Positions 1-41,845 of a stretch of 41,845 bases of DNA are shown piece after piece. A model generated the notes under the pieces. The model was not told the DNA's origin and searched no databases. It worked only from the letters and a program-made list of their open reading frames with translations. The stretch is taken from the NCBI GenBank assembly GCA_015057615.1, contig SVEA01000087.1:1-41845 (forward strand). Reading direction: 5' to 3'. Positions within the stretch are counted from its first letter, which is position 1; each line of letters starts with the position of its first letter. The stretch comes from Lachnospiraceae bacterium (lineage in GTDB: Bacteria > Bacillota > Clostridia > Lachnospirales > Lachnospiraceae). The position numbers and the translations under genes are program-made.

Positions 1-28
1 GGTGCAGGTTCGATTCCTGTTATCCGCA
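1..28 (+). tRNA. 3' part of a tRNA, probably tRNA-Leu (cut by window edge)
   Basis: A T-arm is complete: stem 4-8 (GCAGG) pairs with 16-20 (CCTGT, one G-U) around the loop TTCGATT. It is followed by a 7-nt acceptor strand (TATCCGC, 21-27) and discriminator A at 28. No CCA is encoded. The anticodon lies outside the window. Discriminator A and the bases just before the T-stem fit a class II tRNA such as tRNA-Leu, but the identity is inference. Confidence 0.7.
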
Positions 29-84
29 TTATAGAAGGCTTTGCGATGATTTATGAAGTACATAAATAAGCCGTGCAGTCAAAT

Positions 85-115
85 GCAGCTAGGGTAGAAA
101 TCCCTGGCTGTTTTC
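85..115 (+). terminator. Rho-independent terminator after the tRNA
   Basis: CAGCTAGGG (86-94) pairs with CCCTGGCTG (102-110), nine pairs with one G-U, followed directly by TTTT. It ends the tRNA transcript. Confidence 0.8.
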
Positions 116-133
116 TATTGTCAAAAAATAACC

Positions 134-161
134 TTGACTATTATAGGGCGTGAAGTATAAT
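134..161 (+). promoter_or_regulatory. SigA-type promoter of the K+ channel gene
   Basis: TTGACT (134-139), a 16-bp spacer and a perfect TATAAT (156-161) lie 100 bp upstream of the channel gene and just after the terminator of the upstream tRNA. Confidence 0.7.
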
Positions 162-261
162 ACTAGAATGTCGATGAAATGGTATTCATAAAGCTTGATA
201 TTGCGAATTGGAGAGAGGATAGGTAAGGGTATGAATTACCCAATGAAAAGAGGGGAAAGGA

Positions 262-1020
262 ATGGGTTCATCTGTTTCTAAGAAAATAGAGAAAAAGAGA
301 AAGAGAAGAAGAATATTAATTTATGAGTATTGCATTTGCAGTTTTGCACTAATGGGAACGATACTTGCGGTAATTGATATTTTACAGGGGTTAGCCGTAT
401 GGCAGCAATTTGCGGAATGGGGCATACTAATTATATTAACGATAGATTATTTCGTAAGACTTATTTTGGCGGATAATAAGAAAGTGTTTTTAAGGGAGAA
501 TATTTTCAATTTAGTTGCCATCCTGCCGTTTCATTCGGTATTTCGTATTTTCCGTGTTTCAAGACTGTTTAAATTGTTGAGTTTAAGTATTATAGGTGCC
601 TTTCCTAGAAAATTTTTCCGCAAGATAAATAAATTCATCAATACAAACGGATTGAAAAATATGATGATCTTTACTGCCCTCGCGATCCTTCTTGGAACCT
701 GTGGCATTATGTATGCGGAAAATATGACCTTTGGGGATGCCCTCTGGTGGGCTTTTGTAACTGCAACTACGGTCGGTTATGGTGATTTATCTCCGGCAAC
801 CAGCTTAGGAAGACTGATCGCTGCAGTTCTGATGATTTTTGGTATCGGCTTAATCGGTTCGATAACCAGTACAATAACGAGTTATTTCCTGAAATTAGAC
901 AGTAAGAGCTATAAAGAGGAAAGCATTGAGCTTATAAAAAAGAAAATAGATAATATATCTAACTTGTCTGATCATGATATCGATGATATCTGCAAGGTAC
1001 TGAAAACGCTGAACAAATAG
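262..1020 (+). CDS. Voltage-gated-type potassium channel
   Basis: Integral membrane K+ channel of 252 aa. The pore signature TTVGYGD is at residues 169-175, between two hydrophobic helices (about 133-151 and 183-208). The N-terminal half holds further helices (about 20-43, 52-70, 80-92) and an S4-like segment with regularly spaced Arg (R95, R98, R101), so the layout is that of a six-helix Kv-type subunit rather than a two-helix channel. The N-terminus is very basic (KKRKRRR). There is no RCK domain; the C-terminal tail of about 40 aa is charged and could be a tetramerisation helix. The RBS GGGGAAAGG sits just before the ATG. It heads a potassium island with ktrB and two ktrA genes. Family call is firm, gating mode inferred. 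Confidence 0.9.
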   Translation: MGSSVSKKIEKKRKRRRILIYEYCICSFALMGTILAVIDILQGLAVWQQFAEWGILIILTIDYFVRLILADNKKVFLRENIFNLVAILPFHSVFRIFRVSRLFKLLSLSIIGAFPRKFFRKINKFINTNGLKNMMIFTALAILLGTCGIMYAENMTFGDALWWAFVTATTVGYGDLSPATSLGRLIAAVLMIFGIGLIGSITSTITSYFLKLDSKSYKEESIELIKKKIDNISNLSDHDIDDICKVLKTLNK

Positions 1021-1043
1021 AGAAACTTGATATTAACGAAAAA

Positions 1044-1071
1044 TTAACAGGAATTTAAATTTCTTTATACT
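1044..1071 (+). promoter_or_regulatory. Possible promoter of ktrB
   Basis: TTAACA (1044-1049), 16-bp spacer, TATACT (1066-1071) in the gap between the channel gene and ktrB. It would allow ktrB to be transcribed separately from the channel. Confidence 0.4.
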
Positions 1072-1152
1072 ATTTTAATTTATTAGGTGATATGATAGGT
1101 ACCACATCGAATTTTTGGAAAGATAAGCATTAACATTAGAAGGATGATATTC

Positions 1153-2445
1153 ATGAATACGTTGAAAAAAATGAGTCCGGCAAGGTTTTTAGCGCTTGGA
1201 TTTGCCGTCGTTATATTATTGGGAGCATTGCTTCTTTATCTCCCTTTTACCCACAACGAAGGAATTGATGTGAAGTTTATTGATGCATTGTTTACTTCTA
1301 CCAGCGCTGTATGCGTTACCGGGTTAGTTGCAATTGATGTAGCGGATACCTTTAATGCGTTGGGCCAGGGAATTGTAGCAGCGTTAATTCAGATTGGAGG
1401 ATTGGGAGTAGCTTCGGTTGGTGTAAGCTTTATTCTGCTTGCCAGAAAGAAGGTCGATTTTAAGGACAGGATATTAGTGAAAGAGGCTTTGGGCTTAGAT
1501 TCCATGAAGGGAATTGTGAAGCTTGTAAAATCAATCCTGCTAATGACCCTTTGCTTTGAGGGGGCTGGTGCGATATTAAGCTTTCTTGTATTTATTCGGG
1601 ATTACCCAATTGGTAAGGCAATCGGTATGAGTATTTTTCATTCGATTGCTGCCTTTAATAATTCCGGCTTTGATATCATAGGAAATTTCCAGAATTTAAT
1701 TCCCTATCAAAGTAATGTACTTTTAAATTTGGTTACCTGCGGTCTGATTATTTTCGGTGGTCTGGGCTTTGTTGTTATTAAGGAAATGATCCATAAACGT
1801 TCCTTTAAAAAGCTTAGCTTACATTCTAAAATAGTTATTTCGATGACAGCAGCATTATTACTCATCGGTACGGTTTTATTAAAGGCTACGGAAGAGGTCA
1901 ACTGGCTGGGAGCCTTCTTCTTTAGTACCTCTGCCAGAACCGCCGGCTTTGCTACCTACCCGGTAGGAAACTTTACGAATGCAGGATTGTTTGTTTTGAT
2001 CATCTTAATGTTTATCGGTGCGTGTCCCGGCTCGACCGGCGGCGGTATTAAGACGACAACCTTTTATGTAATGCTCCGGGGAAGCTATTGTATGTCCACC
2101 GGCAGGAATTGCTCTTCTTTTAAGAGAAAGCTGCCAAATGACCTGATATCGAAAGCATTTGTCCTTACCTTTCTTGCAGCAGGACTGGTTTTCGTGAATA
2201 CGTTCCTATTAACCATCCTGGAGCCGGAGTATACCTTTATTCAGCTGCTCTTTGAAGTGGTATCCGGATTCGGTACCGTTGGATTATCCACAGGAATAAC
2301 ACCGGATTTACATCCGATTAGTGAATGTATTATTATATTAACAATGTATATCGGGCGGGTGGGACCGCTGACCATTGCTTCCATATGGTCTTTTAAAAAG
2401 CAATCGAATATTAATTATTCAGAAGAAAGTATAACGATAGGTTAA
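1153..2445 (+). CDS. ktrB: KtrB/TrkH family potassium uptake membrane subunit
   Basis: Translocating subunit of a Ktr-type Na+/K+-dependent potassium uptake system. Four P-loops are visible in order: SAVCVTG, FNNSGFD, SARTAGF and SGFGTVG, each followed by a hydrophobic helix, giving the M1-P-M2 fourfold repeat of the TrkH/KtrB superfamily. Length (about 430 aa) fits KtrB rather than the longer TrkH. The ATG at 1144 overlaps the AGAAGG ribosome-binding site (1138-1143), so the ATG at 1153, nine bases downstream of it, is the better start. The partner gene ktrA follows after a 336-bp gap filled by an R1 repeat, so the usual tight ktrAB spacing is broken here. KtrB normally needs the cytosolic KtrA ring for gating by nucleotides and, in Firmicutes, c-di-AMP. 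Confidence 0.93.
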   Translation: MNTLKKMSPARFLALGFAVVILLGALLLYLPFTHNEGIDVKFIDALFTSTSAVCVTGLVAIDVADTFNALGQGIVAALIQIGGLGVASVGVSFILLARKKVDFKDRILVKEALGLDSMKGIVKLVKSILLMTLCFEGAGAILSFLVFIRDYPIGKAIGMSIFHSIAAFNNSGFDIIGNFQNLIPYQSNVLLNLVTCGLIIFGGLGFVVIKEMIHKRSFKKLSLHSKIVISMTAALLLIGTVLLKATEEVNWLGAFFFSTSARTAGFATYPVGNFTNAGLFVLIILMFIGACPGSTGGGIKTTTFYVMLRGSYCMSTGRNCSSFKRKLPNDLISKAFVLTFLAAGLVFVNTFLLTILEPEYTFIQLLFEVVSGFGTVGLSTGITPDLHPISECIIILTMYIGRVGPLTIASIWSFKKQSNINYSEESITIG

Positions 2446-2457
2446 TATGATAGGAGG

Positions 2458-2738
2458 ATCAAAAGCAAATTTATAAATTCGACTTCATAAATTTACACAA
2501 TTTATGTGTTGATAAGTAATATGAAACAAATTTCATTCGCAACACGTTATTCCCAAAGCACTGCATAAAACGCAGTACTTGGATTGAAGTACGTAGTGGT
2601 ACATAAGACCACAAAATACGTGGTCTAAGTGCCAACGACTTCAAACAGCTGCAAACTAAAATATTGTTTCCTATTACTTAAGTTTTACCTTGCTTTGTGC
2701 AAATTGATGAAGACGATTTGTTAGGAAGGCTTTGTCAC
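2458..2738 (+). repeat. R1 intergenic repeat, copy 1 (plus orientation)
   Basis: About 281 bp filling most of the 336-bp gap between ktrB and the first ktrA. The left end TCAAAAGC and right end GGCTTTGTCAC are near-inverted repeats with about 45-bp arms that both contain an (A/T)TTTGCACA-like core. The inner hairpin is AGACCAC/GTGGTCT with a 7-nt loop; in copy 5 it is AGATCAT/ATGATCT, so both strands changed together. No coding frame is conserved among copies. A promoter for ktrA may lie inside or after it, but I cannot place one. Confidence 0.85.
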
Positions 2739-2781
2739 TCATATCTTAGTATGCAATATATGTAAAAGGGGAGAATTTTTT

Positions 2782-3459
2782 ATGTTTCATATAAATAAAC
2801 CAGCGATCGAATTTGGTGTGATCGGACTTGGCCGCTTCGGAACGGCGCTTACCCAGACATTGGTTGGTGCCGGAAAGGAAGTAATTGCAATTGATAACAG
2901 CGAAAGCAGAGTGAAAAAAATCAGAAATATAACGGAGAATGCCTTTGTGGTTGAGACGTTTGATAAGATGACTCTGGAGGATACAGGGATCAAAAATTGC
3001 GGTACCGTTATTATTTGTATCGGCGATAGTATCGACGTCGGAGTGCTTACGACATTGAATGTAATCAGCCTGGAGGTACCCAGGGTGATTGCCAGGGCAA
3101 TGAGCTATGAGGAAGGGCTGGTTCTGGAAAAGATAGGCGCGGAGGTGATCTATCCGGAACGTGATATGGCAGTTCGTTTGGCAAACCGGCTCACGAATGC
3201 CAATATCCTAGATACCATTCAGCTTTATGGCGACATTGATGTGAGTGAATTAAAGCTTACTGCTAAAATCGCCGGTCAGACCATTGAGCAGATCAATCTC
3301 CGGCAGAAATATAAGCTTAACATTATTGCGATTGAGCATAATGGAGATACCACTACAGAGATTGATCCGCAATGCAGTTTGCATGAAAATGACAGCATCG
3401 TAGTGGTAGGAAAAAGAGAAAACATACGTAAGTATGAGTCCTTTTTGTCGATGGAATAA
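2782..3459 (+). CDS. ktrA: KtrA/TrkA family potassium uptake regulatory subunit (copy 1)
   Basis: Cytosolic RCK protein of 225 aa that forms an octameric ring gating KtrB. An N-terminal Rossmann RCK_N domain (about 9-130) starts with GLGRFGTAL, the dinucleotide-binding loop, followed by the acidic strand end AIDNSES. An RCK_C domain (about 142-225) ends with DSIVVVGKRE. RCK_N binds ATP/ADP and RCK_C binds c-di-AMP in characterised Firmicute homologues. The RBS AAAAGGGGAG precedes the ATG. A second, closely similar gene lies at 5369-6040, with the same opening (KPAIEFG) and matching blocks throughout, so the two are recent paralogues. Which of them, or whether both, pair with the single KtrB cannot be told from sequence. 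Confidence 0.93.
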   Translation: MFHINKPAIEFGVIGLGRFGTALTQTLVGAGKEVIAIDNSESRVKKIRNITENAFVVETFDKMTLEDTGIKNCGTVIICIGDSIDVGVLTTLNVISLEVPRVIARAMSYEEGLVLEKIGAEVIYPERDMAVRLANRLTNANILDTIQLYGDIDVSELKLTAKIAGQTIEQINLRQKYKLNIIAIEHNGDTTTEIDPQCSLHENDSIVVVGKRENIRKYESFLSME

Positions 3460-3507
3460 TTATAACCAGCAAAGGAAAAAATCCTTAAATATTCATAAAA
3501 TCGTTGT

Positions 3508-3581
3508 AATATCCAGAATACATATGGTATACTATTCCGTATCTATAGATGGAATAGGATATCCTATGGTTTCTGGATATT
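3508..3581 (+). repeat. Long hairpin between ktrA copy 1 and corC
   Basis: Outer arms AATATCCAGAA (3508-3518) and TTCTGGATATT (3571-3581) are perfect inverted repeats; inside them a second, less perfect arm pair ends in CTATTCC/GGAATAG around a 12-nt loop. A T-rich stretch follows, so it could terminate the ktrA transcript. It is much longer than a normal terminator and may be a small palindromic mobile element. Confidence 0.6.
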
Positions 3582-3643
3582 ATATTTTCTAAACACATGA
3601 ATTTTTAAGCTAAAATTAGTTTTTATTATGGAGGAATTAAATA

Positions 3644-4972
3644 ATGGAAGATACTGACCCTGACGCCTATAGTATTTCTTTGCAAATTACTATACTGGTA
3701 CTACTGACTCTGGTAAACGCATTTTTTGCTTGTGCAGAAATGGCTATGGTTTCCGTAAACAAAAGTAAGATTAAACGACTTGCGGAAGAAGGGAAAAAAA
3801 GCGCGGTTCTTGTGCAAAACTTTTTAGAGGAGCCGACAAAATTCTTATCAACAATTCAGGTTGCAATTACTTTAGCAGGGTTCTTTTCTAGTGCTTCTGC
3901 TGCAGCAGGACTTTCCGATCCTTTGGGAGTATGGTTGAATAGTCATAACATTCCCTATGGTAAGCAGATCTCTTTGATTTCAGTAACCTTGATTTTATCC
4001 TACTTTACATTGGTGTTTGGTGAGCTGGTACCCAAAAGGATCGCATTGCAAAAACCGGAGGAGATCAGCATGTTTTGCGTAAAGCCGGTTAAATCGGTTT
4101 CCAAGTTTGCTTATCCCTTTATTAAATTACTGACCTTTACAACGAATCTTGTAACAAAGCCGTTTGGTATTAAGGAAGGTAATACGGAAGAGATTCTTTC
4201 ACGAGAAGAGCTTAAATCCCTGGTGCGAGAGGGGCAGGTGCATGGTGTACTGAACAAGAAGGAAAAAGAAATGATCAATTCGATCATGGAATTTGACGAT
4301 AAAACAGCCAAAGAAATCATGACACCGAGAATTAACACATTTGCCATTGATATCTCAGAACCGAGAGAAGAGTATCTGGATGCCCTTATGCATGCAAAGT
4401 TTACACGAATTCCCGTATATGAAGAGGACATTGATGATATTATCGGGATATTGTTTATTAAAGATTTCTTTAAGGAAACGGTAAAGAAGGGTCTGGATCA
4501 TGTAGATATCCGATCGCTCTTAAGAAAGCCTTACCTGGTTCCCGAGAGCAAGAACATTAATGATCTGTTTCGTGAATTGCAGCAGTCCAAAAAGCAAATT
4601 GCTGTATTGATCGATGAGTATGGCGGATTTTCCGGAATTGTTACGATGGAGGACTTGGTAGAAGAGGTCATGGGAGATATTGAGGACGAATACGATCCGA
4701 TTTCCTATAAAATCAAGAAAATAGATGATTTGACGTATCTCATTGATGGGTTAGTAAGCATCGATGAATTAAATAATAGATTGGACTTGAATCTATCCTC
4801 TGAAAATTACGATACGATTTCCGGCTTTCTGATTGACCATCTCGGATCGATTCCGCAGGAAAAGGATGATCGTACCATAGAAATTGATAATTTGGTATTT
4901 AAGCTGGAAAGCGTAAAACACAAACGTATTGATAAGGTTAAACTATATATAGGAAAAGAAGACGAATCATAA
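3644..4972 (+). CDS. CorC/HlyC family (DUF21 + CBS pair) membrane protein
   Basis: Hemolysin C/CorC family protein of 442 aa. An N-terminal DUF21 (CNNM) membrane domain has hydrophobic segments at about 12-34, 66-85, 104-127 and 137-160. It is followed by a CBS pair (about 205-345, with the typical MTPR and RIPVYEEDIDDIIG blocks) and a C-terminal CorC_HlyC domain (about 360-440). Bacterial homologues act in Mg2+/Co2+ export or Na+-coupled Mg2+ efflux; the CBS pair binds ATP. The RBS is TGGAGGAA ahead of the ATG. It sits between two ktrA paralogues, so the region as a whole is devoted to cation homeostasis. The transported ion is not determinable here, and the old name hemolysin is not supported by anything in the sequence. 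Confidence 0.9.
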   Translation: MEDTDPDAYSISLQITILVLLTLVNAFFACAEMAMVSVNKSKIKRLAEEGKKSAVLVQNFLEEPTKFLSTIQVAITLAGFFSSASAAAGLSDPLGVWLNSHNIPYGKQISLISVTLILSYFTLVFGELVPKRIALQKPEEISMFCVKPVKSVSKFAYPFIKLLTFTTNLVTKPFGIKEGNTEEILSREELKSLVREGQVHGVLNKKEKEMINSIMEFDDKTAKEIMTPRINTFAIDISEPREEYLDALMHAKFTRIPVYEEDIDDIIGILFIKDFFKETVKKGLDHVDIRSLLRKPYLVPESKNINDLFRELQQSKKQIAVLIDEYGGFSGIVTMEDLVEEVMGDIEDEYDPISYKIKKIDDLTYLIDGLVSIDELNNRLDLNLSSENYDTISGFLIDHLGSIPQEKDDRTIEIDNLVFKLESVKHKRIDKVKLYIGKEDES

Positions 4973-5004
4973 AATGAGGCTTCGTATTTCCATCAGCATT
5001 AATA

Positions 5005-5094
5005 TAAGAGGGTCTGTGACCTTCCTACACAGAAATGAAAGATGAACATCTGTCTTTCAAACAGTGTATTACAGGAAGATCACAGACCCTCTTA
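5005..5094. repeat. R2 palindromic repeat, copy 1
   Basis: 22-bp arms (5005-5026 and 5073-5094, both containing GAGGGTCTGTGA) differ at one base. The inner part holds TGAAAGA/TCTTTCA. A second copy is at 41426-41585: both share the inner block CTGTCTTTCAAACAGTG. It probably also ends the corC transcript. The rest of the gap up to 5368 is AT-rich and I see nothing further in it. Confidence 0.75.
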
Positions 5095-5368
5095 CTTATT
5101 ATTCGCGTTCGTGGTGTGACAGCCCCTTATGCATTTTTCCTCATTTTTATAACCATTCTCCTTTCAACCTTCTACACCATTTAAATTAATTCATTTTCCT
5201 CTTGTTTCTTACCCATTAAGGTTTTATGATAAAGTTAAGATGATTGATTATTCTATGGAATTTTGGAGCATGGTTTATTATACTTAAGGAAATAATAAAA
5301 AACCATTGATATATTTATTATTATAAAAAAACAAGCTATTTATAAAGGATTAGATGGAGGAATGCTAT

Positions 5369-6040
5369 ATGTTGAATCGTAAACCGGCAATTGAATTTGG
5401 TATTATAGGACTTGGGCGCTTTGGTACCGCTCTGGCATCTTCCCTTGCAGAAGCCGGAAAGGAAATCATGGTTCTTGACAGCAATGAAAGTAAAATAAAG
5501 CAAATCCGGAATTTTACGGATAATGCTTTTGTTGTTGGAGAGCTGACAAGGGAAAGCTTGGAGGAGGCAGGGATTCAAAATTGTGGAACCGTTATTGTAT
5601 GCATCGGAGAGAAAATTGATGTCAGCATCTTAACGACGCTGAACGTTATCAATATGGGAGTTCCCAGGGTCATTGCCAAAGCGATCAGCCAGGAGCAGGG
5701 GAAGGTGTTGGAGAAGATCGGAGCGGAGGTTATTTATCCGGAGCATGATATGGCGATACGATTAGCAAAGCGTTTGGTCGCTTCCAGAGTAATGGATTAT
5801 ATCGTACTGAATAATGACATCTCCATCACGGAACTAAAACTTACCTCTAAGGTTGCCGGACAGACCGTGCGGCAGGTAGATCTGCGTAAGAGATTTAAAT
5901 TGAACATAATAGCAATTGAAACGAGTGAATTAGCTACGACAGACATTACGCCGGAGCTGAAGCTAAGGGAGGATGATGTTATCGTAGTAGTAGGAAAAAC
6001 CGAAGATATCCGCCGGTTTGAGGATCATTTATTGAATTAA
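5369..6040 (+). CDS. ktrA: KtrA/TrkA family potassium uptake regulatory subunit (copy 2)
   Basis: Second cytosolic RCK protein, 223 aa from the ATG at 5369. The upstream in-frame ATG at 5354 is part of the RBS region (TGGAGGAA, spacing 7 to 5369), so it is not used. Order of domains as in copy 1: RCK_N with GLGRFGTAL, then RCK_C ending in DVIVVVGKTE. It is highly similar to the gene at 2782-3459 over its entire length, with most differences in the RCK_C half, the c-di-AMP-binding part in homologues. A strong terminator follows at 6137. Two KtrA paralogues and one KtrB could form mixed or alternative rings; this is inference. Confidence 0.92.
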   Translation: MLNRKPAIEFGIIGLGRFGTALASSLAEAGKEIMVLDSNESKIKQIRNFTDNAFVVGELTRESLEEAGIQNCGTVIVCIGEKIDVSILTTLNVINMGVPRVIAKAISQEQGKVLEKIGAEVIYPEHDMAIRLAKRLVASRVMDYIVLNNDISITELKLTSKVAGQTVRQVDLRKRFKLNIIAIETSELATTDITPELKLREDDVIVVVGKTEDIRRFEDHLLN

Positions 6041-6136
6041 AATAGTGCAGAAAGATCAAAGAGGAAGAATCAAAGAATAAGGCAATGATTTGATGATTTA
6101 AATATTATCAAAAGAACAAGAAAGTGTGAAATAACC

Positions 6137-6172
6137 AAAAGCAACCGTGAAATCATCACGGTTGCTTTTGTA
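6137..6172 (+). terminator. Rho-independent terminator after ktrA copy 2
   Basis: AAAAGCAACCGTGA (6137-6150) pairs perfectly with TCACGGTTGCTTTT around a 5-nt loop. It is symmetrical enough to work on both strands, so it may also stop rsgI read-through. The remaining stretch to 6417 holds only a small hairpin (ATTATCCA/TGGATAAT, about 6183-6208) and no gene. Confidence 0.88.
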
Positions 6173-6417
6173 GTGTGGGGGATTATCCAATTTTGTTGGA
6201 CTGGATAATGTATCAAAAATTTAGAAGCTAGCAAAATTAGTTGTTTTGGAAATCGACTTTGCCGGAATTAAATTTCTTGCTATTTTACCGGATTCGTCTG
6301 CATTTCCACGCGTATCCATGTTTTTTTAATTGGATTACGACTTATCTATATTAGGGTTATCCTGTTGTCTGTTTTTGTCACTGCACGGTTTCTCTTATCT
6401 TGAAGAATTTCTCTTTT

Positions 6418-8010
6418 TTATCGACTGCTTTTTTTCGTTATTGTCTTCCCGGATTTTCTATTATTCTGATTCGCTGATTTTCCCGGACTGCTTTGTTTTT
6501 TATCTGTCGATTTCTGTGTTAATTTTCCAGCGGTCTTTTTGCTTTTATACGCTGATTTGTCCGTCGGTTTTTCAGGGCTTTTCTTATCTTTATCGTCTGA
6601 ACTTTTAGAGCCAATCCTGGATTGATTCGCCGGTTTCTCCGAATCTTTCCTGAATTTATCAGATAGATTTCCAGAGCCTTTCTTGGATTCCGTTGCTTTC
6701 TCCGGGCTGTTCTTTGAATGCTCCGTTGGTTTTTTCGGTTCCATCTTTGACTTATCCGTTGAATTATCTGTGTTCGTCTTTTCATTGTCCGACGGTTTTC
6801 TCGGGCTCTTCTGGCTTTCCTTATCGGATTTTTCAGCGTCTTTTCTAAATATATCAAAGAACGTTTCAAATTCCTTCTTATCCTTCTTATCGGAATGCTT
6901 CGAACCTTCTTTAAATTTGTCAGTGAACCAAACTGATTCCTTTTTATCCTTCTCATTTGATTTCTCAGCGTCCTTTGTAAAGCTATCCGCCGATTTATCA
7001 AAATCCCATTTGAAAATATCAGCAGATCGTGCAGCGCCTTTTTTTACTTGTTCTGTAGCTTTTTCGGCTTCCGCTTTCGCTTGTTCAATAGCATTACTTA
7101 TTTTCTTTGATGCATTTCTTTTAACATCTCGATAGGCTCTCCTCTGGGCAAATTCGTTCCATTTGGCAGCTTCACCTGTTTTCTTTGCTGCCTGCGGCAA
7201 AGCTTTTTCGCCAGCAGATTTTGAAGTACCCTTATCATCTTCGATCGCTTTTTTTGTATCTGCAATTGCGGAGTCAGCAGCTTTCTTATTTTCCTCGGTT
7301 GCCTTCATAATTTCTTTTACCGGCTTGCTTAGCCATTCCTTAACATCGATTGTCTCAGGATCGGCAGCGGATGCCTGTAAATCTTCAACTAAATTTAACT
7401 TTCCCGGAGTTACTCCAAGCTCTTTGGCTTTTTCGACCTGATCGAAGCCTACGCTAAAGGCTTCTACTTCAACCTCCTGGCCCTTTTTCGCCAATCCGGT
7501 ATCTACGGTCTCATGCAATTTCTGTGCCAACGCTTCTGCCTTTTTATCATTTTTTGCAGAAGCTGCTATTACAAGCCCGGTTTCCGTATTATTTTCGAAG
7601 TAACCTGTCTGAGAAATTTGTTCAATAGCAGCCGTTAGAGCGTTGTTAATTGTTTTGTTTTTTAAATCATTCAAATAAACTGCCTTTAGTATCTCTTCGC
7701 CATCCTCGTTCATTGCTTTTGCCTCGAGTACGCGGTCAAAACGGTTAACAGTGAACTCGATCGATGGGTTAACATCTAAGCTGACATAGGAATACGGACT
7801 TGCATATGCCCATGTTCCGCTTCCCAATACTACCATCGCGGCAGCAGAAGCAGCGAAAGCAATTAGCTTTTTATCCCGCTGTATCTTATTAATATTTATT
7901 TGAATTATCTGTCCAATCGTATAATTATTGTTTTTGACTTTTACGATGCAACCATCATCAGATAGGACTGCAGCATAACGATTTTCTATTTCTACAACAA
8001 CGGCTTTCAT
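6418..8010 (-). CDS. rsgI: RsgI-type transmembrane anti-sigma-I factor with Lys/Ser-rich tail
   Basis: Anti-sigma factor of 530 aa, overlapping the sigI stop by one base (TAATG). Residues 1-45 form the cytosolic RsgI N-terminal domain that binds SigI. A single membrane helix spans about 49-69. The extracytoplasmic juxtamembrane domain (about 72-215) contains the conserved block SLDVNPSIEF; the N81-P82 bond matches the site where RsgI proteins are known to self-cleave. From about residue 225 to the end the chain is low complexity, rich in Lys, Ser, Asp, Glu and Pro, with loose repeats of the form D-x-F-x-K-D-A-E-K-S. In cellulolytic clostridia this position holds a carbohydrate-binding module; none is seen here, so the signal sensed is unknown. 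The tail is very basic and may stay close to the anionic cell wall. Confidence 0.88.
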   Translation of the reverse strand: MKAVVVEIENRYAAVLSDDGCIVKVKNNNYTIGQIIQININKIQRDKKLIAFAASAAAMVVLGSGTWAYASPYSYVSLDVNPSIEFTVNRFDRVLEAKAMNEDGEEILKAVYLNDLKNKTINNALTAAIEQISQTGYFENNTETGLVIAASAKNDKKAEALAQKLHETVDTGLAKKGQEVEVEAFSVGFDQVEKAKELGVTPGKLNLVEDLQASAADPETIDVKEWLSKPVKEIMKATEENKKAADSAIADTKKAIEDDKGTSKSAGEKALPQAAKKTGEAAKWNEFAQRRAYRDVKRNASKKISNAIEQAKAEAEKATEQVKKGAARSADIFKWDFDKSADSFTKDAEKSNEKDKKESVWFTDKFKEGSKHSDKKDKKEFETFFDIFRKDAEKSDKESQKSPRKPSDNEKTNTDNSTDKSKMEPKKPTEHSKNSPEKATESKKGSGNLSDKFRKDSEKPANQSRIGSKSSDDKDKKSPEKPTDKSAYKSKKTAGKLTQKSTDKKQSSPGKSANQNNRKSGKTITKKSSR

Positions 8011-8726
8011 TACTTGCTCTCCTCCCTAATGTATCGCAAGTACTCCGCAAGTTTCGGATACTCTCCGGAAAGTATTTCTATCGCTGCTATTATATACTTT
8101 CGATGGCGTTCGAGAATTTTTCGGGGTACCTGTACATTTTTTTCAATAATTTTTATGGGCAGTAATTTTGTACTCTTTATTTCTGTGATTAAAATGGGGT
8201 TTTCTAATATGTAATTCACTGCTTTGGCGCAGGCAGTCTTTGTTTTTGCAGCTTTTGGGGAACATTTCGTTAAATCAAAAAAAGAAAAGCCATATTGGCT
8301 AAAATGTTGATTGATATCTTCAATTTCAAGTCGAATGTCGTTTTTATTTTCCTTTGATACCTGTTCTGCAACCGCCAGCCTAATTGCAAGATTTTCTGTT
8401 GTTTCATCCGAATCCGTGTCAAAGAGGAACGGATCAACAGAGACTTCGGATTCATATTTTCCCTGACCTTTTCCATAATCGAACAGTCTTCTGCGAATTA
8501 CTAATTCTGCAAAACTGTAAAAACTGCCTTTGTCTGCGGAATAGTCTTCGACCGCCTGATGAAATGCATGCAATGCAATGGACCATTCATCATCACTTTT
8601 TGAAATATAGCGATGGGATGTCTTCGAGGCACATTTCAATATGTAGTATTCATTCTGCTTTATAAAATCTTCTAAAAGCTTCGGATCTGATTTTGCTTGC
8701 ATTGCCAGGGTATCAAATTCTCTCAA
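8010..8726 (-). CDS. sigI: RNA polymerase sigma factor SigI
   Basis: Sigma-70 family factor of the SigI group, 238 aa. The region 2-like part has YILKCASKT and the W-S-I-A-L-x-A-F-x-x-A block, followed by KGSFYSFAELVIRRRLFDY, typical of SigI. The C-terminal half (about 135-238) is the SigI-specific DNA-binding part with the block VPRKILERHRKYIIA. The start is an unusual TTG at 8726-8724: AGGAGG lies 8 bases upstream on the minus strand, and no ATG is placed as well. It is co-transcribed and translationally coupled with rsgI. SigI in Bacillus and Clostridium responds to heat or to extracellular polysaccharides through RsgI. Its promoter region is occupied by an R1 repeat. Confidence 0.92.
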   Translation of the reverse strand: MREFDTLAMQAKSDPKLLEDFIKQNEYYILKCASKTSHRYISKSDDEWSIALHAFHQAVEDYSADKGSFYSFAELVIRRRLFDYGKGQGKYESEVSVDPFLFDTDSDETTENLAIRLAVAEQVSKENKNDIRLEIEDINQHFSQYGFSFFDLTKCSPKAAKTKTACAKAVNYILENPILITEIKSTKLLPIKIIEKNVQVPRKILERHRKYIIAAIEILSGEYPKLAEYLRYIREESK

Positions 8727-8746
8727 TTCTTACACCTCCTGCTTCT

Positions 8747-9177
8747 ATGAATAGGTCATTTCCTAACAAATCGACTTCTTCCATTTGCACATAGAAGGAA
8801 GAACCTAAGTAATTAGGAAACAATATTTTACTGAGCAACTGTTTGAAGTCGTTGATACTTAGACCCATGTATTTTGTGATCTTATGTACCATTACGTACT
8901 TCAATCCAAGTATTGCGTTTTTGGCAATGCTTTGCGTTGCGTTTTATGCAGCACTTTGGAAACAATGTGTTGCGAATAAAATTTGTTTCCTAGATTAAGG
9001 TGCCAAAAGGTGCGTAGCACTTATTCTGATACAAGGTATTGCTTGGTAAGCGAGCTTACACATCAATATTTTGTACCAGAATATTACCTTCGGTGCTTTT
9101 GACATCTTAATCCTATTACTTAACAACGTATAAATTGTGCAAATGGAAAAAATTATTTTGTAAATCAGCTTTTGCTA
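8747..9177 (-). repeat. R1 intergenic repeat, copy 2 (minus orientation), interrupted
   Basis: It lies directly upstream of sigI. Read on the minus strand it begins with AGCAAAAGCTG and runs through TTTGCACAATTT, GGATTGAAGTACGTAATGG and CAACGACTTCAAACAG, all shared with the other R1 copies. It is 431 bp long instead of about 280 because a ~120-bp foreign segment (8993-9112) splits it. The outer end near 8750 is degenerate. The stretch 9178-9324 beyond it holds nothing I recognise. Confidence 0.82.
8993..9112. mobile_element. Palindromic MITE-like insert nested in R1 copy 2
   Basis: About 120 bp starting GATTAAGGTGCCAAAAGG and ending CTTTTGACATCTTAATC, imperfect inverted ends. The inversion continues inward (ATTCTGATACAAGGTATTG against CAATATTTTGTACCAGAAT), so nearly the entire insert can fold into one hairpin. 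It interrupts a block that is continuous in other R1 copies (TTTCCTATTACTT) and the bases CTA occur on both sides (8990-8992 and 9113-9115), as expected of a 3-bp target duplication. No coding capacity. The ends share TCAAAAGC-like bases with R1 itself. Confidence 0.72.
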
Positions 9178-9324
9178 CTTAAATCATAGAATTCATATTA
9201 CGAATTTATGTGACAGCGATTATTTTTTACGGAGTGAAGATGATGTAATTATCAAGCCCTATTCTAACATTATTCCTGATTCGCTGTAAACCCTTATTCA
9301 AAATATGGGAAATTCTTCCTAAAC

Positions 9325-9401
9325 ATATCGTGAACAAAAAGCATGTCCATGATCTTGGCACTCCACAGAAATCGTAAGTAAACTTGCCTTTCCTCATTCC
9401 G
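9325..9401 (-). ncRNA. Candidate structured RNA, copy A
   Basis: On the minus strand, after a TATAAT box (9407-9412), the sequence reads CGGAATGAGGAAAGGCAAGT and continues with GTGGAGTGCCAAGATCA and a hairpin ATCATGGACA/TGTTCACGAT closing a T-rich loop. The same string of blocks occurs at 13419-13498 on the plus strand. Between copies the first hairpin changes from AAGC/GCTT to AAGT/ACTT, a paired change. It lies in the divergent gap between sigI and the gene at 9525. I do not recognise the family; it could be a small RNA, a leader or a repeat. Confidence 0.55.
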
Positions 9402-9406
9402 TTTAA

Positions 9407-9412
9407 ATTATA
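9407..9412 (-). promoter_or_regulatory. -10 box of candidate RNA copy A
   Basis: TATAAT on the minus strand, 5 bases before the conserved motif. The upstream bases CTTCTTTCCTA resemble CTTCTGTCCTA upstream of copy B. No good -35 match was found. Confidence 0.45.
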
Positions 9413-9524
9413 TTGTAATTGTTAGGAAAGAAGGCACAAAACTTGCACGATTATATTTTGATTGAATAAACTGAATTGAGAATATAGAATGCACAGATTC
9501 CGTTGTGTTTTTAAGGAGGCTTTT

Positions 9525-11279
9525 ATGTTTAACAGTAACAGGGGAGCTGCTACCTATGCTGGCATACCTTACAATGATATCAATTGGTATAATGTAGAAG
9601 GCCAGCCTTTTGGAACAGCTTCAAGCTTCAATGCAATAGTATTTGAAGATGCAAATAATATTGTTGACACTCAAGGAGCAATGGCAGTAGGAAGAAATTT
9701 CGTAAGTCCCCGTGGTCTTAACCTGGCCTATGGGAATGCAAGTACCCAAAGAGGAATTGGATATACTTCGGATTTAGTTCGTTTTTTAGTTGGCGGAGAT
9801 GTAGCGATGCAAGGCCCGCTGGTTGTTTCCGGTCATGTAGTTGGCGGAGGCAATTTTAACGTTGCAAGTGGAAGTACCTATATGATTGGTAAGAATGGGG
9901 ATCCCACGCAGGCGCAGCAGTTAAGTAATCTTTACCAGGCAAGTGGAGGAAGTCAATATTGGAGGCCGAGTGATCGTGGAAATCATTATGCGATATCCAG
10001 TTACGATGTGGACCGATATATTCCTGCAAGCAGGATTAACGCTAATGTAGCACAGTTTTTCCGAGATGCGAGGGAAAGCATCACCAACTTCTATCAATGT
10101 ATTCGGAATCTTCCGGAAAACGGAACCGTAACCGAGCGGTATCACCAATTAATTCTTCATGGTAACGATCCGGTTCAAAATGTATTTCTGATTGATGCAC
10201 GACCGAATGGAGCATTAACAAAAGAAATTAAACTGGAGATACCTGCCGGAAGTTTGGCTATTGTTAAATTAAGAACCGGAAATAATGCACACATCCAATA
10301 TGGGCTTTGGGGTGATGCAAACCATGTAAGCAATACATTATATGTATTTGAGGATGCTTCTAATATCTTCATGGAAGTACCGGCAGCTATCTGGGGCAGT
10401 GTTTTAGCTCCGCAAGCTACGTTCCATGCACATCAGACCGGCGGGGTTATCAGTGGAAATGCTGCATTCCGATCCTTTGCGGTAAATGCCGGAAGCGGCT
10501 TTGAATTTCATTGGTACCCGTTCGCAGGCGGTGTGGTATGTCAGGGAATGGCACCGGAAGTAGTGCCAGCCCCCGCACCGGTCCCCGCCCCCGCACCGGT
10601 CCCAGCACCCGCTCCAGCGCCAGCACCTGCCCCAGCGCCTGCCCCGCGTCCGACACCTGCCCCGACACCAGCTCCGACACCCACGCCGAGTCCGGCTCCG
10701 TACCCGGTACCTATTCCGATACCGATACCGACACCTGCCCCAGCACCTGCACCCACTCCGGTCCCGGTTCCTTATCCGGTGCCAAAACCAGTCCCGGTAC
10801 CAAGGCCCGTTCCTGTTCCGGTACCGACCAAGTGTCCGAAATGCCCGGAGCCAAGTACCCGTATCGAATACCAGCCTTATCCGGTTCCCGTACCCGCCGA
10901 ATGTCCGGAGTGCCCGGAATGTCCGGAACCAAGTACCCGCATTGAATATCGGCCCTATCCAGTTCCAATTCCGGTAGAAGTTCAGAAAGAATGTCCGGAA
11001 TGTATGATTGAACCAGGTGTTATCTTCGGATGTATCTGGGGATGCAGCTGCGGTGACAACCATGATTGGGAAGTAAAGCTATATGAAATATGTGAGGAAA
11101 AGAGAATCCTTCTTTATTGTGAAAATATCTGCTCCTGCGGATGCTTCCGTTTTGAAGTACCGTGTGAGGACTGCTATGCACTGGAAATCTGTCCGGTAGG
11201 TCCGATCAGACGGAACAGACCCTGCAGACCAATGTTAACATTAAAGAATGTAGGAGTATTGAATTTAGTGATTGATTGA
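9525..11279 (+). CDS. Choice-of-anchor A-like protein with Pro-rich and Cys-rich tails
   Basis: Protein of 584 aa from the ATG at 9525, which has AAGGAGG seven bases ahead; the earlier in-frame ATG at 9489 has no RBS. Residues about 15-335 resemble the choice-of-anchor A domain of Gram-positive surface proteins, with the blocks FNAIVFEDANNI, GAMAVGRNF and, near the end, WGSVLAPQATFHAHQTGGV. Then come about 100 residues of Pro-Ala/Pro-Val repeats, encoded by DNA far richer in G+C than its surroundings. The rest (about 435-584) is Cys-rich, with two copies of CPEPSTRIEY and paired Cys motifs. No signal peptide, LPxTG motif or membrane helix is visible. Function unknown; a surface or spore-layer structural role is only a guess. 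Confidence 0.8.
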   Translation: MFNSNRGAATYAGIPYNDINWYNVEGQPFGTASSFNAIVFEDANNIVDTQGAMAVGRNFVSPRGLNLAYGNASTQRGIGYTSDLVRFLVGGDVAMQGPLVVSGHVVGGGNFNVASGSTYMIGKNGDPTQAQQLSNLYQASGGSQYWRPSDRGNHYAISSYDVDRYIPASRINANVAQFFRDARESITNFYQCIRNLPENGTVTERYHQLILHGNDPVQNVFLIDARPNGALTKEIKLEIPAGSLAIVKLRTGNNAHIQYGLWGDANHVSNTLYVFEDASNIFMEVPAAIWGSVLAPQATFHAHQTGGVISGNAAFRSFAVNAGSGFEFHWYPFAGGVVCQGMAPEVVPAPAPVPAPAPVPAPAPAPAPAPAPAPRPTPAPTPAPTPTPSPAPYPVPIPIPIPTPAPAPAPTPVPVPYPVPKPVPVPRPVPVPVPTKCPKCPEPSTRIEYQPYPVPVPAECPECPECPEPSTRIEYRPYPVPIPVEVQKECPECMIEPGVIFGCIWGCSCGDNHDWEVKLYEICEEKRILLYCENICSCGCFRFEVPCEDCYALEICPVGPIRRNRPCRPMLTLKNVGVLNLVID

Positions 11280-11350
11280 GATATCATAGGGATAGATTGT
11301 AATATGAGGTACTATGATTAAATAGTAATCTACAGAAGGGAGAAGATACA

Positions 11351-11902
11351 ATGGCGAAGGCTTATATTTTTCTTGCGGATGGTTTTGAAGAGGTGGAAGG
11401 ATTAACCGTTGTTGATTTACTGAGAAGAGCTGGCATCGAGATCTCCATGGTTTCCATGAACAGGAGTAAAAGGGTAATCGGATCCCATAAGATTACGGTG
11501 GAAGCGGATCATCTGTTTGAAGATTCTGATTATAAGAATGCGGATTTGCTTGTACTGCCGGGAGGGATGCCGGGAACCATGCATCTAATGAAGCATGATG
11601 GCTTGGATAAATTATTGAAGGAGTTTCATGCTAAGGAAAAACCGATAGCAGCCATCTGCGCCGCACCTACGGTTCTTGGACAGAAAGGGCTGCTAAAGGG
11701 CAGGAATGCCACCTGCTTTCCCGGCATGGAAGATAAGCTGCTTGGGGCCAAGGTCGTTGATTTACCGGTAGTTGTGGACCAAACGATGATCACCTCGAAA
11801 GGACTGGGCACTGCCATTGATTTTTCCCTTGCTATTATAAAGTACTTAAAAGATGAGGGTGTGGCAAAAACGTTAGCAGCCGAAATACAGTACAAATCAT
11901 AA
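11351..11902 (+). CDS. DJ-1/PfpI family protein
   Basis: Class I glutamine amidotransferase-like fold protein of 183 aa, the usual DJ-1 length. The nucleophile elbow AICAAPTVLG places the reactive Cys at 103, and the acid residue that tunes it in DJ-1 corresponds to E16 in GFEEVE. The LPGGMPG block (69-75) is also typical. Homologues include YajL and human DJ-1, linked to oxidative or carbonyl stress; the exact activity is disputed in the family and not settled here. The RBS is AGAAGGGAGAAG. The stop codon directly abuts the stop of the convergent symporter gene at 11903 with no spacer and no visible terminator, so the two transcripts must overlap. Confidence 0.9.
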   Translation: MAKAYIFLADGFEEVEGLTVVDLLRRAGIEISMVSMNRSKRVIGSHKITVEADHLFEDSDYKNADLLVLPGGMPGTMHLMKHDGLDKLLKEFHAKEKPIAAICAAPTVLGQKGLLKGRNATCFPGMEDKLLGAKVVDLPVVVDQTMITSKGLGTAIDFSLAIIKYLKDEGVAKTLAAEIQYKS

Positions 11903-13237
11903 TTAATGTTTATGTTTACTCTTTGCAGGATACGGTGTTACCAGGTTTCGCAACAGCAGCAGGCAAACCAGGTTCGGTAACGCCATGCATGCATTGAACA
12001 GATCCGTCATCTCCCATACCAGCTTAAGTGACATGATGGAGCCTACAAAGATCATAACAATATAGCATATGCGGTAGGTATTTATAACGGATTTTCCGAA
12101 TAAGTACTCTACCGCTTTTTCTCCGAAATAGGACCACCCGATTAGAGTGGCGACGGCAAATGCGATTAAGGAGATGCCTAACAGCTGTTCTCCATACGGA
12201 ATCGCGTGAAAGGCAGCTGTGGTAAGCTCGGCAAAGGAATAACCTTCGACCGAAGCGGGATGCTTTAACAGATTGGAGACAATAACAAGTCCGGTGATTG
12301 CACACATAACGACGGTATCCCAAAAGGTAGCACTCATGGAGATCAGGGCTTGTCTGGAAGGGTGGGAGGTCTTTGCTCCGGCAGCCGCAATTGCAGCCGA
12401 GCCGAGTCCGGCTTCGTTCGTGAAGAGGCCTCTTGCGATTCCGTATCTGGCAGCCGAGCGTAAGGTGCTTCCGATGAACCCTCCTGCTACCGCTGCCGGC
12501 AGCTTCTCAGGCAGGAAGGCTGAGCGAAGGATAAGACCGATGGAGGGCAGGACATAGGGAAGATTTAGTATCAGTATGAGAAGGCAGCCTGCCGTATAGA
12601 ACAGACCCATGGCAGGGACAAGCTTACTGCAGATCTTACCGATGGATTTTACTCCGCCGACAATCACCAGTCCGACGAGAAGGGCGATAACAATTCCGAC
12701 GAGGTATTCCGGAAGTCCCCATAGGGTATGGGCAGTTTCGGTTACCGCCCTAGCTTGGGTAGAGCATCCCACCCCATAGGAAGCAATCAGCGTGCAGAAG
12801 CTAAAGATAACGGCAAGCCATTTTTTATGTAATCCGTATTCCAATACATACATCGGACCTCCGAGGTAGGAGCCGTCCTCCGTTTTCCTGCGGTACAGGA
12901 TCCCCAGAAAGCACTCTGCATAGGACGTTGCCATGCCAAGCAGACCGGTTAGCCAGCACCAAAAGATCGCACCCGGCCCTCCGAGCGCCACTGCGGTGGA
13001 TACTCCAACGATATTACCGGTACCGATCGTTGCGGCAAGTGTGTGGGAGAGGGCAGCAAAGCCGCTGATTTCTCCTTCCGAATCCTTTTCCGGTGTCACA
13101 GATAATCGAATCGCTTTAAAAATATGTTTTTGTATACCTTTTAGATGTACAGTAAAATAAATATGAACGCCGAACAACAAAGCCGGCATCGGAATTCCCC
13201 ATAGAAAATTATTGAGTGTTTTAATATATTCTAGCAT
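11903..13237 (-). CDS. Sodium:alanine/glycine symporter (AGCS family)
   Basis: Multi-pass membrane protein importing alanine or glycine with Na+. The family signature GPGAIFWCWLTGLLGMATSYAE-type block is intact, as is the N-terminal LSHTLAATIGTGNIVGVSTA substrate/ion site and ARGLFTNEAGLGSA. The frame extends 40 codons further upstream, but that part does not match the family; the ATG at 13237 has GGGGAAG upstream and gives 444 aa, the typical length, so it is chosen. It runs convergent to the DJ-1 gene and is divergent from the candidate RNA at 13419. Substrate preference between alanine and glycine cannot be read from sequence. Confidence 0.92.
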   Translation of the reverse strand: MLEYIKTLNNFLWGIPMPALLFGVHIYFTVHLKGIQKHIFKAIRLSVTPEKDSEGEISGFAALSHTLAATIGTGNIVGVSTAVALGGPGAIFWCWLTGLLGMATSYAECFLGILYRRKTEDGSYLGGPMYVLEYGLHKKWLAVIFSFCTLIASYGVGCSTQARAVTETAHTLWGLPEYLVGIVIALLVGLVIVGGVKSIGKICSKLVPAMGLFYTAGCLLILILNLPYVLPSIGLILRSAFLPEKLPAAVAGGFIGSTLRSAARYGIARGLFTNEAGLGSAAIAAAGAKTSHPSRQALISMSATFWDTVVMCAITGLVIVSNLLKHPASVEGYSFAELTTAAFHAIPYGEQLLGISLIAFAVATLIGWSYFGEKAVEYLFGKSVINTYRICYIVMIFVGSIMSLKLVWEMTDLFNACMALPNLVCLLLLRNLVTPYPAKSKHKH

Positions 13238-13405
13238 TTCATAGCTTCCCCATTTATGCTTTTTACATATATATGTGAAAAAGAGAAGAAGTAGTCTTGC
13301 CTTTGCATAGAAAAGAGCAGAAATAATCGAATTAAGTGATATACAATTCATGCTCACTCATGCATATGGTTTAAACGCGCCTCATGGTACTTCTGTCCTA
13401 TTTAT

Positions 13406-13413
13406 GATATAAT
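13406..13413 (+). promoter_or_regulatory. Extended -10 promoter of candidate RNA copy B
   Basis: TATAAT (13408-13413) preceded by TGA forms a TGnTATAAT extended -10, 5 bases before the conserved motif. The -35 region is weak. Confidence 0.5.
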
Positions 13414-13418
13414 TAAAG

Positions 13419-13498
13419 CGGAATGAGGAAATGCAAGCTTGCTTGTATTCTCCGAGTGGAGTGCCAAAGATCAGGAACACGTTTTTTGTTCCTGATAT
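13419..13498 (+). ncRNA. Candidate structured RNA, copy B
   Basis: Starts CGGAATGAGGAAATGCAAGC; hairpin 1 is ATGCAAGC/GCTTGTAT; a conserved linker GTGGAGTGCCAAAGATCA follows; hairpin 2 is ATCAGGAACA/TGTTCCTGAT, ten perfect pairs with a T-rich loop. The same order and spacing are seen in copy A (9325-9401, minus). Similarity stops right after hairpin 2. No T-tract follows hairpin 2, so it may be a leader of the gene at 13714 rather than a free small RNA. Between it and that gene lie two direct CCGTATAAC repeats (about 13563 and 13579). Not matched to any riboswitch class I know. Confidence 0.58.
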
Positions 13499-13656
13499 AA
13501 TAAAGCGTTACAATGTATTTTTTTAAACAATCATCAGATAATGAAAGGTGATAGGAAAATTCACCGTATAACTTCTGCCGTATAACGAAAATTCTCCTTT
13601 TGAAACGTTTTTTGATAAATAATGGTACATTTTAGTATTGTTTTCGCTTTACAATG

Positions 13657-13700
13657 TTGACAAATGTATTAAAATGTAATATATTTACATTAAATGTAAA
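13657..13700 (+). promoter_or_regulatory. Promoter with overlapping palindromic operator
   Basis: Perfect TTGACA (13657-13662), 17-bp spacer and TATATT (13680-13685) just upstream of the unknown gene at 13714. The palindrome TTTACATTAAATGTAAA (13684-13700) overlaps the -10 and transcription start, and GACAAATGTA overlaps the -35. Paired ACA/TGT blocks of this sort resemble BlaI/MecI/CopY-type operators, so repression is plausible; the regulator is not in the window. Confidence 0.65.
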
Positions 13701-13713
13701 AGGAGTGATTGTT

Positions 13714-14076
13714 ATGGTTACAAATGGAATGGATTCCAGTATAGGGAAACCAGATGTAATGTGCCCGTTTCATTCCTATATGGAGTGTGTTAAGGACAGC
13801 GGCTATTATTATCTATCCCCAGAAGTATGCAAAGATATTATCATTAAGTCTGGGGCGAGTGGGCTATACACACCCAAGGCGGTCAAAAAGGTGTGGCGGA
13901 GCATGAATCATGAGGCTATGGAACAAGCGATCCCGGCCTTTCATTTTATTGACCGAGAAATTATTGGCTATTACGGGAGCGAACTGGCGGAATGCTTAGT
14001 GAAAGCAGCCGGAGTTGGAAAAGGAGTCGACATAGTGATTGGATATCCCAAAATTCTTGTTTTTAAAGTAAATTAA
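13714..14076 (+). CDS. Uncharacterised protein
   Basis: 120 aa from the ATG at 13714, which has AAAAGGAG at proper distance; the frame opens 20 codons earlier, but that part overlaps the promoter, so the later start is chosen. I do not recognise a family. It is soluble, with no membrane helix or signal peptide, and carries two Cys near the N-terminus (CPFHSYMEC) that could bind metal together with the His between them, plus a third Cys in EVCKD. The C-terminus ends in hydrophobic strands (VDIVIGYPKILVFKVN). It has its own strong promoter with a palindromic operator and is not in an operon. The tight regulation suggests a conditionally made protein; function unknown. Confidence 0.7.
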   Translation: MVTNGMDSSIGKPDVMCPFHSYMECVKDSGYYYLSPEVCKDIIIKSGASGLYTPKAVKKVWRSMNHEAMEQAIPAFHFIDREIIGYYGSELAECLVKAAGVGKGVDIVIGYPKILVFKVN

Positions 14077-14302
14077 ATTCATTTCTTGCTATTATCTGTC
14101 GTTTCATCTAATCCGTGGCGGATCAAACAATAATTACCATCATAAAATTTCAAGAGCTGTAAACAATATGATTACAGGCAATATAGAAACAAAAATCACG
14201 CGCGGGGATAATACCTACTTATTAGAACCGCTGAACCTACAAATAAGTTGACTTTTGTATCTTGGTTGCTTTGATATTAATAAAGACGGAGGTGAAATGA
14301 TA

Positions 14303-14530
14303 ATGGCAAGTAACAATAATAGTGGATCCAACAGATCAGAGGTTCCTCAAGCTAGAGAAGCTCTCAACCGTTTTAAAATGGAAATAGCTAATGAAATTGG
14401 TGTTCCGTTAAAACAAGGCTACAATGGTGACCTTACAAGCAAACAGAACGGATCAGTAGGCGGAGAAATGGTAAGACGTATGATCAGAAGACAGGAAGAG
14501 CAGATGTCTGGACAATCCGGCCAACAGTAA
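14303..14530 (+). CDS. Alpha/beta-type small acid-soluble spore protein
   Basis: 75 aa DNA-binding SASP that coats and protects DNA in dormant spores. The typical block EVPQAREALNRFKMEIANE is present, followed by IGV, the GPR protease cleavage region, and later GGEMVRRMI with the second helix. The ATG at 14303 lies ten bases after GGAGG; an ATG at 14297 is only four bases from it and less likely. Expression would be by forespore SigG; I could not place that promoter with confidence in the 14077-14302 gap, which otherwise shows nothing. A strong terminator follows. Its presence shows that the organism, or a recent ancestor, makes endospores. Confidence 0.95.
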   Translation: MASNNNSGSNRSEVPQAREALNRFKMEIANEIGVPLKQGYNGDLTSKQNGSVGGEMVRRMIRRQEEQMSGQSGQQ

Positions 14531-14555
14531 TAAATAAGGAAGTAATAAAATAATG

Positions 14556-14589
14556 GAGATATCACCGGTTTTACCGGTGATATCTTTTT
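14556..14589 (+). terminator. Rho-independent terminator after the SASP gene
   Basis: GATATCACCGG (14558-14568) pairs perfectly with CCGGTGATATC (14574-14584), loop TTTTA, followed by TTTTT. Confidence 0.9.
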
Positions 14590-14756
14590 ATATGGGAGCA
14601 AGTAATTTTAGGTATTCGAAGAAAACCCTTTTCAAGTTCTTAGATATTATGTTAGAATAAATGTAAATTTGATGAAAATGTACTTTGGAAAAAAATACAT
14701 TTACTGAATATAGAGTGGCATATAATTCTATATAGCTAGGAAAGGGAAGAAAAGTT

Positions 14757-16106
14757 ATGGGAAAATATTTTGGAACGGACGGATTTCGGGGGGAAGCTAA
14801 CGTAGATCTGACGGTTATGCATGCCTACAAAGTAGGAAGATTTTTGGGCAGTTATTACGGAAAGGAACATAAAGCGAAAATTGTAATTGGGAAAGATACC
14901 AGAAGATCCAGTTATATGTTTGAATACTCTTTGGTGGCCGGACTTACTGCCAGTGGTGCAGACGTATATTTACTCCATGTTACTACAACACCAAGCGTCT
15001 CCTATGTCATACGTACGGAAGGGTTTGACTGCGGCATTATGATTTCTGCCAGCCATAATCCTTACTATGATAACGGAATAAAAATTATTAATGGCAACGG
15101 CTATAAATTAGAAGCAGAGGTCGAACAACTGATTGAAGATTACATAGATTGTAAGGAAGATAATATCCCGTATGCAACGAGGGAGAATATAGGAAGAACC
15201 GTAGATTATGCGATCGGAAGAAACCGGTATATCGGATATCTGATCTCGCTGGCAACCAGATCCTTTAAGGATATCAAAGTCGGGCTGGATCTTGCCAATG
15301 GCTCTGCTACATCGATCGCTAAGGGAGTTTATGATGCACTGGGAGCGAAGACCTATGTGATCAACGGAGAGCCGGATGGAACGAATATTAATAGAAACTG
15401 CGGCTCTACCCATATTGAAGTATTGCAGAAATTTGTTAAGGAAAATGGTCTTGATGTAGGATTTGCTTATGACGGAGATGCAGATCGATGTTTGGCAGTC
15501 GATGATATGGGCAATATTATAGATGGCGATTTAATTCTATATCTTTGTGGTGTATATATGAAAGAAAGAAATGATCTTGCCAACAATACGATCGTAACGA
15601 CAATCATGTCAAATATGGGACTTTATGAGGCGCTGGACCGAAAAGGAATTAAATACGAAAAAACAGCGGTTGGTGATAAATATGTTTATGAGAATATGAT
15701 GCTGAATGGACACTCCATTGGTGGGGAACAATCTGGACATATCATATTTAGTAAGCATGCGACCACCGGAGACGGAATTCTAACCTCCCTGAAACTGATG
15801 GAGGTTATGTTAGAGAGCAAGGCAAAGCTTTCACAGCTGCACAAGGATCTTAAGATCTTCCCCCAGGTACTTGTAAATGTCCGGGTAAAGGATAAGAAGG
15901 CAGTGCAGGAGGACGCAGAAATAACGAAGGAAGTGGAGGCGGTCAGTGAGCAGTTGGGCAAAAACGGAAGGATTTTGGTTCGGCAGAGCGGAACAGAACC
16001 GTTGATTCGCGTTATGGTGGAAGCAAAAACAGAGGAAATATGCAAACGGGAAGCAAATCGTGTGGTACAGGCAATGAAAAATAGGGGTCATGTAGTTGAC
16101 AAATAG
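14757..16106 (+). CDS. glmM: Phosphoglucosamine mutase
   Basis: Converts glucosamine-6-phosphate to glucosamine-1-phosphate on the way to UDP-GlcNAc, hence peptidoglycan. 449 aa, full length. The phosphoserine loop is ISASHNP with the catalytic Ser at 99; the Mg2+ loop DGDADR is at 239-244; the sugar-binding loop GEQSGH at 323-328; and the phosphate-binding loop RQSGTEP at 409-415. GEQSGH and the short length separate it from phosphomannomutase/phosphoglucomutase. The RBS GGAAAGGGAAG precedes the ATG. It is followed, after 163 bp with its own extended -10 box, by tig. Confidence 0.95.
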   Translation: MGKYFGTDGFRGEANVDLTVMHAYKVGRFLGSYYGKEHKAKIVIGKDTRRSSYMFEYSLVAGLTASGADVYLLHVTTTPSVSYVIRTEGFDCGIMISASHNPYYDNGIKIINGNGYKLEAEVEQLIEDYIDCKEDNIPYATRENIGRTVDYAIGRNRYIGYLISLATRSFKDIKVGLDLANGSATSIAKGVYDALGAKTYVINGEPDGTNINRNCGSTHIEVLQKFVKENGLDVGFAYDGDADRCLAVDDMGNIIDGDLILYLCGVYMKERNDLANNTIVTTIMSNMGLYEALDRKGIKYEKTAVGDKYVYENMMLNGHSIGGEQSGHIIFSKHATTGDGILTSLKLMEVMLESKAKLSQLHKDLKIFPQVLVNVRVKDKKAVQEDAEITKEVEAVSEQLGKNGRILVRQSGTEPLIRVMVEAKTEEICKREANRVVQAMKNRGHVVDK

Positions 16107-16143
16107 TGCTTAAAAATAAATTCTAGTATTTACAGATTCAGTA

Positions 16144-16152
16144 TGATATAAT
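16144..16152 (+). promoter_or_regulatory. Extended -10 promoter of tig
   Basis: TGATATAAT matches the TGnTATAAT extended -10 in the glmM-tig gap, about 118 bp before the tig start. No clear -35. Confidence 0.45.
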
Positions 16153-16269
16153 ATACTAATGTCAAACTGCCTATAAATAAGAAGATAATATGTACTTTTA
16201 CGTTGCAGTGTGTAGAAATCAGCAGAAATGGAAAACAAAAAGTACATAATACAAGGAGGAAAATAAATA

Positions 16270-17562
16270 ATGAGTTTACAAGTGGAAAAACTAGAAAAGA
16301 ATATGGCAAAGCTTACAATAGAGGCTTCCGCTGAAGAGTTCGAAGGTGCCCTGCAAAAGGCATATATGAAAAGCAAGAATAAGATTAATGTTCAGGGTTT
16401 CCGTAAAGGAAAAGCACCCCGTGCAATCATAGAAAAAATGTATGGAGCAGGCGTATTCTATGAGGATGCAGCAAATGAGCTGATTCCGGATGCATATGAG
16501 AAAGCAGCGAAGGAAAGTGAGCTTGAAATTGTATCCAGACCGGAAATTGACGTGGTTCAGATTGAAGAAGGCAAGCCCTTTATCTTTACTGCACAGGTAG
16601 CAGTAAAACCGGAGGTAACCTTAGGAGAATATAAAGGCATCGAAGTAGAAAAGAAGGAAATCGAAGTTACCGAAGACGAAATTATGGATCGAATGAATAA
16701 AGAGCGTGAGCAGAACGCAAGAATGATTACGATTGATGACAGAGCCGTACAGGACGGCGATATCACCGTAATTGATTTTGAAGGTTTTGTGGATGATGTT
16801 GCTTTTGAAGGTGGTAAGGGAGAAGATTACTCTCTGACCATCGGATCTCATTCCTTCATTGGTGATTTTGAAGAGCAGTTGATTGGTAAGAGTATCGGAG
16901 AAGACGTCGAAGTTAATGTGACCTTCCCGGAGGAATACCAGGCAAAGGAATTGGCAGGAAAGCCAGCTCTTTTCAAAGTAAAGATTAAAGAAATCAAGGT
17001 AAAAGAGCTCCCAGAACTGGATGATGATTTTGCACAGGATGTTTCGGAGTTTGATACCTTAGATGAATATAAGGAAAGCATCAAGAACAGCATTAAGGAA
17101 AGCAAAGAAAAGGAAGCAAAGACGGCGAAGGAAAATGAAGTAGTTGATAAGATTATTGAAAATGCAACGATGGATATTCCGGAACCGATGATTGATTTAC
17201 AGGTTAACCAGATGGCAGATGAGTTCGCTCAGAGATTACAAAGCCAGGGATTATCCGTACAGCAGTATTTCCAATTTACAGGAATGGATGCAAACAAATT
17301 CTTAGAAAACTTAAAGCCGCAGGCTCTTAAGAGAATCCAAAGCAGATTAGTATTAGAAGCAGTTGCAAAGGCAGAGAAGATTACAGCATCCGATGAGGAA
17401 CTCGATAAAGAAATCGAGGAAATGGCATCTATGTACCAGATGGAAATCGATAAACTTAAGGAATTGATTGGCGACAAAGAGAAAGAGCATATCAGAGAAG
17501 ATCTCGTTGTTCAAAAGGCAGTAGACTTTGTAGCTGAGCAGGCAAAAGAAGTTAGTAAGTAA
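16270..17562 (+). CDS. tig: Trigger factor (ribosome-associated chaperone, peptidyl-prolyl isomerase)
   Basis: 430 aa, normal length. The N-terminal ribosome-binding domain holds the signature GFRKGKAPR at about 43-51, which docks at L23 near the exit tunnel. The FKBP-type isomerase domain is about 150-240, starting from VQDGDITVIDFEGFVDD. The C-terminal helical chaperone arms run from about 250 to the end. The RBS is AAGGAGG. It lies 77 bp upstream of clpP, in the conserved tig-clpP-clpX order, linking nascent-chain folding with proteolysis. Confidence 0.96.
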   Translation: MSLQVEKLEKNMAKLTIEASAEEFEGALQKAYMKSKNKINVQGFRKGKAPRAIIEKMYGAGVFYEDAANELIPDAYEKAAKESELEIVSRPEIDVVQIEEGKPFIFTAQVAVKPEVTLGEYKGIEVEKKEIEVTEDEIMDRMNKEREQNARMITIDDRAVQDGDITVIDFEGFVDDVAFEGGKGEDYSLTIGSHSFIGDFEEQLIGKSIGEDVEVNVTFPEEYQAKELAGKPALFKVKIKEIKVKELPELDDDFAQDVSEFDTLDEYKESIKNSIKESKEKEAKTAKENEVVDKIIENATMDIPEPMIDLQVNQMADEFAQRLQSQGLSVQQYFQFTGMDANKFLENLKPQALKRIQSRLVLEAVAKAEKITASDEELDKEIEEMASMYQMEIDKLKELIGDKEKEHIREDLVVQKAVDFVAEQAKEVSK

Positions 17563-17639
17563 AATAGGGAAAAAGCAGTAAGCAATAGAGATCATAGTTT
17601 ATGCAACCATTTATTATCTAAGATAGGGAGGAATAAAGT

Positions 17640-18221
17640 ATGAGTTTAGTACCTTATGTCATAGAGCAAACAAGTCGTGGCGAGAGAAGCTACGATATCT
17701 ATTCCAGATTACTAAAAGAAAGAATTATCTTCCTTGGGGAGGATGTCAATGATACAACGGCAAGCTTAATTGTTGCGCAGCTGTTATTCTTAGAATCGGA
17801 AGATCCTGCAAAAGATATTAATTTTTATATCAACAGTCCCGGTGGTTCTGTTACTGCCGGCATGGCAATATATGATACCATGAATTATATTAAATGTGAT
17901 GTATCTACCATTTGTATCGGTATGGCAGCCAGCATGGGAGCATTTCTCCTGTCCGGCGGTACCAAAGGCAAGCGGTTTGCTCTTCCGAATTCCGAGATTA
18001 TGATTCATCAACCTTCCGGCGGTGCAAAGGGCCAGGCAACGGATATTAAGATTGTTGCTGATAATATTATTCGGACCAGAAGAAAATTAAATGAAATTCT
18101 TGCCCAGAATACAGGAAAGCCTCTTGAAGTGATTGAAGTTGATACCGAGAGAGACAATTATATGACCGCACAGGAAGCACAGGAATACGGATTGATCGAT
18201 GGCATTTTGGCAAGGAGATAG
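17640..18221 (+). CDS. clpP: ATP-dependent Clp protease proteolytic subunit
   Basis: Serine peptidase of 193 aa forming the 14-mer chamber served by ClpX and other Clp ATPases. The catalytic triad is Ser98 ([11 protein letters not shown]), His123 (MIHQPSGG) and Asp172 (RDNYM). The short N-terminal propeptide is typical. The RBS is GGGAGGAA, spaced seven bases from the ATG. clpX follows after 38 bp, so the two are almost certainly co-transcribed. I did not see a clear CtsR operator upstream. Confidence 0.97.
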
Positions 18222-18259
18222 GATCCGGTATGTTACACAGAGATGAGGTGAATTAGGCA

Positions 18260-19555
18260 ATGGCAGGTAAAGTAGAAGACAGAAAGCAGCTAAGATGTTC
18301 CTTTTGCAATAAAACGCAGGACCAGGTTAGAAAACTGATTGCCGGGCCGGGAGTATACATTTGTGATGAATGTATCGAGATATGCAGTGAGATTATTGAA
18401 GAGGAATTTGACGGGGAACCTGTAACAGATACGGATATTAACCTCTTAAGACCCATGGAGATCAAGAGCTTCTTAGATCAGCATGTTGTTGGTCAGGAAG
18501 AGGCAAAGAAGGTATTGGCAGTTTCCGTTTATAATCATTATAAAAGAGTGCTTGCAGGCAAGGACTTGGATGTGGAGCTGCAAAAAAGTAATATTTTAAT
18601 GATCGGACCTACGGGATCCGGTAAAACGTATCTAGCAGAGACGTTGGCAAAACTATTGAATGTTCCGTTTGCCATTGCAGATGCAACTGCTTTGACCGAA
18701 GCAGGCTATGTAGGCGAAGATGTGGAAAATATTCTGTTGAAGCTGATTCAGGCAGCAGATTATGATATTGACCGGGCGGAGTATGGAATCATCTATATTG
18801 ATGAGATTGATAAAATAACTAGAAAATCAGAAAATACCTCGATTACACGGGACGTATCCGGTGAAGGTGTTCAGCAGGCACTGCTTAAGATTTTGGAAGG
18901 ATCAATCGCATCGGTTCCTCCACAGGGTGGAAGAAAGCACCCGCATCAGGAGTTTATTCAGATTGATACAACGAATATCCTGTTTATCTGCGGCGGAGCT
19001 TTTGATGGTCTTGAGAAAGTGATTGAATCCAGAATTGGAGAAAAATCCATTGGTTTCAATGCGCATATTATTGAAAAGAATAAGATAAATGTCGGAGAAA
19101 TCTTCCGTCAGGTAATGCCGCAGGATTTGGTTAAGTTCGGAATGATTCCCGAATTTGTAGGACGTGTTCCGGTTACTGTAGCGCTTGATATGCTCGATGA
19201 GGAAGCCCTGGTAAGGATATTGGTTGAACCAAAGAATGCAATTACAAAACAATATAAGAAGCTTTTTGAAATGGATGGCGTAGAGCTTGAATTTGATGAG
19301 GATGCGCTGAAAGAAATCGCACAGCAGTCCTTTCAGAGAAAGATCGGCGCAAGAGGTCTTAGAGCAATCCTTGAAAGTGTGATGATGGACTCGATGTATT
19401 CGATTCCATCGGAGAATAAAGTCACCAAATGTATTATTACAAAGGAAGCTGCAATGGGAAGTGAAAAGCCCCAATTGGTACTTGTGGAGGATAGCGCTCC
19501 CAGAAAAATAATTGCAAAAAAGACCACCAAGAAAAGCAAAGATGAAATCGCTTAG
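18260..19555 (+). CDS. clpX: ATP-dependent Clp protease ATP-binding subunit ClpX
   Basis: AAA+ unfoldase of 431 aa. The N-terminal zinc-binding domain has Cys13, Cys16, Cys35 and Cys38. Walker A GPTGSGKT is at 116-123, the GYVG pore loop at about 150, Walker B IIYIDEID at about 177-184, the RKHPH pore-2 loop at about 225, and the IGF loop that docks on ClpP at 264-266. All elements are intact. The C-terminal tail is Lys-rich. In many clostridia a lon gene follows; here an R1 repeat and then engB come next. Confidence 0.97.
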
Positions 19556-19576
19556 AATAGTATAGTTGATTTAATT

Positions 19577-19856
19577 GTCAAAAGCTGCTTTATAAAACTA
19601 ACTTCATAAAATTTGCACAATTTATGCATTGATGAGTAATATGAAACAAATTTCATTCGCAACACGTGTTCCCCCAAGTACTGCATAAAACGCAGTACTT
19701 GGATTGAAGTACGTAATGGTACATTAGATCATGAAATACAAGATCTAAGTACCAACGACTTCAAACAGTTGCGTATTAAATATTATTTCCTATTACTTAA
19801 GTTTTACCTTGATTTGTTCAAATTGATGAAGACGATTTCCTAAGAAAGCTTTTGAC
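19577..19856 (+). repeat. R1 intergenic repeat, copy 3 (plus orientation)
   Basis: 280 bp with clean ends GTCAAAAGC and GCTTTTGAC. Contains a perfect hairpin AAGTACTGC/GCAGTACTT and a second stem GGTAC-TTAGATC/GATCTAA-GTACC with a single bulge. It fills most of the gap between clpX and engB. Confidence 0.88.
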
Positions 19857-19869
19857 AAAATATAAAATT

Positions 19870-19908
19870 AAAGCCTGCCATGGAACGATGTTAGAAATGG
19901 GAGGCTTT
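19870..19908 (+). terminator. Hairpin before engB, possible terminator or attenuator
   Basis: AAAGCCTGCCAT (19870-19881) pairs with ATGGGAGGCTTT (19897-19908), one mismatch. The GGGAGG that might be taken as an RBS is one arm of this stem, which argues against a start near 19907. There is no long T-tract. Confidence 0.5.
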
Positions 19909-19984
19909 GATTCTCTTAGATATGCAAAAGCTGCGGGAAATGGAGAAAAAAGCGCAAAAGACAGCGCAGAAATGGGGAAACACA

Positions 19985-20596
19985 ATGATTATAAAAAGCG
20001 CTAATTTAGAAACGGTTTGCGGAATTACCAGTGTACTTCCTGTAAACGATAAGCCGGAGATTGCATTTGCTGGGAAATCCAATGTAGGGAAGTCTTCCCT
20101 AATTAATGCCCTCATGAATCGGAAATCACTGGCGAGAACATCCTCCCAGCCGGGGAAGACCCAGACCATTAATTTTTATAATATTAATGATTTACTATAC
20201 TTCGTTGATTTACCGGGGTATGGCTATGCGAAGGTGTCTGAAACAGTAAAAGCAAAATGGGGTAAGATGATTGAAAAATATTTTAGAACGACGAAGCAGT
20301 TAAGGATGGTTTTCTTATTAATAGATATTCGCCATGCGCCTTCGGAAAATGATAAAATCATGTACGATTGGATCATATATCATAACTACCAGCCGGTAAT
20401 CATTGCTACAAAGCTGGATAAAATCAAGCGAAGCCAGAAGGACAAGCAGATAAAACTAATCAAAGAGTCGCTCAATGTAAAACCGGGCACGGTGGTTATC
20501 CCGTTCTCTTCGGAGACAAAGCAGGGCAGAGAGGAACTATGGGAAATCATAGAACGAATCTGTGATCGGAACGAGCCGGAGGATACCATATCGTAA
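19985..20596 (+). CDS. engB: Ribosome biogenesis GTPase EngB (YihA/YsxC)
   Basis: GTPase for late 50S subunit assembly. Motifs in order: G1 GKSNVGKS, G2 within SSQPGKTQTINFY, G3 DLPGYGYA, and G4 TKLDK. From the ATG at 19985 the protein is 203 aa and begins MIIKSANLETV, matching the usual EngB N-terminus. The frame opens up to 26 codons earlier (19907), but that extension is Lys-rich, unlike the family, and overlaps a hairpin; an ATG at 19922 is possible but lacks a spaced RBS. It ends eight bases from the convergent DUF4364 gene. In related genomes it follows lon; here lon is absent at this site. Confidence 0.93.
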   Translation: MIIKSANLETVCGITSVLPVNDKPEIAFAGKSNVGKSSLINALMNRKSLARTSSQPGKTQTINFYNINDLLYFVDLPGYGYAKVSETVKAKWGKMIEKYFRTTKQLRMVFLLIDIRHAPSENDKIMYDWIIYHNYQPVIIATKLDKIKRSQKDKQIKLIKESLNVKPGTVVIPFSSETKQGREELWEIIERICDRNEPEDTIS

Positions 20597-20604
20597 TTAG
20601 GTGC

Positions 20605-21129
20605 TTACATGTCTTCCAGCAGCGAAGACATTAAATAGGAGTATACATCGGAACTTTTTTCCTTCCAATTGTTGCAGATTTTGGAAGCTTCTTCTTCCGT
20701 TGTAACAACCAAGGTCAAATCTATGATGGGAGTTGCCCGTTCGATCACACCTAAATGGGCAGCGAATTCCCCCTTCTTCATCTGATAGTAGTCGGCAGGC
20801 GTGGATACTTCCTCCTGCAGTTCGTATTTATTATCTCTAAGATATGTCTCAATATCATCCTTAATCCCCTGTGAAATCAAATGATCAAAAAGGCGAAGCG
20901 TCTCCAGGCCGCTGTCCGTAATGCGGTATAAGGAGCTGTTTCGAATGGTTTTCATCGTAATAAAGGCATCACTAATCAGATCCGATATTACCTGCTGAAT
21001 ATTAAAATAATTGGTATACCCTTTTTCTAATATGAAGACCGTCAACTGTGCATTCGTTAAGGGAAAGTTGACTCGGCTTAGAATATATAAAATCATTAGT
21101 TTATATAGCATCAAAGTATCTGAATTCAT
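20605..21129 (-). CDS. DUF4364 family protein (winged-helix-like)
   Basis: 174 aa, recognised as the DUF4364 family of Clostridia. The N-terminal part (about 8-80) has the pattern of a winged helix-turn-helix: LMILYILSRVNFPLTNAQL, then a recognition-like helix and YRITDSGLETL. The C-terminal half is a separate alpha/beta part (ATPIIDLTLVVTTEEEA). A DNA-binding regulator or adaptor is plausible, but no member has a function known to me. GGAGG lies at good distance from the ATG. It is last in a minus-strand run after malic enzyme and the radical SAM gene, 47 bp from the latter. Confidence 0.82.
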   Translation of the reverse strand: MNSDTLMLYKLMILYILSRVNFPLTNAQLTVFILEKGYTNYFNIQQVISDLISDAFITMKTIRNSSLYRITDSGLETLRLFDHLISQGIKDDIETYLRDNKYELQEEVSTPADYYQMKKGEFAAHLGVIERATPIIDLTLVVTTEEEASKICNNWKEKSSDVYSYLMSSLLEDM

Positions 21130-21176
21130 GGTACTCCTCCTTCTCCTCTTTTCCTTATTATCGTGACTAGTCGTTT

Positions 21177-22154
21177 CTATATATATTTAATCGATTTTTT
21201 GCATTCTTTTCCCTGCCAGCTATCTCTTAGCTTCATTTGCTTATGGATACTGTTTAAAACAAGCTTTTTGTTTTTACTCCAGAGCGGAGCGAGCAGAAGC
21301 TTACCCGGACCGTCGCCCGTGATCCGGTGAATTACGATATCTTGCGGGAGCCTTTCTAGACAGGATATAACGAGATCAATGTATTCGTCAAGGGATAGGA
21401 TATCTTTGATCCTTCCATTTTCATAGAGGTCTCCGAGATCAGTTCCCTTTAAAATGTGCAGCAGCTGCAGCTTGATACCCTGGATGGGAAGCCCTGCAAG
21501 ATAGTCCATGGTCTGAAACATTTCCTCTCTCGTCTCCCCTGGCAGTCCGAGGATGGAATGGACTATGACCGGAATACCAAGGGCATGCAGATTGGTTACC
21601 GCCTCTTCAAAGCAAGAGAGAGGATAGCCGCGGCGAATAAATTCGGCACTCCGGGGGTGCATCGTCTGAAGTCCCAGCTCAATCAATACCGGCTTTTTCT
21701 TATTTAAGCGGGCAAGCAGCGTCAATACCTCTTCTCCAAGGCAATCCGGACGGGTGGCTATGGAGAGAAGGACAATCTCGGGATGAGAGAGCGCTTCTGT
21801 GAAAATCTTCTCCAAATAGGAAACGGGTGCATAGGTATTCGTGTACGCCTGAAAATAAGCAATATACCGGCAGTCCTTCCCGCCGGACAGCTTCGGAGCG
21901 ATGAATGCTTTTGCATCCTCGATCTGCTCCGTGATTGAACGAAGCGGAGAGGATGCAAAATCACCGGAGCCGCCTTCACTGCAGAAGATACAGCCGTGCT
22001 CCCCGATGGTCCCATCCCGGTTCGGGCAGCTCATTCCTCCGTTTAAGGACAGCTTATATATCTTCTGCCCATAAGCTTTCTTAAGCGCATAATCGAGGGA
22101 ATGATAGCGCTTCTCTCCCCACTTTTTCCTTGTTGGAATTTTAACTTCTTCCAT
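21177..22154 (-). CDS. TIGR01212 family radical SAM protein
   Basis: Radical SAM enzyme of 325 aa of the YtqA/TIGR01212 type. The Fe-S cluster Cys are 43, 55 and 58 (C-X11-C-X-X-C), a spacing different from the usual CX3CX2C and shared with the Elp3-like and TIGR01212 families. The blocks CRYIAYFQAYTNTY, ATRPDCLG, ELGLQTMH and HSILGLPGET are typical of it. The reaction is not known to me; homologues have been linked to tRNA modification. The gene starts 22 bp after malic enzyme in the same direction, likely co-transcribed. Confidence 0.88.
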   Translation of the reverse strand: MEEVKIPTRKKWGEKRYHSLDYALKKAYGQKIYKLSLNGGMSCPNRDGTIGEHGCIFCSEGGSGDFASSPLRSITEQIEDAKAFIAPKLSGGKDCRYIAYFQAYTNTYAPVSYLEKIFTEALSHPEIVLLSIATRPDCLGEEVLTLLARLNKKKPVLIELGLQTMHPRSAEFIRRGYPLSCFEEAVTNLHALGIPVIVHSILGLPGETREEMFQTMDYLAGLPIQGIKLQLLHILKGTDLGDLYENGRIKDILSLDEYIDLVISCLERLPQDIVIHRITGDGPGKLLLAPLWSKNKKLVLNSIHKQMKLRDSWQGKECKKSIKYI

Positions 22155-22176
22155 ATAAATATCTGCTTTCCAATCT

Positions 22177-23331
22177 TTACTTACCGATGTAGGATTTCAC
22201 CGCATTGCTTACTGCCTCGCATACCTTTGGATCAAATGCCTGCGGCATAATATTCTCCGCATTTCGTTCCTCGTCCGGTACAAGTCCGGCAATTGCAACA
22301 GCGGCTGCAAGCTTCATTTTCTCTGTGATTGCTGTGGCTCTGCCCTCTAAGGCGCCCTTAAAGATACCGGGGAATGCCACAACATTATTCACCTGGTTCG
22401 GGAAGTCAGAACGTCCCGTAGCAACCACCTTCGCCCCAGCTTCCTTTGCAAGGTCAGGCATGATCTCAGGAACGGGATTCGCCATAGCAAAAAGAATGGA
22501 ATCTTTATTCATCGAGGCAACCATTTCTTTGGTTACGATATTCGGAGCCGATACACCGACAAACATATCTGCACCTACCATAGCATCGGCAAGGTTTCCC
22601 GTCTTCTTCTCCAGGTTGGTAACCGCCAGCATCTGCTTCTGCATCCAGTTTAAATTCTTACTGTTTTCCGAGAGAATTCCTTCCTTATCACAGAGTAGGA
22701 CATGTTGAAATCCGTAGGATAAAAGAAGCTTTGCGATTGCGATTCCGGCAGAACCGGCACCATTAACGACAACCTTACAATCCTCTTTCGTCCGGTTGGT
22801 AACCTTAAGGGCATTGATCGCGCCTGCAAGAACAACGATCGCCGTTCCGTGCTGGTCATCGTGGAAGACAGGGATATCCAGAAGCTTTTTTAAACGTTCT
22901 TCGATCTCGAAACATCTTGGGGCTGATATATCCTCCAGGTTGATCCCGCCAAAAGCAGGAGCAATGGCAACAACGGTTTTAATGATTTCTTCCGTATCCT
23001 GCGTATCAAGGCAGATAGGAACGGCATTCACATCGCCGAATTCCTTGAACAGGACAGCTTTTCCTTCCATAACAGGCATTGCAGCGTAGGGACCGATATT
23101 TCCCAGACCTAGAACCGCACTGCCATCCGAAACTACAGCAATTGTATTTGCCTTTATCGTATATTTGTAGGCAAGGTTTTTATCCTCCGCAATCGCTTTA
23201 CACGGCTCTGCAACACCTGGGGTATAAGCAATCGCAAGGTCTTCTCTGGAGCGGACACTGCATTTGGAGGTGATTTTCAGTTTACCATTCCACTCTTCGT
23301 GCATTTTTATGGCTTTTTCATTATTATTCAT
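22177..23331 (-). CDS. Malic enzyme (NAD-type malate dehydrogenase, decarboxylating)
   Basis: Oxidative decarboxylation of malate to pyruvate and CO2. 384 aa from the ATG at 23331, eight bases after AGGTGG; a GTG four codons upstream overlaps that RBS and is not favoured. Motifs: AYTPGVAEPC with the catalytic Tyr near the N-terminus, GNIGPYAAMPVMEGKA, the metal-binding DDQHGTAIV, and the dinucleotide loop NGAGSAGIAIA. This is the short bacterial form without a phosphotransacetylase domain. A good promoter lies 57 bp upstream on the minus strand. Confidence 0.94.
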   Translation of the reverse strand: MNNNEKAIKMHEEWNGKLKITSKCSVRSREDLAIAYTPGVAEPCKAIAEDKNLAYKYTIKANTIAVVSDGSAVLGLGNIGPYAAMPVMEGKAVLFKEFGDVNAVPICLDTQDTEEIIKTVVAIAPAFGGINLEDISAPRCFEIEERLKKLLDIPVFHDDQHGTAIVVLAGAINALKVTNRTKEDCKVVVNGAGSAGIAIAKLLLSYGFQHVLLCDKEGILSENSKNLNWMQKQMLAVTNLEKKTGNLADAMVGADMFVGVSAPNIVTKEMVASMNKDSILFAMANPVPEIMPDLAKEAGAKVVATGRSDFPNQVNNVVAFPGIFKGALEGRATAITEKMKLAAAVAIAGLVPDEERNAENIMPQAFDPKVCEAVSNAVKSYIGK

Positions 23332-23387
23332 GTAATATTCCACCTAACTTAAGTATTTATGATGTCTTTTTAATGTAGATTAAAAAT

Positions 23388-23416
23388 ATCATAACACTAG
23401 GAAATAGGTAAATCAA
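23388..23416 (-). promoter_or_regulatory. Promoter of the malic enzyme operon
   Basis: On the minus strand TTGATT (23411-23416), 17-bp spacer, TATGAT (23388-23393), upstream of the malic enzyme start at 23331. Confidence 0.65.
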
Positions 23417-23517
23417 GCCATTCTTAAGATTTAAAACGTAAAGAAACCGTGCAAAATTGCTAGGTTATTTAAGAAAAATATGGTATTATACAGAAGAAAG
23501 TATGTTTGGAGGTGCTT

Positions 23518-24111
23518 ATGGATTATTGTAGTGCAGTCGCTGATTATAGAGAGGTGTTTCAGGCAGTAGAAAGGCTGCGAAAGCGGGAGGGTTCCTGCAT
23601 CGTGGCAATCGATGGAATGTGCGGCAGCGGAAAGAGCTTTCTGGCGGATCTGCTTGCCAAAACCTTTGACAGTAATGTCTTTCATATGGACGATTATTTT
23701 CTTCCCCCGGAGCTGAGGACAAATGAGAGGCTTACCAAGCCGGGAGGGAATGTTCATTATGAACGATTTCAGAAAGAGATACTAGAAGCTATTATAAGAA
23801 GGGAGACGGTTGTCTATCGGCCGTATCTCTGTGGTCTACAGCGATATGGGGAGGAGAGTAAGGCAGAGCCCAAAGAGCTGACGATTATCGAAGGTGCCTA
23901 TTGTCTGCATCCAAAATTAAGAGAATATTATTCGTTGAAAATTTTCTTGTCCGTTGACGACCATGTGCAGCTGGAGCGGATCGTATGCAGGAACGGTGAA
24001 GAGAAGCTGGAGCAGTTTGTAAGCAAATGGATCCCTTTAGAGAACCTTTATTTTGACAAACTTGGTATTAAGGATTTATGCGATATTGTCGTGGATACAA
24101 CGGATTTTTGA
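23518..24111 (+). CDS. P-loop kinase, uridine kinase-like
   Basis: 197 aa from the ATG at 23518, spaced seven bases from TTGGAGG. Walker A is GMCGSGKS near residue 35, followed by VFHMDDYFLPPE, an Asp-Asp-Tyr block typical of uridine kinase and related NTP-dependent small-molecule kinases. Later IIEGAYCLHP corresponds to the second acidic strand. The lid part is shorter than in true Udk, so the substrate may be another nucleoside or a vitamin-like alcohol. It is followed, after 357 bp holding an R1 copy, by an ECF transporter S component; a salvage pair is possible but not shown. Confidence 0.82.
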   Translation: MDYCSAVADYREVFQAVERLRKREGSCIVAIDGMCGSGKSFLADLLAKTFDSNVFHMDDYFLPPELRTNERLTKPGGNVHYERFQKEILEAIIRRETVVYRPYLCGLQRYGEESKAEPKELTIIEGAYCLHPKLREYYSLKIFLSVDDHVQLERIVCRNGEEKLEQFVSKWIPLENLYFDKLGIKDLCDIVVDTTDF

Positions 24112-24129
24112 GAATGAATTACGATTCAA

Positions 24130-24411
24130 GTGTCAAAAGCTGATTCATAAAACCAACTTCATCAATTTGCACAATTTATGTATTGACAGGTAATAGGAAA
24201 CATATTTCATTCGCAACACATTGTTCCCAAAGCACTGTAAAAAACGCAGTACTTGGTTGAGGTACGTAATGGTGCGTAAGACTATAAAATACGTGATCTA
24301 AGTACCAACGACTTCAAATAGCTGCTAATGAAAATATTGTTTCCAATTGCTTGAATTTAACCTTGATGTGCAAATTTATGAAGACGATTTGTTGAGAAGG
24401 CTTTTGAACAC
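24130..24411 (+). repeat. R1 intergenic repeat, copy 4 (plus orientation)
   Basis: 282 bp with the clearest ends: GTGTCAAAAGC at the left and GCTTTTGAACAC at the right. The two arms can be aligned over about 46 bp, both reaching ATTTGCACA. This is the best reference copy for the family. It fills the gap between the kinase gene and the ECF gene. Confidence 0.88.
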
Positions 24412-24468
24412 TTCTATCAATAACCATAAGTCATCTTAAGATTTTGATAGAAATAGGAGAGATAAGAT

Positions 24469-24996
24469 ATGAATCAGACACAAACGAAAAAACTAATTTA
24501 TACGGCGATCTGTATCAGCTTAGGATTGCTGCTTCCCATGGTAGGTAAGATTCCCGGTGCCAATCTGGGGGCGATCCTGCTGCCGATGCATATTCCGGTT
24601 CTTCTGGCGGGCTTCCTCTGCGGTGCCCCTTATGCAACCTTTTGCGGCATGATCCTGCCGCCATTAAATTATGCACTTACTGGAAGACCGGCTATTTTCC
24701 CGACCGGAATTTCTATGATGTTTGAATTGGGGGCTTACGGCTGCATCACAGCGGTTTTATACCGTGTAACCAAAGGAAAGGTATCTATGTCCCTGATCGG
24801 CGGCATGCTCGGAGGGCGTATCGTTATGGGAATTGCCAATACAATCCTGTGGGGAATGCAGGGAAATACCTACGGATTTTCTATTTTCTTAACGGGTGCT
24901 TTTGTAAAGGCACTGCCCGGAATTACAATACAGCTTATTATTATACCGGTGATATTGTATGCTTTAAAGAAAGCCAAGCTTACGGATTTAGATTAG
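24469..24996 (+). CDS. ECF transporter S component
   Basis: Small membrane protein of 175 aa with six hydrophobic segments (about 8-25, 33-52, 55-70, 80-98, 108-128, 138-165), the layout of vitamin-binding S components of energy-coupling factor importers. The block LGAILLPMHIPVLLAGFLCG and the following GAPYA are typical of the FolT/PanT-like group. It would need the shared EcfA-EcfA'-EcfT module, which is not in this window. No riboswitch was seen in the short gap between it and the R1 repeat, so the substrate stays open. The RBS is AGGAGAG. A terminator follows. Confidence 0.87.
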   Translation: MNQTQTKKLIYTAICISLGLLLPMVGKIPGANLGAILLPMHIPVLLAGFLCGAPYATFCGMILPPLNYALTGRPAIFPTGISMMFELGAYGCITAVLYRVTKGKVSMSLIGGMLGGRIVMGIANTILWGMQGNTYGFSIFLTGAFVKALPGITIQLIIIPVILYALKKAKLTDLD

Positions 24997-25006
24997 TTGA
25001 TTTTGC

Positions 25007-25045
25007 TCTGCCCCAAAGGTCCTATAGCATATGGGGCAGATTTTT
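25007..25045 (+). terminator. Rho-independent terminator after the ECF gene
   Basis: TCTGCCCCA (25007-25015) pairs perfectly with TGGGGCAGA (25032-25040), followed by TTTTT. Confidence 0.85.
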
Positions 25046-25200
25046 CAAACATGGACTTCCATTTCTTGTACGAATGGTGTATAATAGTTAAGCATGATTT
25101 AGGATAATCTATTATATTATCCCTCACAGGATTAATTTCTATCTCATATCTATCTTACCTTCCGTAAAGAAATCCAATTTTGGTCAAAGGAGTTGAATAA

Positions 25201-26613
25201 ATGGAGAAACAGTATGATTCAATGACTCTTGTTCAGTTAAGAGAGTTAGCGAAGAAAATGGGACTGAAAAATATTACAACATTGAAGAAAAGTGATTTGC
25301 TGCAAGCAATTAAGAGTTATGAATCGGACAATAATCAAAACGGACATATAGCAGAGCAGCAGGAAGAGATGCAGAATACGCAGCCAAAGGAGCAGGCGGA
25401 ACAATTTCAGCCGGAGCAGAAAACAGGTGCAGGCAGACACGAGAGGAAACAGACATCCAGCCATAATGAAATTGATCATTTGGATAGCGGAGAAACCAAG
25501 GAAGGAATTCTTGAGGTTTTACCGGATGGATATGGTTTTATTCGATGTGATAACTATCTTCCCGGAGAAAATGATGTTTATGTGTCTCCGGCACAGATAC
25601 GAAGGTTTAATCTGAAAACTGGTGATATTGTTAACGGAAATACAAGAATACGGAATCAAAATGAAAAGTTCAGTGCATTACTTTATGTGAAAATGGTGAA
25701 TGGATTTCATCCAAGCGAGGCACAAAGACGGAAGAAATTTGAAGATTTGACGCCGGTGTATCCGGATGAGAGAATTCATTTGGAAACCCCCGGGTGCGGT
25801 GTGGCTATGCGAATGGTTGACCTAATATCACCGATTGGTATGGGGCAGAGAGGGATGATCGCATCCCAGCCGAAGGCAGGAAAGACAACGCTGTTAAAGC
25901 AGATTGCCAAGGCGGTTCAGCGAAACCATCCGGAAATGAAATTGATTATTTTATTGATCGACGAGCGTCCGGAGGAAGTAACGGATATTAAGGAATCGAT
26001 TGAAGGTAGAAATGTGGAAGTGATTTATTCCACTTTTGACGAGCTTCCGGAGAATCATAAACGAGTTTCCGAGATGGTCATTGAAAGGGCGAAACGGCTG
26101 GTGGAGCATAAGCAGGATGTAATTATTCTGCTGGACAGCATTACTCGATTGGCACGGGCATACAATCTCACCGTGCAGCCAAGCGGAAGAACCTTATCCG
26201 GCGGTTTGGATCCCGCAGCACTTCATATGCCGAAGAAGTTCTTTGGTGCCGCAAGAAATATGCGGGAGGGCGGAAGTCTAACGATACTTGCCACCGCACT
26301 GGTAGATACAGGCAGCCGAATGGATGATGTGGTGTTCGAGGAGTTTAAAGGAACTGGTAACATGGAGCTGACGCTTGACCGAAGCCTGTCCGAGAGGCGA
26401 ATCTTCCCGGCAATCGATCTTTCAAAATCCGGAACCAGAAGGGAAGATCTAATTCTTACCAAACCGGAAATTGAAGCGACCTATCTTATGCGGAAAGCGA
26501 TGAATGGGATGAAATCCGATGAAGCAATGGAGCGGATTATTGATATGTTTATACGCACGAAAACAAATGCGGAATTTATTGACATGATTCGGAAAACCAA
26601 AATTGTCTTTTAG
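25201..26613 (+). CDS. rho: Transcription termination factor Rho
   Basis: Hexameric RNA helicase of 470 aa. Residues 5-40 form the Rho N-terminal SAP-like helix pair ([13 protein letters not shown]). Residues about 45-95 are a Gln/Glu-rich linker absent from E. coli Rho. The cold-shock-like RNA-binding domain (about 98-170) has DGYGFIRC. The ATPase part has Walker A PKAGKTT at about 225 and Walker [16 protein letters not shown], with the Q-loop/R-loop blocks intact. The RBS is AAAGGAG. It heads the conserved order rho-rpmE-DUF1385-prmC-prfA. Confidence 0.96.
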
Positions 26614-26616
26614 GTA

Positions 26617-26645
26617 TTGCAATGAAAAAAAACCTATGCTATAAT
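26617..26645 (+). promoter_or_regulatory. Promoter of rpmE
   Basis: TTGCAA (26617-26622), 17-bp spacer, perfect TATAAT (26640-26645), right after the rho stop codon. It gives rpmE its own transcript. Confidence 0.72.
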
Positions 26646-26718
26646 AATAGCACTGTTTATTGAATTGGAATTATTTGATTACCAATATATGATATTTGAT
26701 TACAAAGAGGTGAAAATA

Positions 26719-26928
26719 ATGAAAGAAGGAATCCATCCGAAATATTATCAGGCAAAGGTTGTTTGCAACTGTGGAAATGAGTTTGTTACCGGATCCACAA
26801 AGCAGGACATCCATGTTGAAATATGCTCCAAGTGCCATTCATTCTACACAGGTCAGCAGAAAGCAGCTGCAGCTCGCGGTGCGATTGAGAAGTTTAACCG
26901 TAAGTATGGTCTTGGTCAGGATAAATAA
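26719..26928 (+). CDS. rpmE: 50S ribosomal protein L31, zinc-binding form
   Basis: 69 aa from the ATG at 26719 (RBS AAAGAGGTG); the frame opens 18 codons earlier but that part is not L31. The start [10 protein letters not shown] is typical. Zinc ligands are visible as C-x-C (VCNCGNEF) and C-x-x-C (ICSKCHSF), so this is the C+ form and not the zinc-independent paralogue. A terminator follows directly. Confidence 0.96.
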
Positions 26929-26961
26929 TATTCGTTACGTATAAATATGACGTTAAAAATT

Positions 26962-26992
26962 GGGTTGAGGTTCACTTCCTCAGCCTATTTTT
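26962..26992 (+). terminator. Rho-independent terminator after rpmE
   Basis: GGTTGAGG pairs with CCTCAGCC (one G-U) around a 7-nt loop, followed by TATTTTT. A second small hairpin (GTCTGTT/AACAGAC, about 27028-27046) lies just before the RBS of the next gene. Confidence 0.82.
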
Positions 26993-27069
26993 AAATAAAA
27001 TAATATACAAATACAGTACGTGTCTGTCTGTTGGAAAAACAGACGATGTAGAAAGGTTCTGGTGCGAAG

Positions 27070-28407
27070 ATGAAACCATCAGGTATTGGGGGAATGGCTG
27101 TGATGGAAGGTGTCATGATGAAGAATCAGGATACCTATGCAATTGCCGTCCGTAAGCCGAATAATGAAATTGTAGTGGAAAAGAATACCCATAAGAATTT
27201 TTCTGATAAGGTAAAGCTTTTTAAATTGCCTATCTTTCGTGGAATGATTGTGTTCGTGGATTCCCTGGTAATCGGTTTGAAAGCATTAAATTATTCTGCA
27301 AGCTTCTTCGAGGATGAAGAGGAGCAGAATAAGGATAAGAAGAAAAACAAAGAAAAAGATAAGAAAAAAGAAAAAAAGAAAGCAGAGCAATCCAACGCCC
27401 TCATGATGGCAGCGGCAGTTATTCTTTCGATCGGATTATCAATTGCTCTGTTTATGGTACTTCCGGTATTAATTTCTGGTATTTTTTCGAAGCTGGTAAC
27501 GAATCATTATGCCCTTACCTTAATGGAAGGTTTGATTCGTCTTGCTATTTTTATAGGATATGTATTAATTGCGTCCCAGATGTCGGAAATCAAGCGGGTA
27601 TTTATGTACCACGGCGCAGAGCATAAAACAATTAATTGTGTGGAAAATGGATTTGAGCTTACGGTAGAGAATGTAAGATGGCAGTCGAAGCAGAATAAAC
27701 GGTGCGGAACCAGCTTTATGCTGTTTGTCATGGTGATCAGCTTAATCATATTCCTATTTCTCCCCTCCGGGAATCTGGGTTGGAGAATCTTAACCAGAGT
27801 ATTATTAATACCGGTTATCTCCGGTATTTCCTATGAATTTATTCGCTTTGCAGGGAAAACGGATAATGTGGTTCTGAATTTCTTGAGTAAACCTGGTCTG
27901 CTGATGCAGGGACTTACCACGAAGGAACCGGATGATTCCATGATTGAAGTAGCAATCAAGTCCGTGGAAGCTGTATTTGACTGGCAGGCATTTTTGGAGG
28001 CTTCGGAGAAGAAGACAGAGGGTAAGCGTATCGGGAAAAAAGCAAGGAAACCTGCCCGAAAGAAGGAAGCTAATAAAGCGGGAAGTGCTCCAAAGGATAG
28101 AAAAACAGAGAAACCGGAAGCTGCGGTAAAGGCAGCAGAGGTAGAGGCGGAGACGAAGGCTAAGGATGAGATTGCCGCAGCCTCTTTAAAAAACAGCAAA
28201 GAGGATCGAACCAAAAAGGCAGCGAATGCAGGAGGAAGCAAGGAGAGCACTCATAATAAATCATTGAATCAGAAACAGGCTTCCCAGGCACAGACAGAGA
28301 AAGAAAATGAAGCAGCGAAGACGAGTCCTTCTGCTGTGGTATCTGATCCGGCGGAGGAAGAAGACGATGAAATCTTAAAAGCGCTGGATAAATATTTGGA
28401 TGTATAG
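27070..28407 (+). CDS. DUF1385 family membrane protein (YqhQ-like) with charged tail
   Basis: 445 aa. The family start GIGGMAVMEGVMMKN is intact, and the conserved YHGAEHKTINCVE block lies mid-protein (about 180). Hydrophobic segments are at about 110-135, 148-168, 215-235 and 240-260. A Lys-rich insert (about 80-112) lies before the first helix, and the last 130 residues are an Ala/Lys/Glu-rich tail of low complexity not found in YqhQ. The gene regularly neighbours prmC and prfA in Firmicutes; its function is not established. prmC follows after 59 bp, likely in one operon. Confidence 0.87.
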   Translation: MKPSGIGGMAVMEGVMMKNQDTYAIAVRKPNNEIVVEKNTHKNFSDKVKLFKLPIFRGMIVFVDSLVIGLKALNYSASFFEDEEEQNKDKKKNKEKDKKKEKKKAEQSNALMMAAAVILSIGLSIALFMVLPVLISGIFSKLVTNHYALTLMEGLIRLAIFIGYVLIASQMSEIKRVFMYHGAEHKTINCVENGFELTVENVRWQSKQNKRCGTSFMLFVMVISLIIFLFLPSGNLGWRILTRVLLIPVISGISYEFIRFAGKTDNVVLNFLSKPGLLMQGLTTKEPDDSMIEVAIKSVEAVFDWQAFLEASEKKTEGKRIGKKARKPARKKEANKAGSAPKDRKTEKPEAAVKAAEVEAETKAKDEIAAASLKNSKEDRTKKAANAGGSKESTHNKSLNQKQASQAQTEKENEAAKTSPSAVVSDPAEEEDDEILKALDKYLDV

Positions 28408-28466
28408 AAAAAGACGACCGGAAACAACAATAGTAGAGTAGGTTTCGATAATCAGAGAGGGCAGTA

Positions 28467-29297
28467 ATGAGCACATTAAGAGAAATACTACGGACTGCCG
28501 AAAATTATCTTAAACAACATGCAATAGCAGATGCCGATGTGGATGCATGGTATCTGCTAGTGCATGTTTTTGGGATAAATAGAGCAGAATTTTACCTGCA
28601 TAGGGAAGAGGAAGCATCGAAAATACAAGAAGAGGCGTATTGGACGCTGGTAGAGCAGAGGGCAAAGCATATCCCCCTGCAGCTGATTACAGGAACGCAG
28701 GAGTTTATGGGGCTGGAGTTTGCCGTTACTTCCGACGTACTTATTCCGAGACAGGATACGGAAGTGCTTGTAGAGGGGGTTCTAAAGGTATGCAGTCAAA
28801 AATCGGTACTGGATATGTGCACTGGATCCGGGTGCATAATTATTAGCTTGTCAAAATATGGCAATCTTAGTAAGGCAGTCGGAGTAGATCTTTCGGAGAA
28901 AGCGCTAAAGGTTGCAGAAATAAATGCGGTTAAGCATAATTTAAATATAGAATTTATAAAAAGTAATCTGTTTGAAAAAATTGAAGGAGTATATGATATC
29001 GTCGTTTCTAACCCTCCCTATATACCTTCCGGGGAGATCCAGAGCCTTATGCCGGAGGTTCGTGACCATGAACCTATCATGGCTTTGGACGGTGACCTTG
29101 ATGGGCTTGCCTTTTATCGGAAGATAGCGAAGGAAGGGAAGGACCACTTAATAAAGAATGGTTATATCTTTCTTGAGATCGGCTGTAACCAGGCGCAGGA
29201 TGTGAAAGAAATCCTGCAGAAAGAAGGTTTCTGCGATATCAAGATCAAAAAGGATTTAAGCGGTCTTGACAGGGTTGTTTCGGGAAGACGGTTTTAG
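28467..29297 (+). CDS. prmC: Peptide chain release factor N5-glutamine methyltransferase
   Basis: Methylates the Gln of the GGQ motif of release factors. 276 aa with the helical N-terminal substrate-binding domain (about 1-85), IPRQDTEVLV at 93-102, the SAM-binding loop DMCTGSGC at 116-123, and the catalytic NPPY at 182-185. Its target gene prfA starts 21 bp downstream, the common prmC-prfA coupling (in reversed order to E. coli). Confidence 0.95.
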   Translation: MSTLREILRTAENYLKQHAIADADVDAWYLLVHVFGINRAEFYLHREEEASKIQEEAYWTLVEQRAKHIPLQLITGTQEFMGLEFAVTSDVLIPRQDTEVLVEGVLKVCSQKSVLDMCTGSGCIIISLSKYGNLSKAVGVDLSEKALKVAEINAVKHNLNIEFIKSNLFEKIEGVYDIVVSNPPYIPSGEIQSLMPEVRDHEPIMALDGDLDGLAFYRKIAKEGKDHLIKNGYIFLEIGCNQAQDVKEILQKEGFCDIKIKKDLSGLDRVVSGRRF

Positions 29298-29318
29298 ACT
29301 AAATTTGGAGGAATCGAT

Positions 29319-30392
29319 ATGTTTGACAAGCTGGATGATCTGTTGATGCGATACCGGGAAGTAGAGCAGGAGCTCATGGACCCGAATGTCGTAAATGATC
29401 AGAACAATTATCGCAAACTAAGGAAGGAGCAGGCGGAGCTTGCCCCAATTGTAGAAAAATATACGGAATATAAGGATACCCAGTCTTCCATTGAGGACAG
29501 TCTGGCAATGCTGGAAGAGGAAAGTGATGAAGAAATTCGAGAGATGGCGAAGGAAGAATTAAATACCTGTAAGCAGCGGATGGAAACCATTGAAGGCGAA
29601 TTAAAAATCCTATTACTTCCCAGGGATCCGAACGATGATAAGAACGTTATTATCGAAATCCGCGGTGGTGCGGGCGGCGACGAGGCTGCATTATTTGCAG
29701 CGGAGCTGTATCGAATGTATGCGCATTATGCAGAACGCAACCGTTGGAAAGTGGAAATGATGAATGTTAACGAGAACGGAATCGGGGGCTTTAAGGAAGT
29801 AATCTTTATGATCAGCGGAAAGGGAGCCTATTCGAAATTAAAGTACGAGAGCGGTGTGCATCGTGTACAACGTGTACCGGTAACCGAATCCGGCGGCCGT
29901 ATCCACACCTCAACAGCAACCGTGGCAATTATGCCGGAGGCGGAAGAGGTCGACGTGGAGCTGGACTTAAATGATTGCAAATTTGATGTGTTCCGTGCTT
30001 CCGGTAACGGCGGTCAGTGCGTTAATACCACGGACTCGGCAGTGCGCCTTACCCATATACCGACCGGTATTGTGATCTCCTGTCAGGATGAAAAATCACA
30101 GTTAAAGAATAAGGATAAAGCACTTAAGATTTTACGTTCCAAGCTATATGACTTAGAGATGGAGAAAGCGCATAGCGCGGAAGCTGAAGAAAGAAAGAGC
30201 CAGGTAGGAACCGGCGACCGTTCCGAGAAAATCCGAACCTATAACTTTCCGCAGGGAAGGGTTACGGATCATCGTATCAAATTGACGGTACACCAGCTGG
30301 ATGCAGTTATGGACGGAGATCTGCAGGAGATCATCGGAAGCCTGATCGCCGCAGACCAGGCAGCGAAATTAAGTAAATTGCAGGAAGAGTGA
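29319..30392 (+). CDS. prfA: Peptide chain release factor 1
   Basis: Class I release factor of 357 aa reading UAA and UAG. The stop-recognition tripeptide PVT is at 187-189 (the PxT form that marks RF1, not SPF of RF2). GGQ is at 231-233 in ASGNGGQ. The N-terminal coiled part is normal. The RBS is TTGGAGGAA. No frameshift site is present, as expected for RF1. Confidence 0.96.
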
Positions 30393-30415
30393 GAAAGAAT
30401 GAATAGGATTTAAAG

Positions 30416-30692
30416 GGCAAAAGCTTTCCTAATAAATCGTATTCTTCCATTTGCACAAATTAAGAAAAAACTTAAGTAATCGGAAACAATATTTTAATGC
30501 GCAACTGTTTGAAGTCGTTGGTACTTAGATCATGTGTTTTATGATCTTATGTACCATTACGTACTTCAATCCAAGTGCTACGTTTTTTGCAGTGCTTTGG
30601 GAGCAATGTGCTGCGAATGAAATATGTTGCCGATTACTTATCAATGTATAAATCGTACAAATGGAAGAAGTGGTTATAAATTAGCCTTTGCT
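30416..30692 (-). repeat. R1 intergenic repeat, copy 5 (minus orientation)
   Basis: About 277 bp in the 336-bp gap between prfA and the SpoU methyltransferase gene. The inner hairpin is AGATCAT/ATGATCT flanked by GGTAC/GTACC; two base pairs differ from copy 1 on both strands. Ends GGCAAAAGC and GCCTTTGCTC are slightly decayed. Confidence 0.85.
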
Positions 30693-30728
30693 CCTTAAAT
30701 CCTAGAAAAAGACAAAGGACTTGTTTGT

Positions 30729-31538
30729 ATGAAACCAAAAACGGTAATCAGCAGCAGTAGTAATGCGCAGGTGAAAAATCTGAACTTATTGCAGAAGAAG
30801 GCAAAGGCAAGGGAAGAACAGGGTGTCTTTGTTGTGGAAGGCAGAAAGATGTTCGAAGAGGCAAGAGATGCCGGACTTCTGGTTAAAACCTATGCCTGTG
30901 AAAGCTTTTATCAGGAAAAGCTACAGGAGGATGGGGCTTATTTTCATGACCTGGACTATGAGGTAATTACCGATGCACTATGTAAAGAAATATCCGAAAC
31001 CAAGACACCGCAGGGAATTATGGGTGTGGTAACAAAAACGGAAAATTCCCTTACGGATATTCTTAAGAAACCGGATCCGCTGCTTCTGCTCCTGGAGGAT
31101 ATCCGGGATCCCGGCAATCTGGGTACGATTCTTCGAACAGCGGAGGGAGCGGGAGTCACCGGAGTTATTCTTAACCGTTCCTGCGTGGATATTTACAATC
31201 CGAAGGTAATCCGATCCACGATGGGATCCATTTACCGGGTACCATTCTATCGGGCGGAGGATTTTATTGGTACCATAGCAGAAATAAAAAAGCAAAGTAT
31301 TACTATTTTTGCCGCACATCTGCTGGGAAGAGTTTATGATACAGATAAAAGCTTTGAGCGCGGCTGTGCCTTCCTGATCGGAAATGAGGCGAATGGTCTG
31401 TCCGAGGAAGCATCCCAAATGGCGGATATTCGAATTAAAATACCAATGGCGGGAAAGGTAGAGTCCTTAAACGCGGCGGTGGCAGCGGCAATCCTCATGT
31501 ATGAGGCGGCAAGACAAAGACGCAATATGCCGAAATAG
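30729..31538 (+). CDS. SpoU/TrmH family RNA 2'-O-methyltransferase
   Basis: 269 aa. An N-terminal L30e-like substrate-binding domain (about 15-100) has VFVVEGRKMFEEA. The SPOUT knot domain carries the three motifs in order: NLGTILRTAEGAG, FLIGNEANGLS and IPMAGKVESLNAAVAA. This is the TrmH-family type that modifies rRNA or tRNA; the precise target nucleotide cannot be assigned. It is isolated between two R1 copies and ended by its own terminator. Confidence 0.92.
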   Translation: MKPKTVISSSSNAQVKNLNLLQKKAKAREEQGVFVVEGRKMFEEARDAGLLVKTYACESFYQEKLQEDGAYFHDLDYEVITDALCKEISETKTPQGIMGVVTKTENSLTDILKKPDPLLLLLEDIRDPGNLGTILRTAEGAGVTGVILNRSCVDIYNPKVIRSTMGSIYRVPFYRAEDFIGTIAEIKKQSITIFAAHLLGRVYDTDKSFERGCAFLIGNEANGLSEEASQMADIRIKIPMAGKVESLNAAVAAAILMYEAARQRRNMPK

Positions 31539-31560
31539 AATTATTTATGGATGGGAAATG

Positions 31561-31622
31561 GCTTTTGTAAGACGATAGAGGCAGTGGATAGGACACCGAT
31601 TTCGTTTTATAAAAGCTTTTTT
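31561..31622 (+). terminator. Terminator after the SpoU methyltransferase gene
   Basis: GCTTTTGTAAGACG (31561-31574) pairs with CGTTTTATAAAAGC (31603-31616), two G-U, with a 28-nt loop, then TTTTTT. Confidence 0.7.
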
Positions 31623-31637
31623 GTATGGGTAAAAGTT

Positions 31638-31920
31638 GAGTCGAAAGCCTTCCTAACAAATAGCCTTCTTTAATTTGCATAAAGTCAAGGAAAAACTTAA
31701 GTAATAGGAAAGAATATTTTAATGAGCAACTATTTGAAATCGTTGGCATCTCAGCTACGTATTTTGTGATCTTATGTACCATTACGTACTTCAATCCAGG
31801 TATTACGTTTTGCAATACTTTGGGGATTACGTGTTGCAAATGGAATATTATCCCATTTGCTTATCAATGTATAAATTGTACAAATTGATGAAGTGAATTT
31901 TATAAGCTAGCTTTTGACAC
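31638..31920 (-). repeat. R1 intergenic repeat, copy 6 (minus orientation)
   Basis: About 283 bp; ends GAGTCGAAAGCC and AGCTTTTGACAC. The inner hairpin has decayed compared with copies 1 and 5. Only about 950 bp separate it from copy 5, which has the same orientation; the methyltransferase gene lies between. The remaining bases to 32070 are AT-rich with no further feature. Confidence 0.85.
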
Positions 31921-32070
31921 TTATATTCAATTAATTTATTTCGAACGTGCCTGGATAAGATTAAAAGATAATTAAAAAAGAGTGGAACGCATTGTATATT
32001 ATTAACTTATCAACTAAAATAAAAAAAGGATAATTATTTAAGTGATTGCAGGAAAGGGGGGATTTCTTTG

Positions 32071-32514
32071 ATGAATTCCATCTATTGGATTGTTATTCTG
32101 GTCATACTTATTTTTATAGAAATCATTACTCTGGGACTTACGACCATATGGTTTGCGGGAGGCGCTTTAGCGGCATTTATTCTATCTCTGTTTTTTGACA
32201 GCCTGCTTGCCGAGATTGTTATATTTCTGGTTGTTTCCCTACTTTTACTGTATTTTACAAGACCAGTGATTCTTAAATATTTCAATCCGAAAAGAACAAA
32301 GACTAACTACGAAGGAGTGATTGGTAAGGAAGCCTTAGTTATCGTACCGATCGATAATGTAAAAGCAACCGGACAGGTTGTGGTAGACGGCCAGGAATGG
32401 TCAGCGAAAACCGCAGATGGAAGCAGAATCGAAAAGGATGCGAAGGTCATAGTACAGGGGATTACCGGAGTAAAGCTGGTAGTAAGCCCCAAAAAGGAAG
32501 AAGCGGCAGAATAG
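32071..32514 (+). CDS. NfeD family membrane protein (short form)
   Basis: 147 aa from the ATG at 32071, nine bases after GGGGGG; a TTG directly before it is less likely. Two to three hydrophobic segments lie at about 3-24, 27-45 and 48-68, then a C-terminal OB-fold domain (about 85-140; GKEALVIVPIDN, GQVVVDGQEW). This is the short NfeD without the ClpP-like protease domain, which typically partners an SPFH protein; here such a gene follows after 138 bp. The pair is thought to organise membrane microdomains. Confidence 0.9.
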   Translation: MNSIYWIVILVILIFIEIITLGLTTIWFAGGALAAFILSLFFDSLLAEIVIFLVVSLLLLYFTRPVILKYFNPKRTKTNYEGVIGKEALVIVPIDNVKATGQVVVDGQEWSAKTADGSRIEKDAKVIVQGITGVKLVVSPKKEEAAE

Positions 32515-32580
32515 TCCCGCAAAAAATGTAAACCATAAAAAGAATAGCAAAGTGGCTGTTCTTCAAGGTTACTAAGAGAC

Positions 32581-32634
32581 CGAGTTTATGTCAGCGCGGT
32601 ATCCATGAACTCGACCGTGCGTAAAATGCCGCGC
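32581..32634 (+). promoter_or_regulatory. Possible H-type pseudoknot in the leader of the SPFH gene
   Basis: Stem 1: CGAGTTTATG (32581-32590) with CATGAACTCG (32604-32613), ten pairs, one G-U. Stem 2: GCGCGGTAT (32594-32602) with ATGCCGCGC (32626-32634), nine pairs, one G-U. The 5' arm of stem 2 lies in the loop of stem 1, so the two interlock. A competing stem GCGCGGT/ACCGTGC is also possible. The element ends 6 bases before the GAGG of the SPFH gene, so it could control translation. No known class is recognised. Confidence 0.5.
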
Positions 32635-32652
32635 AGAAAAGAGGATGAATAA

Positions 32653-33582
32653 ATGAGTGGATTTGAGATTGTTCTTATTACTTTTGCCATTATTATTTTG
32701 ATGATCTTAGCGGCTAGCGTTAAAATCGTTCCACAGGCATACGCTTACGTGGTGGAACGGCTGGGTGGATACCAGGCTACTTGGGACGTCGGTATCCATA
32801 TCAAGATGCCAGTGATTGACCGGATTGCGAAGCGGGTTTTACTTAAGGAACAGGTAGTAGACTTTGCGCCGCAGCCGGTAATAACAAAGGATAATGTAAC
32901 GATGAAGATTGATACTGTTGTATTTTATCAAATCACGGATCCGAAATTATATGCCTATGGTGTGGATAATCCTTTAATGGCGATTGAGAACCTGACAGCA
33001 ACCACACTGCGTAATATCATTGGTGATCTGGAGCTGGATGAAACCTTGACCTCCAGGGAGATTATCAATACGAAGATGCGGGTGACCCTGGACGTCGCCA
33101 CCGACCCATGGGGAATCAAGGTAACTCGTGTTGAACTGAAAAATATCATTCCGCCTGCAGCAATCCAAGATGCCATGGAGAAACAGATGAAGGCTGAGAG
33201 GGAGCGAAGAGAATCGATCCTAATCGCAGAGGGAGAAAAGAGATCTGCGGTACTTGTTGCGGAAGGGAAAAAGGAAGCAGCAATTTTGGAGGCTGAGGGT
33301 GAGAAGGAATCCGCTATTTTACGTGCGGAGGCGAAAAAGGAAGCGACCATCCGTGAATCGGAAGGACAGGCGGAGGCAATTATTAAGGTGCAGAAGGCGA
33401 ATGCAGACGGTATTCGTTTCCTGAATGAGTCGGCTCCGCAGGCTTCGGTTATTCAGTTAAAGAGCCTGGATGCATTTGCAAAGGCTGCCGACGGAAAGGC
33501 AACGAAGATAATTATCCCATCGGAGATTCAAGGACTTGCCGGCATGGCAAAATCCCTGACCGAGGTATTGAAGGATGAATAA
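32653..33582 (+). CDS. SPFH domain (stomatin/prohibitin) family protein
   Basis: 309 aa of the stomatin-like type (QmcA/YbbK group). One N-terminal membrane helix (about 3-22), the SPFH/Band 7 domain (about 23-180, with VPQAYAYVVERLGGY and the VELKNIIPP block), then a long Glu/Ala/Lys coiled coil (about 175-245) with repeated AEGEK/EAxI units. Such proteins oligomerise at the membrane and pair with NfeD proteins. The RBS GAGG is nine bases from the ATG. The leader has a possible pseudoknot. Confidence 0.93.
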   Translation: MSGFEIVLITFAIIILMILAASVKIVPQAYAYVVERLGGYQATWDVGIHIKMPVIDRIAKRVLLKEQVVDFAPQPVITKDNVTMKIDTVVFYQITDPKLYAYGVDNPLMAIENLTATTLRNIIGDLELDETLTSREIINTKMRVTLDVATDPWGIKVTRVELKNIIPPAAIQDAMEKQMKAERERRESILIAEGEKRSAVLVAEGKKEAAILEAEGEKESAILRAEAKKEATIRESEGQAEAIIKVQKANADGIRFLNESAPQASVIQLKSLDAFAKAADGKATKIIIPSEIQGLAGMAKSLTEVLKDE

Positions 33583-33644
33583 AAAGACCCTATGGGAAGC
33601 GTAGATTTCATTCTCCTGGGGACTATTTAAGTAAGATTAAAGGT

Positions 33645-33725
33645 AGGGTAACTTACCGTCTTTCTCCATTTGCACAAATCAAGTACATGGATAGATTGTG
33701 TAAATTGATGAAGTTGGATCGATAG
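33645..33725. repeat. R1 remnant, copy 7 (ends only)
   Basis: About 80 bp holding the two inner parts of the R1 terminal arms, CCATTTGCACAAATCAAG and TTGTGTAAATTGATGAAG, almost back to back. The central 200 bp with both hairpins are missing, as in an internally deleted MITE. Confidence 0.7.
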
Positions 33726-33777
33726 AACAATTAGAATGATTAAAAAATGAATTGGAGGCAAGTGGAAACCAGTTCAT

Positions 33778-33924
33778 TTTTTTATCGTATAGGAAATTAC
33801 GTCCTATACGATAAAAAACCTCCATGCGAACATAGTTCGCATTAGGATGACGCACTCGTGCGTAAGGTATTTATCTACCTGCGGCAGAATGCGCTCGGCG
33901 CGAGAGTTTGCCTTGGCAAACTCT
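33778..33924. repeat. R3 multi-hairpin repeat, copy 1
   Basis: Starts with a perfect 17-bp inverted repeat (TTTTTTATCGTATAGGA, 33778-33794, and its complement 33802-33818). Then come GCGAAC/GTTCGC, ACGCAC/GTGCGT and, at the end, AGAGTTTGCC/GGCAAACTCT with a 2-nt loop. A second copy is at 37791-37921. The following stretch to 34167 is AT-rich and also contains a GCGAATTAATTCGC palindrome (about 34103) but no gene. Confidence 0.78.
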
Positions 33925-34167
33925 TTGTTATGGATTCCTTCCTCTTCATAAAAACTTTACCAAAATTGGGTGAAACTTTAAGGAAAAATTAAGATTTTCT
34001 TTCTTGCTTAAGTTTTCTCGATGAGATATTATATTGCTATTCCAATGGAATACGAAAATAAAAGCAAGAGACACAGAGTGAAGAAAAAACATCTTCACCA
34101 AGCGAATTAATTCGCTTTACAAATACCTAGCCTGCGGTACAAAGTTTGCTGGTAGTCAAGAAAGAGC

Positions 34168-36063
34168 ATGGTTATTATTATGGAAAAGATGAAGAAAATA
34201 TTGGCTTCGCCTTATTTTATTGCGGGCCTGTTTGCTTTAAAAATGATGGTTTATTATTCGCTGATTAAGGTGAATCGTATGGAACTTGTACTGATTCTCA
34301 TTAGCCTTATAATGTGGGGCGGTATCTTTATCTGCTTTAGTAAAAGCGGTTTAAAGAGAAAAAGGGGAATCTTTCTGACGGTTTACTTATTATTAAGCCT
34401 GCTTATGTTTGCAGATACAATGTACTATAATTACTACAATCAAACCGTATCGATCCGTCAGCTATGGCAGGCAAAGAGTGTTACGGCGGTACCGAAAAGC
34501 TTTATCGCAACTTTGATACCGGCAAGTTTTCTGCTCTTTGTGGATATACCGTTTGCTTACTATAGCTTTAAAAAAATGAATGATAAATATAAGAAACATA
34601 ATTTGCATTTAAGAAAGGAAATCAAATATTCCGTTTCCATTCTCATTGCAATCATTATCACCCTAATCATTAATCCATTCCATTCGGCTGCGATTGAACG
34701 GGTGAATAATACCGAATTTTTCACGAACCATGTAAACGATATCTATGAAACGATTGCAGAGAATATTGCTCCGGAGGAGATGGAAGAGGAAGAAATCCTC
34801 GAAGTTTTGCAGGAGGTTGCTCCGGAAGCGATGGGACCCTACCTTAACGGCATTGGAAAGGGTAAGAATTTAATTGTCATACAGCTGGAGGCATTCCAAG
34901 ACTTTGTGATCGGCAGGAAATATAACGGGCAGGAAATTACTCCGAATCTCAACCGTCTGCTTCAACAGGATACCTTATATTTTGACAATTACTATTCCAA
35001 TATTGGAAAAGGGAATACCTCGGATGCAGAGTTTTCCAGCATGAACAGTCTCTACCCGGTGATTGAGGGGGAGGCGTATCGATTGTACGAATCGAATACG
35101 TATTATGGATTACCTTGGCTACTTAGGGAGCAGGGGTATTATGCCTTTGCGGTACATGGCTATAAAGGAGAATTTTGGAACAGGGAAAAGGCTTATCCCT
35201 ATCAGGGCTTTCAGGATTACATCAGTATGGAGGATATGAACCAGGATGAAATCATTGCAATAGGAATATCCGACAAATCCATGTTCAAGCAATTGGTACC
35301 GATTTTAAAGGAACAAAAGAAACCCTTCTTTTCCTTTGCAATAACCTTAACAAATCATCATCCGTTTGTTCTGGATGATCAGTATAGAACCTTGCAGCTT
35401 GCTGAAGAGGAAAAGGGAACCAAATTAGGAAATTATCTGGAGACGGTCCGCTATACGGACGAAGCGGTCGGGCAACTTATTGAAGATCTTAAAACAGCCG
35501 GATTGTATGAGAATACTGTGATCGCACTCTATGGAGATCACCACGGTCTAAACTGCGGTATGGAAGATGTTCAGGCGGATATGACCAGATTCCTCGGACG
35601 AAACTATGATTATGATGAAATGTTAAATATTCCGCTCATTATTCATGTTCCAGGCAGCAGCGTCAAGGAAACCATTCATACCACGGGAGGTCAGATCGAT
35701 TTTATGCCGACGATCGCTAATATTATGGGAATCGCCTACGACGAAACCTTTGCTCTCGGGCAGGATCTGGCGAATGCCGAAGAAGGCTTTGTTGCTTTTA
35801 CCAGCTACCTGTTTGAAGGTTCCTTTGTAAAGGATGACGTTATGTTTGAGATTTCAAGAGAAGGGATCTTTGAAGGCAGCAGGGCATGGAGAATTGGTAC
35901 CGGAGAGGAGCTAGACGCGGCGCTTTATCAGGAGGAATATGAGAAAGCAGTGCTTTATAAGAAGACATCGAAGGAAGTTCTGCAGAAGGATCTTATGGCA
36001 GAATATATAAAGCGTGATCCCGTCGAGGATCCCGCTGGGCTTCCGAAAAACGAGAATAAATAA
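34168..36063 (+). CDS. LTA synthase-like membrane sulfatase-family protein
   Basis: 631 aa. Five N-terminal hydrophobic segments (about 13-31, 39-57, 67-85, 112-132, 154-172) anchor an extracellular sulfatase-fold domain (about 232-600). The nucleophile Thr is at 284 in GKGNTSDAEFSSMNS, a metal-binding Glu at 241 in VIQLEAFQ, and the later metal site YGDHHG at about 454. These fit LtaS-type enzymes that polymerise glycerol phosphate from phosphatidylglycerol. Whether this one makes lipoteichoic acid or another glycerol-phosphate polymer is not shown. The start is uncertain: ATG at 34168 or the ATG four codons later; both have only a weak RBS. Confidence 0.9.
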   Translation: MVIIMEKMKKILASPYFIAGLFALKMMVYYSLIKVNRMELVLILISLIMWGGIFICFSKSGLKRKRGIFLTVYLLLSLLMFADTMYYNYYNQTVSIRQLWQAKSVTAVPKSFIATLIPASFLLFVDIPFAYYSFKKMNDKYKKHNLHLRKEIKYSVSILIAIIITLIINPFHSAAIERVNNTEFFTNHVNDIYETIAENIAPEEMEEEEILEVLQEVAPEAMGPYLNGIGKGKNLIVIQLEAFQDFVIGRKYNGQEITPNLNRLLQQDTLYFDNYYSNIGKGNTSDAEFSSMNSLYPVIEGEAYRLYESNTYYGLPWLLREQGYYAFAVHGYKGEFWNREKAYPYQGFQDYISMEDMNQDEIIAIGISDKSMFKQLVPILKEQKKPFFSFAITLTNHHPFVLDDQYRTLQLAEEEKGTKLGNYLETVRYTDEAVGQLIEDLKTAGLYENTVIALYGDHHGLNCGMEDVQADMTRFLGRNYDYDEMLNIPLIIHVPGSSVKETIHTTGGQIDFMPTIANIMGIAYDETFALGQDLANAEEGFVAFTSYLFEGSFVKDDVMFEISREGIFEGSRAWRIGTGEELDAALYQEEYEKAVLYKKTSKEVLQKDLMAEYIKRDPVEDPAGLPKNENK

Positions 36064-36069
36064 TATTTT

Positions 36070-36330
36070 ATGAGTGCGCTAAGTCATATCGAAACCGTGA
36101 ATAGGAATAGAACTTGGAATATATTCAGATTGGCTAAGACTGGCTGACGCAGGCTGTTTATATTCGATTTGAGACTCAGGTGAAAATAGAGCTTGCTTGT
36201 ACTTGTGCGATATTTTTACTAGAGCTTTGAGGCTCAAAGGTGAATATACCAAGGAAGGAAAGGCAGCCAAAGGAATGTATACAGGTTCTATTCCTATCAA
36301 AAATTTAAAGATGACTTAGAGCACTCACAT
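36070..36330. repeat. R4 long palindromic element
   Basis: 261 bp just after the LtaS-like gene. Ends ATGAGTGCGCTAAGTCAT and ATGACTTAGAGCACTCAC are inverted repeats. Further arms AGGAATAGAACTTG / CAGGTTCTATTCCT and GAGACTCAGGTGAA-like/ GAGGCTCAAAGGTGAA-like blocks follow inward. Single copy in this window. A 73-codon open frame on the minus strand spans it but has no RBS that I can see. Confidence 0.65.
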
Positions 36331-36347
36331 CAAATATTAATTAAAAA

Positions 36348-36416
36348 AATCTGATATGGATAGATGGCTTCCTGTGGGATACCGTATATCTATATCAGAT
36401 TTCCTGATTCTTTTTG
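36348..36416 (+). terminator. Hairpin with T-tract, likely terminator
   Basis: AAATCTGATATGGATAGATG (from 36348) pairs with the complement ending ATATCAGATTT at 36402, a few mismatches, with TTTTT at 36411-36415. It separates the LtaS-like gene and R4 from argF. Confidence 0.6.
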
Positions 36417-36451
36417 TGGCTGAACGGTTGCTGAAATATTCTTTAAATACC

Positions 36452-36485
36452 TTGACATCCGCATTAAATTAGAATAATGTATAAT
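36452..36485 (+). promoter_or_regulatory. Promoter of argF
   Basis: Perfect TTGACA (36452-36457); the -10 is either AATAAT (36473-36478, spacer 15) or a TATAAT at 36480-36485 with too long a spacer. I did not find a convincing ArgR box. Confidence 0.5.
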
Positions 36486-36575
36486 TAAACACTAACAATG
36501 TATGAAAATAACTCAAGCGGTAAGCTTATACCAGCACCAAAATTCGCGAAAGGTTGTTAGAACGGAGGTTATGAT

Positions 36576-37514
36576 ATGAATTTAAAAGGGAGAAGTTTTT
36601 TGACATTAAAGGATTATACACCGGAGGAGATTGCATATTTGATTGATTTGGCAGCGGAGCTAAAGGAAAAGAAGAAGCAGGGAATTACCGGAAACCATTT
36701 GAAAGGGAAAAACATCGCTCTAATCTTTGAGAAGCCGTCGACCAGAACCCGGTCTGCTTTTACGGTAGGCTGTGTGGATGAAGGAGGGCATCCGGAGTAT
36801 CTTGGGAAAGAGGATATTCAATTAGGACACAAGGAAAGTGTCGAGGATACCGCCCGGGTACTGGGAAGAATGTACGATGGTATCGAGTTTCGCGGGTTTA
36901 CGCAGGAGACGGTGGAAAAGCTTGCAAAATACAGCGGGGTCCCGGTATGGAACGGACTGACGGATACCTATCATCCCACACAGATTTTAGCAGACTTCTT
37001 GACTTTAAAAGAGCATTTTGGTAAGCTGAAAGGGTTAAAACTTGTCTATGCAGGAGACGGCAGAAACAACATGGCAAATAGCCTAATGATTGGTTCCTCA
37101 AAAATGGGAATTGACTTTACCATACTGGCACCGAAAGCCTTATGGCCCGGGCAAAAGCTGGTGGATCTTTGCCAAACCTATGCAAAGGTTTCGAAAAGCA
37201 GGATCACCCTGGCGGATTCCCCGGACGCAGCCGAGGGTGCCGATGCAATTTATACGGATGTATGGTGCTCCATGGGAGAGGAAGAAAAAGCTGCCGAAAG
37301 AATAAAGCTGTTAAAACCGTACCAGGTGAATCATCAATTGCTTGCTCGGACAAATAAGGAGGATACCATTGTACTGCATTGCCTTCCCGCAGTGAAAGGA
37401 AATGAAATTACAGAAGAAGTATTTGAGCGGTTTTCTGACGTTATTTTTGACCAGGCTGAGAACCGTATGCATACAATTAAAGCAGTTATGGTTGCTACCT
37501 TAGGAAATATGTAA
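36576..37514 (+). CDS. argF: Ornithine carbamoyltransferase
   Basis: Makes citrulline from ornithine and carbamoyl phosphate. 312 aa. The carbamoyl-phosphate loop STRTR is at 55-59, HPTQ at 133-136, the ornithine-binding D-x-x-x-SMG at 228-234, and HCLP with the catalytic Cys at 268-271. The SMG block marks it as OTC and not aspartate carbamoyltransferase. The RBS is ACGGAGG. It stands alone, without other arg genes, so biosynthetic (argF) or catabolic (arcB) use cannot be decided from context; no arcA or arcC is nearby. Confidence 0.93.
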
Positions 37515-37535
37515 TTTAAAGGAGTAATCCCTACG

Positions 37536-37805
37536 ATGGATAAATTGAAGAAACTGATCAAAGAATTTTCCCTTTCCTATGATGTAATTAACTTGCTGCT
37601 GGGAACGGTATTACTTATATTTCTTGTACTTGTTTTTCGGTATCCAGGTAACCGCCTATTTTTGTTGATCGCGTTTACCTCTGGCGGTTTTATGAATATT
37701 ATCAATGGACTTAAGTTTAAAAAGAATTCAAAGAAAAAAAGCATGGGAATGTCTTTTATCCTGTTCGGTATGATGGTCATTTTCATCGGATTTTTTATCG
37801 CATAG
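37536..37805 (+). CDS. Small membrane protein, unknown function
   Basis: 89 aa with three hydrophobic segments (about 16-34, 40-56, 70-88) and a Lys-rich loop (KFKKNSKKKS) between the last two. I do not recognise a characterised family. It starts 21 bp after argF with AAAGGAG upstream, so it may be co-transcribed. Its last codons, including the stop TAG, lie inside the first arm of R3 copy 2, which begins at 37791; the present C-terminus FFIA was therefore probably set by the element's insertion. Confidence 0.78.
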   Translation: MDKLKKLIKEFSLSYDVINLLLGTVLLIFLVLVFRYPGNRLFLLIAFTSGGFMNIINGLKFKKNSKKKSMGMSFILFGMMVIFIGFFIA

Positions 37806-37921
37806 GAAATTGCGTCCTATACGATAAAAAATGCTCCGCTAAGGATGCGCACTCGCACGTATTGTATTTTGCCAGCGATGCTGGCCGCGCTCGGCGCTAG
37901 AGTATCGCAAGCGAAACTCTT
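37791..37921. repeat. R3 multi-hairpin repeat, copy 2
   Basis: Starts TTTTTTATCGCATAGGA, complement 37815-37831 with one G-U where copy 1 has a Watson-Crick pair. It continues with GCCAGC/GCTGGC, GCGCTCGGCGC and ends with AGAGTATCGC/GCGAAACTCT. The last hairpin keeps AGAGT/ACTCT at the same place as copy 1 but with different inner bases. It overlaps the end of the preceding gene by 15 bases. Confidence 0.78.
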
Positions 37922-37995
37922 TCTTGTGGCAACAGTGTAATGAATTAAAAATATATTCCATTCTTAGACTCCAAACGAAAGGAAGTTTATTCGAT

Positions 37996-38358
37996 ATGTA
38001 TCAGGATAGGGTAGTGCTATGCGCCAGCAGTGCTTATGAAAAAAAGTTTTGGTTTAATGAGGATTTTGCAGCTTTACCGGAGCAGGTAAAGCAAGAATTA
38101 AAAATTATGTGTGTGCTATTTACGGAGGACGTTGGGGGAATACTATCGATGGAATTTAGTGAGGATGGAACTCTCCTTTTTCGGGTAGATGCCAGTGAGG
38201 ATGATTTCCTATTTGATGAAATCGGAAGTGCCTTAAAAGTAAAAGAGCTTCAGAGAACGAAGAAGGAGCTCTTAGAGGCGGTTGAAATCTATTATCGGGT
38301 ATTTTTTCTTGATCAGGACGCTTCCGGTTTGCTAAGCAGCGAAGATAGGGAAGATTAG
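37996..38358 (+). CDS. Uncharacterised protein (DUF6145-like)
   Basis: 120 aa from the ATG at 37996, ten bases after AAAGGAAG; the frame opens at 37924 near the end of an R3 repeat, which argues against the longer form. The blocks [29 protein letters not shown] and [15 protein letters not shown] are ones I associate with a Lachnospiraceae family (DUF6145), though I cannot check this. Soluble, acidic, no known motif. The following coaX starts 56 bp later. Confidence 0.72.
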
Positions 38359-38414
38359 CATCCATTGTTTCAATGGATTTGATAAATCGAATTGAAAATA
38401 CAGGAGGTAGACCT

Positions 38415-39191
38415 ATGCTATTAGTCATAGACGTTGGAAACACGAATATTACTTTGGGTGTATTTGAGGATATTAATCTAAAAGCGACCCTTCGTATGAC
38501 GACTCAGATTGCCAGAACATCGGATGAGTATGGACTTCTTTTGCGGGATCTTCTTATGGCAAAAAATGTACGTATTCAGGACATTGATTCGGTAACGATT
38601 GCATCCGTTGTTCCGAAGACCATGCATTCTTTAGTGTCCGGAATCATAAAATACTTAGGAATTACTCCTTTGCTGATCGGTGCCGGCACCAAAACAGGAA
38701 TCAAGATACCGACACCGAACCCGAAGGAGATCGGTTCCGACCGAATCGTTGATTTGGTTGCAGCCTATGAAATCTATGGCGGACCGGTTCTGGTAATCGA
38801 TTTTGGAACAGCGATCACGTATGATTTAATTACGGAGGATGGTTCCTTCATTGCCGGTGTTACAAGCCCCGGTTTACGGATATCAGCGAATGCTTTATGG
38901 AGAGAGACGGCGAAGCTTCCGGAGATAGAAATTGTACTTCCCGATACGATTCTTGCGAAGGATACCATAACAAGCATGCAGGCAGGTCTTCTCTATGGAT
39001 GCATCGGTCAGACGGAGTATATTGCAAAACGTATGATAGCCGAATCCAAAATCGCAGGCTGCAAGGTAGTGGCGACCGGCGGTTTGGGTAAGGTCATTTC
39101 GGATAATACGGATGTGATTAACGTATACGATTCAAACTTAACCTTGAAAGGACTTAAAATTATCAGCGATAAAAATCGAATTGGGAGATAA
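38415..39191 (+). CDS. coaX: Type III pantothenate kinase
   Basis: First step of coenzyme A synthesis, ASKHA-fold kinase of 258 aa. ATP-binding DVGNTNI is at 6-12, GSDR at 107-110 (pantothenate-binding region), and the second phosphate loop DFGTA at 129-133. The start at 38415 has CAGGAGG at good distance; the open frame begins 14 codons earlier without support. CoaX enzymes need a monovalent cation such as K+. dusB follows after 5 bp, in one operon. Confidence 0.95.
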
Positions 39192-39196
39192 ACGCG

Positions 39197-40153
39197 ATGA
39201 GTTTCTATATCGGTAACGTTAGAATAAAAGGAAATTTATTTCTTGGACCAATGGCAGGGGTAACCGACCTGCCATTTCGTGTCTTATGCAAAGAAAAAGG
39301 GGCGGATCTTGTCTTTACCGAGATGGTAAGTGCGAAGGGAATCCTATACAATAATAAGAATACGGAAAGCCTTCTTACCATTTCGGAGGAGGAAAGGCCG
39401 GCAGCTGTTCAGTTGTTTGGCGCAGATCCGGATATCATGGCCGAGATGGCAAAGCGCATCGAGTACCGTAACTTTGATATCCTGGATATCAATATGGGAT
39501 GTCCGGTTCCTAAGGTGGTTAAAAACGGCGAGGGCTCAGCATTAATGAAAGACCCTCAGCTGGTCGGAGAGATTGTTCGTAAGGTATCCAAGGCGATTGA
39601 AAAGCCGGTGACGGTTAAGATTCGTTCGGGATTTGATCCGGATCATATCAATGCGGCAGAGATTGCAAAAATAGCGCAGGAAAACGGTGCGGCAGCAGTT
39701 ACGGTCCATGCGCGGACAAGGGAGCAGTTCTACCGGGGAAAAGCGGATTGGGAGATCATCCGCAGGGTCAAGGAGGCTGTTACGATACCGGTAATCGGAA
39801 GCGGAGATGTGTTTTCGCCTGAGGATGCAAAGCAGATGCTTGCGCAGACAAGCTGTGATGCAATTATGATTGCAAGGGGAGCACGGGGAAATCCTTGGCT
39901 GTTTGAACAGATAAAATCATATCTGGTGAATGGGATGTACCTTCCGAAGCCGGATTTTGCAGAGGTAAAAAGTATGATACTGCGGCATGCGATCTTGGAA
40001 ATTGAGCATAAGGGGGAATATACCGGAATCCGGGAGATGCGTAAACACATTGCCTGGTATACGGTTGGCTACCCTTTAACCGCGAAATTACGAAGCAGGG
40101 TAAATGAAATTGAAAACCTGCAGGATCTAAAGCAGCTTCTTGAGGAATATTAG
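39197..40153 (+). CDS. dusB: tRNA-dihydrouridine synthase
   Basis: FMN-dependent reductase of uridines in the tRNA D-loop. 318 aa; TIM-barrel part about 1-240 with LGPMAGVTDLPFR near the start and the catalytic Cys at 102 in NMGCPVPK. The C-terminal helical tRNA-binding domain is about 245-318. The Nifr3/DusB-type signature (GCPVPKVVKNGEGSALM) supports the B subfamily. It directly follows coaX. Confidence 0.93.
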   Translation: MSFYIGNVRIKGNLFLGPMAGVTDLPFRVLCKEKGADLVFTEMVSAKGILYNNKNTESLLTISEEERPAAVQLFGADPDIMAEMAKRIEYRNFDILDINMGCPVPKVVKNGEGSALMKDPQLVGEIVRKVSKAIEKPVTVKIRSGFDPDHINAAEIAKIAQENGAAAVTVHARTREQFYRGKADWEIIRRVKEAVTIPVIGSGDVFSPEDAKQMLAQTSCDAIMIARGARGNPWLFEQIKSYLVNGMYLPKPDFAEVKSMILRHAILEIEHKGEYTGIREMRKHIAWYTVGYPLTAKLRSRVNEIENLQDLKQLLEEY

Positions 40154-40238
40154 GCGATAAAAATAACCAAAGGATTCCGGTTAAGCGGTGAGATACTATC
40201 AAAGTGTCACAAAACTATAATTTTATTGGAAATAAACA

Positions 40239-40266
40239 TTGATTTTTTCCGTAGTTCCGTTATAGT
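40239..40266 (+). promoter_or_regulatory. Promoter of asd
   Basis: TTGATT (40239-40244), 16-bp spacer, TATAGT (40261-40266), 56 bp before the asd start. No lysine riboswitch or T-box was seen in this short leader. Confidence 0.55.
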
Positions 40267-40321
40267 ATATTTACAGAAAAGACAGATGTTTGCCATACAG
40301 GAACAAATGGGAGGAATAAGA

Positions 40322-41407
40322 ATGGATAAACTAAAAGTAGGAATACTCGGTGGAACCGGTATGGTCGGACAGCGATTTATAACCTTGCTGGAGAATCATC
40401 CCTGGTTTGAGGTGGCTGTTGTAGCGGCAAGTCCGAGAAGTGCCGGAAAGACTTACGAGGAAGCAGCAGGAAAACGGTGGAAGATGAGAACACCGATGCC
40501 CGAGAGCGTGAAGAAGCTGATTGTCAAGGATGTAAATAATGTAGCTGAGGTCTGCCAAGAAGTGGATTTTGTATTCAGTGCAGTGGATATGACCAAGGAA
40601 GAAATTAAGGCGATTGAGGAAGCCTATGCAAAGATGGAGACACCAGTGGTTTCCAACAACAGTGCGCACCGATGGACACCGGATGTTCCGATGATCGTTC
40701 CGGAGCTGAATCCGGAGCATCTGGAAGTGATTCCTGCGCAGAAGAAGCGCTTAGGTACCAAGCGAGGCTTTATTGTAGTAAAACCGAACTGTTCCATCCA
40801 AAGCTATACACCGGCTCTGCATGCTCTGAAAGAATTTGGACCAAAGACGGTAGTCGCTACGACCTATCAGGCAATTTCGGGTGCAGGCAAGAACTTTACG
40901 GATTGGCCGGAGATGGTTGATAATGTGATCCCTTATATCGGCGGGGAGGAGGAAAAGAGCGAGCAGGAGCCTCTGCGGATCTGGGGTAAGGTTTCTGACG
41001 GTCAGATCGTGAAAGCAGACAGCCCAGTTATTACCACCCAGTGCATCCGTGTACCGGTAACCGACGGCCATACAGCGGCAGTTTTTGTAAGCTTTGAGAA
41101 AAAGCCTACGAAGGAGCAGATGATAAAAGCATGGAACGAATTTAAGGGTCTACCTCAGGAGCTTCAACTTCCCAGTGCTCCAAAGCAGTTTATCAAATAT
41201 TTTGAAGAGGATAACCGTCCTCAGGTAAAGCTTGACTGTGATTATGAAAATGGGATGGGAGTAACCCTTGGAAGACTTCGGGAAGACAAGGTATTTGATT
41301 ACAAATTCGTAGGATTGTCCCATAATACCGTGCGCGGCGCAGCAGGCGGTGCCGTACTAACGGCTGAGCTGTTAAAGGCGAAGGGATATATCACAAAGAA
41401 GAATTAA
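40322..41407 (+). CDS. asd: Aspartate-semialdehyde dehydrogenase
   Basis: Makes aspartate semialdehyde for lysine, threonine, methionine and diaminopimelate. 361 aa from the ATG at 40322 (GGGAGGAA upstream); the frame opens 32 codons earlier across the promoter. The NADP loop GGTGMVGQRF is at 10-19, the catalytic Cys at 157 in KPNCSIQ, and the catalytic His at 250 in VPVTDGHT. The sequence resembles the archaeal/fungal-type branch (KPNCSIQ, long N-terminal HPWFE block), not the E. coli type; this branch is common in Clostridia. Confidence 0.94.
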   Translation: MDKLKVGILGGTGMVGQRFITLLENHPWFEVAVVAASPRSAGKTYEEAAGKRWKMRTPMPESVKKLIVKDVNNVAEVCQEVDFVFSAVDMTKEEIKAIEEAYAKMETPVVSNNSAHRWTPDVPMIVPELNPEHLEVIPAQKKRLGTKRGFIVVKPNCSIQSYTPALHALKEFGPKTVVATTYQAISGAGKNFTDWPEMVDNVIPYIGGEEEKSEQEPLRIWGKVSDGQIVKADSPVITTQCIRVPVTDGHTAAVFVSFEKKPTKEQMIKAWNEFKGLPQELQLPSAPKQFIKYFEEDNRPQVKLDCDYENGMGVTLGRLREDKVFDYKFVGLSHNTVRGAAGGAVLTAELLKAKGYITKKN

Positions 41408-41425
41408 GATAGAAGTGCAATCAAT

Positions 41426-41585
41426 CCAAGGGGGTTAATGTTCTTCCTCACACTGGATGTAAGATATATCCTTCATTTTGTATGCCATAATCGTACAAAT
41501 ATATAAGTTTGTTCGCTTATGTCACATAAAATGAACGACCTGTCTTTCAAACAGTGCATTATAGGAAAAATATTGACCCCCTTGG
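41426..41585. repeat. R2 palindromic repeat, copy 2
   Basis: 23-bp arms CCAAGGGGGTTAATG.. (41426-41448) and ..TTGACCCCCTTGG (41563-41585) with four differences, some G-U. The inner block CTGTCTTTCAAACAGTG is shared with copy 1, but this copy is 70 bp longer. The outer arms differ in sequence from copy 1 while remaining paired. It probably also ends the asd transcript. Confidence 0.7.
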
Positions 41586-41628
41586 AATCATTCGCATCGA
41601 TTGCAACAGCTTTATTCCAAAGATATGA

Positions 41629-41845
41629 GTGACAAAAGCCTTCTTAACAAATCGTCTTCATCAATTTGCACAAATCAAGGTAAAACTATAGCAATAGGAA
41701 ACATTTTAATTCGCAACTGTTTGAAGTCGTTGGCACACACCATTACGTACTTCAATCCAAGTATTGCGCTTTGTGCAATGCCTTGCGGAACTGCGCGTTG
41801 CGAATGAAATTTGTTATATAACTTGTCAACGCATAGATTGTGTAA
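41629..41845 (-). repeat. R1 intergenic repeat, copy 8 (minus orientation, cut by window edge)
   Basis: Begins GTGACAAAAGCC and runs through ATCAATTTGCACAAATCAAG, GCAACTGTTTGAAGTCGTTGG and CATTACGTACTTCAATCCAA like the others. About 35 bp that form the inner hairpin in other copies are missing (GGCACACACCATTACG). It continues past 41845. Confidence 0.85.

Follow-up and report, generated by a model that had tools for sequence, protein, structure and literature searches.

R1, a palindromic and non-coding repeat that measures about 295 bp and carries GATATGAGTGACAAAAGC-type ends on either arm, is a MITE, and the repeat family seen in the first-pass annotation of this DNA is confirmed. The pairing in its centre is maintained at the DNA level, either by selection or by copying of one arm onto the other. 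The reading we favour, with a probability of roughly 0.63, is that of a MITE family whose ends would be cut and joined in trans by a transposase, whose centre is kept at the DNA level, and whose folded DNA would have been selected for aiding the propagation of the element.

Copies, ends and target duplications of R1

The window, i.e., the whole stretch of 41,845 nucleotides analysed, had been described as holding eight sites of the repeat, in both orientations and in the gaps between the main ORFs, and R1 sequence is present at 8/8 of them. The limits of copies 1 to 6 were redrawn to run from GAT to ATC (GAT...ATC), and the features are as follows:

R1 copy 1: 2449-2745, + strand; full length, fold core 2513-2681
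R1 copy 2: 8745-9185, - strand; core match 8813-8992, split by the R2 element
R2: 8993-9112, - strand; second MITE of 120 bp with ends GATTAAGRTGTCAAAAGC, within R1 copy 2
R1 copy 3: 19568-19862, + strand; core 19633-19800, right limit uncertain
R1 copy 4: 24123-24418, + strand; core 24187-24354
R1 copy 5: 30407-30701, - strand; core 30472-30640
R1 copy 6: 31631-31927, - strand; core 31697-31863, right limit uncertain
R1 copy 7: 33645-33725, - strand; relic with the second stem kept and the centre deleted
R1 copy 8: about 41622-41845, - strand; truncated where the contig stops, with a core match at 41687-41825 that lacks the hairpin tip

The imperfect inverted-repeat ends of about 45 bp reported earlier are present, but the real ends are longer, one common form being GATATGAGTGACAAAAGCC. 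Copy 1 is flanked by TTAATAT and TTAGTAT, a 7-bp target duplication equal at 6/7 positions, and its span 2449-2735, folded as single-strand DNA, has a z of -4.96, with none of 200 shuffles folding as well. Copy 2 is unusually long because the 120-bp R2, whose end is similar to that of R1, has inserted into it; another R1 copy (L053) carries R2 at the same R1 sequence, there with a 7-bp duplication (CTATTAC/CTATTAT, 6/7 equal).

The family is not confined to the window: a search of the bacterium's own genome, proposed with the initial description, returned 217 R1 core matches with up to three mismatches, some of them at contig ends so that one copy may have been counted twice, vs 0 for a reversed-pattern control. 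Copies in the own genome are nearly all intergenic (2/66 lie over an ORF and 13/66 at locus edges). A perfect 7-bp target duplication borders 10/46 copies, where 0.09 would be expected from mismatched pairings, and the mean match of the 7-bp flanks is 0.565 vs 0.372 in such pairings; duplications of 6 bp are perfect in four copies, and those of 8 and 9 bp in one copy each. Like the bacterial MITEs Correia/NEMIS, ERIC, RUP and QMITE, as portrayed in parts of PMC2229807 and PMC10969869, R1 is small, non-coding and intergenic, with inverted ends, many copies, short target duplications and a stable hairpin on folding.

The statement that the repeat goes by no known name holds for the sources searched. 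The window had 0 matches in Rfam, and 25 loci compared at a relaxed threshold gave nine, mostly to miRNA models and all under the gathering score; one of these, to the MIR1437 model at L156, falls on the core and scores 58.5 bits where the gathering score is 168. No description of an R1-type repeat was found in the literature searched, and a blastn of one copy against plasmid and phage collections gave no match.

Search for a mobilising enzyme

A transposase gene with matching ends, the search for which had been suggested, was not found in PF01609, PF00872 or PF13612. Within the available flanks, R1 ends bounded none of the five PF01609 matches in the own genome, the only one searched for that family, and none of the 12 PF00872 matches in nine genomes, some loci being cut by contig ends; PF13612 had 0 matches in the same number of genomes. 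Paired ends 0.5-4.5 kb apart in the examined loci, as well as the ends listed in two complete Anaerocolumna records, belong to neighbouring MITEs or repeats only. An IS4-like element (L122) considered as the mover of R1 was rejected, as it lies inside an R1 copy, and copies in one genome (G024) that appeared to be without the core were dropped, being scaffold gaps of N.

The repeat had been likened to a MITE or a REP/ERIC-like family, and it is the first half of this comparison that stands, given its copies, target duplications and nested element. REP elements, to our knowledge, make no target duplication. In the parts of PMC3733652 on which we draw they are palindromes of 20-40 bp with a GTAG tag, served by a tyrosine (HUH) enzyme, RAYT, which recognises the REP hairpin single-stranded; R1 resembles them as an intergenic, high-copy palindrome with a DNA hairpin, and pairs of cores in opposite orientation recall BIMEs as treated in part of PMC2817692. 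Unlike REP, the cores measure about 140 nt and lie in elements of 210-295 bp with inverted ends. An assignment of R1 to REP/RAYT was dropped on account of its size of about 295 bp and its 7-bp duplications. A gene flanked by two cores, as in REP/RAYT, was looked for at eight loci whose cores are oppositely oriented, from listed ORFs (L172, L178, L201, L202, L203) or from the sequence alone (L163, L171, L179), and no gene recurs among them. At L205 the two cores have the same orientation.

The central fold and its covariation

The central hairpin also occurs beyond R1, as part of a wider three-way-junction fold present in 43/392 genomes of the order, all 43 of them in the bacterium's own family, Lachnospiraceae, and in 4/398 genomes of the phylum, again in this family only. 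Its P1 is a long stem of freely changing sequence; P2 is a long hairpin that keeps an A·A mismatch, which reads T·T on the complementary strand, the opposition being found in 60/61 scorable rows; and P3, which lies on the strand complementary to that of the model, is a GC-GNRA-GC mini-hairpin whose loop is GNRA in 65/65 rows, in six variants. The window copies have a longer arm where P3 stands elsewhere.

In 64 distinct copies, 95.1% of the cells are paired vs 57.8% after shuffling, double changes occur in 1229 cells vs 339.8, and the covariation score is 0.926 vs 0.210 for shuffled and 0.097-0.110 for slid alignments. Two further counts separate less: pairs with any double change number 49/50, a little above the 43.2 of the shuffles, and pair types, at 150 vs 155.5, are not above the shuffles. 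Across genomes, 34 copies have double changes at 28/50 pairs, and branch-level double changes kept the pair 47 times and broke it eight times, where slid controls keep 2-4. A tree-based test limited to the pairs of the structure was significant for 6/49 pairs with all copies and for 7/49 with copies from other genomes. When all column pairs of the core were tested, none reached E 0.05 and structure pairs made up 14 of the top 40; inclusion of the flanks yielded two pairs, both belonging to the structure. These two runs are weaker than the test confined to structure pairs.

Strong covariation emerges only across genomes. The tip pairs AGACCAC/GTGGTCT of copy 1 and AGATCAT/ATGATCT of copy 5 had been read correctly, and among 53 copies of the own genome the first type occurs 13 times and the second seven times, with mixed forms between them. 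Contrary to what had been proposed, the paired change does not by itself imply selection: in 53 own-genome copies 0/49 pairs were significant by the tree-based test, and 47 copies hold 695 one-sided changes vs 154 double ones, the latter still more than the 50.4 expected by chance. The window's own copies are weak evidence for selection.

An ordinary MITE whose fold has no role, and whose interior is conserved only through the descent of all families from a single autonomous element of recent origin, would account for the terminal inverted repeats, the target duplications and the nested MITE. We consider it very unlikely, because the outer stems have no clear sequence likeness between genera and are nevertheless part of a fold paired in 95.1% of cells, and because the end sequences of different lineages are unrelated. 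The same core lies within elements of unrelated ends, e.g., TAGGCGATTGCGAAACTC, of 209-211 bp. Such recurrence, together with an interior fold kept over many genera by double changes without an overall G·U excess, sets R1 apart from the bacterial MITEs named above.

Level of the pairing and proposed mechanism

Covariation is commonly taken as a sign of RNA. The pairs of the element comprise 3018 Watson-Crick, 36 G·U and 39 A·C; the corresponding figures for the family's 6S RNA, which took the place of a tRNA control because just four tRNA genes were found, are 1185, 221 and 8. In 92 rows G·U and A·C number 78 and 75. The alignments A2 and A3 were fitted to the model, which also picked the distant copies in both; alignment A1, made freely and with 27/34 copies picked by a one-strand pattern, agrees (G·U 26, A·C 33). 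Since G·U is no commoner than A·C, unlike in 6S RNA, it is at the DNA level that pairing is maintained, and the folded form in DNA or RNA of the earlier description is narrowed to DNA.

Pairing at this level could also come from mutation and not from selection, if polymerase template switching during replication copied one arm of the imperfect palindrome onto the other in an ordinary MITE, leaving covariation devoid of functional meaning. Template switching has been suggested both to generate hairpins and to preserve them (PMC8794818, in part), their stems being renewed by concerted double changes as in R1; the double changes here replace one Watson-Crick pair by another, wobble forms being few, and in one genome (G266) the outer P1 arms vary among copies with self-complementarity retained, double changes (47) exceeding one-sided ones (24). 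We regard this explanation as possible rather than probable. Copying would erase the A·A opposition and the one-sided GNRA mini-hairpin, features that are unexpected from switching alone and are both kept across the family; nor is copying fast in the own genome, judging from the excess of one-sided changes there.

A structured RNA spread by transposition, such as an mRNA-stabilising hairpin or an RNase III substrate, would place the transcript under selection. A GNRA loop, with its purine third base, is a hallmark of RNA, and the P2 helix alone has more G·U (22) than A·C (7) on the coding-like model strand. In addition, the copies show an orientation bias relative to tandem genes, with a split of 35 to 4 for the own genome (p 3.4e-7) and of 27 to 8 for near relatives (p 0.0019). 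This bias suggests a role for a transcript or for transcription, although distant genomes do not share it (7 to 6). We nevertheless deem a structured RNA unlikely, as G·U and A·C are equally frequent overall, the orientation-biased copies have their GNRA sequence on the strand antisense to the genes, and no Rfam family scored above its gathering threshold in the 26 sources searched. As to the limits of the pair count, a balance of G·U and A·C is also expected if both strands act as RNA, and this, like the GNRA-type loop, counts against an explanation at the DNA level.

According to the favoured reading, that of a MITE family with a folded DNA centre, R1 would be a non-autonomous DNA transposon family, to which the observed ends and 7-bp duplications belong. 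A putative transposase acting in trans would cut and join the ends and leave the 7-bp target duplication, and the centre, a member of the wider fold found only in Lachnospiraceae, would be selected as folded DNA, either single strand or cruciform, for aiding the propagation of the element. Lines that have spread across genera remain paired, while copies staying in the own genome decay. The fold would accordingly act in transposition and not in the host.

A broader proposal, which we hold to be doubtful, is that of a Lachnospiraceae-wide class of mobile DNA in which folded DNA, not sequence, would be the unit of recognition. The P1 arms change freely yet pair, and the GNRA mini-hairpin, the mismatch and the junction are kept; a putative protein would bind or cleave the single strand in its folded state, and the module would have been acquired by several transposon families. 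If the strand were exposed by transcription, the orientation bias would be explained. Integron attC sites have variable arms and kept unpaired features. R1 would resemble them in being a folded DNA hairpin (PMC11641012, in part); unlike attC, its copies are dispersed with target duplications. A survey from 2026 that covers hairpins and cruciforms (PMC13155455) makes no mention of Lachnospiraceae, Clostridia or miniature inverted elements.

Counting G·U and A·C side by side, together with an RNA as control, offers a simple test for telling DNA-level from one-strand RNA-level covariation. The results point to folding repeats that are abundant in a major bacterial family and to which our searches could attach no name. 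If template switching keeps the arms of R1, it would be a natural system for measuring that process. If a mobilising protein sees the fold, structure-directed DNA mobility in Gram-positive bacteria would be open to direct test, and, should the broader proposal be true, a further structure-recognised DNA system would stand beside attC/IntI and REP/RAYT.

Copies, limits and mobility of the R1 element

All eight places in the window where the first-pass annotation had claimed a repeat carry R1, the palindromic intergenic element of ~295 bp, and a profile built from five copies found extra ones in loci fetched from the same genome, a 4.07-Mb draft of 215 contigs, one of which is the window (C68). 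A 25-base core pattern had 217 matches there with up to three mismatches (108 forward and 109 reverse, some at contig ends, where one copy was possibly counted twice), and the reversed pattern, used as a control, had 0. The 458 first-look candidates, 40 of which were scored, are no copy count.

A good alignment of 47 near-full-length copies gave clear limits: one end reads GAT(A/T)TGAGTGACAAAAGC and the other is its reverse, or GATTAGCCCGACAAAAGC reversed, with variants. Among 46 of these rows (the one dropped is cut by a contig end), 7-bp direct repeats at the flanks were perfect in 10, against 0.09 expected from mismatched flanks, and their mean match was 0.565 against 0.372. Flanks of 6 bp were slightly raised (4 perfect; 0.384 against 0.324), and those of 8 and 9 bp gave one perfect copy each. 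The excess length of copy 2 is explained by a second element inside it:

8993-9112, within R1 copy 2 (8745-9185, minus strand): R2, 120 bp, with GATTAAGRTGTCAAAAGC ends

A second R1 copy with R2 (locus L053) carries it at the same R1 sequence, flanked by the 7-bp duplication CTATTAC/CTATTAT; in the window the repeat is limited to CTA. R2-type ends recur elsewhere in the genome, spaced by exactly 120 bp, and bound elements of ~50 to 273 bp in two complete Anaerocolumna records, and one end type is therefore common to several MITE families. Yet another repeat family, with GATTCGAGTGTCAAAAGGT ends and copy lengths of ~95 and ~255 bp, is present at loci L126-L133 of Anaerocolumna sp. MB42-C2 and A. 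sedimenticola.

The core of R1, its central fold, also lies within other elements. In genome G321 and its relatives it occupies an element of 209-211 bp with TAGGCGATTGCGAAACTC ends, whose ten loci showed duplications of 10/10, 9/9 and 8/10 in one copy each and no clear match in the rest; since they are clear in three of ten loci, the duplication length is tentative. The core of G327 has yet other ends, TATACTTTATTGTT.

The description of R1 as MITE-like was borne out by the features tested, except that an autonomous partner was not found: the three transposase families tried yielded no transposase gene with these ends. At L122 (contig C13 of the same genome, about 1-3268), the hairpin of an R1 copy is interrupted by the insertion of an IS4-like element with a PF01609 match within a 464-aa frame. 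The size and duplications of R1 do not fit REP elements, and neither R1 nor the core reached the threshold of any Rfam family; one sub-threshold match of a miRNA model, of the kind that a long hairpin can produce, fell on the core at L156 (58.5 bits; threshold 168). Literature searches turned up no account of such an element among their listed results, a weak negative given thin coverage of subscription journals. Two other palindromic sequences of 41 bp (TTTTTTATCG..., 95% alike) lie at 33778-33818 and 37791-37831 of the window and may be another short repeat family or terminators, and short direct repeats with units of 44 and 71 nt occupy 10616-10979, inside the 9489-11279 ORF.

Distribution, position and orientation

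By DNA similarity alone, a window copy was matched in 7 of 41 genomes, its own included, and one copy searched by blastn had no match among plasmid and phage records. A 26-base pattern retrieved 52 stretches from named genomes of Anaerocolumna, Anaerosporobacter, Herbinix, Mobilitalea and Lachnoclostridium UBA1308, and from assemblies labelled just Lachnospiraceae, Clostridiales or Bacillota; two species of this set are Lachnospiraceae in the NCBI taxonomy, which points to Lachnospiraceae as the probable family of the window. Two covariance models of the core were used in wider searches, both with stricter filters that lose weak matches. The first (central 142 positions) had matches in 43 of 392 genomes searched within the order, spread over 22 of 173 genera and all in the window's own family; up to eight matches per genome were scored, and copy numbers are thus lower bounds. 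The second matched 4 of 398 genomes across the phylum, all four of the same family, and none of the other 394, of which one listed belongs to that family and 374 are not itemised singly.

Taking ORFs of at least 90 codons as genes, the 66 copies placed in the window's genome comprise 39 flanked by tandem genes, 8 by convergent and 4 by divergent ones, 2 that overlap an ORF and 13 at locus edges; ORF overlap was seen for 4/61 copies in near relatives and 6/47 in distant genomes. Between tandem genes the model strand was the coding strand in 35/39 copies of the window's genome (p 3.4e-7), 27/35 in near relatives (p 0.0019) and 7/13 in distant genomes; the window's own tandem-gene copies have both orientations. 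Possible sources of this bias are transcription, a preference for certain targets, and counterselection of one orientation. Pairs of cores in opposite orientation, ~40-1500 bp apart, are frequent (L163, L171, L172, L178, L179, L182, L185, L186 and L201-L204, from genomes G309, G360, G352, G397, G332, G266, G358, G357 and G387), at least two of them (L202, L203) between convergent ORFs.

A common fold and its covariation

Distant copies have a common layout of a long stem P1, whose sequence varies between lineages, a hairpin P2 (GGTAC..TAA / TAA..GTACC), a loop, and a mini-hairpin P3 (GC-GNRA-GC when read on the complement of the model strand); R1 in the window has a longer arm instead of P3, and the eight matches listed for its genome in the order-wide search are of 136-144 nt. 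Alignment A3 comprises 65 model matches (E up to 1e-8; 53 sources; 64 distinct copies). The loop has mostly 7 bases (51/65 rows in the forms listed), and every P3 loop is GNRA (GAAA 24, GAGA 17, GCAA 9, GGGA 8, GCGA 4, GGAA 3), with a small bias from a model that already contained the P3 loop of near copies. The P3 closing bases changed jointly in 10 rows (GT..AC 8, AC..GT 2) and separately in 2. The TAA/TAA step was kept in 53/65 rows and its A·A opposition in 60/61 scorable rows; the window's genome contributes none of the rows for P3 loop and A·A.

In A1 (34 copies, 32 from outside the genome), double changes occurred at 28/50 pairs. In A3, 95.1% of 3158 cells were paired against 57.8% after shuffling, 1229 against 339.8 had double changes, and the covariation score of 0.926 compares with 0.210 for shuffled and 0.097-0.110 for slid controls, a result favoured because A3 was fitted to the structure. 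Pairs with at least one double change (49/50; shuffled 43.2) and pair types (150; shuffled 155.5) added little. A custom tree-aware test modelled on the idea of R-scape and applied to structure pairs at E 0.05 found 6/49 pairs with 102 copies, 7/49 with 49 copies from other genomes and 0/49 with 53 copies of the window's genome, and none in each slid control; run over all column pairs, it found none. Double changes on branches kept the pair in 47 cases and broke it in 8 (slid controls kept 2-4), and within the window's genome alone in 7 and 3 (slid 1-2). The two copies which the first-pass annotation had cited for a covarying hairpin are therefore genuine examples, and the proof of covariation lies in the other genomes.

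DNA or RNA level and possible copying between arms

A selected RNA read from one strand should have G·U pairs far outnumbering A·C oppositions on that strand. The control, 30 6S RNA loci taken from best matches (6S RNA was matched in 57/60 genomes of the family) and treated with MAFFT and then RNAalifold, gave 1185 Watson-Crick, 221 G·U and 8 A·C, and A1, treated alike, 1687, 26 and 33. The model-aligned A3 had 40 G·U and 63 A·C with the RNAalifold structure, and 3018 Watson-Crick, 36 G·U and 39 A·C with that of the model; A2 had 78 G·U and 75 A·C in its first 92 of 106 rows, the other 14 being one weak separate match and 13 cases in which the same palindrome was read on the reverse strand. 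Overall, the pairing does not resemble what a one-strand RNA would show. Taken by itself, the P2 helix of A2 (G·U 22, A·C 7) counts against a DNA-level reading, and RNA functional on both strands may also account for balanced G·U and A·C.

Template switching from arm to arm, proposed for RNA genes (PMC8794818), would likewise yield concerted change with few wobble forms. Genome G266 fits such copying, with near-identical cores and outer P1 arms that differ yet pair, and 47 double against 24 one-sided changes, Watson-Crick pairing being kept in 40/47; conservation of the A·A opposition and of a mini-hairpin present on one side argues against copying alone. Over the whole element, one-sided and double changes numbered 695 and 154 in the window's genome (50.4 double expected if independent; Watson-Crick pair kept in 104/154), 44 and 13 in G321, and 20 and 9 in G327. 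In the core they were 220 and 33 in the window's genome and 6/1, 28/8, 16/23 and 12/10 in four other groups of 5-9 copies each. We infer that copies decay after insertion and that pairing is retained in the spreading lines, a reading that fits less well for UBA1308 (16 one-sided, 23 double) and G266. The nearest analogue is the attC site of integrons, a DNA that folds while the sequence of its arms is free to vary.
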